Positions 1-40,671 of a DNA stretch of 40,671 bases are shown piece after piece. This DNA is from a virus. Each line of letters begins with the position of its first letter. Positions within the stretch are counted from its first letter, which is position 1. The translations under genes and the position numbers were made by a program. Where the stretch lies: the IMG/VR virus record IMGVR_UViG_3300020578_000174, positions 1 to 40,671 of that record, one strand, 5' to 3'. The notes under the pieces are model-generated. The model made no database searches. It had not been told where the DNA came from and was given only the letters and a program-made list of their open reading frames with translations.

Positions 1-145
1 GACCACTCGCGCCACGATAGGCGCCGTAGGCGGCGCCGAGACCCGCGCCGATCGTCGCGCCCATGTTGCCCTTCGCCGCGTTGACGAGCGCACCAAAGTT
101 AGCGCGCTTCTCGATCGCGTTCGCGACGCGCTCGCGGGTGCCCAT
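1..145 (-). CDS. Glycine-zipper virion protein, N-terminal part (cut by window edge)
   Basis: Only the first 48 residues are in the window. The ATG at 145 follows the stop of the tail-tube gene (TAA at 149-147) with one base between, so it belongs to the same leftward operon. After a short charged start containing the motif EKRANF, the protein enters a Gly/Ala-rich helix-like stretch ending in YGAYRG. Its start resembles that of the 412-aa protein at 5034-6272 (EKNANF followed by a Gly/Ala zipper), so the two are probably paralogous. Glycine zippers of this kind can insert into membranes, and position in the tail gene block suggests a virion component. Its exact function is unknown. Confidence 0.7.
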   Translation of the reverse strand, partial: MGTRERVANAIEKRANFGALVNAAKGNMGATIGAGLGAAYGAYRGASG

Positions 146-146
146 G

Positions 147-890
147 TTACGCCTCGCCCGTGCTGGTGGTGCGGGTGGAGAACGTGCCAAGCAGTCCCTC
201 GGACGCGCTCTGGATCAGGTCGACCGCGCTCACGCGCACGGGGACGATGCGCTCGAACTGAATGCCGACCTGCTCCTGCACCATCAGACCGTTCGCATCG
301 ACGCTGATGGAGTGGTTCGGGACGTAACACGCCTCAGCGTACACAGCGCCGATGGTGTCCTCGTTGGAGTCCACCGTCTTGATCAGCAGCCCGATGGGCT
401 GGCTGAACAGGTCGGAGGCGAGGTTCAGGTACAGGTTGTTGAAGCCCGGGCGGATCTTCACGTCGTGCGGGTTCGGCTCCATGAGCGTCGCCACCGCGCT
501 CATCGCAGTGAACGGCGGGACCTGCACGTTTCCGTTTAGGTCCTGCTTCGCGGCGTAGAGGACACGGAGCAGGCTCGGGCCGTGGTAGTACACACGCGCG
601 AGGCTGATGTTGCCCTGCGTGCGGCCCGAGACATGGTACGAGCGCTCCGAGCCCAGCTCGAAGATGCGGCTGAACCCGCGGCTGTGTGAGAGCGAGAAGC
701 TCTGGAGCATGCCGATAGGCTGTGTGATGGTCGCGGTGGCGAGCTCACCAGGGACATTGTTGAGCGCGCCAATGTTGGCGAGGCGGCAAGGCCCCGCGGC
801 GATCAGCGTGAACGCGCCGGAGGCGAACTGACCGTCCACCATGCCCTGCTGTACAAACCGCTCATAAGGCTTGAAGTCGTATGTAGCCAC
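147..890 (-). CDS. Putative tail tube protein
   Basis: This 247-aa protein lies directly downstream of the tail sheath, the usual place for the tube subunit in contractile-tailed phages. It starts at a GTG (890) with GGGAG six bases upstream. It has no membrane segments or low complexity and is rich in predicted beta strand. The stretch around residues 80-110 (SYHVSGRTQGNISLARVYYH) resembles T4 gp19-like tube proteins in style, but I cannot prove homology by eye. The tube would stack inside the sheath and conduct DNA. The assignment rests mainly on gene order and size; a baseplate or neck protein remains possible. Confidence 0.6.
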   Translation of the reverse strand: MATYDFKPYERFVQQGMVDGQFASGAFTLIAAGPCRLANIGALNNVPGELATATITQPIGMLQSFSLSHSRGFSRIFELGSERSYHVSGRTQGNISLARVYYHGPSLLRVLYAAKQDLNGNVQVPPFTAMSAVATLMEPNPHDVKIRPGFNNLYLNLASDLFSQPIGLLIKTVDSNEDTIGAVYAEACYVPNHSISVDANGLMVQEQVGIQFERIVPVRVSAVDLIQSASEGLLGTFSTRTTSTGEA

Positions 891-901
891 GGTGAACTCC
901 C

Positions 902-3900
902 TTAGACGACGATCGTCACGTCGATGTAGTTGGCGGGGAACAGCACCTCGACGCGCACGACGACCAGCACGCGGTCGGGCTGCTGCGAGTCCTGCTCGAG
1001 TGTGTCGACCACTGCGCTGCGGAACAGCCCGGCAGCGACGGCGCTCGAGCAGAGGCTGTCGGAGAGCAGCGTGAGCTCATCGAGATACGACTGCGTGATG
1101 TTGAACCGCCCGATGCGCGCGCGGAGCTGGTTGCGCATGGTCTTGGCGAACAGGTCCACGGCGCGCGTCACGCTCCACTCGCGGCTCTCGATCGTCGTGG
1201 GGTCAGTCGTGGACTGAATGCGGAGCGCGGGGGACTGCCCCGCGGTCTCCACCTCGATCACGCTGTTACCCGCGCTGATGATGTCGTAGTGACCGCGGTC
1301 GAGCAGCGGGCCCGCCACGTCGCTGAAGCCCACGAGCGGCACGCGGGTGAACGGCTCCTGAGCGGGCAGGTTGGCGCACGCGCCGGCGAGCGCAGCACCC
1401 CAGTAGAAGCTAGGCAGGCGACGCGAGACGCCGCCGATGGCGCTGCTCACGACGGTGTCGGGGTACAGCCGCAGCTGGCGACGGTTGAGGTACTGCTGCG
1501 CCTTGTCTCGAATAGTCTCCGCGTAGGCTGTCTTGTCGAGACGCGACGAGCCCGCCAAAGTGAGCAGCGTTCCGCGGAGCGAGAGGCTGAACTCCGCGCC
1601 GCTGAACACGTCGGGCAGGTCGTCTGATGTGTAGAAGCCATCGGCGTTCTGGGCGGTGGTCAGTTCGGTCGAAGCCCGCAGCGTGACGCGGGCGCCGTCG
1701 ACGCTCTTGACGCTGCGACGGTGCAGCGCGTCGCCGATGGTGAGCGTGATGAGGAGCTGCTGCCCGTTGTCGAGCTGGAACGGGATCTCGGCGCCCGTGT
1801 CTATGCCCGCCGCGGCCAGCGCCGCCTCGGGGCTGTCGTTCAGGTCGATCTGATTAGTCGTCACGGTCGACTCGGCGCCGCTCGCACCAGACGACAGCAG
1901 CACGTCGTCGTTGCGCCGCACGGGGTTGATGGGCGCGCTGATGACGACGCGCTCGCCGCGCATCAGCGGCTCGCTCATGTCCTTCACATGCGCGTCGCAC
2001 AGCGCGATCACGTCCTCGGACTGAGAGAGCGGCGCGAGAGCGTAGATCTCGTACGCACGTAGGAACTCCAACGCTCGCGCGTAGCTGACGGTCGTGCCGT
2101 TGGGCTCCGCGTCGCTCACGTCGTCTACGCCGAGCGCGGTCACCTCCACGCCCGCCCCCGCGTTCAGCAGCGCGAGGTACAGCCCGAGCGCGAGCGGGTT
2201 CCGTACGTCGATCGGCCCGTAGATGCTCTCGACATCATCCGTGTTGCTCACACGGATAATACCGGGCTGGTCCGCGTCGGCGGTCACATCTAGACGCAGC
2301 GCGGTATAGCCGATATGCACGCTCGCCGTGGAGCTGAGCGGGCGGCCCGTGAGGCTGCTGCGGAGCACGTCAGCTGTGATGGTGGGGGCGCCGCTGGCGT
2401 TCACGACGAGCTCGGGGAGGGGGCGACCCTCGCCCGCAGCGTAGTCCTCGCGCGAGGACGACGCGGTCAGGCGGAGGATCGCACCTAGTCCGCTGCTGGA
2501 GACCGTCACGGACGACGCTACACCGCGCAGAGGAGATGTGACGACGATCTGCGTCACGTCCGCGTCGTCATCGTCAACCAAGGAGAGCGCGGCGAAGCCG
2601 ATCGCGTCGTTCGCATCGGACACGAACTCCACGAGGCTCGCTGACTGCGCGAGCACGGTGTACTGCTTGGCGCTGTTGTTGAACGAGACGGTGAGACGCT
2701 CGCCCACCACATCCGACAGGCCAACATCTGTACCGGCGTCCGACGCGCTCGACAGCGTACCGAGCGCAGCCCACGCAGCACCGGAGAGCCCAAGCGAGAC
2801 ATGCGCTCCCTTCTCTAGTGTCGTGATGGTGAAGGTGTTACCAGCCACAGCTACGACCACGCCGGCGATCGCGCTCTCGAGCTTCGCCTTGACGTTGGCG
2901 ATGGTATCTCCGACCGCGAACGTGTAGCTGGCGGGGGTCGGCACGCCCGAGATCGACGTGATGACCGTACCGACGAGACCCACCGCGCCCTCGAACCCCT
3001 CGGGGGTGGTGGTCACGGTGATGCTGGCGGCAGTCGCCGCGAGATACCCACCGACGCCACGCAGGTCGCCACCGCTGAGCACCGCGGCGGAGTTCGCCTC
3101 GTCGCCAGTGAGCGCGCGCGCGGTCACAAAGCCGTTGCGCGGCGCGAAGGGTGTGGATGTGCCGAGCTCGTTCAGGCTGAAATCGTTATACCGCTGCGCT
3201 GTGGGATTCCCGTCCGCGTCGTACACGCTACGCAGAGGATCGACGACGCCCAGCCTGAGTCGCGTCGGCTGCACACCGATCACCATGACGCGAGACACAG
3301 ACTGCCCGTGGGGGCCAGTCGCCGTGAGCAGATCGCCGTCTGATGTGGCGGTCGCCGCGCGGAGCTGCAGACCGCTGAAGTCGACCTCGGGGACCCGTCC
3401 AACGGTGAGCTGCCCGAACGGATCGCGCTGGGTGATGAAGATGTTGAATGCCCCGAGAGCTGTCGTCTCGATCGGCGCATCACCGATCGGGGCAGCGCCC
3501 ACGGGCGCGAACACCGCGCCGCGGCTGTGCACAACGAAGGGCGACGACGAGACGTTGGGCAGCGGGTTATCCTCCGCATGTAGCCCAGCGCCCTCAACGC
3601 GCAGCGTCTTGTCGAAACCGTCGTCAGTGATGCCCTTCAAGAAGGTGGAGACGAACCCCGACGACACGCGGCGCAGCGTGACGGAGCTAGTGGCACCCGC
3701 GCGCGCGCTCTCGATGTGCAGACCGGTGTACGTCGTATCGGCGACCACGATCGTAGTCGCAGCGGCGACGCTACGACCAACAGCCGCGTTGATCTTCACG
3801 GCCAGCTGCGCGGCTGTGTCGTTCGCGGCGATGGGGATATGGAAATCCGCAGCGACCGAGTCTCGCGTTGTGTTGTCCAGCGCCAGGTTGATCACGGTCT

Positions 3901-4318
3901 CACCGACAGCGCCGTTATCATCAGAGAGCGGGCTCAGTGAGATGAAAAGACCCGCGCGGTGGCCGAGGTTGAGCTCGGTGAGGAACGCGGACGAGCGCCC
4001 GAGCTGCGTCGGCAGATCGCGCTGCATGAGCAGCGCGCTGACGCTTGACGCTACGACGCTCATCTGAGACGGGTCGGCGTGCGGCGTCGGCAGCTCCGAC
4101 ACGTCTACCGAGACGGGTAACTGCTCATAGCGGAGGTCACCTTGCGCGGTGACTACCTTCGCCGCGCTGTTAGGCGCCCCGGAGGCGTCGAGCGTGTCCA
4201 CGACCTCGTAGAGCGGCCCAACGATACACGGGATGAGCTGAGGGGTTACGGGAGCCGGCGGGGTCCCCTCAAAGACCTGCCGAATGTTAACTCCAGGCTT
4301 ACTGACTTGAGTGACCAT
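902..4318 (-). CDS. Tail sheath protein (large, with inserted domains)
   Basis: This 1138-aa protein is the contractile sheath subunit. The N-terminus has the sheath hallmark PGVNIRQVFEG followed by a segment leading to CIVGP. The C-terminal 200 residues carry the conserved sheath fold: a region like FTRVPLVGFSDV, then a helix (AKTMRNQLRARIGRFN) and a final strand rich in Val and Ile. It is far longer than T4 gp18 (about 660 aa). The extra middle (roughly residues 130-700) holds several Ser/Thr/Val-rich beta domains, some sharing a pattern like 'NDTAAQLAVKINAA' and 'GDTIANVKAKLESA', which look like repeated surface decorations. Start ATG has AGGAG six bases upstream. It shows that the virus is a myovirus. 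Confidence 0.88.
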   Translation of the reverse strand: MVTQVSKPGVNIRQVFEGTPPAPVTPQLIPCIVGPLYEVVDTLDASGAPNSAAKVVTAQGDLRYEQLPVSVDVSELPTPHADPSQMSVVASSVSALLMQRDLPTQLGRSSAFLTELNLGHRAGLFISLSPLSDDNGAVGETVINLALDNTTRDSVAADFHIPIAANDTAAQLAVKINAAVGRSVAAATTIVVADTTYTGLHIESARAGATSSVTLRRVSSGFVSTFLKGITDDGFDKTLRVEGAGLHAEDNPLPNVSSSPFVVHSRGAVFAPVGAAPIGDAPIETTALGAFNIFITQRDPFGQLTVGRVPEVDFSGLQLRAATATSDGDLLTATGPHGQSVSRVMVIGVQPTRLRLGVVDPLRSVYDADGNPTAQRYNDFSLNELGTSTPFAPRNGFVTARALTGDEANSAAVLSGGDLRGVGGYLAATAASITVTTTPEGFEGAVGLVGTVITSISGVPTPASYTFAVGDTIANVKAKLESAIAGVVVAVAGNTFTITTLEKGAHVSLGLSGAAWAALGTLSSASDAGTDVGLSDVVGERLTVSFNNSAKQYTVLAQSASLVEFVSDANDAIGFAALSLVDDDDADVTQIVVTSPLRGVASSVTVSSSGLGAILRLTASSSREDYAAGEGRPLPELVVNASGAPTITADVLRSSLTGRPLSSTASVHIGYTALRLDVTADADQPGIIRVSNTDDVESIYGPIDVRNPLALGLYLALLNAGAGVEVTALGVDDVSDAEPNGTTVSYARALEFLRAYEIYALAPLSQSEDVIALCDAHVKDMSEPLMRGERVVISAPINPVRRNDDVLLSSGASGAESTVTTNQIDLNDSPEAALAAAGIDTGAEIPFQLDNGQQLLITLTIGDALHRRSVKSVDGARVTLRASTELTTAQNADGFYTSDDLPDVFSGAEFSLSLRGTLLTLAGSSRLDKTAYAETIRDKAQQYLNRRQLRLYPDTVVSSAIGGVSRRLPSFYWGAALAGACANLPAQEPFTRVPLVGFSDVAGPLLDRGHYDIISAGNSVIEVETAGQSPALRIQSTTDPTTIESREWSVTRAVDLFAKTMRNQLRARIGRFNITQSYLDELTLLSDSLCSSAVAAGLFRSAVVDTLEQDSQQPDRVLVVVRVEVLFPANYIDVTIVV

Positions 4319-4346
4319 GCATGTCTCCTTTAGTCCACTCTCAACA

Positions 4347-4370
4347 ACCGCTAGATTAGTGTTTAGCGGT
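4347..4370. other. Hairpin in the 68-bp gap upstream of the sheath gene
   Basis: A perfect 7-bp inverted repeat (ACCGCTA / TAGCGGT) with a 10-nt loop sits between the 216-aa gene and the sheath gene. On the leftward transcript no T-run follows, so it is not a canonical terminator. It may be an RNA processing or stability element that separates sheath expression from upstream genes. This is one of the few gaps in the late block. Confidence 0.4.
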
Positions 4371-4386
4371 GTCGGCGGGCAACAGA

Positions 4387-5037
4387 TTAGTTGTCTTCGG
4401 CGGTCTCAACGGTGAGCGAGATGTCGTCGATCTGGTGCGCGGGGTTGCGCACCTCCCACTTGTGCGGAATGAACACAGGCACGACGACGGACACATTCAC
4501 TGCGCCGCCGTCTACGCTGTCCTGGAGGAGCCCGCCGGGCGGCGTCTCCCCGCTGATCGTGATCTCGGGCCCAACCCGCGTGAACGGCCCCTTCCGCTGC
4601 AGCAGCGTCTTGAGCGCCTTGATGTTGGACGCCATGAACCACGCCAGCGATGACGCCTCTGGTCCGGTCCGCGCGACACAGTTGAGCACCATCGTCGACG
4701 CGAGAATGTCGCGGTAGACCTTGTTGCCCGTCGCGAATGTGATGTATTCCATCCCGTCCATCGCCACGTTGGTGTACCCCGTCTGCCCGTGAACCACGAC
4801 GATCGCAGGTCGATTGTTGACCGCGCTGATGTGCAGGGGGTACGCGCCCGTGACGGTGATCTCCGTCTTGTCTGGGTCTGGCGACCAGCGGTATCTGCCG
4901 TCGGGCAGCGCTTTGAACAGCCCCTGCGTGAAGCCGATCATTACGCGCGTCGCGTGGTAGACCGGATCGTAGAGCGGGTCGTACTCCCTGCGTGGCGGGT
5001 CGAAGCCGCCATGTCGTACGGGTGGGACGCGGCTCAC
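4387..5037 (-). CDS. Putative neck or tail-completion protein
   Basis: A 216-aa protein encoded between the head-tail region and the sheath. It starts with GTG at 5037, overlapping the TGA of the upstream 412-aa gene (GTGA arrangement), so it is translationally coupled. The sequence is mixed alpha/beta with no transmembrane segment. A central region (ITFATGNKVYRDILASTMVL) precedes a C-terminal beta-rich part ending in a short acidic tail. Tail terminator, sheath terminator and neck proteins of myoviruses are typically about 150-280 aa and lie just upstream of the sheath, which fits, but I recognise no diagnostic motif. Specific role unassigned. Confidence 0.55.
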   Translation of the reverse strand: MSRVPPVRHGGFDPPRREYDPLYDPVYHATRVMIGFTQGLFKALPDGRYRWSPDPDKTEITVTGAYPLHISAVNNRPAIVVVHGQTGYTNVAMDGMEYITFATGNKVYRDILASTMVLNCVARTGPEASSLAWFMASNIKALKTLLQRKGPFTRVGPEITISGETPPGGLLQDSVDGGAVNVSVVVPVFIPHKWEVRNPAHQIDDISLTVETAEDN

Positions 5038-6272
5038 TCACCACCTCGCATATAGAATGCGGCGTGTTTCTGCGACTCCGCGCGCTCAGCACGGAGCTCC
5101 GCGCGCTGCCTGAGCACATGGGTGAGCGCGCTGAGCCCGCCGATCGCGCTCGCCGCGGGCACAAGGTACTTCAGCCGCTGATCGGGAGGTATCCCCTTTG
5201 CCACGTCGCCGTATCGCTTCTTCAGCAGCGCGGCGGTCCCGTACCCCAGACCCGCCCCGGCAGCGGTCCCGCCGGCGACAAGGAGGGCGTCGCGCAGCGC
5301 GCTGCGATTGGGGCGTTTACCACCCCGCAGCTCGGCGGCCTTCCCCATGTTCCCCAGCATATCCGCCATGTCACCCCGCGGCCTTGGGGCGGACGCCGCC
5401 TGTTGTTGCGCCCTCGCCGCCGCCTGCTCCTGTAGCCGCTCTATGCGACTACCGGAAAAAAACCCCGAGTTCGCGGTCTGCTGTGCCGCCTGTCGTTGCG
5501 CCCTCGCCGCCGCCTGCTCCTGTAGCCGCTCTATGCGACTACCCGAGAAGAACCCGACGTCTGCTACGGACGGCTGTTGGGACAGCGGGACTTGTGCTGG
5601 TTGCGTGGGAACAGGCGCGGGCGCGGATACGGGCGCAGGCGCAGGCGCGGGCGCAGGTGCGGGTGCAGGTGCAGGCGTACGAACGGGCGCGGGTGCAGGT
5701 GCAGGCGTACGAACGGGCGCGGGTGCGGGTGCGGGTGCGGGTGCAGGCGCGGGTGCAGTTTGCCCCGCAGGTCTGCGGGCTACAACATAGCGTCGCCTCA
5801 CCGCAGCAGCAGGCGCAGCGGCAGGTGCAGCGGCAGGTGCAGCAGCAGGCGCAGCGGCAGGTGCAGCGGCAGGTGCAGCAGCAGGTGCAGCAGCAGGTGC
5901 AGCGGCAGGTGCAGCAGCAGGTGCAGCAGCGGGCGTTGAGGGCTGCGGCCTAGGAGCAGGTGTCGTCGGAGCACCCGGTCCGCGGTACGCGCGCGTCAGA
6001 CCGTAGCCCGCTGCCCCGCCCACAGCTGCACCCATCAGCGCGCGACCAATCCGCTCCCCAGTATCTGCGTTTGGGTCGGCGGTCATGGCGCCCGCTCCAG
6101 CGCCCACGCCCGCGCCGATGAGCCCAACCCCGCCTGGGCTCTTGATGAACTGTCCAATCCCGGCGGTGCTCGGGGCGCGTATTGCTGCGAGCGCCGAGCC
6201 GTAGAAATTGGCGTTCTTCTCGAGTGCAGAGCCGACTAGAGCATCGGCGAACACATCACGGTCGTATTTCAT
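5034..6272 (-). CDS. Glycine-zipper protein with Ala-Pro repeats and a duplicated 30-aa unit
   Basis: This 412-aa protein has four parts. Residues 1-30 hold the motif EKNANF. Residues 40-105 form Gly/Ala zipper segments ending in a YGLTRAYRG motif. A long low-complexity linker has about eleven Pro-Ala-Ala-Ala units and then Ala-Pro tracts with repeated PVRTPAPA. Two near-identical copies of a 30-residue unit beginning GFFSGSRIERLQ follow. The C-terminus has another Gly/Ala segment and ends in QKHAAFYM. The ATG at 6272 overlaps the stop of the 269-aa gene (ATGA). The layout, two membrane-compatible ends joined by a rigid extended linker, suggests a virion protein that spans a distance or a membrane. 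Function not known; same module family as the genes at 7079 and 11783. Confidence 0.7.
   Translation of the reverse strand: MKYDRDVFADALVGSALEKNANFYGSALAAIRAPSTAGIGQFIKSPGGVGLIGAGVGAGAGAMTADPNADTGERIGRALMGAAVGGAAGYGLTRAYRGPGAPTTPAPRPQPSTPAAAPAAAPAAAPAAAPAAAPAAAPAAAPAAAPAAAPAAAPAAAVRRRYVVARRPAGQTAPAPAPAPAPAPAPVRTPAPAPAPVRTPAPAPAPAPAPAPAPVSAPAPVPTQPAQVPLSQQPSVADVGFFSGSRIERLQEQAAARAQRQAAQQTANSGFFSGSRIERLQEQAAARAQQQAASAPRPRGDMADMLGNMGKAAELRGGKRPNRSALRDALLVAGGTAAGAGLGYGTAALLKKRYGDVAKGIPPDQRLKYLVPAASAIGGLSALTHVLRQRAELRAERAESQKHAAFYMRGGE
5405..5543. repeat. 49-bp direct repeat, two copies 90 bp apart
   Basis: Two identical copies (5405-5453 and 5495-5543) spaced exactly 90 bp, in frame within the 412-aa gene. 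They encode the duplicated 30-residue unit that includes SGSRIERLQEQAAARAQ. DNA identity higher than needed for protein similarity points to a recent duplication or ongoing recombination. Confidence 0.85.
5611..5935. repeat. Low-complexity tandem repeats (12-bp and Ala-Pro codon repeats)
   Basis: From about 5803 to 5933 the sequence is a tandem array of 12-bp units close to gcaggtgcagcg, coding for Pro-Ala-Ala-Ala on the minus strand. From about 5611 to 5760 hexameric ggtgcg/ggcgca units code for Ala-Pro, with a duplicated block around gcgtacgaac. Such arrays expand and contract by slippage, so copy number may vary between isolates or assemblies. Confidence 0.85.
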
Positions 6273-7078
6273 AGCTCGTCCCTCGTTTCAAAAGATCGCG
6301 GCGACGTCGCCACGTCGTCAGCCCATACGACTGGTAGCCTGTACTCGATGTCGCCTTCTGGCACACGTGTGATGGTGAGGACCTGCTGCACGGGCGCGCG
6401 GAGCCGCTCAGTGAATTGTACGTTCTGCACGCGCCACCGCGTGCCCTCGCGCTCGACCAAGAGGTCGCCCTGTTTCACGATCGGGTAGATCGACATCCGC
6501 GCCTGCGTCGTGGACTGCTGCGTCTGGATCGCCTCAGTTGGCTGTGTGGCGCGCGTCTCGGGACTGATCTGCACATACGCGTAGATCGGATAGTGATAGC
6601 CCCGCGCGAACGTCGAACCGTAACAGTGCGCGCAGTTGGCGACGAGACGGCGCTGCGTGGTCGCGTCATAGCACACCGCGCAGCGCTCCCCGAACGTGCG
6701 AACCTGGTACACGAGCACGGGGCGACCAGTGAACTCCCTGAACAGCAGCGAGTTCAGCCGTATCATCTCGAGCGCGTCTAGCGGCAGTCTTGCCCTCAGC
6801 GCGGTCGGCTCCGAGTCGGTGTGCTCGTCGGCGAAGCTCAGCCGGACAACGTAATACAGGTTGCGCCAAGCCATCTTACGGGGAGCGATGTAGTCGCGGA
6901 CGTGGAAGCGGTCCGTCAGAGGCTCCGTGACGGGATCAAACGGCCCCGCGGGTGACTCTCCGCGAAGGACCTGGTAGCGATAACCGAGTGTGCTGCGCCC
7001 TGTCGGCGGTATCTCCCACGACACATCAATGTAGTCGAGCGACGACGCAGACAGGCGCACCACACAGCGGGGTAGCAT
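6269..7078 (-). CDS. Putative head-tail/neck protein with FN3-like domain and Cys4 zinc site
   Basis: A 269-aa protein. Residues about 8-98 read like a fibronectin type III domain (pattern ending YIDVSWEIP, then YRYQVLRGES, then LYYVVRLSF). The middle has a Cys4 knuckle: C133-x2-C136 and C149-x2-C152, within CAVCYD and CAHCYG. The C-terminal part is beta-rich (LLVEREGTRWRVQNVQFTER) and could form an OB or SH3-like barrel as in head-completion proteins. The ATG at 7078 abuts the upstream TAG. Its place among connector-sized genes between capsid and tail suggests a neck or adaptor role. The zinc knuckle is unusual for such proteins. Confidence 0.55.
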   Translation of the reverse strand: MLPRCVVRLSASSLDYIDVSWEIPPTGRSTLGYRYQVLRGESPAGPFDPVTEPLTDRFHVRDYIAPRKMAWRNLYYVVRLSFADEHTDSEPTALRARLPLDALEMIRLNSLLFREFTGRPVLVYQVRTFGERCAVCYDATTQRRLVANCAHCYGSTFARGYHYPIYAYVQISPETRATQPTEAIQTQQSTTQARMSIYPIVKQGDLLVEREGTRWRVQNVQFTERLRAPVQQVLTITRVPEGDIEYRLPVVWADDVATSPRSFETRDEL

Positions 7079-7966
7079 CTAGGATGTCCGCAGTATTGTC
7101 TTGATGCGGTCATAAACACGCGCGTTGCTCGTCGCGCCGCCCACCGCGCCCGCCGTTGCGCCGATGAGGTAGGACGTGACGGGGTATGTCCTCGCGGTGT
7201 TGGACGCGCTGTCCATGCGTCGATCGTACGCCGCGCGGACCCGCCCGGTGATGCCCTGCGGCTCCTGTGGGGCGGGCACGGGTGACGGCTGTGAGAGCGT
7301 CCGCGACATGAGCCGATTGGTCGCGAGGAGCCCGCCGAGCGCACCAATGCCGCCGTCCACGAGTTGGTTCCGCGACAGCATCGCAGCTTTCACCATCCGC
7401 TCCGGAGGTGCAGACGCGAGCTTGAACTGTGTCCCCTGCCCTGACCCGTTGAGCTTGCCCTCGAGCGCAGCTGCGAGACTTCGGTGATCAGCGATGTCCG
7501 ACGGGCGCATGAACAGCCCCGCGGTCTTCTGCTGCCGCGCGCGCATCTCTTGAATCGCGGACTCCGCGCGCTCGATGGGGGCGCGATAGCCACGATATAG
7601 CCCGTATGCCTGCCCCGCTAGCGCGCCACCTATCGCACCGAGCCTGGTGCCCGCCTCGCCTCCTCGCATTCCGCCAGCAAGTCCACCCAACACACCCGCG
7701 CTGAGACCGAGCCCCACTTGTCGCCCTAGACCGCCCAGCGCGCCTGTCCCCATTCCAGCGCCTGCCCTCTCTCGCGTATCTGCGTCAGCGCCAGCCGCGT
7801 TGAGCATATTTTGCGCCTTACTCGCGCCCGCTGCGCCCAAGCCGGTGCCGAGCACGAGACCACCAGCGCTAATAGCGTTGAACGGCGCCATCGTGTCGTC
7901 ACGCGGGGAAGCTGTCTTGGAAATATGGCTGAGGGGTCTCTGGTCGAAAAGTACGTCCCAAGTCAT
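7079..7966 (-). CDS. Glycine-zipper module protein (candidate ejection/inner virion protein)
   Basis: A 295-aa protein. Residues 33-152 form a long Gly/Ala zipper containing ALGGLGRQ, then AYGLYRGYRAPIERA, then QKTAGLF. This closely matches the second module of the 603-aa protein (11783-13594), which has ALGGLGRQAG and YGLYRGFKAPIERA in the same order and spacing. A second Gly-rich segment lies near residues 200-225 and another near 265-285 (SYLIGATAGAVGGATSN). The start has GGAG upstream and the ATG directly follows the TAA of the 130-aa gene. Membrane insertion during DNA ejection is a reasonable guess from composition; no enzyme motif is visible. Confidence 0.7.
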   Translation of the reverse strand: MTWDVLFDQRPLSHISKTASPRDDTMAPFNAISAGGLVLGTGLGAAGASKAQNMLNAAGADADTRERAGAGMGTGALGGLGRQVGLGLSAGVLGGLAGGMRGGEAGTRLGAIGGALAGQAYGLYRGYRAPIERAESAIQEMRARQQKTAGLFMRPSDIADHRSLAAALEGKLNGSGQGTQFKLASAPPERMVKAAMLSRNQLVDGGIGALGGLLATNRLMSRTLSQPSPVPAPQEPQGITGRVRAAYDRRMDSASNTARTYPVTSYLIGATAGAVGGATSNARVYDRIKTILRTS

Positions 7967-8359
7967 TTAGCTTCTCCAGCCTGTTTCGCTGCCGTGGATC
8001 GAGTTGGTAAGCGCGAGGTTAGCCGCGACCGCTGCTGCGCGCGTGGCCTCCAGCGTCGCTAGCGCAATGCCTAGCGACGTCGCCTCGTCCGCCGTAAACG
8101 CTTCCTTGGCGTTGTCGTGGTAGAACAGGAAGATCATGTTGTCCGTGATGTACGGAGACGTCGCGCCGATATGCGTCGGGGATAGCCCGAGCGTACCATC
8201 TCGGTTTGTGTACTCACGAATGAAGCGCGCGCAGTTTGTCGTGTACAGCGACCCGTTGAAGTGGATGCACTGCATCTGCGAGAAGCGCACCTGTTCCCCA
8301 GTGTTCATCGGGAACAGCGGGTCGGGCGCACCGAGGTAGTTCGGATATGTGATCGGCAT
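7967..8359 (-). CDS. Unassigned virion-block protein, 130 aa
   Basis: A small soluble protein between connector-like genes, coupled to its upstream neighbour through a TAATG stop/start overlap. The N-terminal two thirds look beta-rich and the last 45 residues form an Ala-rich helix (TSLGIALATLEATRAAAVAA). Aromatic and Asn-rich stretches such as PITYPNYLGAPDP resemble virion proteins rather than enzymes. I do not recognise the family; a head-tail joining or capsid-vertex role is possible from position only. Confidence 0.55.
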   Translation of the reverse strand: MPITYPNYLGAPDPLFPMNTGEQVRFSQMQCIHFNGSLYTTNCARFIREYTNRDGTLGLSPTHIGATSPYITDNMIFLFYHDNAKEAFTADEATSLGIALATLEATRAAAVAANLALTNSIHGSETGWRS

Positions 8360-8847
8360 TATCTGTACACCCTGTCGAAGACGTCGTAGTAGCCACCAAG
8401 GAAGTAGTAGTCGGAGATGACCGAGTCACCCTCCATGGCCATGGTGATGTTCATGGATGTTTTCCACCGAGACAGCCTGTCGTCGAACGACGCGCGGAGC
8501 ATCTGCAACCACTGCATGATCATGGGCGCCTTGTCGGACGCGTTGACCGAGATACCACCATCGCTGTAGTTGAGCTGATTGCGCATCTGCAGCAGGCCGA
8601 CAGACTCCAGCACGCTGATGACCGTGCCGCGGAGAAGCAGGCTCCGCATGGGGAAGGTCGTGCACGTGTACTGCCCAATGAACGGCGGCGTGTTGTTGAT
8701 CAGATCAAGCGCGTCGATGACCGCCCACGCGAGCATGCGGTCGCTCGTCTCCTCACCGTCGATAAGACGGTTGAGCTCCGGGTAATCGCGAAGGTACATG
8801 CGGACCTCGGCGACGAAGTCCGCCAGGTCTTGCTGCACCTTCTTCAT
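8359..8847 (-). CDS. Putative head-tail connector protein
   Basis: A 162-aa, mainly helical protein (KKVQQDLADFVAEVRMYLRD at the start, then several amphipathic helices) encoded a few genes downstream of the major capsid protein. Size, helical character and gene order match the helical head-completion/connector proteins (gp6- or gp15-like) that dock under the portal. It overlaps the previous gene by ATGA and the next by TAATG. No single motif proves the family, so this is a positional call. Confidence 0.5.
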   Translation of the reverse strand: MKKVQQDLADFVAEVRMYLRDYPELNRLIDGEETSDRMLAWAVIDALDLINNTPPFIGQYTCTTFPMRSLLLRGTVISVLESVGLLQMRNQLNYSDGGISVNASDKAPMIMQWLQMLRASFDDRLSRWKTSMNITMAMEGDSVISDYYFLGGYYDVFDRVYR

Positions 8848-9365
8848 GACCCGCCCCTGCGAGCTCGGCGTCCGCCGCGCTTCTTCGGCGTCGGCTGCTC
8901 ATCCGAAGGCTCGCCGTCCTCAATGTCCGTCTCGACCTCGTCGGTATCTGACGACGCGGGCTCATCGACAGAGACGAGCGAGTCAAACGCGACGACCAGC
9001 GGCTCCGCCGCGGGCTCCCCGACCGCGGCATCTGCTTGCGCGCTGGGCGTGTCCGTCCACGTTGTGGGCGTCACTACGGCAGACTCCGCCACTGCGGACG
9101 GCGCATGGGGCGGCTCAGTGTCAACCGACGGCTGCGCCGCGGGGGTCGTGACCGCGTCAGGAATGTGCGTCACGACGATGGCGGCTGCTGCCCGATTGAG
9201 CTGCGGCACGAGGCGCTCGTAGACGTCATCCGTCACTGTGATGCTGTTCCCTGGGCGCAGGCGTGTGGCGAAGTAGCCGATGTCGAGCGCGAGGACGCTG
9301 TAGCCCTGCAGGGCTGTGCGCATCTGCTCTCGTGGGACGTCGTCTCGTAAGTAGATCTTGTACAT
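8844..9365 (-). CDS. Small protein with folded N-terminus, acidic Pro/Ala linker and Arg/Gly-rich tail
   Basis: A 173-aa protein. Residues 1-70 look folded (MYKIYLRDDV, then RLRPGNSITVTDDVYERLV). The remainder is disordered: about 90 residues rich in Ala, Pro, Thr, Asp and Glu, then a strongly basic end (KKRGGRRARRGGS). The start is set at 9365 because AGGAG lies upstream there. The reading frame stays open further upstream, but only through the tRNA-Leu gene, so a longer protein is an artefact. The N-terminus is reminiscent of short phage proteins near head-completion genes. The basic tail could bind DNA or RNA. Function unknown. Confidence 0.65.
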   Translation of the reverse strand: MYKIYLRDDVPREQMRTALQGYSVLALDIGYFATRLRPGNSITVTDDVYERLVPQLNRAAAAIVVTHIPDAVTTPAAQPSVDTEPPHAPSAVAESAVVTPTTWTDTPSAQADAAVGEPAAEPLVVAFDSLVSVDEPASSDTDEVETDIEDGEPSDEQPTPKKRGGRRARRGGS

Positions 9366-9417
9366 ATGCTGGCTCCTGTAGAGCGAGCATACATGGTGCG
9401 CGCTGTGAGCGCAATAA

Positions 9418-9500
9418 TCGTCGGGGCGGGACTTGAACCCGCACGCTCTCAGAGCGCCAGATCCTAAATCTGGTGCGTCTACCTGTTCCGCCACCCGACG
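9418..9500 (-). tRNA. tRNA-Leu (anticodon UAG)
   Basis: The minus strand folds as a class II tRNA of 83 nt without encoded CCA. It has a 7-bp acceptor (CGTCGGG/CCCGACG), a D arm with the GG of the loop, a 5-bp anticodon stem (CCAGA/TCTGG) with loop TTTAGGA and anticodon TAG, a long variable arm (CGCTC-TGA-GAGCG) and a T arm GCGGG-TTCAAGT-CCCGC. The discriminator is A, as in leucine tRNAs. It reads CUA and possibly other CUN codons, rare in GC-rich hosts. Confidence 0.96.
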
Positions 9501-9501
9501 A

Positions 9502-9574
9502 TGCCTCATGTCAGAATCGAACTGACGACCGCTCGCTTACAAGGCGAGTGCTCTGCCGACTGAGCTAACGAGGC
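9502..9574 (-). tRNA. tRNA-Thr (anticodon UGU)
   Basis: A 73-nt cloverleaf on the minus strand. The acceptor is GCCTCGT/ATGAGGC with one G-T pair, the D arm is GCTC/GAGC, and the anticodon stem is CTCGC/GCGAG with loop CTTGTAA and anticodon TGT. The T arm is GTCAG-TTCGATT-CTGAC and the discriminator is A. CCA is not encoded. One base separates it from the tRNA-Leu, so both likely mature from the leftward late transcript between the capsid gene and the neck genes. Confidence 0.96.
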
Positions 9575-9583
9575 GCGCCCGCC

Positions 9584-9655
9584 CTAGTCCAACCGCGATA
9601 CGCCCACCGCGATCAGGAAGGCGGCGAGCGCGTACATCAGCCAGGTCTCCGCCAT
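9584..9655 (-). CDS. 23-residue membrane microprotein, coupled to the capsid gene
   Basis: A 72-bp reading frame whose ATG overlaps the TGA of the major capsid gene (TGATG). It encodes a short polar start (MAETW), a hydrophobic helix LMYALAAFLIAVGV, and a short end SRLD. It fills the gap between the capsid gene and the tRNA-Thr. No independent ribosome binding site is seen, so expression would depend on termination-reinitiation at the abundant capsid message. The single transmembrane-like helix and the tight spacing support a real gene, but the length makes chance possible. Confidence 0.42.
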   Translation of the reverse strand: MAETWLMYALAAFLIAVGVSRLD

Positions 9656-10806
9656 CAGAACTGCGTGACGAGCGGGCTCTGGAAGCCCTCGTCCGTCTTG
9701 CTGCGGCGACGCCCGAGGTCCTCCTCGTCGGCGGGGAGCTTGGACGCGAACCCAAGCGTGGTGTTCTCCGGCGTGACGGAGCCCGAGTAGAGCTCCAACT
9801 TGACCACGCTGTTGAGGTTCAGGAAGGCCATGCCGATGTCCTCCCAGCACCAGAAGGTGATCTTGTTGCCGATCTTGTCCACGTAGAACTTGGTGTTGTT
9901 CAGCACGTAGAAGCAGCCGAGGAACTCGGGGGTGGTGAAGCCGTACATGTTCCCGCGACGGAGGATGTCCGTCTTGATCGTGCGCACGAAGCGGCGACCG
10001 AGGATCGTGTTGTACTTGTAGCCGTCCACGACGGTCTCAGACTGGATACGATCACCGAAGTCCTCGACGGTCCACTGAAGGATGTCGTCGTAATCGGACT
10101 CGGTGAGCAGCACCATGTCGAGGCGCACGCGGCGGTCAGGACCGGCCATCATCTTGAAGAAGTTGACGAAGTCGTTGCGCTGCACGGGGCGCACCACGAA
10201 GTCATCGGCGGTGGCGGCGAGCGCGCCGCTGCCCTTCATGACGGAGGCGTTCTGGTCGGGGCCGTTGGCGCGGCTGTTGGCGAGCACCGCGCTGCGGCTG
10301 AAGGCGCCGTGCGAGGCGAAGCGCTCGTTCGAGTCCTTCTGGAGCTGCTGGATGCCGGCCTCGGCGTAGATGAGGAACTGACGGTCCTCGATCTCCTGCA
10401 GGTTGTTGGCGGACTGCTCCTCGATCATCTTGGTGATCGGCATCTTGTACGCGAGGAGCTCCTGCTCCGTCTTCTCGAAGTGCTCGGACTCGATCGTGAA
10501 GAACGAGACCGCCACGCGAGGCGCACGGATGTAACGAGCGCGCGCAGAGCCGCGGAAGTCCACGACCATGGCGCGGCTCTCGGGCTCGAGCTCCTCGATC
10601 TTCACGAGACCGTCGTGCTCGGTCGACACCTGGCACTCGGCGGGAGTGACCGGCTGCGGGGGGAGGATCTTGCGAGCGAAGCTGACCTCGCGGAGGTGGT
10701 CACGAATCACGCCGCCGCCGTAGGCAGCGATCTTCTGACGACCCTCCTCCGTACCGAGCTTCTCCACGAAGAGGCTGTTCACCATCTCAGCGCTGTAAGC
10801 AGACAT
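9655..10806 (-). CDS. Major capsid protein (HK97-fold type)
   Basis: A 383-aa protein in the classical position just downstream of a decoration protein and the protease/scaffold region. The helical N-terminus (NSLFVEKLGTEEGRQKIAAY), the long spine-like helix followed by an A-domain-like sequence (KIGNKITFWCWEDIGMAFLN) and a final beta segment are typical of capsid proteins of large myoviruses. It has normal capsid-subunit length, no signal peptide and no membrane segment. AAGGA lies upstream of the ATG. The EKxA tetrapeptide found in nearby inner-virion proteins is absent here. Confidence is high for a structural role and good for capsid. Confidence 0.8.
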   Translation of the reverse strand: MSAYSAEMVNSLFVEKLGTEEGRQKIAAYGGGVIRDHLREVSFARKILPPQPVTPAECQVSTEHDGLVKIEELEPESRAMVVDFRGSARARYIRAPRVAVSFFTIESEHFEKTEQELLAYKMPITKMIEEQSANNLQEIEDRQFLIYAEAGIQQLQKDSNERFASHGAFSRSAVLANSRANGPDQNASVMKGSGALAATADDFVVRPVQRNDFVNFFKMMAGPDRRVRLDMVLLTESDYDDILQWTVEDFGDRIQSETVVDGYKYNTILGRRFVRTIKTDILRRGNMYGFTTPEFLGCFYVLNNTKFYVDKIGNKITFWCWEDIGMAFLNLNSVVKLELYSGSVTPENTTLGFASKLPADEEDLGRRRSKTDEGFQSPLVTQF

Positions 10807-10821
10807 ATTGTCACCGATTCC

Positions 10822-11400
10822 TTAGTTGATGCCGAAGAGGACGCGGACCTTGGCCTTGCTGCCAGAGCCGCTGAGACGTGAGACGCGGCCGACGCAGAAG
10901 CCGGTGCTGATGGCGCCAACGCTCACACCCACGCCGATGACGTAGTTGTTGGTGTTGAACGTCGAGGGGTTGAGCGGGTTGCGCACGGGCATCGCGAAGA
11001 CGCGCGCGCCGATCTCAAAGCCGCCGGCGGGGTCGTTGTCGATGTTGCCGGCGCCCTCGCCGGCAGCGAACGTCGCGTCGCCGCTGCGCTCGAAGAGCAT
11101 GGTGTCGGCCTCGAAGGGCCCGAACTGCAGGATGGGCACGCTGCCGCTGGTCACGATGTCGCCGCGACCGGTCTCGCTGAAGTACGGCGCGACGAACTTG
11201 GTCAGCGCGACGTTAGCGTTGTTGTTGATCGCGAAATCGGGGCGCTCGACGCCGTTCGCGCCGGTCAGCGCGAGCAGCTCGCCCGCGACGAGGCGGTTGG
11301 AGGTCTGCCCGAGCAGCAGAGACGAGCTCCCCGCCCACTTCTTGCTGGGCGCGTAGATCGTAAGGAAGGGCGAGACGAGCTCAAAAGTCTGGATCGCCAT
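10822..11400 (-). CDS. Putative capsid decoration (cement) protein
   Basis: A 192-aa beta-rich, Gly/Ala/Val/Asn-rich protein immediately upstream of the major capsid gene. Small beta-rich proteins paired with the capsid gene are usually head-stabilising decoration proteins. Features such as SVPILQFGPFEADTMLF and the beta-barrel-like ending VGRVSRLSGSGSKAKVRVLF support this. The ATG at 11400 has AGGAG six bases upstream, one of the better ribosome sites in the block, as expected for an abundant protein. The specific decoration family cannot be named from sequence alone. Confidence 0.6.
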   Translation of the reverse strand: MAIQTFELVSPFLTIYAPSKKWAGSSSLLLGQTSNRLVAGELLALTGANGVERPDFAINNNANVALTKFVAPYFSETGRGDIVTSGSVPILQFGPFEADTMLFERSGDATFAAGEGAGNIDNDPAGGFEIGARVFAMPVRNPLNPSTFNTNNYVIGVGVSVGAISTGFCVGRVSRLSGSGSKAKVRVLFGIN

Positions 11401-11415
11401 GTTGTTCTCCTGTGG

Positions 11416-11772
11416 TTAGTGATCACCCATGAGGTACGCTTCTAGTTGTGAGCGGGCGCTGTGTCCACGACTCTGCTCGTCAGATAATGATGCCACATTG
11501 AAACGGCCAGTGTCTAGCAGGTTGACCGCCTCCTGGATCACAGAGATCCGCGAGGGGTCGCGTGCGAACTCCGCCGCCTTCTCCTCCATGTCGGCTCGGT
11601 CGATGTGCCCGGCGTTCGCCATGCGGACAGCGAGGTCCGCCGCGACATCGGCGCGCTCGCGCTCGGCGAGCTGCGCGCGCAGGTACTCAAGCTCTTGCTG
11701 CTGCTGGATGATCACCGCGGAGGCGGTCTTCACGAGCTCACCCGCTGCGCGCATCGATGCGATCTTTCTCAT
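11416..11772 (-). CDS. Helical protein near the capsid gene (possible scaffold or core component)
   Basis: A 118-aa, almost wholly helical protein with a coiled-coil stretch (IIQQQQELEYLRAQLAERER, residues about 23-42). It contains VKTAS near the N-terminus and EEKAAEF in the middle, both variants of the K-x-A motif repeated in neighbouring proteins. The start at 11772 has AGGAG upstream, inside the stop region of the previous gene. A short coiled-coil protein next to decoration and capsid genes could act as scaffold or core protein, but no family is recognised. Confidence 0.6.
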   Translation of the reverse strand: MRKIASMRAAGELVKTASAVIIQQQQELEYLRAQLAERERADVAADLAVRMANAGHIDRADMEEKAAEFARDPSRISVIQEAVNLLDTGRFNVASLSDEQSRGHSARSQLEAYLMGDH

Positions 11773-11782
11773 GATGTCGCTC

Positions 11783-13594
11783 CTACTTGTTGAAGATCGA
11801 GAGGTGGCCGTCGAGGTTGTACCCGTCGCCGGTCTGTGAGACGTACGCACCCATCTCGGAGTTGATACGGTCGCGGACCTTCTGCGCCTTCATGGCGACG
11901 AGCTGCTCGGGAGACATGGCGCCGCCGAACACAGGCGCACCAGCAGCGGGCATCACCTCGCCGCTGAAGGCAGGTGCGGGACCGGCGCTGATCTGGGCGG
12001 GGTTGATCGCGTCCTCCGCGAACTTGCCGAAACCAGCCTGCTTCTTGCGCCCGCCCTTCGCTGCGATGAGATCATCGGCGCGTTCGATGGGGGCCTTGAA
12101 CCCGCGGTACAAGCCGTACATGCCGCCGCCGGCCGCGCCGAGAACCGCCCCGACATCCGGCCTGTCGACGGCCGCGCCGATCAGCGAACCGCCGAGAGCC
12201 CCGCCTAGAGAATAGCCTGCCTGCCGACCTAGCCCGCCCAGCGCGCCCTCAACATAGCCCTCGTGCTCTGGCGATAACCCTTCCAACTCAAGTTTCCTGC
12301 GCGCTACATTGGTGCCGAGCGCCCCCGAAGCTAGGCCTAACATCGCCTGCTTGCCAAGTGACGCACGCTTCTTGTGCCCGCCCTTCGCTGCGATGATCGC
12401 GTCGGCGCGCTCGCCTGGACCCTTGTATCCGCGGTATGCACCGTAGAGACCCGCGAGCGCCGCTGCGGCAGCGCCGGCCTTCCCTGCAGCGCCGCGGGGC
12501 GCTTGGTAGCCGGGGTTACGCTTCTCGTAGCGCCGCACGGCCTCGCGTGCGACGGCGCCGACCCCCAGCCCTGCCAACGCTGCTGGGTAGAGGGTTCTGC
12601 CCGTGCCGCCGGCGATGCCCTCACCCAAGCCGCCCGCGAGGTCCCGGTCAAGACCGGCGGCCTCGAGCTTCGCGCGTGCGCGACTCGCGCCGATCCCACC
12701 CGCAAGTGCGCCCGTCGCCCCGGCTACCCCAGCGACCGGTAGGGCGTAGAAAGGCACTTCAAGCTGGGATGATGCCTGCTTCTGTGTCTGCTCCCCGCGG
12801 TTACGCTTGGAGTACAGATACGCGCCAGCGCCGAGCGCTGCGAGCCCCGCCGCCCCAGCCATGTAGCGTCCCTTGTTACGGCTCAGATGCTCACCTAGAC
12901 CACCCGGTGCGACGGGTGCCCGCGGCGCACTCGTAGGCTGTGGCGCACTCGCAGGCTGCGGGAATCCAGGCTGACCCTTAGGTCCGAGAGTGGGGGCCGT
13001 CTGGGTCGGCGGGTTCTGCCCGAGCCCGCGGGCTGTATTATCCGCACCGCCAAAATGGCGTGCACGCGCCGCCTGCTCCTCTAGCAGTTTCGCCTCCGCG
13101 GCTGCGCGGCGCGCACGCATCTCTTGCAGCTTGACCTGCGCGTTAGACGGAACAGGCGGGGGCTGCACTGGTGCGGGCATCTGTACGGTAGGTGCGATCG
13201 GCGAGATAGGCGCGTGCGGCTGGGCGCCGCGCAGCGCGGGCGCCACAATCGGAGCTGCGGGCGCTGCGATCGGCGACACGTGGGGCGCGGAGGACGCAAC
13301 GGGCGACGGTGCGCCGCCGCCCTGCCCGCGCGCCGCGTTGTTATCCTCGATTATCCTCTTCATCATGCCCCGCGGGGCCTTGGCCTTGCGAACCGCCTCC
13401 TTCATGAGCTCGGCCTGCGCCAATAGCTCGCTGGGAGACGGCGTGGAGTCCTCGAGATTGGCACCTATGAAGTTGAGCGCGGCCGCCAGCTTCATAATAT
13501 CAACATCGTAGACGCCCGAAGGGGCCTGCGCCTGCTCCACAGCGCGACCGTACCCCGCACTCATCGCCTGCTCAATGACGTCCTGAACATTCAT
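11783..13594 (-). CDS. Two-module glycine-zipper inner-virion protein
   Basis: A 603-aa protein. Residues 1-85 are helical. Residues 95-235 are a Pro/Ala-rich linker broken by a helix (KLQEMRARRAAAEAKLLEEQ). A short Gly/Ala helix follows (244-262), then two tandem modules at about 285-412 and 413-522. Each module is a Gly/Ala zipper ending in YGAYRGYKGPGERA or YGLYRGFKAPIERA, then IAAKGG and KKRAS or KKQAG. The second module is clearly homologous to residues 33-152 of the 295-aa protein. The C-terminal 80 residues are polar. The ATG at 13594 has AGGAG, which lies in the arm of a hairpin. Composition suggests an ejection protein that can enter membranes. Confidence 0.7.
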   Translation of the reverse strand: MNVQDVIEQAMSAGYGRAVEQAQAPSGVYDVDIMKLAAALNFIGANLEDSTPSPSELLAQAELMKEAVRKAKAPRGMMKRIIEDNNAARGQGGGAPSPVASSAPHVSPIAAPAAPIVAPALRGAQPHAPISPIAPTVQMPAPVQPPPVPSNAQVKLQEMRARRAAAEAKLLEEQAARARHFGGADNTARGLGQNPPTQTAPTLGPKGQPGFPQPASAPQPTSAPRAPVAPGGLGEHLSRNKGRYMAGAAGLAALGAGAYLYSKRNRGEQTQKQASSQLEVPFYALPVAGVAGATGALAGGIGASRARAKLEAAGLDRDLAGGLGEGIAGGTGRTLYPAALAGLGVGAVAREAVRRYEKRNPGYQAPRGAAGKAGAAAAALAGLYGAYRGYKGPGERADAIIAAKGGHKKRASLGKQAMLGLASGALGTNVARRKLELEGLSPEHEGYVEGALGGLGRQAGYSLGGALGGSLIGAAVDRPDVGAVLGAAGGGMYGLYRGFKAPIERADDLIAAKGGRKKQAGFGKFAEDAINPAQISAGPAPAFSGEVMPAAGAPVFGGAMSPEQLVAMKAQKVRDRINSEMGAYVSQTGDGYNLDGHLSIFNK

Positions 13595-13600
13595 GGTGTA

Positions 13601-13641
13601 CTCCTAGCGCCGCCTGGGGCTACCGCGTTGGGCGTTAGGAG
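13601..13641. promoter_or_regulatory. Hairpin that pairs with the ribosome-binding site of the 603-aa gene
   Basis: An 11-bp inverted repeat (13601-13611 with 13631-13641) with one G-U-type mismatch and a 19-nt loop. On the leftward mRNA its 3' arm contains the TAGGAG that serves the ATG at 13594, so folding would hide the ribosome site. It also could act as a processing signal in the 72-bp gap between the 315-aa and 603-aa genes. No T-run follows, so a terminator is less likely. Confidence 0.45.
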
Positions 13642-13666
13642 GGCGGCGCGCTGTGTTGTGCGTGTA

Positions 13667-14614
13667 TTAGTCCAGCAGCGAGTTGATGATGTGCTCGGCC
13701 GCGACGTTCAGCATCTCGTCCATCTCCGAGAAAGCGACAAACTCGTCGTCGTCGTTCGCGAACTCGGGAGACGGGAAAGACGCGAGCTTGGCGAACTCGG
13801 GCTGGATATCCTCGAGGGTCTCAGGATGGATGCCGTTCGCGAGCAGGATCTCCGCGGCGCGGAGCTCCGCCTCCTTCGCGAAGTCCTCGGCATCGTAGGC
13901 GTCCATGAAGTACGCCTTCTTCTCCTGACGGTTCTTGTACATGCGATAGGCGCCGTAGCCGGCGCCGGCGGCGAGGGCACCCGCGCCGATACCAAGGCCG
14001 ATCTTAGCGCCGCGCGAGAGGCCGGGCATGGGGACGTCACCGGGACGCTTAACGTGGGGGTACTTGCGGTGGAGATCCTCGTAGTGCCGCGCGACCGTGT
14101 CTCGACCAAAGCGCGCATCGCGCTTGCCCTCCTGCTCGATGCGGCGCATGTACTCAGCGAGCTGACGCCCGCCCGCGCTGTTGCGGTAACCAGGCGTGTG
14201 GGTGGGATCGGAGAGCATCCGGCGAGTCTCCTCGGCGGAGAGAGCGATCTTCTCCAGCTCCCAGGCGTGGGCGACATCGTTAAGCGCGTGTGCGACCTTA
14301 CTGAACATAGCGTCTCCGTTCTCGAGTGTGTTGAGTTCATCCTTGTAGCTGAGCGCCATCTGACGCCCGACCATGTCAGCCTCGGCGAGCTTGGTCTCGA
14401 GCTCGCTGTCGACAATGTTATCCATCTCGTCTTCGTCAGACAAGACATAGTGAGCGAACTTAGAAAGTTCATCGTCGTCGAGCTCATTGAGATCGACACC
14501 AGCCTCGGCAGCCACGGCCTCCACGAGCTCGATCTGCGCTTGCTTCACTTGCTCGTCTGCCTGCGCTTGCTGAGAGCCGTAAAGCTCCTGAAGCAAGAGT
14601 TCATCCATGCTCAT
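13667..14614 (-). CDS. Virion-block protein with a single glycine-zipper helix and acidic N-terminus
   Basis: A 315-aa protein. The first 100 residues are acidic and helical, with LSKFAHYVLSDEDE and later FSKVAHAL and LEKIALSAEE. Residues about 196-222 form one Gly/Ala helix (KIGLGIGAGALAAGAGYG) followed by AYRMYKNRQEKKAYF, matching the zipper-plus-KKxA pattern of its neighbours. The C-terminus is helical and acidic. The gene has AGGAG at a proper distance and lies between the protease and the 603-aa gene. A scaffold/core or internal virion protein processed by the prohead protease is plausible. Confidence 0.6.
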   Translation of the reverse strand: MSMDELLLQELYGSQQAQADEQVKQAQIELVEAVAAEAGVDLNELDDDELSKFAHYVLSDEDEMDNIVDSELETKLAEADMVGRQMALSYKDELNTLENGDAMFSKVAHALNDVAHAWELEKIALSAEETRRMLSDPTHTPGYRNSAGGRQLAEYMRRIEQEGKRDARFGRDTVARHYEDLHRKYPHVKRPGDVPMPGLSRGAKIGLGIGAGALAAGAGYGAYRMYKNRQEKKAYFMDAYDAEDFAKEAELRAAEILLANGIHPETLEDIQPEFAKLASFPSPEFANDDDEFVAFSEMDEMLNVAAEHIINSLLD

Positions 14615-14656
14615 CGAGTTCTCCTCTGCGTGTGTGCGGGCATGAGTGTGATCAGA

Positions 14657-16864
14657 TTAGATGTTATCGTAACGCTGCGCAACAAGCGCGGCTAGAAATT
14701 TCGAGATGTCGGGGTTCTCCTCGACAAATTTCTGCGCGAACTCTCGGTCGTCAAGCGTGCGGTCACAGCAACAGCGATTCCAATACGCGTGGCTGAAGTA
14801 CGCCATGGGCAGCTCCGCCAGCGCCCGCATATCGGGGCCCCCGCTGTATGAACCACCCCGCTCAACTTCAATAGCGCGCACCAGCGACGGCGTCTCCATC
14901 GCAGTCTTCATGAGTCCCTCCGCGTTAAGGAGTAGGTCCTCACGGTATCCATTGTAAAGCGCCGCGAGCTTGGACATCAACGGGCTGTCTACTGGTGAGA
15001 AGTGTGGCGTGTTCGCGACGACGACCTGGCGGCGCATGCCGAGCGGCGTGAGGGCCGACCGCTGCGACATGATCGTGCGAATCATATCCATCAGCCCGAG
15101 CGGGATCGCCCCGGTGTCGGGAGGTCGGACTATGATGCGAACTGAGCGGACGATGGGAGCGGAGTGCGGGTCGAAGGTCATCGCGCTGTCCTGCAGCTGC
15201 TCCGCGAGGTCGCGCTGCCCGCTGCGGACGAGGATGACGCGCTGGAACTCGTGGGGCTTCAGCACGATGCCTGCAGCGCCGAGACCGCCAAGCGCCTCCC
15301 CGACGTCTGGTGTATCGGCGACGCGATCTAGCATCTCGCACGGCATATCGGGCTCAGACTGTGTGAGCATCGGCACCGCTCTGCCCATCGGCAGCGAGTT
15401 CACGCGCTTAAAGATGTCTGAGATCTTCTGCACCTCGGCTGCCTTGAGCGCCGCGACCTTGTTGCTTATCATCTCGTCAGCTCCAGCTGTGATATCGGCG
15501 GTCCTCCCCGTGTCCTGGACGAGCACCGTGGGCGTTGGATGCGTCCGACCAGGCAGCACGATCGTCTGTGAGCTGCCGACGTTGACGAACGCGGACGGTT
15601 TTGCGCTCTCCGCGAGGCGCGTGATGGTGCGGAGATTCTCCCTAACGGCCATGCGGACCTTGCCCGCGGTCGGCATATTACGGCGCTCGGGTTCTACCTT
15701 GTGCTGCAGGCGCATACCGATGTAGGGCTGCACGGTCCCGCTCATCTTCCTGAGCTTCTTGCGTAGTGCGGCTTCCGCGCTGAGCGCGACCTTCTGCATG
15801 TTGAGTGTAGTAGACGTATTATTGGGATTCAGCGTAGTGGTGATGCCCGGGGGTGGCGCCCCCTGCTTGGCGAACGCGGAGCCCGCGGTGAGCCCCATCG
15901 CGCCGACACCCATCGCCCCCGACGAGGCGACCTGCCCCACGGTTCCGCCCGCCAGCCCGCCCAGCAGAGCGCCGCGTATAGCTGCCGACATACGATGCCC
16001 GTCATCTCCGCTCATCGCGCCAGCACCGGCGCCCGTGACCGCGCCGCCAGCGACTCGAGCCCCCATGCCCTTCGTAGTCCAGTTCAGACCCTTGACGGTG
16101 TTCACGAGCCCCTGTCCGATATACGCCACCTTCTCCGCAGCAGGCTCGGCGCCGACCCGCTCTAGCACGAACGACGTACGATCCGCGCCAATGAACACAA
16201 ACGAGATGTCGAAGAACCGCGGGTACGGGTTATACACAAAGACCTTACGCCCATCTGCGTAGATCTTGCCCGCCTCGTTCTGCATGTGCGTGCAGTACTC
16301 GGGTCTGAACTTGGCCTTGTGTCCGCAGATCGAGCACACGTCGAACGGCACACGGCACCCCATGCTGGTGCTGGGGTGCTCTCCCGCCTTGATGCGCTCA
16401 AGCGTCTTAGCGCCGCCGTTGCGGACACACTTCTCCTCGTCGATCGCGACGATGAGCTCAACGCGCTTCATCTTTGTGTTCAGGACTGAGAGCAGCACGT
16501 CACCGTACGCCTTCTCCGGGTCCTTGTTCATGTGATGCGCGAACGCGTGCGCGTTGAGGAACGTCTTATAGCCGTGCAGGTGCGGGTGGGGTGTCCGCGT
16601 GTGGTCGTGCTGCAGACCCTGCCACGGGAAGTGGTCGTTGTTCAGGTTCGCGCCGTAGTACTCACCCGCGCCGAGCGCGAGGATGTGCACGTACGTCTTG
16701 CCGGGCTCTGGCTCTAACTGCGACTTGTACGCCAATATCTCTGGGTGGACACCGGCGGTCTTCTCAAGCGAGTCACCGTAGCCCGGCAGCTCACTCAGGA
16801 GCCGAACGAGCGGCTCCCCCATCGGGCCAAGCGCGGGGAATGTGCTCTGCTTGATGATCGCCAT
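14657..16864 (-). CDS. Prohead maturation protease fused to a long virion domain
   Basis: A 735-aa protein. Residues about 55-240 match prohead proteases of large phages: YYGANLNNDHFP, then GYKTFLNAHAFAHHMNKDPE with candidate catalytic His, then a STSMG motif (165-169) with candidate catalytic Ser, then CSIC...YCTH (C177, C180, C191, H193) as a zinc site, then FDISFVFIGAD. After this come a Gly/Ala zipper (about 265-330) and about 400 residues of helical/beta sequence, including a Cys-triplet near the end (NRCCCDRTL). Start at 16864 has AGGAAG; the frame stays open further upstream without support. Typical proteases are 200-300 aa, so the long C-terminal extension is unusual. It would act inside the procapsid. 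Confidence 0.72.
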   Translation of the reverse strand: MAIIKQSTFPALGPMGEPLVRLLSELPGYGDSLEKTAGVHPEILAYKSQLEPEPGKTYVHILALGAGEYYGANLNNDHFPWQGLQHDHTRTPHPHLHGYKTFLNAHAFAHHMNKDPEKAYGDVLLSVLNTKMKRVELIVAIDEEKCVRNGGAKTLERIKAGEHPSTSMGCRVPFDVCSICGHKAKFRPEYCTHMQNEAGKIYADGRKVFVYNPYPRFFDISFVFIGADRTSFVLERVGAEPAAEKVAYIGQGLVNTVKGLNWTTKGMGARVAGGAVTGAGAGAMSGDDGHRMSAAIRGALLGGLAGGTVGQVASSGAMGVGAMGLTAGSAFAKQGAPPPGITTTLNPNNTSTTLNMQKVALSAEAALRKKLRKMSGTVQPYIGMRLQHKVEPERRNMPTAGKVRMAVRENLRTITRLAESAKPSAFVNVGSSQTIVLPGRTHPTPTVLVQDTGRTADITAGADEMISNKVAALKAAEVQKISDIFKRVNSLPMGRAVPMLTQSEPDMPCEMLDRVADTPDVGEALGGLGAAGIVLKPHEFQRVILVRSGQRDLAEQLQDSAMTFDPHSAPIVRSVRIIVRPPDTGAIPLGLMDMIRTIMSQRSALTPLGMRRQVVVANTPHFSPVDSPLMSKLAALYNGYREDLLLNAEGLMKTAMETPSLVRAIEVERGGSYSGGPDMRALAELPMAYFSHAYWNRCCCDRTLDDREFAQKFVEENPDISKFLAALVAQRYDNI

Positions 16865-16865
16865 G

Positions 16866-18224
16866 TTACTTCCTGTACGGGGCGGGCGCTGGGTTCTTGT
16901 TCTGGTCAAGCGCATGTCGGAGCCGCGCCTGCGCTAGGTCTGCACGCAGGACCGGCTGATTGCCCTGCGAGATGCCCCTCGCGCCCTGGTAGAGCGTGGC
17001 ATCCTGTGGCTGAACGCGATCGACCGCCTGTTGGAACGCCGTGGCCTGGCGCGCCTGCTCCACCGCATCGCTCACGCTATCGCGGTGACGGGCGTACGCG
17101 CGGTCTGCCTCGTAGCGCGCCTGGTCCGTAGCCTCGCGATCCCTAAACTGCGCGTTCTGGTTGGTCATCTTGTCTCTCTCCAAGCTCAGACGCTGCGAGT
17201 TGAACCGATTGGTGTCATGCAACTTCGTGCGCTCTAGCTGCAGACGCTCCATGTCAAACGCGTTGCGCGCGAGCGCGTCTTGGTGATGCCCGTACGACTT
17301 CGCTGCGTCGACCATGCCCTGCCCCATGAAGTTGGTGGCCGACTGGAAGGCTAGATCAAGAGGCCGCTGCCCACGTAGCCTGCTGATCTCGTTGAGCGCA
17401 GATACGTTCGCCATGCGGAACTGCGCCATCTGCTTTAGCGTCTGCCCGCCCAGCAGCGGATCCTGCAGCACATCAGGTGTGTGCTGCGCGATGCTATTGT
17501 ACGCGATGTGCAGATCCTGCTCCGACATACTGCGCATGTCGGGGTGCACCTTCTTCATCTCGGACAGATACTTGTCACGGTTAGCGCGAATCCGCGCAGC
17601 GCGGACCGCCTCAACTGCGGCGGGAACCCCATACGACATAGCCGCTGCGCCCAGCGCACCGACGATGGGTGTCCCAATCGCCTTAGCTGTGTCCCAGTCG
17701 AACGCGATCTTCTCAGTCGCGAGTGAATCCTCGACGCGCTGGAGCGCGTCTGCGATCTGCTCGTCGGTCAGGTTGTACGCGTATTGAATCTCGGCCTTCT
17801 TGTTCATCATCGAGCTCAACTCTCCGGTAGTGCGCGTGACGGCACCACCAATGCTTTGTGCGAGGACGTCTGACGGTGTTTGACCCGACATCTGCTCAAG
17901 TTGCCTCCCCTCGCGCAGGATCGTCATCGCGGGTTTGCCCTGCGACATCGCGTACAGCATCTCGCCGCCCACGTACGGATCCTTCGCGAATGTAGGCGCG
18001 TAGTCGAGCATCGCCCTGTACGCCCTACGTTTCTTGTCGTCGGGCACGTTGCGCAGTTCGGGGAACTCCTTCTCCATCGCGGCCATCTGCGCCTCCCGGC
18101 CCCTTGATATGAGATAGCGCCTCCCAGCGAAGATGCCGCGTGCGGCGCCGTACGCACCAACCGCCCCGGCCGCGCCGATTGCGGCGTTTCGCAGGACAGC
18201 CTTCCCAAAGTCGGCGGCTCCCAT
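16866..18224 (-). CDS. Inner-virion/ejection-type protein with an internal duplication
   Basis: A 452-aa protein. Residues about 10-125 and 180-300 are two copies of one unit. Each starts with a Gly/Ala helix (AAIGAAGAVGAYGAARG; IVGALGAAAMSYGVPAA), then a charged helix ending in FPELR or HPDMR, then a helix, then YAPTFAKDPYVGG or HTPDVLQDPLLGG, then an amphipathic helix. Residues 310-400 form a coiled coil rich in Arg, Gln and Asp, and the tail is Pro-rich. TEKIAFD lies between the copies. The gene is coupled to its upstream neighbour (TGATG). The hydrophobic helix next to a helical bundle fits phage proteins that are ejected with DNA, but this is inference. Confidence 0.6.
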   Translation of the reverse strand: MGAADFGKAVLRNAAIGAAGAVGAYGAARGIFAGRRYLISRGREAQMAAMEKEFPELRNVPDDKKRRAYRAMLDYAPTFAKDPYVGGEMLYAMSQGKPAMTILREGRQLEQMSGQTPSDVLAQSIGGAVTRTTGELSSMMNKKAEIQYAYNLTDEQIADALQRVEDSLATEKIAFDWDTAKAIGTPIVGALGAAAMSYGVPAAVEAVRAARIRANRDKYLSEMKKVHPDMRSMSEQDLHIAYNSIAQHTPDVLQDPLLGGQTLKQMAQFRMANVSALNEISRLRGQRPLDLAFQSATNFMGQGMVDAAKSYGHHQDALARNAFDMERLQLERTKLHDTNRFNSQRLSLERDKMTNQNAQFRDREATDQARYEADRAYARHRDSVSDAVEQARQATAFQQAVDRVQPQDATLYQGARGISQGNQPVLRADLAQARLRHALDQNKNPAPAPYRK

Positions 18225-19012
18225 CAGAACTGCTCCGAGATAACGCGCTGGTGCATGCGCTCTGCGTTGATTGCCGCGTGTCGATACTTCTCCGCGAGCT
18301 TGATCGCTGCCTCCGTGTCAGCGTAGGCGGCGTAGATCGGATGCGCCTTGTTGGGAGCTGCCTCAGAGTACTCACCCTCGCGATGTCCGCGCGGCAGCGA
18401 CGCCACAACCGCGTGCGCCACCTTCGTGAACACCTCCTTATCCTGGCTCGCGTGCCCAGCGAGCTGCAGGACCGGCTTGATCCCCGCCTCGATAGAGGCG
18501 CGCTTGCACAGCTGAACGAAGTTATGCACGGCGGCCTCCGCGTGTGCGTCGTAGGCGGACGCCTCCTTGACCAGCGTGTCCACCGCGCCGCGCGTCGCGT
18601 AGTACTCTCGGCGCCACCGCACGTGATCAGGAATCACGGAGGCGCTCTTCTCGACAGGCTGCGCGTCGAACCCGTCGATGCTGTCGTCCGTGCTGTCGTC
18701 GGAGCTGTCGTCACCGGGCTCAGACAGGTAAGCGGAGAGATCGCCGTCGGGTTCGTCCCCGCCACTCATGCGCGAGTGCACATCAGCGGGGTCAGCGAGG
18801 TCAAACGTGACGTGCTTGCTCGGACCAGTCTTGAACAGCTCCTCGAAGGTCACGAGGTTGGCGTTCTCTATGATACGCTGCACGTGCTCCTTACCGAGAT
18901 CACCTCGCCCAGACGCGACCTTGACAATGGCGTCCGCCAGGGGCACGCCATGCCGCAGGTAGAGGTCGCTGGCGTCTTTGCCGAGCTGCGCTAACGTTTC
19001 CTTCGTGTACAT
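18224..19012 (-). CDS. Unassigned virion-block protein, 262 aa
   Basis: Largely helical protein with an acidic Ser/Asp-rich middle (GDDSSDDSTDDSIDG). The N-terminal part (GKEHVQRIIENANLVTFEEL then VTFDLADP) looks like a conserved phage virion domain, but I cannot name it. It contains VEKSAS, FTKVAHA, VKEAS and CKRAS, so it shares the K-x-A motifs of neighbouring proteins. I placed the start at the ATG at 19012, which has AAGGTGG five bases upstream; a GTG three codons earlier lacks spacing. It sits head to head with the HTH gene at 19023, only ten bases apart. Confidence 0.6.
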   Translation of the reverse strand: MYTKETLAQLGKDASDLYLRHGVPLADAIVKVASGRGDLGKEHVQRIIENANLVTFEELFKTGPSKHVTFDLADPADVHSRMSGGDEPDGDLSAYLSEPGDDSSDDSTDDSIDGFDAQPVEKSASVIPDHVRWRREYYATRGAVDTLVKEASAYDAHAEAAVHNFVQLCKRASIEAGIKPVLQLAGHASQDKEVFTKVAHAVVASLPRGHREGEYSEAAPNKAHPIYAAYADTEAAIKLAEKYRHAAINAERMHQRVISEQF

Positions 19013-19022
19013 AGGTGCCACC

Positions 19023-19616
19023 TTGAGTAATGTTGAACTTGATTATGTGACGACACGCGACGCCGCGCAAGAGATAGGCGTCTCGCGCCGCACTCTCCAG
19101 CGTCACATTAAGAGCGGAAAGCTCAAAACGACGCAACGGCGCGGAAAGTGCGCGCTGATATCTCGGGCGGATCTAGCACGCTATGTACGAGACAGCGCCG
19201 CGCGCGGGCAGAGCCTGCGTGCGCGAGCGGACAGCGTAGACGACCGCGTGTCTGCGCTGGAGCAGCGGGTGCGTACCCTCGAGGCGCTGCTCGACATCAC
19301 GCCGGTGCGACGCGTCGTGCTGAGCGACGAGGATGTCGTCACATACAGAGAGCGGCTTCACAGTATACTTCACACGCGGAAGCGGTGGATGATCAGCGAC
19401 ATCTCCGCGCTGATCAGCGACGTCGGGCGCCTCTCGCCCGAGACTGTCTCCGCTGTGAGCGCCAAGCTGCTGCACGCCGCGATGGAGCGGTGCATCGTGG
19501 AGGCGCGTCTGCTGCGGCACTCACGCAGCGAGATCTACGCGGGCCGCGCGATCTTGATTATGCGCGAGCTTGGTGTGTCGTCTGAGGAAGCAGAACATCT
19601 GGCCTCGGATTGGTGA
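19023..19616 (+). CDS. HTH-domain DNA-binding protein, antisense to the late block
   Basis: About 197 aa, the first of two isolated rightward genes flanking the terminase. Residues about 9-55 read as a MerR/excisionase-type winged HTH: YVTTRDAAQEIGVSRRTLQR, then HIKSGKLK, then ALISRADLARYVRD. A coiled-coil stretch follows (SVDDRVSALEQRVRTLEALL) and a helical C-terminus. The start is uncertain: a TTG at 19023 with AGGTG upstream is the best placed; GTG 19047 is an alternative. Its 3' end overlaps the 3' end of the terminase gene by 59 bp on the opposite strand. A regulator of the late block or a terminase partner (small-subunit-like HTH) are both possible. Confidence 0.65.
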   Translation: MSNVELDYVTTRDAAQEIGVSRRTLQRHIKSGKLKTTQRRGKCALISRADLARYVRDSAARGQSLRARADSVDDRVSALEQRVRTLEALLDITPVRRVVLSDEDVVTYRERLHSILHTRKRWMISDISALISDVGRLSPETVSAVSAKLLHAAMERCIVEARLLRHSRSEIYAGRAILIMRELGVSSEEAEHLASDW

Positions 19617-21318
19617 GCGTGCTCACGAGGAACGCGTACAGGATCGCGTGGAACGTGTCGTCGGTGACGCCGCGGCTCTTCTTGAACTCGCTCATGCGCC
19701 GCGTCTCAGAGAACTCCGAGAAGATGTTGAGCATGTCCTGCGCGAACGGCTGCTCGAAATCCTCCCAGCGCGGGTAGGCGAACACGCCCTTCCGCTTGAT
19801 CGCGTTGAAGATGTCGCTCATCACCTCGGTGCGGTTCACCATGAAGCGCCCTAGCCCGCCGTCCCACACGATCTTGCCGCTCGACACTGTGCTGTACTGA
19901 TACTTGAACACCATGCGCGGACCAAACTTCCGCAGCAGCGCGTCGTTGCGGTCGAAGCCGCCGCCGTAGTCTGCGCCGATGAACGAGACGCGCCACTCCT
20001 TGACCAGCGCCTCGATCTTGGCGAGCTGCGCCTGCGGTTCGCTGTCTGGGCCCTCGAAGCGCCGCGCGTACACGATCGTGAACTTCCCATCGAGGTACGC
20101 TCCGATCACCGCGACGGTGTGGGTCTGCTCGCCTGTGCCCCAGTCCACACCCATAAAGACGCGCGCGCCGGAGCCGTGCAGAGCCGCCCGCGCGGCGCGT
20201 TGATCTGCGTCCGTCAGCCCGTAGCGCCACGTGCAGTTGTCGATCACGTCCTGCTGCGTAATCGGGCGCGTGCCGCTGTCGTACGATAGACCGAGCACCT
20301 CATTGTTGAACCGCGCGCGTGAGTAGGTGAGCTGCTTGTTCAGGATGTCCGACCAACCGATCCACGGCACCATCAGCTGCGGGACACGGTAGCCGTCCAT
20401 CGGGTTGGGTACGCGGGGGCGGGGGTTGAGCGACGCCCACTGCGCTTGGGCGTGCATCGCGTATATCTGCTTCCCGCACTTCTCGCAGATCAAGAAGCGC
20501 GGGCCGATGTTCGCCTCTGTGAGTATGTTCCAGTGCCGATAGTCGCCGCCCCCGCAGTGATCGCACGGGACGACCCACTCGTTCTGTGTGCTCTCGTCGA
20601 TCCACAGCCCCTCGATCGTGTTGTCGAGGGACTTCGGTGTGCCGCTGTACAGCTTGTACTTGAACGGGCTGTGCGCGATGCACTCCTCGATCACGGAGAT
20701 GTTGTCGGGCAGGATGTCCTGTATCTCGTCGATGCAGACTAGATCCGCCGCGATGCCGCGTGTTCGGTCAGCGTTCAGATACGCGTAGCGCAACACGATC
20801 TGCGAGCGGTTGATGAACTTCTTGTGAAACACGTTCTGGTTGAGCGCCGAATCCACCCACGCGCGCAGCTTCGGGCTGACGTCGAGCGGCTCTCTGATGC
20901 GGTCGTTGGAGAACGTCTTGGTCTGCTGGTTGGTGGGCGACACATACAGCGCGGTGAAGTTGGGCTGTATGCACGTCATGGCCAGCAGTCGGTTGCCGAG
21001 GTAGGTCGACTTCTCTACTTGGCGCCCGCACTTGAGCAGGACACGCGGCGACGTGGTGTCGTACACGGGCTTCAAGTAGCGGCGCTCGCCGAACGAGAAC
21101 GCCTTGAGCGACTTGGCCTGTTGGTCCGGGATCATGATCGCGAACTCGACGAAGTCCGTGGGGCGCACTTCTACATCGCCCGCGACGTGGTCCGTGACCT
21201 GCTCAGCTTTTACGCCGATCGCCTCTAGGCTAAAGTCGTCGTGCGACCGCGTCGGTCTACGCCGCGCGCTCTTATCAACCGCCGCGCGGTTGTGCGCGGT
21301 GTTTCTCACTATCGGCAT
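19558..21318 (-). CDS. terL: Terminase large subunit
   Basis: A 586-aa DNA-packaging motor. The ATPase part has a Walker A-like CGRQVEKS (97-104) and Walker B VCIDE (194-198), then a coupling-type SGTP motif. A Cys4 zinc ribbon follows (C252, C255, C278, C281), as in GpA-like terminases. The C-terminal RNase H-like nuclease has acidic residues in VDWGTGE (D392), GADYGGG (D450) and VTDDTFH (D553/D554). Length is normal. It pumps DNA through the portal into the procapsid. Both ends meet genes of the opposite strand (starts 21318 and 21328; overlapping 3' ends at 19558-19616), so it may be a separate transcription unit. No obvious Shine-Dalgarno is seen at the ATG. Confidence 0.92.
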   Translation of the reverse strand: MPIVRNTAHNRAAVDKSARRRPTRSHDDFSLEAIGVKAEQVTDHVAGDVEVRPTDFVEFAIMIPDQQAKSLKAFSFGERRYLKPVYDTTSPRVLLKCGRQVEKSTYLGNRLLAMTCIQPNFTALYVSPTNQQTKTFSNDRIREPLDVSPKLRAWVDSALNQNVFHKKFINRSQIVLRYAYLNADRTRGIAADLVCIDEIQDILPDNISVIEECIAHSPFKYKLYSGTPKSLDNTIEGLWIDESTQNEWVVPCDHCGGGDYRHWNILTEANIGPRFLICEKCGKQIYAMHAQAQWASLNPRPRVPNPMDGYRVPQLMVPWIGWSDILNKQLTYSRARFNNEVLGLSYDSGTRPITQQDVIDNCTWRYGLTDADQRAARAALHGSGARVFMGVDWGTGEQTHTVAVIGAYLDGKFTIVYARRFEGPDSEPQAQLAKIEALVKEWRVSFIGADYGGGFDRNDALLRKFGPRMVFKYQYSTVSSGKIVWDGGLGRFMVNRTEVMSDIFNAIKRKGVFAYPRWEDFEQPFAQDMLNIFSEFSETRRMSEFKKSRGVTDDTFHAILYAFLVSTLTNPRPDVLLPQTTHQARA

Positions 21319-21327
21319 GGTGTGCTC

Positions 21328-21642
21328 ATGGATATTGATCAGCTCAGCGCGGGCATCGCGCGAATGGTGAATCTCATCGCGTTCGACGTGTGCGACGTCG
21401 CGAGCCTAACCTATTCACGCGACGCTGACCCACTCAAAGTGACAGCGACGTGGCGCGTTGTCGCGCCGATCGCGGAGGCGCTGCACACGCCCCTGCGTCG
21501 CGCGATCCGCGCGCAGGTCATAGACGGCGGTGCGCTCCCCGGGAAGATCGAGGTCGGATCGCGGCTCTCCGTCACCATATACCTGAAGACGCTACGTCCG
21601 CCCGCGTACCGCGATGGCGATTCACCGCAGAGCGACCTTTAG
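21328..21642 (+). CDS. Unknown 104-aa protein divergent from the terminase
   Basis: A rightward reading frame filling the 300-bp gap between the terminase start and the 123-aa gene. The protein has a helical beginning (MDIDQLSAGIARMVNLIAF) and a beta-rich remainder (PLKVTATWRVV, then RLSVTIYLKTLRPP). Codon third positions are GC-rich as in the surrounding genes, and no leftward frame explains the gap. It starts nine bases from the terminase start and its 3' end overlaps that of the 123-aa gene by 21 bp. No clear ribosome site is visible. Function unknown. Confidence 0.55.
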   Translation: MDIDQLSAGIARMVNLIAFDVCDVASLTYSRDADPLKVTATWRVVAPIAEALHTPLRRAIRAQVIDGGALPGKIEVGSRLSVTIYLKTLRPPAYRDGDSPQSDL

Positions 21643-21993
21643 CCGATCGTATGTGCCGCGGATACCGCGCTCGATCACGCTGCGCGCCGCGATGTCATCG
21701 TGAGCGAAGTCCGCGACGCGCACGAACACATTGGGGTCGATGCCGTACTCGGCGTCGGACTCCACCGACGCGCTAAGGAGCTCCGATGCGCGGTGCCCCA
21801 GCACGTCGGTGAACGCCGCCTTGGTCGCCGCGAGGAGCGGGGACACCGCGCGCTCGGCGTGCGGATAGAAGTGAAAGATCAGTCCGTCGTCCCGCGTGGC
21901 GAACTCACAGTCAAAGAGCTCGGAGGTCGCAGTCTGGAACTCTAGCGGGCGCGTGGAGTATCCCCTGTTCATCGCGTCATTTAGCTTTGACAC
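21622..21993 (-). CDS. Unknown 123-aa protein
   Basis: Small mixed alpha/beta protein (FDCEFATRDDGLIFHFYPHAE, then an Ala/Ser helix, then NVFVRVADF). The start is a GTG at 21993 with AAGGAG seven bases upstream; it overlaps the TGA of the 281-aa gene by 17 bp. It ends the leftward chain that follows the polymerase, spike, 692-aa and 281-aa genes. Its place suggests a virion assembly or baseplate role, but no motif supports a specific one. Confidence 0.6.
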   Translation of the reverse strand: MSKLNDAMNRGYSTRPLEFQTATSELFDCEFATRDDGLIFHFYPHAERAVSPLLAATKAAFTDVLGHRASELLSASVESDAEYGIDPNVFVRVADFAHDDIAARSVIERGIRGTYDRLKVALR

Positions 21994-22822
21994 CCTGCTT
22001 CTCCTTGTCCGGTGCGGGCAACGCGCGCATTTCCTTGGAGAGCAGCGCGAGCGGAAGTGGGCGCTCCGTGCTGCGCGAGAGTTTGAACTGCCGCAGCTCA
22101 GTCGCGACCGCCGCGAGCTCCTGATCGGCTGTATTAATCACGGCGTGCGCGCGCGCAAGCGTTGACATCGAATCAGCGAGCACGCGCACCTTCTCAGGCG
22201 ACGTCTTCCAGTTCTTCACCTCGTGCACCGTGGCGTGGACAGCCGCGACGATCTCGTACACGGCGTCCTTCACGTTCGACGCGCGGTCTAGACCTATCCG
22301 ATACGCCGCCGTGATCGGCCCGCCGTCCAGGCACGCGGTCATCATGGCGGCCTCCGGGTCCTCCTCGTCGAGCAACGCCGCCCAGTCACGCGGGTCAACG
22401 ATGTCGACGTTGAAGTAGTAGTGGCGCAGCGCGCGCAGCGTCGCCGTGTCGATCTCCATATCGTGCTTGCTCGCTGTGTGCGCCGCGAGGTCGCGTAGGT
22501 CGATCCGCCCCATGATCCCTAGCAGCACGTCACGACGGAGCGCGGGCCGCTGCAGGATCTGCAGCGCGCGTGTCGTATACACATCTGGGTGGTACAGCCC
22601 GTCCACGTTTATCGCGCGCAGGAACTTGCGGTCGTCTGCGCGGACGCCGGTGAAGCCCATCGGGCGGGACGCGATGACGGTCGCGCGCAGGTCGGCGAGA
22701 TACCCGAGCAGCTCATCCGACAGCTCTGGCAGGCCGAACGCCGTGACTAGGCGGCGAACCTCCGCGTCGGACTTTTGATCGACGAGCAGGGAGACGATGA
22801 AGAGCTCGCTCGGGTGACGCAT
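21977..22822 (-). CDS. Unknown 281-aa helical protein
   Basis: A mainly helical, soluble protein with no low-complexity linker. The ATG at 22822 overlaps the TGA of the 692-aa gene (TGATG), so translation is coupled. Recognisable stretches such as LRALRHYYFNVDIVDPRDWA and a long charged C-terminal helix with a Lys-rich end (DKEKQGVKAK) do not match a family I know. It lacks the EKxA motif. Being in the spike/terminase region, candidates include a small terminase subunit or a tail assembly protein. Confidence 0.6.
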   Translation of the reverse strand: MRHPSELFIVSLLVDQKSDAEVRRLVTAFGLPELSDELLGYLADLRATVIASRPMGFTGVRADDRKFLRAINVDGLYHPDVYTTRALQILQRPALRRDVLLGIMGRIDLRDLAAHTASKHDMEIDTATLRALRHYYFNVDIVDPRDWAALLDEEDPEAAMMTACLDGGPITAAYRIGLDRASNVKDAVYEIVAAVHATVHEVKNWKTSPEKVRVLADSMSTLARAHAVINTADQELAAVATELRQFKLSRSTERPLPLALLSKEMRALPAPDKEKQGVKAK

Positions 22823-24900
22823 CAGACCTCCTCGCGCGCCATCGTCATCATGCGGAGCCCGGCGATCACGTCCTCGAGATTCCGCATCGCCTCAGCGCAC
22901 GCGGCCTCGTCAATCGACCGCTCACCGAGGCGCGCCGCGACGAGCAGGTTCGCGAGCTGCGACGTCGTCTCGTCGAAGTTAGGCAAGTACGACATGAACA
23001 TGCTCATGTTGCGCGGGTTGAGGAAGTTGAGCGCGAGCAGGTTGTCAGCGATCGTCGGGTCGTTGATCTCAGCCGCGTGCTTGGCCATAAAGCGATTCAA
23101 CACGCCCGTCACCCGCTGCAGCGCTGCGGTCTTGACCTGCGGTACGACGCGGGGCGGGACGACCTCGCGCAGACAGGGAATCTCTGTCACACCGCCGTGC
23201 TTCGTGAGCAGCGTAGCGACCTTCTCACGCGTGTACTGAGGATCAACGCCCGCGAGCGCGAGCATCCACTCTGCGTCGGCGTAGTCGAGGAAGTGCGTGT
23301 ACTGGTGCGCCAACTTGTTGAACGCGCTGCCGCCGAGAGACAGCGAGCCCTCCTGCGTCATTCGCACGATCGCGGTCACCGGCAGCGACGCCTGCTTCTT
23401 CTGCCCCTTGCCGCCCTGCTGGGCAGCCTGCTCCTGTGCCTGCTGCTGCATCTGCTGCTCCTGTTGCACCTTGGCGAGCGTGAACGCACCAGCGCGCTGT
23501 GACGCCTGCGCCGGGTCAGAGATGAGCGGGTTCGTCTGCTGACGGAACGTACACCACCGCACATCGCCCGGAATCGCGAACTGCCCCTCGCCCATCTCCG
23601 CGGCGGCCTTGATACCCTCAACCTTCATGATCTGCACAGGGTTGCCGCCGAGGATGGTAGTGCCCATGTACATGGTGCTGCCGTCGGGCTGCTGCTGCTC
23701 GCCCTGCAGATCGATCGGCGCGAACGCGAACGCCTTCCCGTTGCGGATCAAGTAGAAAAATCCGCGGCCCATAGGCTGCTCGTTGGGCAGGTTCGCGTTG
23801 GTGCTGATCTGCACGCCAGCGATCTGATCTTGCGTGGCGAAGTTCGTCCCGTCAGTGAACAGCTGCATCGGGACCTTCTCCATCTTAAACGACAGGATGA
23901 ATGGGAACACCCAGCCCATGAGCTGCTCCGCGTTGACCGAGATCACGCGGTGAACACCGAACGCGCTGATGACCTGGAAGTCGTCCCCGTCCATCTCCTC
24001 TGGAGACATCACCTCTGGAGCCTGCGTAGCCTGCCCGTCCTGCGCCAGGTTCGCCTGCATATTCGGGTCCATACCGGCGGCCGCCTGCTCGGCGGGCACC
24101 TGACCCTGTTGAGGCGCGAACCCTCCCGGCTGCGCGACCTTCACCATGACATGCGGCCCGCCGTCCCATCGATACTGGACGACGGGCGCGCCCGTCGCCG
24201 CGGCGGTCTTCTCGGTGGGCAGCGCGCCTGGCTCGAGCGTGATCGCGCGGCGGAACACAGGCACGAGCTCGCTGCGACCCCACAGCGACGCCTTACCTTC
24301 ATCGCTGCTGAGCCACGACGCGAGCTTGGTGAGCTGACTCGGCAGCACAGTCCCGTCTAGCGTGCGCAGGAGCGACGACGTCTTCATCTGCGCGCCCTGC
24401 GAGACCTGCGTATTGACGCCACGGTAGAACTGCCCGACGTTCTCCCACGGCGGGGTGAGCATGGTGCGGATGTCGTCCGAGAGCGGATCGCGCGCCCCGG
24501 TCATGCCCTCCGCGACATCGGGGCGAAGCAGCACCTCGCGGATGCGGCGCTCGGAGAGGTAGTAGCCCCGCCCGTCCGCGTCAAAGAAGATGTCGATCGG
24601 GCTGAGCATCCAGTTCTTGATGAACACGGGAATCTTGACTTGCGGCAGCTGCTCGCTGAGCATCATGTCCGGCGTCTTAGGACGCGCGAGCACGTACCCG
24701 AAGCCCGCGCCCTTGTTCGGTTCGGTGCGGTCGAGGATGATCTCGCTGTGGAAGTCTCGCATCACCGGCGCCTGCCGGTGCAGCTCACTCAGCACCTGCG
24801 GCGCCCACTTGGTGACGTCGTCGGGCAGCTTGACTGTAACAGCGACCTTCTCGAACGAGACGTGCCGCTTCCGGTCCAGGAACATGGGCGTGTCGAACAT
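22822..24900 (-). CDS. Large virion structural protein, 692 aa
   Basis: The start is placed at ATG 24900 (GAGG five bases upstream), directly below the spike gene's TAA; the frame continues upstream inside the spike gene but that is not coding-like. Residues 1-200 are mixed alpha/beta (FIKNWMLSPIDIFFDADGRG). A Gln/Pro/Ala-rich linker lies near 265-305, a beta-rich domain at about 310-470, a Gln-rich coiled segment (VQQEQQMQQQAQEQ) near 500, and a helical C-terminus. It carries three E-K-x-A motifs (EKVAV, EKTAA, EKVAT) and others such as NKLAH and VKTAA, more than any other protein here. Probably an internal head or baseplate protein; family not recognised. Confidence 0.62.
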   Translation of the reverse strand: MFDTPMFLDRKRHVSFEKVAVTVKLPDDVTKWAPQVLSELHRQAPVMRDFHSEIILDRTEPNKGAGFGYVLARPKTPDMMLSEQLPQVKIPVFIKNWMLSPIDIFFDADGRGYYLSERRIREVLLRPDVAEGMTGARDPLSDDIRTMLTPPWENVGQFYRGVNTQVSQGAQMKTSSLLRTLDGTVLPSQLTKLASWLSSDEGKASLWGRSELVPVFRRAITLEPGALPTEKTAAATGAPVVQYRWDGGPHVMVKVAQPGGFAPQQGQVPAEQAAAGMDPNMQANLAQDGQATQAPEVMSPEEMDGDDFQVISAFGVHRVISVNAEQLMGWVFPFILSFKMEKVPMQLFTDGTNFATQDQIAGVQISTNANLPNEQPMGRGFFYLIRNGKAFAFAPIDLQGEQQQPDGSTMYMGTTILGGNPVQIMKVEGIKAAAEMGEGQFAIPGDVRWCTFRQQTNPLISDPAQASQRAGAFTLAKVQQEQQMQQQAQEQAAQQGGKGQKKQASLPVTAIVRMTQEGSLSLGGSAFNKLAHQYTHFLDYADAEWMLALAGVDPQYTREKVATLLTKHGGVTEIPCLREVVPPRVVPQVKTAALQRVTGVLNRFMAKHAAEINDPTIADNLLALNFLNPRNMSMFMSYLPNFDETTSQLANLLVAARLGERSIDEAACAEAMRNLEDVIAGLRMMTMAREEV

Positions 24901-24902
24901 CT

Positions 24903-26204
24903 TTACCTCACTTTGGTGTCGATCGTGAGCACTTCGTCTTGGGAGAGTAGCACCTGCGGGGGCGCTGGGGGTAGCAGGTACGGGGAGATCGCTTGTGTAT
25001 ATGACGTGAGCTGAGCCGTCACCGCGCCGCCGACAGCTACGTTGATCGCGCCGAGGAGGGCGCTCAGCGCCGTGAACGCCGACGTGATCGCTTGGAGCTG
25101 CGCGACCATCTCGGCCTGCGAAGGTGCGCCGCCGTCCTCTGGGCCGCCAAACGGCCCCAATGTCATACCAGCGGGCGTCGCGTGTGTGTGCGTAAAGAGC
25201 CACGGCAGCAGCTCGATGTTGACGACGCGACGGCTCTCGTCCGTGTTGTCAGACGTGAGGAGCGGGACACCGTTGTGGACAAGTCGGAGTGACGGTCCTG
25301 AGACACTCGCGCCAGCCGGCGAGACGACCTCAACGCCACCGGCGGCGGTCACGCTGACCCCACCGAGCGCGCCGTTCAGGCTGAGGCTCGGTGCAGCGAT
25401 CCCCACGCCAACCGTGGACGACAGCAGCATCGCGCCGATGCTCTCCTGAGTCCATGTGCCAGCGGACGAGAGCTCGACGTCTCCGTCGTTGGTCACGTTG
25501 AAGTGAAACCCCGCGCTCGCGTCGACGAGGTTGACGAAGGCGCTGTTGGGCGCTCCGCGCGCTGAGCCCGCGCGTGAGAGCGTCACGTTGAGCCCGCCCG
25601 CCGCCGCAGCGCCAGCGGTGACAGTCAGGTACGGCGCCGCGTCACTCGCGAACTCCTTGACGCCGAACAGATACGCGACAGGGCCCCCGAGGTCGTCCGC
25701 GGAGACGACCCACTTGAGCGACCCGCCGCCGAGGTTGTGCTCGTAGCTCGCCGAGTTCAGCCGCACCAGCTCCTCCGTGCTGAGCAGCGCGAGCATCGTC
25801 TGCTGATCCGACACCAGGTACACATCGCCGTTCCCCCGAAGCAGGAGGTCGTTCCCGTTAGTACCTTGCACACGCATATCTCCCGGCGTGAGCTCGGCGC
25901 GGCTCGCGCGGGATTCCGAGTCGAGGCTGCGGAAGCCGATCACGATGGGGCGCGCTGACGCGCCAGATGGGCTCGTCGATAGGCTCTCCACCAAGACACA
26001 CTGCGCGCCGACCGTCGCCTTGAAGTCCACCCCGCCGAGCCCCTTGGTCTTGAACGTCGACGCGACCTCGCAGCGCTCTATGACGCGTTGATACGGCGAT
26101 GTGATCACGACGTCGAGCAGCCCCGTCTCCGTGTCGACGCGGATGACGCGACCGGAGAGGATATTGGCGGTGACAAGCGTTGAGGCTGGGGCGCGAAGCT
26201 CCAT
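24903..26204 (-). CDS. Baseplate central spike protein (gpV/gp5-like)
   Basis: A 433-aa protein. The N-terminus looks like an OB-fold (ILSGRVIRVDTETGLLDVVI). The middle is a repetitive beta-helix-like region with many short strands (VGVGIAAPSLSLNGALGGVS). Near residue 338 is THTHATPAGM, the His-x-His tip motif that binds iron in the spike tips of phages such as P2. A helical C-terminal part follows the tip motif, which is unusual since the tip normally ends the protein. The gene is coupled to the RNA polymerase by a TGATG overlap, tying polymerase expression to the tail module. The spike pierces the host envelope. Confidence 0.75.
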   Translation of the reverse strand: MELRAPASTLVTANILSGRVIRVDTETGLLDVVITSPYQRVIERCEVASTFKTKGLGGVDFKATVGAQCVLVESLSTSPSGASARPIVIGFRSLDSESRASRAELTPGDMRVQGTNGNDLLLRGNGDVYLVSDQQTMLALLSTEELVRLNSASYEHNLGGGSLKWVVSADDLGGPVAYLFGVKEFASDAAPYLTVTAGAAAAGGLNVTLSRAGSARGAPNSAFVNLVDASAGFHFNVTNDGDVELSSAGTWTQESIGAMLLSSTVGVGIAAPSLSLNGALGGVSVTAAGGVEVVSPAGASVSGPSLRLVHNGVPLLTSDNTDESRRVVNIELLPWLFTHTHATPAGMTLGPFGGPEDGGAPSQAEMVAQLQAITSAFTALSALLGAINVAVGGAVTAQLTSYTQAISPYLLPPAPPQVLLSQDEVLTIDTKVR

Positions 26205-29200
26205 CAGTACGTCCCATCCGCGCCGGTGCGGCCAAACTCAGCGCCGATCGCGAGACCAGGCAGCGGGTTGGTGCCGTGCAGGTTCGACTTCGCGCCGTAG
26301 TTCATGCCGTCTATGAGCGCCTTTCGAACATGCTGGTAGTTGAGCTGCGCGAGGAAGTCACCTTCCGCTGCGACGCGCACCGCTTGGTTGATGTTCAGCA
26401 GCACAGGCTTGACCTTGATCGGTGGCTGCTTCGCAGCAGTGCGCTTGTCGTTGATGCGCCGCACCTGTGACTCGGTCATGTGCTCACCAGGGATCTCCTC
26501 GTTGAGCGGGTCGTCCTCCACCTCCACGGTGCCCGTGAGGTTCTTGAGCACCATCTCCACGTGACGCCTGCGCACACCGTACTCACCGTACACCTTGTGC
26601 ATCTCGTCCAGCAGATATCCTCGCACAGCACCCATGCCCGCGTAATCCAAGAGCTCATGCGGGTTGACCGGACCGCTGGAGATGGGCGCACCGGGCTCCA
26701 CGGTGTCGCCCACCTTGACGCGCACCTCTCGATCCGACGGCACGCGCAGCTCTGCACCAGTGCTCAGCTTCACGATTGACCCGCCCGCGATAGTGTCAGG
26801 TGTAATGGACGCCACGGTGGCTTTCTCGGGCGCGAGCGTGGCAGAGCCGCGAAGCACCTGCGGGATATTGAAGAGGCGCGCTAAATGATCGAACTGACTA
26901 CCGATCTGCGCCCCGGCGCCCGACGCGGACCCGCCGGTGTGGAACGCGCGCATCACCATCTGCGTGAGCGGCTCTGAGAGCGACTGCGCGGAGTTCACGC
27001 CTGCGTTCTCCCCGATCTGGTATGTGCCGCCGCGCTCGTTGAAGCCAGCGCACTTCTTGCAGACGCCTCTCGGCGCTCTACAGGTCATCGGACTGCGGAC
27101 CAATACGGACGTGTGATGCTTCCTGAGCAGCTTGAGCGTCGCGCCGTCGATCAGCGTGGCAGGCTTGAGCTTCGTCGTGTCGCAGACCACCTCTTGCGCG
27201 GTGTAGCGACCCTCCGCGTCCGCCTCCGATGTGTTGATCGGAACACCGCGCGTCGTGCCGCAGTCGTCCATGCTCACCACCGTGCTGATGGAGAGGTTGA
27301 TCAGATCTTTCGCCTTCGCGCCGGGCTCGCTCGTCCCCTTGACGCGCGCTAGCGTACCCGTGCGGATACCGGGGATGCTGTCCCAGAAGTCTGCGACGCC
27401 GAGCCCCTCGCTGTACGACCTGCGCACCGGATCAGGTACGACGTTGCCGTCCCCGTCCATCACCTGCAGCGGCGACACGAGGATCTGCTCGACCTGGTTG
27501 TACTTACCGCCGAGCGCCCCGCTCTGCTTCGTCATGCGCCACGCGCGGTTGGGGTTCGCCGCGAGGCGCTCCGCGAGCTCCTTGCGGATCGCGGCGGACG
27601 CGACGCCGTACTCGCGCACCTTGTCGGAGTCGGTCACGCTCTTCATCTTCGCGAGCCGAGCGTCGGCCTCCGCGAGATGTTTGTCACGGATGTCGCGGTG
27701 CGCCACGAAGTCATCGAGGCCGTAGCTCCAAGCCTTCTCATGCGCGTACTTGTTCCCGAGATCCTTCCAGTCGTCCACCATGTTGGGGTACAGGTCGGGG
27801 CGCTCCTTCGCGACGCGCGTGAGCACGGTGGTCATACGCTTCTTGTCGAGCTCGGGGCCGAACAGCAGCTCGTTGCCGAGGTCATTGTTCTTGTACTCGG
27901 TGGGCAGCGCGTCGAACAGCATCATGCGCCCGACGGTAGTGCGCTTGCCCTTGTACTCAAACACGTCTCCGATGTCGAGCTCGCCCGCCTTGTGCTTCAC
28001 GTAGGCCTCGGCGGGTGACGTGAACTTCAGCTCGGTCTGACGCGCGAACTCCGTGAGTTGCCAGATGCCGTACGCCGCGTCCCACTCAGGCGTGTTCATG
28101 ACCTGGAAGCCCTTCGCGCCGAACAGATTTTTGCTCGGCAGCATGCGCTTGGCCTCCTCGCGCGCCTCGTCGGACGACGGCACCCACACGCCCATCGTGT
28201 CGCCGTCGAAGTCGGCGTTGAAGCCGCCGCAGACGAGCGGGTGGATCTGAATCGACTTGCCCTCCACGATCTTCGGGTAGAACGCCAGCACGCTGTGCTT
28301 GTGCAGCGCGGGGTCTCGCTTCAGCAGCAGCGGGCGCTCCTGCACAGCCTGCTCAAGCGCTGTGCGGATCGCAGGGGCGAGCGGGTCCTCCTGATAGAGC
28401 TTCGCCGCGGAGAGCGTCGTGTAGCCCTGCATACGCAGGTTGCGGATGATGAACGGTCGGTACACGTTCATCGCCATCTTCCGTGGCAACCCCACCTGGT
28501 CTAGGCGCAGCTCGGGCTCGGGCGTGATCACCGAGCGCCCGCTGAGGTCGGAGCGGCGCTTGATGAGCTTCGACTGGAAGAAGCCCTCCTTGCCCTGCTT
28601 GTGCCCGCCCCCGCCCTCCTTAGGTTGCACAGCCGACTGTAGTAGGGAGTTCATCGGCGAGCCCTTGTTGTCCAACGCGCCGTCGACGAACGCCTCGCGC
28701 ACCTTGTTGTACAACTTGTACACAGCGCCCATCTTGTCCTCGGGTAGCGCCTCGGCGGGCACCTGCGAGAGCAGCTCGTTCGCCATGCCGACGCCCTTAT
28801 ACAGCTGGTTGATGTCCACAGTGTCGATGTCGCCCATCGCGCCCGCGTCCGCGGAGAGCGCGATGGGGCGCATACGCGGCGGGAGCACCGGCATGTAGCG
28901 CATCGTGTACGCGTCATGCGCGCTGATGCCGAGACGCTTGAGGTTGTTGAGCAGCTTGATCTTCTTGTAGCAGATGTCGCGGTCTGTCTTGCGGGCGGTC
29001 TTCAGCCGCTCCGTGACCGCTGCGAGCTCGCGCTCGACGTTCATGCCCTTTAGCGCCTTGACCACATCGGACATGCCCTGCCCGCCTGGGAACTCAATCT
29101 GACCGGCGAGCAGCTCCGATGACTTGCTGACCGGCACATCGAGCAGCGTCGCCACCGCGCTCTCGAACACCGGGTTGATGATAGGCGTGGCGAGCTTGAT

Positions 29201-32200
29201 GTGCCCCCACCGCAGGCTGTCACGCTCGCCCTCAGGGAAGTCGAAGAGCCCGCCCTTCTCGATCGCGGCGTCCTTGCCGCGTATCATGCGGTTCGGCTTG
29301 CTCACCGCGTGCGGACACTGCCTCAACACGTCTGCGTCCGTCATCGGCACGAGCTGGTACTCGTCCCCGTTCTTCACGGGGTCTACGCCCATCGCCTTGA
29401 GATAGCTAAAGAACTTGCGCGTCGTGAATGTCGGCTTGGCGCTCGGGAGCGGCAGCCCCTGCATGAGCGCGTTCCAGTAGTCGTCCGAATCGTACTCCCC
29501 GGGCCGCTGTGCGGTCTCGTAGGTCGAGTGGTGCGTCTGCAGATCGCGCATGAACGCGCGGGCGTTGTGTCCGAGCAGCGCGTACATGCCGAGCGCGCCC
29601 ATAGACTGCCCGCCGCTCGGCGCGCCGGAGACAGGCTGGTTGTTGATGTCGTACTTGTAACCCGACTGCCCAGGCAGCACGCCACCTGGTCGTGACGTCA
29701 TCTTCTTGTCCACCTGGTGGGTCAGCTTGTACATGTACTGCTTGCCGGAGATGATCGACCCGAGGGCCTTGCTCGTCTTCGGGTCGTAGGCGACATCTTG
29801 GTCAGACAACCCGAGCGACTTCATCTCGCTGATCAGCTCGCGCATGCGGTCTTCTGACTTGCGGTCGAAGTTGTTCACGACATACGTCTTGCCCGTCTTC
29901 TCAGCGATCTTCGTCGCGCCGAGCTCCATGAGCTGACCGATGTTGATGCGACCCGGCATGCCCGCCGGGTGAAGCGCGACCTCGAGGTGGACGCGATTGC
30001 CTGTCTCGTCCGTGCCGACAAACGGCATCTCGTGGTCCTCTAGCACCTTCGTGATGATCCCCTTATTGCCGTACCGCCCGGTGATCTTGTCGCCGATCTT
30101 CATCGGCTCCTGCGTGCGGACATATACGCGCACCATCTTCCCTGTCTTGACCACGCGGGAGACGACCCCCACGCTGTCCTTCTCCCATGACTCCTCCGCG
30201 CCGCGCCACGCGGACTTGATCTTCGTCGTGCGCATCAGCGTTGCGCGCGTAGGGTCGTTGTCGACCTTGCGGCACGCCGCGATCAGGATCATCCCCTCAC
30301 GGACCTCCTCGCCCTCCTTGATCACGCCGTCCGCGTCAAGCGCCTCGAAGTTCTCGTAGTTGTGCACGGATCGCGGACACATGACACGGAACAGGTCTTT
30401 GGAGACGACCGTGACGTTGTCCTCCTGCTTGTCGAGCAGCGCGGGGGACAGCTTGGTCCCTGCTGCGATCGCGTTGTCCTTCTCGAACGTGTACATGTGC
30501 TCGCTCGTGAGCTTCGTGGCGGCCGAGCGCGAGATCACGACGCCGTCCTCGTAGTTGTAGCCGCGCATCGGAATATAGCCGATACGCAGGTTCACGCCGA
30601 GGGCGAGCGTACCGTCCTTGGTGTAGTTCGTGTCGGCCAGCACCTGCCCCTTGCGGACGGTGTCCCCCGCGACGACAAGCGGCTGGTGATGCAGCACAGC
30701 TTTGGGGTCGTTCGTTGGATAGTTGTTGTACAGCTCAAACTTGGCGATCTTGTTGTCTACTCCCCGCACGTGTATCTCGTCGGCGGTCACCTTGACGACG
30801 GTGCCGTCGATTGGCGAGGGGAGGCAGTTGACGCGCCCAACCGAGCTCTCCATCGTGTTACCGGGCTCGTTCTCCTTAGCGATCTGGACGAGCGGCGCCT
30901 CTCGGTTCGTCAGCGACACCGCCTGGTTGGCCATCTTGGTCCCGATCATGATGCGGTTGCCGTTGTTGTTATTCAGGAACGGCATCATGTTGGTCCCAAG
31001 CCCGAACTGCTCCTGCGAGAGCGCCATCACATAGTGGCACTCCGCAAGCGGGACAGCCTTGGTGCCGCCGCGTGGCATGGACGCTCGCACGAGCGGCTTG
31101 AGCGCCTTCGGCTTGCCCGCCACGAACTCTACATCGTCCGGATATGCCACGACGCTCTGGTCGGCGGTGAGCGGGTCCACCTCCACGAACTCACCCTTCT
31201 TCATGTCGTACATACGCGCGTGGAGGCGGTCGTCTTTCTTGCCCGCGCCAAGCGCCATGAGGAGCATCAGCCCTGTTGAGTCTTTCTCGCCCGTGTCGAC
31301 GGGGTCTAGGAAACCGACGTGGCTCGAGTGCGCGTGCTGCGCCGCGCCTAACTGCATGCCGGGCCCTGTGCTGATACCGCCCATGCCCTTCACGGTCGTC
31401 ATTCGGTAGTTTGTCATCGTCGCGAGCGGGTTGGTCATATCCGCCTCGTTGACGAGCTGCGTCTCACCGCCCTGCTTGAAGAACGACGTGATGTTGCGCG
31501 CTAGCGCGTTGAACGCGACATCCACGGACGTGCTGTCTGGGCGCATGCGGTTCTTGACGCGCTGCTGAATCTCGTACGACGAGCGCATTAAGAAGTCATG
31601 CAGCAGCTCACCCGGCGACATGAGCCGCTTGTGCCCGATGTTGTTGTAAGACGTCGCCTGCACCTCGCCCTTGCTCACACGGACGAGCTGCTGACCAGCG
31701 TCGATCAAGCAGTCGGGCGTCAGCGCTGTGTGCGCCCGACCTAGCACGTCGTTGGTGATGCGCGGGTCCATCGTGTACGTGCCGAGCTGCTGAAAGATGA
31801 AGGTCGCGGCGTCCCGCGCGGTGGAGATCATCGTGTCGCCCTTCACCATCTTGCGCGCGATCGCGATGACCGCCGCGTCACGGGCGATGTCCTTCTTCTT
31901 GGCGCGGTTGGCGTCGACGAGCGGCTTCCCCCACGCGGCAGCGATCTGCTCGTCGGTCTTACCCGCCGCCGACAGCAGGTCGTAGAGGCTGATCGCGGAG
32001 TCGCTCCCACGGACGGGCTTGATCGTGATCTGATATGTGAGCGGGTCGAACTTCATCTTGAGCTGCCCGAGCCGCTCGTTCGCAGCGACAGCCTCGATCT
32101 CGCCGCGGTCGGAGATGCGCGTGTACACACCCGACATACGGCGGAACTGGTGCTGTATCTGGTACTCCCGACCGCCGACGATGTACGTGAGGCGCTGCGT

Positions 32201-32494
32201 CATGTGCGGCAGAGACGCCACGACCACTTTGCCCTTGTGCAGCGTCTTGCCCGCGAGGTCCTTGAGCTCCGCCTCCGCGTAGACCTTGATCGCCCACGTG
32301 CCGCCCGCCTCCTTGACCGCGCGCTGCTGGGCGAACGCCACCGCGCTCGCGCCCTGCTCGAACGTCACGTTGTGAATCAGCAGCTGTCGGTGCGAGCTCT
32401 GCAGCCCGTTCAGCAGGTCGCGCACCGCCTTGACGACCTGCGTCTTCATCTCGTTGAAGCCCTCTACCGGGCTGAAGCTCCCTGTGACCGACAT
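26204..32494 (-). CDS. Single-chain DNA-directed RNA polymerase, fused beta and beta' subunits
   Basis: A 2096-aa multisubunit-type polymerase in one chain. Beta features: YIVGGREYQI...FRRMSGVY (105-124), NIGHKRLMSPGELL (285-298), a rifampicin-pocket-like region (346-370), NNNNGNRIMIGTKMANQAV (508-526), GYNYEDG (645-651) and GDKITGRYGNKG (801-812). Beta' features: PVLPPRMRPIAL (1202-1213), RRSDLSGRSVITP (1313-1325), the catalytic NADFDGD (1426-1432), a zinc site C1745/C1805/C1812/C1815, and the trigger-loop/bridge region with SEPLTQMVMRAFHTGG (1840-1855). The junction is near 1060-1085, where the beta' N-terminal zinc domain is missing. E. coli beta plus beta' total about 2750 aa. The ATG has GAGGAG upstream. 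Being in the virion block, it may be packaged. Confidence 0.95.
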   Translation of the reverse strand: MSVTGSFSPVEGFNEMKTQVVKAVRDLLNGLQSSHRQLLIHNVTFEQGASAVAFAQQRAVKEAGGTWAIKVYAEAELKDLAGKTLHKGKVVVASLPHMTQRLTYIVGGREYQIQHQFRRMSGVYTRISDRGEIEAVAANERLGQLKMKFDPLTYQITIKPVRGSDSAISLYDLLSAAGKTDEQIAAAWGKPLVDANRAKKKDIARDAAVIAIARKMVKGDTMISTARDAATFIFQQLGTYTMDPRITNDVLGRAHTALTPDCLIDAGQQLVRVSKGEVQATSYNNIGHKRLMSPGELLHDFLMRSSYEIQQRVKNRMRPDSTSVDVAFNALARNITSFFKQGGETQLVNEADMTNPLATMTNYRMTTVKGMGGISTGPGMQLGAAQHAHSSHVGFLDPVDTGEKDSTGLMLLMALGAGKKDDRLHARMYDMKKGEFVEVDPLTADQSVVAYPDDVEFVAGKPKALKPLVRASMPRGGTKAVPLAECHYVMALSQEQFGLGTNMMPFLNNNNGNRIMIGTKMANQAVSLTNREAPLVQIAKENEPGNTMESSVGRVNCLPSPIDGTVVKVTADEIHVRGVDNKIAKFELYNNYPTNDPKAVLHHQPLVVAGDTVRKGQVLADTNYTKDGTLALGVNLRIGYIPMRGYNYEDGVVISRSAATKLTSEHMYTFEKDNAIAAGTKLSPALLDKQEDNVTVVSKDLFRVMCPRSVHNYENFEALDADGVIKEGEEVREGMILIAACRKVDNDPTRATLMRTTKIKSAWRGAEESWEKDSVGVVSRVVKTGKMVRVYVRTQEPMKIGDKITGRYGNKGIITKVLEDHEMPFVGTDETGNRVHLEVALHPAGMPGRINIGQLMELGATKIAEKTGKTYVVNNFDRKSEDRMRELISEMKSLGLSDQDVAYDPKTSKALGSIISGKQYMYKLTHQVDKKMTSRPGGVLPGQSGYKYDINNQPVSGAPSGGQSMGALGMYALLGHNARAFMRDLQTHHSTYETAQRPGEYDSDDYWNALMQGLPLPSAKPTFTTRKFFSYLKAMGVDPVKNGDEYQLVPMTDADVLRQCPHAVSKPNRMIRGKDAAIEKGGLFDFPEGERDSLRWGHIKLATPIINPVFESAVATLLDVPVSKSSELLAGQIEFPGGQGMSDVVKALKGMNVERELAAVTERLKTARKTDRDICYKKIKLLNNLKRLGISAHDAYTMRYMPVLPPRMRPIALSADAGAMGDIDTVDINQLYKGVGMANELLSQVPAEALPEDKMGAVYKLYNKVREAFVDGALDNKGSPMNSLLQSAVQPKEGGGGHKQGKEGFFQSKLIKRRSDLSGRSVITPEPELRLDQVGLPRKMAMNVYRPFIIRNLRMQGYTTLSAAKLYQEDPLAPAIRTALEQAVQERPLLLKRDPALHKHSVLAFYPKIVEGKSIQIHPLVCGGFNADFDGDTMGVWVPSSDEAREEAKRMLPSKNLFGAKGFQVMNTPEWDAAYGIWQLTEFARQTELKFTSPAEAYVKHKAGELDIGDVFEYKGKRTTVGRMMLFDALPTEYKNNDLGNELLFGPELDKKRMTTVLTRVAKERPDLYPNMVDDWKDLGNKYAHEKAWSYGLDDFVAHRDIRDKHLAEADARLAKMKSVTDSDKVREYGVASAAIRKELAERLAANPNRAWRMTKQSGALGGKYNQVEQILVSPLQVMDGDGNVVPDPVRRSYSEGLGVADFWDSIPGIRTGTLARVKGTSEPGAKAKDLINLSISTVVSMDDCGTTRGVPINTSEADAEGRYTAQEVVCDTTKLKPATLIDGATLKLLRKHHTSVLVRSPMTCRAPRGVCKKCAGFNERGGTYQIGENAGVNSAQSLSEPLTQMVMRAFHTGGSASGAGAQIGSQFDHLARLFNIPQVLRGSATLAPEKATVASITPDTIAGGSIVKLSTGAELRVPSDREVRVKVGDTVEPGAPISSGPVNPHELLDYAGMGAVRGYLLDEMHKVYGEYGVRRRHVEMVLKNLTGTVEVEDDPLNEEIPGEHMTESQVRRINDKRTAAKQPPIKVKPVLLNINQAVRVAAEGDFLAQLNYQHVRKALIDGMNYGAKSNLHGTNPLPGLAIGAEFGRTGADGTY

Positions 32495-32527
32495 GTGCCG
32501 CTCCTCAAAACAGGTGTGGTTCGCGTG

Positions 32528-32556
32528 ATAACTATATACACCCTCACGCGCGTCAA
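32528..32556 (-). promoter_or_regulatory. Candidate promoter for the RNA polymerase gene
   Basis: On the minus strand TTGACG (32556-32551) is followed after 17 bases by AGTTAT (32533-32528), inside a TATATAGTTAT tract. This resembles a housekeeping sigma-factor promoter with a weak -10. Predicted initiation near 32520 would give a leader of about 25 nt containing the GAGGAG ribosome site of the polymerase. Confidence 0.38.
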
Positions 32557-32645
32557 AGCGATGCGAGAAAGGTGGGACCCATGGACGAATGGGGGCCCGA
32601 CGATTGGTACTTTCAGTACTGATCCAAGTCCAGAGAGACAGTACT

Positions 32646-32695
32646 TGCGCGGCGGTATAGTGGCGTGTTGCCCAGACAAACCGCCGCGCATTTTA
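32646..32695 (+). terminator. Perfect 10-bp stem followed by TTTT
   Basis: TGCGCGGCGG (32646-32655) pairs perfectly with CCGCCGCGCA (32681-32690), and TTTTA follows on the plus strand. The 25-nt loop is longer than usual and contains TATAGT. As a terminator it would end a short rightward RNA starting near 32540, or stop readthrough ahead of the zinc-ribbon genes. A protein or polymerase binding site is an alternative. Confidence 0.4.
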
Positions 32696-32752
32696 GGTGT
32701 CAAACGGGCGGCGGACTGAGTGATAACAGGGCGCACGACACAGGAGGTGCCT

Positions 32753-32917
32753 ATGTCTCGTGACGCGATCACATTCGTCTACAGCGCGGTCGCCGGCTTC
32801 CTCGGCGCGGTCGCGTACCTCATCACACAGGAGATCAAGTATGCCGAAGCGCAGCAGCGCCGACGTGCTGAGGACGCTCGTGCCACTTACTACGCGAACC
32901 AGCAGCGCGACGGGTGA
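32753..32917 (+). CDS. Small membrane-anchored protein, 54 aa
   Basis: Starts at ATG 32753 with AGGAGG five bases upstream. Residues 7-24 form one hydrophobic helix (TFVYSAVAGFLGAVAYLI), followed by a charged Arg/Gln/Ala-rich helix. This is a typical single-pass topology with a cytoplasmic helical tail, possibly coiled. First gene of the short rightward cluster that diverges from the RNA polymerase. Its 3' part overlaps the next gene in another frame. Function unknown; a host-membrane protein is likely. Confidence 0.7.
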   Translation: MSRDAITFVYSAVAGFLGAVAYLITQEIKYAEAQQRRRAEDARATYYANQQRDG

Positions 32918-33137
32918 GAGCCCGCCGACGTCGCCCTGTGCGGTGTCCCCGAGCGGCGCATGTCGCTCAGTCGCGTGTGCGCGTTGCACATTCACGCCGC
33001 CCGGCGTATGGGCGTGTCTGCCCTGCGTGTCCGCGTTGGACACATTCGTCCACGTCCTGCCGTATCACGGCGACGCACCATGTCACTTCTGCGGCGCGTC
33101 GCCGCTCCTGACCTTGAGGGTGAGCTATGCAACATAA
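32841..33137 (+). CDS. Overlapping zinc-ribbon protein, 98 aa
   Basis: The ATG at 32841 lies inside the preceding 54-aa gene, in another frame, with AGGAG seven bases upstream. The protein has a polar Ser/Thr-rich start, then C46-x2-C49, nine residues, C59-x2-C62, and later C81-x2-C84-G, a clear zinc-ribbon pattern. It overlaps the next gene by 11 bp. It is the only open frame on either strand with such motifs in the 33,000 region, and without it about 210 bp would be unexplained. Overlap with the 54-aa gene is 77 bp. Real coding is likely but the first 30 residues are constrained by the overlap. Function unknown. Confidence 0.6.
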   Translation: MPKRSSADVLRTLVPLTTRTSSATGESPPTSPCAVSPSGACRSVACARCTFTPPGVWACLPCVSALDTFVHVLPYHGDAPCHFCGASPLLTLRVSYAT

Positions 33138-33624
33138 AGCCGAATCTGAGTGTATCCGCTGCGGCGAAGACCTGGCGGAGACGTACCGCGTCGAGCGCGT
33201 GGAGCGGGACGTGTTCGTCATCAACGCGGTCAGCGCGGAGTGGCAGAGGGGCCCACGCGTGTTCCCCGAGAGCATCGTCACCCGCTCTCACCAGCTCGTG
33301 CTGTGTGATGACTGCTTCGGCAAGGAGTACACGCGGGCGAAGCGGGCGTGTACCGCGTGGCCACGCCGTTGCAATATCTGCGCGGCCGACCTCGATGATG
33401 ACAACACCTACTTCTTCCGCATCACGCTGACCGAGTTGATGCCGTTCGGAGGCGAGGGGGACGAGATCATCCTCGAAGAGCGGGTACCCCCGCACGCGCT
33501 GACACCCGACGTGTTCATCTGCACCACCTGCACGGAGGAGCACGTCGGGTTCGCCAACGCGTGCTTCATCGCTGACATTGATGTCGACGATGACGACGAC
33601 GACGAGATCGTGACGCGCACCTAG
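33127..33624 (+). CDS. Tandem zinc-ribbon protein with acidic tail, 165 aa
   Basis: Two zinc ribbons of the same layout: C9-x2-C12 with C60-x2-C63, and C82-x2-C85 with C132-x2-C135. The loop between Cys pairs is 47 residues in the first and 46 in the second, so this is an internal duplication. The protein ends with an acidic run of Asp and Glu before IVTRT. Such folds bind nucleic acid or RNA polymerase. The stop shares its CTAG with the stop of the portal gene on the other strand. Its location next to the polymerase makes a transcription role attractive but unproven. Confidence 0.75.
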   Translation: MQHKAESECIRCGEDLAETYRVERVERDVFVINAVSAEWQRGPRVFPESIVTRSHQLVLCDDCFGKEYTRAKRACTAWPRRCNICAADLDDDNTYFFRITLTELMPFGGEGDEIILEERVPPHALTPDVFICTTCTEEHVGFANACFIADIDVDDDDDDEIVTRT

Positions 33625-35684
33625 TAACCGACCTTGCGCGCGGGCGTCGCGCGTGACGGCTTCTGCTGCGCCATCGGGTTGGTCATCGGGTTGAGCGGGT
33701 TGCTCTGGTCGCCCTTACGCCCGTTGATTATATTAGCTACGATCTGATGCAGCTGCGGGTTAGCGGTGGACATCTGCTGTAGCTGTTGCTGTTGTCTATC
33801 GGGCGGCAGGCTCATGATATAGGTGGCCGCTCGTTTAGCGACATACGTGATGTCCAGGTTCGACGCCGTCGCCACACCCTGCCTCCCGTCAGCCTGCCAC
33901 GGCGGTACGCCGGTCTGCGGCGCTTGACGACCGTTCCTAGAGTACGCCGTGGCGCCTTGTGGGAATCCAGGCGCTACGCTCTCGCCGGTCAGCGCGCCGT
34001 TCGGGAGCGCGCCGTTGGAGCGCACGCTCTGGTTGGTCTGCGCCGCCATCATGGTCTGCTGCTGCTGTTGCTGCTCCGCTTCCTGCTCCTGCTGCAGCTT
34101 CGCTTGAAGCTTCTGCGATTCAGCCTGACCGCGCACCTGTTGGAGCTGCGACTGCCCCTGGTAACGCGTGTTGATGTCCATGATGTCGCCCTGGATATGC
34201 GCCTGCTGAACCTGCATGCGGCGCTGCAGCTCCAGCATCATGCCACGCTCCTCGTCCATCTTGCGGCGCTCGATCTCGGGGTCGAAGCCGAGGTCCTCGA
34301 GCAGCGTGCGCTCCGACAGCTTCTGCGCTTGCGCTAGCTGGAAGTACAACATCGTGCGCTGCATGTCGTCCGCCATCTTGAACGGGCGGAAGTCGCCGTC
34401 GATGTCTGGGTAGCCCATGAAGGCCGCGATCTTGCCAAGGACGAAATCGAACACGAGCTCACGCTGGTCGTCGATATAGCCGAGGAACTTGTTGTGGAGC
34501 TGGAACATCGTCAGGTTCGTACCGCTGAACTGTATCCCGCCGAACACGAACTCGGGCGGGACACCCATGCCGGCGATGATGTGCTCCATCCACACCCTGT
34601 ACTCTTGGTGCAGGATCAGCGCGCGACCGTCTCCGCCTATTGTCTGCACGCCGAGGGGCATGGGCATAACAGGGATGCGGTTCGGGTCCAGCTTCCACTG
34701 CGAGAGCTGCTTGGTGACCTCCTGCTTCCAGTCCTGCAGGTTGACCATGCTGTAAGGGTCGGACGTAGCTGTGCCCGCCTGCGGGAACACGATCCGCAAC
34801 GGCACGATGTGCTCCTGCGCGATCGCCTCCTGGCTCCTGCGCAGAACGCCAAGATAGTGCAGGTCCTTCAGCACGGGCATGATGAGCGGCGTGCCCCAGC
34901 CCATAGACTTCTGCGCCAAGGTGGGGCGACGGAAGTGATACAGGTTGTCACGACTCAGAACGATCTTCTTCTGTGTCTGCACCGCGCGGATGAACACGTC
35001 GGGGAGGTCCTCAACACGGTGCTTCTTGCCCATGCGGATGTCGTTCTGCACATCGGGGGCCACATCGTAGAAGTACTCCGTCTTGCCTGTGATATCGTCG
35101 TGCGTGATGTCGATGCGCTCCGGGTCCCACCGTATCACCTTGATGTCACGCACGCTACGCAGGTACTGATCTCGCACCTTGGCGAAGCCGACGAAGCCGC
35201 AATTCGCGCACGTGAGCTGATACTTTTGGCCCACCCACTTGTACTTGGTGTTCTTCGCCTTAATGTCATGCGTGTGTTTGCACTGCGAGCACGAGAGGAA
35301 CTTTCGGAACGGGAACATGACGGAGACAAACGCGTTACCGTAAGTGTAGTAGTCCAGGCCCATCTCGACGCGCAGCGACTTTAGGTTGATGTGCTGCGCG
35401 ATGCGCGTGTACTTCTTCCGCAGGACGTCGTTGTCGGTCTTGAATGTGACGGGCGTGACGGGGTACTCCGCCATCTTGGTTACGGCTGCGTTCACCGCTG
35501 GATTGGTGAGGAAGTAGTATCTACACCAGTGGAACATGTTCTTGACCGACGTGGGCAGGTACGCCTGCCCCTGGTCGAAGAACGGATGTGGGTACTTCGG
35601 CGCGTTGAACGCGCGCGCGTTGTCCGCGCCGGTCGTTGCGCTGTACTGCGTACCGCGCCCGCCGTATCCAAGTGGCCTGCTCAT
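33621..35684 (-). CDS. Portal protein with inserted zinc ribbon
   Basis: A 687-aa protein. The N-terminal half has typical portal stretches (FFLTNPAVNAAVTKMAEYPV-like helix near 58-77; LDYYTYGNAFVSVMF). A zinc ribbon (C132, C135, C159, C162) is inserted after the early beta region. The core contains MGWGTPLIMPVLKDL and GVPPEFVFGG, typical of portal clip/wing segments in large myoviruses. The C-terminal 200 residues are Gln-rich and helical, as in portal barrels, ending in a Pro/Asn-rich tail. It forms the dodecameric DNA gateway that binds the terminase. The ATG overlaps the upstream stop (ATGA). Confidence 0.85.
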   Translation of the reverse strand: MSRPLGYGGRGTQYSATTGADNARAFNAPKYPHPFFDQGQAYLPTSVKNMFHWCRYYFLTNPAVNAAVTKMAEYPVTPVTFKTDNDVLRKKYTRIAQHINLKSLRVEMGLDYYTYGNAFVSVMFPFRKFLSCSQCKHTHDIKAKNTKYKWVGQKYQLTCANCGFVGFAKVRDQYLRSVRDIKVIRWDPERIDITHDDITGKTEYFYDVAPDVQNDIRMGKKHRVEDLPDVFIRAVQTQKKIVLSRDNLYHFRRPTLAQKSMGWGTPLIMPVLKDLHYLGVLRRSQEAIAQEHIVPLRIVFPQAGTATSDPYSMVNLQDWKQEVTKQLSQWKLDPNRIPVMPMPLGVQTIGGDGRALILHQEYRVWMEHIIAGMGVPPEFVFGGIQFSGTNLTMFQLHNKFLGYIDDQRELVFDFVLGKIAAFMGYPDIDGDFRPFKMADDMQRTMLYFQLAQAQKLSERTLLEDLGFDPEIERRKMDEERGMMLELQRRMQVQQAHIQGDIMDINTRYQGQSQLQQVRGQAESQKLQAKLQQEQEAEQQQQQQTMMAAQTNQSVRSNGALPNGALTGESVAPGFPQGATAYSRNGRQAPQTGVPPWQADGRQGVATASNLDITYVAKRAATYIMSLPPDRQQQQLQQMSTANPQLHQIVANIINGRKGDQSNPLNPMTNPMAQQKPSRATPARKVGY

Positions 35685-36400
35685 ACTGCGCTAGACCCCG
35701 CCTGCCTAGGTGCGGAGCGCACCATCTCGTGCGACACGTCGCCGGCGGCTACACCACGGACCTTCGAGACCGCCTTGTCCGCGACCCGTCCCGCAGCGGC
35801 GCCTACTCGCTTCCCGACGCTCTGCCCGACCATACCTAGACCCATCTGCGCGGTCATGCCCAAGCCCCCGCCGCCGAAGCGAGCTGTTACGCTCGGCGGT
35901 AACGCGGTCAGCAGGTTGCCCGCCGCCCCGCCTAGCACAGCGCCGATACGTTCCGTACGAGATCTACCTGCACCTGTCGCGTCGATAGCCTGTGTCGCGT
36001 TCATGGCGTCGGGCAGCAGCGCGGTCGCCATGCCCAAACGCGCGCCTTGGGGAATATACCTACCGCGCAGCCCCGACCCCATCGCCACGTTCCCGCCGCT
36101 GCCGCGCGAGCTCTGCCACGCCGCGTTAAATATCCTGCCAGGCGCCTTGAGCGCGCCACCCTGTGTTAGGCCCCTAGCTTGCTCGCGCAGAACGCTCATA
36201 TTCTGGCGGAAGGACAAGTTCTGCGCGCCGACGCCGCCCGGCGTCAGTCGTGAGAGCTGCTGAGGCGTCAGCTGTGAGCCCTGTGCCCGCATGAACTGTT
36301 GCATCTGCGCAGGGTCGAGGCCCTGCACCACCTCAGCGGCCGCCCGACCCGTCGTCTGGCCCGATAGGATTGGCGCTAAGCGTTGAGCTATGTCTGACAT
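35681..36400 (-). CDS. Gly/Ala/Gln-rich virion protein upstream of the portal
   Basis: A 239-aa protein. The first 75 residues are Gln-rich and helical (DPAQMQQFMRAQGSQL). Residues about 145-215 form Gly/Ala zipper segments (RIGAVLGGAAGNLLTAL, then GLGMVGQSVGKRVGAAAGRV). It resembles the neighbouring glycine-zipper proteins in composition but lacks the YGxYRG end and the EKxA motif. The start at 36400 has GGAGG six bases upstream, located inside the end of the 280-aa gene, giving a 68-bp overlap. Possibly a membrane-active or inner virion protein. Function unknown. Confidence 0.65.
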   Translation of the reverse strand: MSDIAQRLAPILSGQTTGRAAAEVVQGLDPAQMQQFMRAQGSQLTPQQLSRLTPGGVGAQNLSFRQNMSVLREQARGLTQGGALKAPGRIFNAAWQSSRGSGGNVAMGSGLRGRYIPQGARLGMATALLPDAMNATQAIDATGAGRSRTERIGAVLGGAAGNLLTALPPSVTARFGGGGLGMTAQMGLGMVGQSVGKRVGAAAGRVADKAVSKVRGVAAGDVSHEMVRSAPRQAGSSAV

Positions 36401-37175
36401 CTCGAACCTCCTTCATATCTTTCTCGTACAGCGCCATCATGCGCTTACGGAGGCTATTCGCGTCAAGCAGCTTGGCGACCTGCACGTCCACGTCGGTGAT
36501 GTCGAGCTGCACAGTGTCCAAGTCCAGCACGGCCAATGCCTCGTACTTCGTGGCGATCGGCGCGTAGTCGTACAGACTGTAACGCTCGATGTCCCCGCCG
36601 CGCTGCTCTAGTCCGCTGAGCGGAGCGTCTTTTAGTTCGCCGTCCTCGTACCTGCCCACGCATAGGTCACAGCGCCCGTCGATAAGATCGTCGAGCTCGC
36701 GCCCACCGTGCTCCCTGCACGTGTACATCTGCGGGCATAGATACGGCATCGCGAACGTCAGTGGATCCGGCAGGTACAAGAACTCGTCCGTCGCGGCGCA
36801 CGCTGCGATGTACTTCTTCACGTTCTCGGTGAACGTCACGATTCGGCAGTGCCGCAGACAATCCACCGCGACCGCGCACTCGGCCACGGTGAGCGGCTGA
36901 CGTATCTCGAAGTTTGTGATCTCACCATTGAACGCCTGCGCGACGTTCTCGAAGATCTCCCAGTCAGCCCACGGTCCTATGGTCGTGCGCGCGCAGCGAT
37001 ACGCCGCGAGCTTATGGGAGCAGAGCTCCGTTGACGCGAACCCGTGCATGCGGAGCTCGTCGCGTAAGGCGCGCTGCTCCCACGTCAGCCACTCGTCTCC
37101 GAACAGCATGTCGCACGCAGCGCCTAGCGCGACCGCGTGTGTGCGGTCGTCGGAGAAGAAGTCACTTCTGAGCAT
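36333..37175 (-). CDS. Cys-rich virion-block protein, 280 aa
   Basis: Soluble mixed protein with several Cys/His: LCPQMYTCREHGG followed by GRCDLCVG suggests a zinc site near residues 147-172. The N-terminal third is helical. Two starts compete: the ATG at 37175, or a GTG at 37187 four codons upstream; neither has a good ribosome site. It overlaps the 253-aa gene by 14 bp and the 239-aa gene by 68 bp. In the portal region, so probably a virion or assembly protein. Family not recognised. Confidence 0.6.
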   Translation of the reverse strand: MLRSDFFSDDRTHAVALGAACDMLFGDEWLTWEQRALRDELRMHGFASTELCSHKLAAYRCARTTIGPWADWEIFENVAQAFNGEITNFEIRQPLTVAECAVAVDCLRHCRIVTFTENVKKYIAACAATDEFLYLPDPLTFAMPYLCPQMYTCREHGGRELDDLIDGRCDLCVGRYEDGELKDAPLSGLEQRGGDIERYSLYDYAPIATKYEALAVLDLDTVQLDITDVDVQVAKLLDANSLRKRMMALYEKDMKEVRDVRHSSTLSANPIGPDDGSGGR

Positions 37176-37923
37176 TGCCGATGTCACTCGCCATCATGCG
37201 GCTCAGGCGCTCGGACGGCCGCTCGTAGACCTGCTCCTCCGCGATGTTGCCAGCGACCGTGAACCGCGAGATGCCCGGGCCCGTATCGCCCGTGATCACA
37301 TTGTCGGTCACCATGCGCGTAATAATAGACTTATGCGGGTCGGGCAGCGACATGAAGACCTGCCACCCGTCCTGCCCAAAGAGCCCCTCGGCTGTGTGCA
37401 CGTCGAACTGCTTGAGCAGCGCGCTGCGGTTCTCGCTCGGCATCACCCAATTCTGGTACTGAGACTTGGTGATGCGCTCGCTCGTCGGGCTGATCCATGT
37501 CGCCTCGCCGGACAACTCCTCCGCGGTCTTCACGCTCATGAAGACGGAGTCAAACGGGTCGGGGACGCGGCTGTAATCCCTGATGTGGTGGTGCGAGTCG
37601 AAGTCCTCGAGCATCTCCATCACGCTGAGCGGCGGCATGTGCTGCGCGTGCTTCACTAGGATCGCTAGCTCGTCGTCCACAGTGCCGTTCAAGAGATACG
37701 AGCGCATCCGAATAGCGGGCTCTATGGGGCGGGGAACCGCGTAGGCGTAGTGCGCCACCTTCTCCGAGACGGGCTCGTCTAGCTCGTGTGAGCGCGCCGC
37801 GAGGCCCGCGGCGAACACCGCCCGCTCTGTCGGCGCGAATCGCTTGTAGTGGTCCTCGAAGTAGCGTGACGCGGTCTTCACCTGCGTGCGCGTCTCCACG
37901 GGGTATCGTCCAAGGAGCTTCAT
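37162..37923 (-). CDS. Unassigned virion-block protein, first gene of the leftward block
   Basis: A 253-aa protein from the ATG at 37923, chosen because GGAGG lies five bases upstream. A longer frame from 37977 has no ribosome site and begins inside an AT-rich promoter-like element, so it is less likely. The protein contains VKTAS, SEKVAHYAYA and VKHAQH, the K-x-A motifs of the virion proteins, and is otherwise a mixed helical protein (EEQVYERPSERLSRMMASD at the end). It overlaps the next gene by 14 bp. Function unknown. Confidence 0.6.
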   Translation of the reverse strand: MKLLGRYPVETRTQVKTASRYFEDHYKRFAPTERAVFAAGLAARSHELDEPVSEKVAHYAYAVPRPIEPAIRMRSYLLNGTVDDELAILVKHAQHMPPLSVMEMLEDFDSHHHIRDYSRVPDPFDSVFMSVKTAEELSGEATWISPTSERITKSQYQNWVMPSENRSALLKQFDVHTAEGLFGQDGWQVFMSLPDPHKSIITRMVTDNVITGDTGPGISRFTVAGNIAEEQVYERPSERLSRMMASDIGNAQK

Positions 37924-37964
37924 CGTCGCCTCCGGGGGCAGGTCTAAGAGTTCAGCAGTGTCGT

Positions 37965-37981
37965 GTGATAATAGCATACCC
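37965..37981 (-). promoter_or_regulatory. AT-rich promoter-like element in a divergent gap
   Basis: The minus strand has TATTAT (37973-37968) and the plus strand GATAAT (37967-37972), five of six matches to a -10 box in each direction, between the 253-aa gene and the rightward operon at 38003. It shares TCG(C/T)GTGATAA with the element upstream of the RNA polymerase (32522-32531). No clear -35 is visible, so a phage-specific promoter is possible. Confidence 0.35.
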
Positions 37982-38002
37982 GTCCCACAAAGCGAGGTTC
38001 AT

Positions 38003-38533
38003 GTGAAATCTCCAGATCGCGGCGACGCGCCGCTCTGCTACGGCGACGAGGGAATGTACTCGGAGGCGAACGGCGACTGCAGGTTCTGCCCGTTCCGTGT
38101 GCAGTGCGGCAACATCGTGATGACGGCCCCACCACCCGTCGCGCACGCGCCACCTCCACCCTCACCGCCACCACCTCCCCCTCCGTCCCCTGCGCGCGTT
38201 GCGCCACAGCCAGCCCCCGCGCCCCCAGCGAAAGGCTCACCCATGCCCCCACCACGCGCCTACACGCAACCTGCGCAGCCCACACCTACCTACACGCAGC
38301 CCGCAGCGGGCGCCTACAGCTACGGATACCGCACGCAGCAACCAGCGCCTGCGGTGGCCCCTGCGTCCGCGATCATCCGCCCAGCCAAGTTCAACCACGC
38401 TAAGCCGCTCCTGCAGCAGTACGGCACGTATGTGATGTACGATGTGGCTGAGGTGCTGGTCAACCGCGCGGGAGACCTGATCCGCTCCTGCCGTGACGAG
38501 TATGAGCGCGAGCTCATGGGCGAGAACAAATGA
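38003..38533 (+). CDS. Cys-cluster protein with polyproline linker, 176 aa
   Basis: Begins at GTG 38003 with GAGG five bases upstream, on the opposite strand to the 253-aa gene. The first 45 residues hold a cysteine cluster C-x13-C-x2-C-x5-C (LCYGDEG...CRFCPFRVQC), suggestive of zinc or iron-sulfur binding. Then comes about 80 residues of Pro/Ala/Tyr/Gln-rich linker with runs of proline and a helical domain (LLQQYGTYVMYDVAEVLVNR). The stop overlaps the helicase start (ATGA), so it is coupled to that gene. It may recruit partners to the helicase. Function unknown. Confidence 0.65.
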   Translation: MKSPDRGDAPLCYGDEGMYSEANGDCRFCPFRVQCGNIVMTAPPPVAHAPPPPSPPPPPPPSPARVAPQPAPAPPAKGSPMPPPRAYTQPAQPTPTYTQPAAGAYSYGYRTQQPAPAVAPASAIIRPAKFNHAKPLLQQYGTYVMYDVAEVLVNRAGDLIRSCRDEYERELMGENK

Positions 38534-39897
38534 GCCTCGTCTCGGCGGAGGAGCTCGCGCAGCACCCCGACACCGTCGTGGTCGATGGGCACTTCAAGTA
38601 CCTGCCGAAGTCGAAGGTCAATGTGCGCGTGTTGCGCTTCAGCCTCGCCTATGGTGACGCGCCGAGCGAGGCGGTCGTGCTCGATCACCACGTCCGCGTC
38701 CCGCTCTACTGTCCAGCGGACGTCCCCAGCTTGGTCGCGCACGTCACGGAGCCCGCCCGCGCGCAGTCGTTCCCGATGTGGGCGCATGACACCAAGCCGC
38801 TGACGCAACCGCGCCCGCACCAGGTGGAGCCGCTAGCGCGGCTGCGCGCCTTCGGGAGCGGCGTGCTCAACCTCGGCTGCGGCTACGGCAAGACCGTCGT
38901 GGCGCTGTACTACGCCGCGGAGTTCCGACGCCGCACCCTCGTGGTGGTCAACCAGATCAACCTGATCTCACAGTGGATGGGCGAAGCGAAGACGCACCTC
39001 GGCATGGGCGCAGACCGCGTTGGTGCTGTGCGCGCGGGCAAGTGGGACTACAAGAAAGACTTGGTCATCGCGTCGATCCACACGCTGTGTCGCTCGCCGG
39101 CGCCCGCCGACTTCTTCGAGCAGTTCGGGCTCGTGGTCTTTGACGAGTGCCACCACCTCAGCGCGCCGATGTTCAAGGAGCTAGCGCACCGCTTCAGCGG
39201 TGAGCGCGTCGGGTTGAGCGCCACGCCCGCTCGCGAAGATGGGCTCGAGCAGGTGTTCCTCAACCACCTCGGCCCCGTGGTCTACTCCAAGACGGACCAA
39301 GAGCTCGTGCCGCGCGTCATCTTCGCGCGCTCCAGCGTGGACGCGGACTTCGCGGAGCGCCCCGATGTGCTGGACAGCATCGGGCAGATCAACCACCGCA
39401 GGCTCTGCGCGGAGCTCGGGGCGGACGCGGCGCGCGACGCGCTCTGCAAGGCGTGGATCGAGGTGCTCCGCGACGCAGGGCACCACGTGCTGTGCCTGAG
39501 CCACAGCGTCGAGCACGTGGAGCGGCTCGCGGGCGAGATCGCGGACTGCGGGCTGGCGGCGGGCAGCGTCGCGGCGGAGGAGCGCGCGGCGCAGATCGCC
39601 TCGCACCGCGTCTCGGTGGCGACGCTCGATATCGCCGCCGAGGCCCTCAACGTCCCGTCGCTCAGCGCGCTCGTCATCTTGACACCCTTCGGGGCGCGCT
39701 TGCACGGTAACGTGCTCCAACAGGCGCTCGGACGAATCCAACGGCGGCACCCCGACAAGCAGCACCCCGTGGCGGTCTTCATCGACGACCACGAGGTAGG
39801 CATGTGTCGGGGGCTGCTCAACCAAGTGCGGCGCGTGTTGCGCTCATGGGGGTACGAGTATGAAGTCAGACAACCCGACAGCCCTGCTGCTCTCTGA
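38530..39897 (+). CDS. Superfamily 2 DNA/RNA helicase (XPB/UvsW-like)
   Basis: A 455-aa enzyme with clear SF2 motifs: PRPHQVE (Q-motif-like, 95-100), Walker A GCGYGKT (116-122), DECHH (205-209), LSATPAR (229-235) and the C-terminal motif VI QQALGRIQR (397-405). The DEcH variant and short form resemble phage UvsW and XPB-type helicases that unwind branched DNA in recombination and replication restart. A 90-aa N-terminal domain precedes the helicase core. It overlaps the next gene by 38 bp and is coupled to the previous one. Acts in the cytoplasm on DNA. Confidence 0.9.
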   Translation: MSLVSAEELAQHPDTVVVDGHFKYLPKSKVNVRVLRFSLAYGDAPSEAVVLDHHVRVPLYCPADVPSLVAHVTEPARAQSFPMWAHDTKPLTQPRPHQVEPLARLRAFGSGVLNLGCGYGKTVVALYYAAEFRRRTLVVVNQINLISQWMGEAKTHLGMGADRVGAVRAGKWDYKKDLVIASIHTLCRSPAPADFFEQFGLVVFDECHHLSAPMFKELAHRFSGERVGLSATPAREDGLEQVFLNHLGPVVYSKTDQELVPRVIFARSSVDADFAERPDVLDSIGQINHRRLCAELGADAARDALCKAWIEVLRDAGHHVLCLSHSVEHVERLAGEIADCGLAAGSVAAEERAAQIASHRVSVATLDIAAEALNVPSLSALVILTPFGARLHGNVLQQALGRIQRRHPDKQHPVAVFIDDHEVGMCRGLLNQVRRVLRSWGYEYEVRQPDSPAAL

Positions 39898-40540
39898 GTA
39901 TCGAGACTGCCAGCGCTGCAAGCTCTCCGAGTGCCGCAACCGCGTCGTCCGCGGCTCGGGCAACCCGCGCGCCAAGGTGTTCGTCGTCGTGGACACACCG
40001 TCCGAGGCTGAGGACCGCGTTGGTCACTACAACACCGCCGACATACGCTGGCTGATCAACCTGTTCCGACAGGCGCTGCGGCTCGATATGCCGATCGCCG
40101 CGGCGGCGGAGAAGTTCTTCTCCGAGGCGTTCATCACCTCCGCTGTGATGTGTCGCCCGTCTATCCTCGTGGGCGACAAGGCGGGCGACGCGCGCGACCC
40201 GAAGTGGTCCGAGATCAAGGCGTGCCGCGAGCGGCTGCTGCAGCAGATCTACCACGTGGACCCGCACATCATCGTGGGGTGTGGCAAGTTCGCCCTGCAG
40301 GCGCTGTGCGGCACGTCGTCTGCACCGTCAGCGAAGACAGGGAGGCTGAACGAGATGATCACCATCTCCGTCCCCGGCGAGTTCTCCGACGTGCCGTACT
40401 CCGTGATCCCTGCGCCCGACCCGCAGGCTGCGAGGCGTCGTGGGGACTACGACGATCCGAATGGCACGGTGGCGGCGCTCGGCAACGCGCTCGGCGCGGC
40501 GTGGGCGGTTCGCGACGCGCTCGAGGCTGAAGACAGATGA
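39860..40540 (+). CDS. Uracil-DNA glycosylase-superfamily protein with 4Fe-4S cysteines
   Basis: A 226-aa protein. Four cysteines at 17, 20, 98 and 122 (CQRCKL; VMCRPS; KACRERL) match the 4Fe-4S layout of family 4 uracil-DNA glycosylases, and a DPHIIVGCGKFALQAL segment matches the family core. However the usual GEAPG-type motif is VVDTPSEAED here, and the HPS-type motif near the end is not visible (VIPAPDPQAA). Enzymatic activity is therefore doubtful; a non-catalytic DNA-binding or modified-base role is possible. The gene overlaps the helicase by 38 bp, so it likely works with replication or repair. Confidence 0.72.
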   Translation: MKSDNPTALLLSEYRDCQRCKLSECRNRVVRGSGNPRAKVFVVVDTPSEAEDRVGHYNTADIRWLINLFRQALRLDMPIAAAAEKFFSEAFITSAVMCRPSILVGDKAGDARDPKWSEIKACRERLLQQIYHVDPHIIVGCGKFALQALCGTSSAPSAKTGRLNEMITISVPGEFSDVPYSVIPAPDPQAARRRGDYDDPNGTVAALGNALGAAWAVRDALEAEDR

Positions 40541-40671
40541 TACGGCAGCTGCTCTTCCGCGTGTTGCGGAACCAAGACAACGATGTAGCGCGCCAGCTCT
40601 TGGCGCCGAAGGAGGACGACATGGGCGACCACGGATCACCAGACGCAGAGATCAGGTCCTTGACCGCGCTG
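40537..40671 (+). CDS. Start of an unknown gene (cut by window edge)
   Basis: The ATG at 40537 overlaps the stop of the glycosylase-like gene (ATGA), and the frame stays open to the window end (45 residues seen). A second ATG in the same frame at 40621 has AAGGAGG at ideal distance and may be the true start. The visible part is charged and helical (RVLRNQDNDVARQLL). Too little is seen to assign a function; it continues the rightward operon. Confidence 0.5.
   Translation, partial: MIRQLLFRVLRNQDNDVARQLLAPKEDDMGDHGSPDAEIRSLTAL

Follow-up and report, generated by a model that had tools for sequence, protein, structure and literature searches.

Gene content of the window and its relatives

The window, i.e., the whole stretch of DNA analyzed here, is a 40,671-base IMG/VR virus record that represents a fragment of a large, uncultured myovirus. 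Genes for the tail tube, tail sheath, major capsid protein, head-maturation (prohead) protease, terminase, RNA polymerase, and a probable portal protein are located on the minus strand, together with several genes for putative inner-head proteins that carry glycine zippers, the short motif K-x-A, or both (Table 1). Helicase (ResIII/DEAD) and uracil-DNA glycosylase genes are encoded on the opposite strand at the window end (38530-40540, +). Adjacent tRNA genes for Leu-TAG and Thr-TGT (9417-9574, -) separate the capsid gene from the following structural gene and are overlapped by an ORF at 8844-9509.

Table 1. Features of the window discussed in the text, in order of position (aa, amino acids; G/A, glycine/alanine)
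Feature	Position	Strand	Basis or remark
Gene start, cut by the window end; EKRA site and YGAYRG zipper	2-145	-	after tube gene
Tail tube	147-890	-	gene
Tail sheath	902-4318	-	gene
412-aa protein; two zippers and Ala-Pro repeats	5034-6272	-	K-x-A at residues 19, 311, and 402
412-aa protein, second zipper, conserved	5070-5330	-	alignment to relatives
412-aa protein, zipper-like N-terminal part	5973-6206	-	composition
K-x-A (KTA, residues 147-149) directly behind the 295-aa protein module	7520-7528	-	motif
295-aa protein, zipper module	7529-7894	-	gene 7079-7966; paralogue of the 603-aa protein modules
K-x-A in front of the 295-aa protein module	7910-7918	-	motif; residue 17
Major capsid protein	9655-10806	-	homology
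K-I-A, residues 25-27 of the capsid protein	10726-10734	-	aligned with the phage G gp27 junction
144-aa ORF; three K-x-A sites	11416-11850	-	position of Arash gp225; putative core/scaffold protein
603-aa protein; G/A helix (residues 242-262) and two zipper modules	11783-13594	-	sequence
603-aa protein, zipper module 2, residues 416-517	12044-12349	-	K-x-A at either end
603-aa protein, zipper module 1, residues 276-408	12371-12769	-	K-x-A at either end
315-aa protein; G/A helix ending YGAYR (13922-14026), then EKKA	13667-14614	-	sequence
Head-maturation (prohead) protease, 752 aa	14657-16915	-	homology
Glycine zipper inserted in the protease	15794-16123	-	between K-x-A sites 262 and 375
452-aa protein; internally repeated G/A hairpin domain	16866-18224	-	z = 9.2; syntenic with Arash gp221, a virion protein
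265-aa protein; seven K-x-A sites	18224-19021	-	homologue of Arash gp220 (virion protein)
Terminase	19558-21318	-	gene
793-aa ORF; twelve K-x-A sites	22822-25203	-	C-terminal resemblance to Arash gp218, by eye
RNA polymerase, 2,096 aa, beta and beta' fused	26204-32494	-	homologue of Arash gp206 and gp216
Portal protein, probable	33621-35684	-	gene

Amongst annotated phages, those most closely related to the window are Salmonella phage Arash (proposed 'Arashvirus') and Vibrio phages D69, D148, and D181, which share the head gene order of the window and have the K-x-A motif and a G/A zipper protein at the corresponding place, but lack the 100-aa YGxYRG module and encode the RNA polymerase in two genes. 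In the window, a single chain without a stop and with an intact NADFDGD motif contains both parts of a multisubunit RNA polymerase, beta (Rpb2) and beta' (Rpb1), whereas Arash and D69 encode two proteins that are split inside beta'. The comparison also included the IMG/VR relatives L003-L007, L020, and L026-L028 (the same contigs are the source of the additional pieces L021-L025).

Mass spectrometry of Arash virions detected gp221, gp222, gp223, gp224, gp225, and the polymerase parts gp206 and gp216, the latter two amongst the most abundant virion proteins (PMC10585845). By synteny, gp221 occupies the position of the 452-aa protein, gp222 is the protease, and gp224 is the G/A zipper protein at the position of the 603-aa protein; the 793-aa ORF, which probably starts internally, is a probable counterpart of gp218, another virion protein. 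Given that Arash virions contain these counterparts together with the protease and the RNA polymerase, the inner-head proteins of the window are likely present in its head. The suggestion made in a first-pass annotation of this DNA, that these are virion proteins accompanied by a packaged polymerase, is accordingly plausible by homology, and its proposal that they insert into the host membrane and form a pore is possible but gained no support, with predicted hydrophobicity being marginal.

A dispersed K-x-A motif in the head proteins

K-x-A occurs 55 times in 11 head proteins of the window versus 25.3 expected, while K-to-A spacings of 1, 3, 4, 5, and 6 in the same proteins occur at 0.5-1.0 times expectation and K-x-A in the other window proteins (sheath, tube, terminase, polymerase, and others) at 1.08 times. 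The 315-aa protein alone has eight sites (2.05 expected). The same division is seen in Arash (2.06-fold in head genes gp218-226 versus 0.84-fold in the remaining 191 genes), D69 (2.27 versus 0.99), and five IMG/VR relatives (1.97 versus 1.19); for the phage G region, the 'other' set is enriched as well (1.76-fold). The most enriched Arash genes include gp220, gp225, gp4, gp223, gp242, gp222, and gp218, the products of which are all in virions and, except for gp4 and gp242, are encoded within the head cluster.

An unbiased scan ranked all residue pairs at spacings 1-4 (about 1,300-1,600 pairs) by enrichment. K-x-A ranked first in the head sets of Arash, D69, L026, and L028 and second in that of the window, behind PxxxP from an Ala-Pro repeat, versus 876 of 1568 in the other window proteins; it ranked 12 in the head set of Bxz1-like phages, where it is in part replaced by R-x-A. 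As a control, the scan of T4 gp67, gp68, gp21, gp22, and gp23 placed LxE first and IxE second. The T4 gp21 protease is specific for L-x-E and I-x-E. In four SPN3US proteins, the known A-x-E was recovered at rank 21. K-x-A is thus a dispersed motif that is enriched at one spacing and in head proteins only, like L-x-E and A-x-E, and literature searches of open-access text found no earlier report of it.

Across 284 K-x-A sites, L, M, or F is favored two residues before K, E one residue before K, and T, V, I, or L between K and A, and serine is enriched 4.9-fold right after A. K-x-A pairs of the window are kept in 59% of orthologue comparisons versus 25-35% for pairs at other spacings. The 144-aa ORF probably has its real start at MRKIASM. 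A preference of K-x-A for G/A stretches in general was considered and rejected (21 of 64 versus 19.5 expected at random positions in the same proteins). Every G/A stretch that ends in YGxY/H has a K-x-A within 21 residues. Within the zipper modules no K-x-A was found against 4.0 expected (P = 0.01), a comparison that is partly circular as the modules are delimited by the sites. The KKxA or QKTA motif, which had been regarded as the closing element of the module, is better described as a motif that is found throughout the head proteins and bounds the module.

Glycine zippers and their distribution

The first-pass annotation had described one family of glycine-zipper modules spread over several genes, and the peptides it quoted were all found at the places given, on the minus strand. 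The zippers are real, beyond chance and specific to one spacing: in eight modules, G-to-G spacing 4 (GxxxG) is 1.85-fold enriched (60 observed versus 32.4 expected), whereas no such excess is seen at spacings 1-3 and 5-8 (0.8-1.3 times expectation). Local alignment against 200 shuffles identified the two modules of the 603-aa protein and the module of the 295-aa protein as clear paralogues, with z = 15.8 between modules 1 and 2, z = 15.3 between module 2 and the 295-aa protein, and z = 10.0 between module 1 and the 295-aa protein. The fragment at 1-145 is a probable further member (z = 6.3 to module 2, over just 48 aa). The first zipper of the 412-aa protein (5034-6272) and the 315-aa protein (13667-14614), both of which had been counted in the family, gave z scores of about 3-5.6, barely or not above the best shuffle, lack ALGGLGRQ and APIERA, and were rejected as compositional look-alikes. 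The proposed order of elements (ALGGLGRQ, zipper, YGxYRG, APIERA) is complete in two copies, while module 1 has IAGGTGR and GPGERA in place of ALGGLGRQ and APIERA.

Other zippers belong elsewhere. The C-terminal zipper of the 412-aa protein forms a separate conserved family, with an orthologue in L003 (z = 41.8) and syntenic counterparts in L004, L006, and L007. The region between the two zippers of this protein contains a duplicated unit of the SGFFSGSRIERLQEQAAARA type and extended Ala-Pro (PAAA) repeats, and the counterparts of the protein in L003, L004, L006, and L007 comprise the C-terminal zipper part only. Zippers that had been overlooked are located inside the protease and as hairpins in the 452-aa protein. 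The latter has two copies of a hairpin-plus-helical domain, and Arash gp221 and the D69 counterpart apparently have a single copy. L004 and L006 likewise have zipper genes behind the tube gene, which is where the truncated gene at the window end (2-145) lies.

A single module copy occurs in L003 (z = 9.3 against module 2 of the 603-aa protein). L004 and L007 have zipper-free orthologues of the 603-aa protein, with lengths of 112 and 100 aa, respectively. The protease insert has a relative in L003 (z = 7.9), is also present in L020, and is absent from L004-L007, the proteases of which still have K-x-A sites at the corresponding place. Zippers are therefore gained and lost within one phage group, and the earlier argument that module duplication reflects selection for many copies is unsupported, given the zipper-free orthologues.

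Wider relatives of the module, for which a profile search had been recommended, did not emerge convincingly from single-protein scans of viral contigs, from profile scans of viral and genome contigs (beyond L003), or from searches of PDB sequences and Pfam profiles. A hairpin of CusB matched one module member (E = 0.0006) and was rejected as a match of composition. Pfam Gly-zipper families (YMGG, PF13441) share the GxxxG periodicity but scored 15.4 and 14.5 bits, under the curated cut-off of 28.9 (best E-value 0.015). The AlphaFold2 model of the module has three helices at low confidence (pLDDT 52), and that of the protease was too poor to use (pLDDT 36).

One possible, though doubtful, reading of the zippers is that the proteins are ejected and oligomerize in the host envelope as a conduit for DNA and polymerase, with precedents in T7 gp14-16 (PMC8954989) and P22 gp7, gp16, and gp20 (PMC8402733). 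The GxxxG zippers are real, basic residues flank the zipper segments, and the counterparts and the polymerase are virion proteins of Arash. However, the predicted hydrophobicity is marginal (best Kyte-Doolittle values of 1.16-1.44 for zipper segments versus 1.71 by equal measure for the soluble tail sheath), the zipper-free head orthologues of L004 and L007 indicate that zippers are not essential to this type of phage, and profile searches found no homology to any ejection protein. Ejection would be compatible with cleavage at K-x-A, which would release active zipper segments.

It is improbable, but worth considering, that G/A helices tether the prohead to the inner membrane and that cleavage at an adjacent K-x-A releases it. 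The 315-aa protein and its orthologues or counterparts, including those in the divergent L026, L027, and L028, have a single G/A helix ending in YGxY/H with K-x-A 5-10 residues further on, and in SPN3US, the proheads of protease mutants remain attached to the inner membrane (PMC10052503). The marginal hydrophobicity again argues against a membrane role, as does the lack of conservation of the helix in L004 and L007.

Prohead protease, capsid junction, and a proposed maturation code

The protease domain of the window spans about residues 55-256 and lies between K-x-A sites at 52-54 and 262-264. Across the matched domain, identity is 40.8% to Arash, 43.5% to D69, and 35% to phage G gp19 (127 aa, E = 7e-16), and a relative in Rhodococcus phage E3 (gp77) carries a prohead protease annotation. 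Residues S184, C194, C197, C208, and H210 are invariant amongst the window, its near relatives, Arash, D69, and phage G. With its conserved TSMG serine and CSIC...C.H cluster, the window protein can be assigned by sequence to the phage G gp19/Bxz1-like family, with putative protease activity. The domain in near relatives is flanked by EKTAG before and FVLEK[VI]AS behind, and the phage G and Bxz1-like proteases have K-V-A or K-T-A immediately after the domain. In the Bxz1-like phage Rabinovish, gene 93 (L014:10868-14881; 1,337 aa) adjoins the protease and encodes a long G/A zipper (HEAAAFLIPLMGAGAGG) as well as sites of the RTAA/KSAA type, which suggests the same arrangement of zipper and sites beside the protease in Bxz1-like mycobacteriophages.

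The capsid protein of phage G provides an experimental junction. It is encoded as 282 aa and is 255 aa in its mature form by N-terminal sequencing, with 27 residues removed (PMC5646251, Table 1), which places the cut (↓) after A27 (A27↓Q28). Alignments by three MAFFT modes all place this junction exactly after K-I-A of the window capsid protein. At this position L003-L007 have K-[IL]-A, Arash and D69 have K-E-A, and Bxz1-like phages and E3 have K-L-A. Phage G itself reads A-L-A↓Q; lysine at P3 is therefore not universal. The phage G capsid structure entry (6wkk), the sequence of which still has the N-terminal region, and the Myrna capsid paper (PMC7150772) hold nothing on cleavage.

Prohead proteases are packaged and recognize dispersed motifs at which they cleave core proteins, the capsid protein, and also their own chain (PMC10052503). 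By analogy, K-x-A, cut after A, is probably the recognition site of the phage's own prohead protease, with a proposed consensus of [LMF]-E-K-[TVIL]-A↓S, and the zippers would be inserts in the precursors that are cut. K-x-A might instead be a docking or packaging signal bound by the protease, portal, or capsid protein, or a feature of helices, as could be imagined from the many copies per protein. This is very improbable given that the motif coincides with the proven phage G capsid junction, flanks the protease domain, and is followed by serine in the manner of a P1' preference, and that the same scan recovered the true cleavage motif of T4.

Under the proposed cleavage code, the protease would be packaged together with the capsid protein and inner-head precursors and, during maturation, would cut the precursors at K-x-A, remove the first 27 residues of the capsid protein, trim itself, and dissect the inner-head proteins. 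The zippers may be helical oligomerization segments inserted in the precursors, including the protease. K-x-A sites enclose the zippers in the 603-aa protein (residues 272, 409/415, and 518/524, in addition to sites at 35 and 65), the 295-aa protein (17 and 147), the protease (262 and 375), and the 412-aa protein (19/311 and 311/402), such that complete digestion would release segments of about 100 aa that contain the zippers, unless these are retained as mature ends. The zippers are thus probably set free inside the head, beside the DNA and packaged RNA polymerase, and are probably more than simple pore-forming membrane proteins. Because trypsin, the enzyme used in the proteomic study of Arash, itself cleaves at K, those data are blind to K-x-A cleavage despite near-complete coverage (PMC10585845). 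Cleavage itself, the fate of the zippers, and any role of theirs in head-core assembly or ejection are what we infer.

A different fate for the zippers can be entertained tentatively, in which they are oligomerization devices of the prohead core (scaffold), packed around the portal and then cut away, largely leaving the head. Their host proteins are rich in K-x-A, like the multiply cut T4 gp22 and gp67 and SPN3US gp53 propeptides, one zipper lies within the protease itself, and zippers are quickly gained and lost between relatives; against this, mature Arash virions still yield many spectra of gp223, gp224, and gp225. The most far-reaching form of the maturation proposal, which as a whole is unlikely, would have Arash, D69, the window clade, phage G, and Bxz1-like phages share an undescribed code, K-x-A↓S, with the window lineage excising zipper peptides from several head precursors including the protease in a polyprotein-like loading of the capsid, and these oligomerizing, possibly membrane-active peptides ejected with the virion RNA polymerase. 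Compared with the pore reading, which is possible, the predicted K-x-A cleavage code of a prohead-protease group common to Arash-like, phage G, and Bxz1-like phages is the safer and broader result.

If the cleavage code holds, many head proteins of phage G and of the Bxz1-like and Arash-like groups that are now 'hypothetical' become interpretable as precursors. Sequence could then yield predictions of mature ends, propeptides, and inner-head cargo, and virion mass spectra that already exist could be used to check them. The scan of residue pairs, by which T4 L-x-E is recovered blindly (and the SPN3US motif more weakly), may also read the protease codes of other phage groups. Zippers freed in the head, if confirmed, would be candidate parts of the ejection machinery, as yet poorly understood, of large myoviruses with a virion RNA polymerase.

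Several known systems resemble the proposed one in part. The T7 and P22 ejection proteins are internal head proteins with membrane-active helices, an analogy only, with zero sequence similarity detectable in profile searches. The sites of T4 gp21 in gp22, gp67, gp68, and gp23 are likewise a short motif dispersed in head precursors, with many copies in core proteins and one at the N-terminus of the capsid protein, although the motif is L-x-E rather than K-x-A and the window protease has the CSIC...C.H cysteine/histidine cluster. SPN3US gp245 and phiKZ-type proteases (A-x-E↓S) recognize an X-x-Y motif with serine at P1', as proposed for the window, and SPN3US has multiple propeptide cuts, self-cleavage, and a virion RNA polymerase in the head (PMC10052503), but the residue specificity differs, with alanine at P3 rather than P1. 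Literature searches of open-access text found no published cleavage motif for the proteases of phage G (gp19), Bxz1-like phages, or E3 (gp77). These phages have a homologous protease domain and share the capsid protein family, whereas Bxz1-like phages differ from the window in using both K and R at the motif.

Follow-up and report, generated by a model that had tools for sequence, protein, structure and literature searches.

A phage gene encoding a single-chain beta-beta' RNA polymerase, its split relatives and a co-conserved sigma family

What kind of enzyme does a phage encode when both large subunits of a bacterial-type RNA polymerase (RNAP) lie in one gene, and with which partners might it work? 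This question is raised by a 40,671-base stretch of viral DNA (hereafter the window), a genome fragment for which a preliminary description had proposed a single-polypeptide beta-beta' RNAP within a phage virion block.

One reading frame for beta and beta' within a virion gene block

The gene in question and its annotated neighbours are the following:

902..4318, minus strand: tail sheath protein gene
9655..10806, minus strand: major head protein gene
14657..16915, minus strand: likely head maturation protease gene
19558..21318, minus strand: terminase large subunit gene
26204..32494, minus strand: single-chain beta-beta' RNAP gene, 2096 aa, with orthologues in loci L003, L004, L008 and L009
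32693..33043, minus strand: candidate small ORF of 116 aa between portal and RNAP genes; the small Arash gene gp205 is likewise placed
33621..35684, minus strand: portal protein gene, upstream of the RNAP gene; matches the Arash portal gp204 ORF (2e-81)

The RNAP gene thus sits in a block holding terminase, head protein, protease and tail sheath genes, with the portal gene also alongside, and the assignment to a virion block stands. It follows the portal gene closely, as it does in Salmonella phage Arash, and the tail sheath gene points to a contractile-tailed phage. A helicase role for the downstream gene (24903-26204), considered by analogy with Arash gp217, was dropped, as no family matched.

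The RNAP frame starts with ATG, runs without interruption for 2096 codons on the minus strand, a strand not specified in the preliminary description, and is the largest ORF of the window. Pfam searches of the whole chain matched beta families first (Rpb2_6, Rpb2_3) and beta' families thereafter (Rpb1_1, Rpb1_2, Rpb1_5), which bears out the claim that beta and beta' landmarks follow each other in one chain. RNA_pol_Rpb2_6 (4e-47, residues 564-938), Rpb1_2 (4e-32, residues 1313-1451) and Rpb1_5 (3e-19, residues 1697-1863) gave stronger matches than Rpb2_3 and Rpb1_1, and a PDB sequence search matched bacterial beta' subunits (down to E=4e-101). We also modelled the two halves separately with AlphaFold, using 31 aligned members for each:

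29360..32494, minus strand: beta half, residues 1-1045, predicted fold with mean pLDDT 80.8
26207..29359, minus strand: beta' half, residues 1046-2096, predicted fold with mean pLDDT 83.4

In Foldseek comparisons, the beta model matched bacterial beta with query-normalized TM-scores of 0.71-0.76 (E down to 3e-69) and the beta' model matched bacterial beta' with scores up to 0.87 (E down to 2e-62). Both halves of the chain are therefore predicted to share the overall bacterial-type fold.

A stop codon or frameshift between the halves, lost in a single assembly, is excluded, since the fusion recurs intact in loci from other samples: L003 carries it at full length, 84% identical to the window chain, and L004 carries it in a chain cut by the contig end. 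Sequencing error or an assembly fusion was also ruled out by the identical intact frame across many independent contigs.

Domains kept, domains lost and the place among known polymerases

Sequence landmarks within the chain were located by alignment to E. coli:

30059..30094, minus strand: beta motif GDKITGRYGNKG, residues 801-812; K803 and K811 correspond to E. coli K1065 and K1073
29207..29242, minus strand: junction, residues 1085-1096, at the site of the missing beta' N-terminal zinc-binding domain (E. coli 57-100; C70, C72, C85, C88)
28199..28219, minus strand: catalytic NADFDGD, residues 1426-1432, with D1428, D1430 and D1432
27050..27262, minus strand: span of the second beta' zinc site, C1745, C1805, C1812 and C1815 (E. 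coli C814, C888, C895, C898)
26912..26986, minus strand: N-terminal part of the trigger loop; H1852 corresponds to E. coli H936, and the SI3 insertion is absent

The position first given for NADFDGD proved exact. R514, E649, D650, R849, H926 and R1393 are conserved as well, so that the E. coli counterparts present comprise beta K1065, K1073, R678, E813, D814, R1106 and H1237 and beta' R425. The elements that define two-barrel RNAPs were all found: double-psi-barrel domains in both beta and beta', the DxDGD motif and a pair of basic residues. By contrast to what "close to bacterial sequence" had implied, identity to bacterial RpoB was only 26-28% (beta) and to bacterial RpoC 29-31% (beta').

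On E. coli numbering, the window chain had no counterpart of the first 33 residues of beta', no aligned counterpart of the beta flap-tip segment (888-902), gaps in parts of the beta lobe and none of the E. coli-lineage insertions, SI3 among them. Bacterial RNAPs contact sigma region 4 through this flap tip; with no aligned counterpart in the chain, the contact with sigma must differ. The rifampicin pocket is also altered, with N, N, M and T in place of E. coli Q513, H526, R529 and S531, from which insensitivity to the drug would be expected. The chain is indeed about 650 aa shorter than E. coli beta plus beta', as originally calculated, but the argument drawn from this size was inflated because much of the difference consists of E. 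coli-specific insertions; compared with Staphylococcus-type beta plus beta' it is about 300 aa. The genuine losses affect defined elements: the zinc-binding domain at the beta' N terminus, the beta flap tip and part of the beta lobe.

Which known enzymes does this chain resemble? The preliminary description contrasted it with the phiKZ and AR9 groups, whose polymerases are split, but missed nearer phages. The multi-subunit-RNAP-encoding Caudovirales (mReC; Weinheimer and Aylward 2020, PMC7481178), with MCP PF07068 and TerL PF03237, likewise carry cellular-like beta/beta' with NADxDGD in tailed-phage contigs, placed outside bacteria and beside structural genes. By sequence and placement the window enzyme is of the same, already known kind, and its lineage probably belongs to the mReC clade, a likeness drawn to the published description rather than to the original mReC sequences. 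Differences exist: in that paper beta and beta' figure as subunits while the window gene encodes one chain, and the window TerL and MCP did not reach the Pfam families named for mReC (PMC7481178). TerL matched PF03237 below and GpA_ATPase above the cut-off; MCP had no Pfam match but has relatives among the head-region ORFs of contigs with the split enzyme. Arash gp206 plus gp216 (PMC10585845) and Vibrio phage D69 have a homologous RNAP with about 30% identity and an adjacent portal gene; unlike in the window, their C-terminal part of beta' (beta'C) is a separate gene. Arash gp206 is annotated only as "beta", yet carries beta' through the catalytic motif.

Three further classes were considered. 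The phiKZ/AR9-type enzymes are likewise two-barrel enzymes without alpha and omega, one set of which is in the virion, but they are built from four to five polypeptides, exist in two sets and come without a recognisable sigma gene (PMC7598289), whereas the window lineage has one chain, one set and a sigma gene in relatives. Membership was therefore rejected, given the single chain, one RNAP per genome in all 20 genomes tested and the sigma family of the relatives. The enzymes of crAss-like phi14:2 (gp66), P23-45 (gp96/gp64), YonO and QDE-1 are also single polypeptides with both double-psi barrels, some of them virion enzymes, but their beta/beta' sequence is not readily recognised and many domains are missing (PMC10770324). 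The window chain differs from this class in its nearly full bacterial-type domain set, with beta and beta' Pfam families and folds that are recognisable, and was not assigned to it. Nor does it fall into the bacterial core enzyme class, as its relatives have no alpha or omega genes and the chain lacks the beta' N-terminal zinc-binding domain and the flap-tip helix.

A term search of the PMC7481178 main text found no fused chain, sigma, alpha or split series, and the literature searched, whose coverage left out many subscription papers and preprints, held no fused phage RNAP of the window kind; "derivatives with fused DPBB domains" of the multisubunit clade are mentioned without detail (PMC10770324). 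We therefore regard as apparently new the single-chain member with a near-full bacterial-type domain set, the split series, the sigma that accompanies it and the missing alpha and omega genes.

Split relatives and the probable ancestral state

Relatives were collected by three pattern-based IMG/VR scans and from annotated phage records, and their architecture was determined ORF by ORF. The locus counts contain near-duplicates and are minimum figures from pattern-based scans, not frequencies in nature. Some RNAP-bearing "phage" records were bacterial contamination and were kept only as bacterial references. In type I, whole beta-beta' forms one ORF (at least 75 viral loci); among the complete ORFs (at least 70) the stop-to-stop length was 2016-3033, with a median of 2124.5, and about 70 single-chain sequences were left among the matches listed once identical ones were removed. 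Loci L214 and L234, one frame each if TGA is read as tryptophan, were counted beside these. Type II, to which Arash and D69 belong, joins beta and beta' to just beyond the catalytic motif and has a separate beta'C (at least 21 loci). In type III, a first gene holds beta and roughly the first 80 beta' profile positions, a second the rest of the N-terminal part of beta' and a third, where the contig extends, beta'C (at least 44 loci). This large single-chain group, its probable ancestral state and the dedicated sigma family described below had gone unnoticed in the preliminary description.

The position of the breaks is informative. In 42 of 42 complete type III loci among the matches listed, the beta gene ends in the motif G-L/M-F/Y-D...W-x-H-Y/I-x-L, which belongs to the N terminus of beta' and corresponds to DGLF...RMGHIELA in alignment with bacterial beta'; this beta' segment at the end of the beta gene argues that a fused enzyme gave rise to the split ones. 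Furthermore, the beta-beta' fusion is common to types I, II and III and an unbroken beta' is common to type I and bacteria, so that the simplest common ancestor is a single chain. The breaks also bear on whether the chain might be a precursor from which cleavage, with the phage prohead protease as one candidate, releases beta and beta' as a two-subunit working enzyme. A likely head maturation protease gene does lie in the window and relatives do have split subunits, but these break within beta' and not at the beta/beta' boundary, hence do not mimic a cleaved product, and we consider such processing very improbable.

In trees built with FastTree and IQ-TREE, types II and III grouped as a single derived clade (support 0.998 and 100), and type I fell outside it. 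The two methods disagreed on how type I is grouped, and a firm root of the phage tree was dropped. FastTree placed several single-chain groups at the base of the phage sequences, and parsimony on its topology required two changes with a type I ancestor and four with any other. IQ-TREE brought the majority of single-chain sequences together as a clade (support 96) and left the divergent type I loci L240, L241 and L246 outside it with a support of 53; given this weak basal support, the tree by itself also fits type I as a sister clade. As tree shape alone is no proof of ancestry, the argument rests on the characters, according to which the single chain is likely, though not proven, to be the ancestral state of the phage lineage and the split forms derived.

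Beta and beta' are also naturally fused, in that order, in the RpoBC of Helicobacter and Wolbachia and in the yeast linear-plasmid RNAP. The RpoBC fusions are ordinary host enzymes working with alpha and omega, and neither these nor the yeast plasmid enzyme is a phage enzyme of the window clade. The shared beta-then-beta' order could suggest recent capture of such a host rpoBC, a possibility we find scarcely credible: all phage sequences clustered together, with full support, to the exclusion of every bacterium in a sample without Helicobacter or Wolbachia, the best bacterial identity of the window RNAP is about 30%, and the fusion is common to diverse phage relatives. The idea of a recent host gene, raised along with the original proposal, thus found no backing.

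A dedicated sigma family and a probable place in the virion

Profile searches agreed with the earlier statement that the window contains no alpha, omega or sigma gene. Among related contigs, alpha (Pfam RNA_pol_L, the alpha NTD family) was found in none of 55 (30 plus 25) and omega (Pfam RNA_pol_Rpb6) in none of 30, with controls positive in 13-14 of 14 cellular genomes. Sigma region 2 (PF04542) was detected in 17 of 30 mixed-architecture contigs and in only four of 25 further single-chain contigs. The conclusion that most single-chain phages have no sigma was, however, overturned by a divergent family present in most of them. Weak region-4 matches included this conserved family (A7; about 245 aa, Pfam Sigma70_r3/r4), whose profile gave strong matches in 23 of the 29 single-chain contigs besides the window (E 1e-39 to 1e-117) and also in 18 of 26 other contigs, including D69 and Arash (gp10, 3e-43). 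The six single-chain contigs without a strong match comprised three of about 100 kb, two of 160-174 kb and one of 131 kb with another sigma; the window, a fragment, had no match. Arash and D69, like most of the single-chain relatives, combine a family A7 sigma with no alpha or omega.

Mass spectrometry of purified Arash virions provides a link to the particle. There, gp206 (beta plus the N-terminal part of beta') gave 3516 spectra and 128 peptides at 100% coverage, the most spectra of any virion protein, while gp216 (beta'C) gave 1210 spectra and the sigma gp10 467 spectra at 100% coverage (PMC10585845). This proteome counts 116 proteins including ribonucleotide reductase, and its authors allow for carry-over from infected cells; the text of the paper makes no mention of a second, canonical Arash sigma, gp196 (PMC10585845). 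The presence of gp206, gp216 and gp10 in virions, together with one RNAP per genome and portal adjacency in a structural block, leads us to propose a virion-carried holoenzyme. In our main reading, to which we assign a probability of roughly two-thirds (0.68), the gene encodes a catalytically complete two-barrel core with beta and beta' in one chain; this core would have a dedicated phage sigma as its partner and would probably travel in the particle. The beta-beta' linkage would remove the need for alpha as an assembly platform and for omega, and the divergent sigma, encoded elsewhere in these genomes beyond the 40-kb fragment, would recognise the promoters. Polymerase and sigma would probably be packaged as in Arash and delivered with the DNA, and the delivered enzyme could start phage transcription without host RNAP. 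Enzymatic activity, sigma-core partnership, packaging, use at early promoters and host-RNAP independence are what we infer for the window enzyme. For the wider scenario, in which the single chain is ancestral, Arash-type split enzymes arose by successive beta' breaks and a virion-loaded holoenzyme of chain plus dedicated sigma is fully independent of host subunits, we see about even odds.

Two other roles have to be weighed. The polymerase could be made during infection for middle or late genes and be absent from the particle; its gene is part of the structural block and has its own promoter-like element upstream, and phage RNAPs with non-virion roles exist in phiKZ, AR9 and P23-45 (PMC7598289, PMC10770324). 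Against this, the Arash homologues are the top virion signal, alongside a sigma of the co-conserved family, and a single RNAP per genome leaves no separate virion RNAP, which makes this role unlikely. The chain could also form a hybrid enzyme with host alpha, omega or sigma, as its overall fold is bacterial-like and the phages have no alpha or omega gene. We judge this improbable in view of the co-occurring phage sigma family, a beta-beta' linkage that makes an assembly platform needless, and the absence of the flap tip and the zinc-binding domain from the chain.

If the virion-carried two-protein holoenzyme is real, it would rank with the simplest bacterial-type RNA polymerases that depend on sigma and would offer a direct way to study what alpha and omega contribute. 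The usual story would moreover be reversed for this group, split phage enzymes being pieces of a fused ancestor, which would explain why half of beta' lies inside the annotated Arash "beta". With a split relative in culture and numerous natural variants, the question can be put to the test.

Upstream of the RNAP gene we noted the following candidate signals:

32501..32506, minus strand: GAGGAG, ribosome-binding-site-like, six bases 5' of the RNAP ATG
32525..32538, minus strand: promoter-like element TATATAGTTATCAC, 31-44 bases 5' of the RNAP start codon
32720..32727, minus strand: second element GTTATCAC, with counterparts similarly placed in L003, L004, L008 and L009

With up to three mismatches, the long form of the promoter-like element was expected 0.22 times and seen once in the window alone. 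This count is little above chance, so the case for a promoter comes from conservation: the core TTATCAC occupies an identical position in L003, L004, L008 and L009, in loci of 40 to 59% GC, and further copies of the element occur at similar intergenic positions.

Insertions in the RNA polymerase genes

In three relatives of the single-chain beta-beta' RNA polymerase (RNAP), an insert of approximately 480 aa, with matches to Intein_splicing and LAGLIDADG_3, lies within the protein at the catalytic motif:

L024, 9974-17890: RNAP with catalytic-motif insert
L203, 81-7862: RNAP with catalytic-motif insert
L013: RNAP with catalytic-motif insert

In L024, the insert immediately follows DFDGD. Judging from these domain matches, the insert in all three enzymes is an intein, seated in the polymerase active site. 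In two further loci, L007 (2638-10677) and L025 (7533-17905), inserted DNA splits the beta part of the RNAP in two, and in L007 (D181) the interrupting DNA includes an annotated homing endonuclease gene. Lineage-specific inserts were also observed in the beta half of L070, L072, L075, L211, L218, L219, L238, L248 and L250. Separately, unassigned C-terminal extensions of around 400–600 aa were present on three separate beta'C genes:

L023, 14834-18166
L072, 15182-18394
L235, 15921-19646

Genetic code and origin of the records

The RNAP genes of L214 (10175-15946) and L234 (9902-15973) carry in-frame TGA codons at tryptophan positions, from which we infer that TGA is probably translated as tryptophan in these phages. 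Several records of the phage collection (L090-L093) are bacterial chromosome contigs bearing rpoB and rpoC.

A divergent sigma family and further window features

RNAP-encoding phages harbor a divergent sigma factor family (L256, L257, L258, L260, L261 and gp10 of Salmonella phage Arash), most of which is overlooked by standard Sigma70_r2 searches:

L272, 5893-6597: Arash gp10, family member

Within the window, two additional features were noted:

9417-9574: tRNA-Leu(tag) and tRNA-Thr(tgt), back to back within the structural block
37965-37971: third TTATCAC promoter-like element, close to the structural operon start

The tRNA-Leu gene overlaps the start of the ORF at 8844-9509, whose real start may lie further inside. 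The third TTATCAC element has counterparts in L004 and L009.
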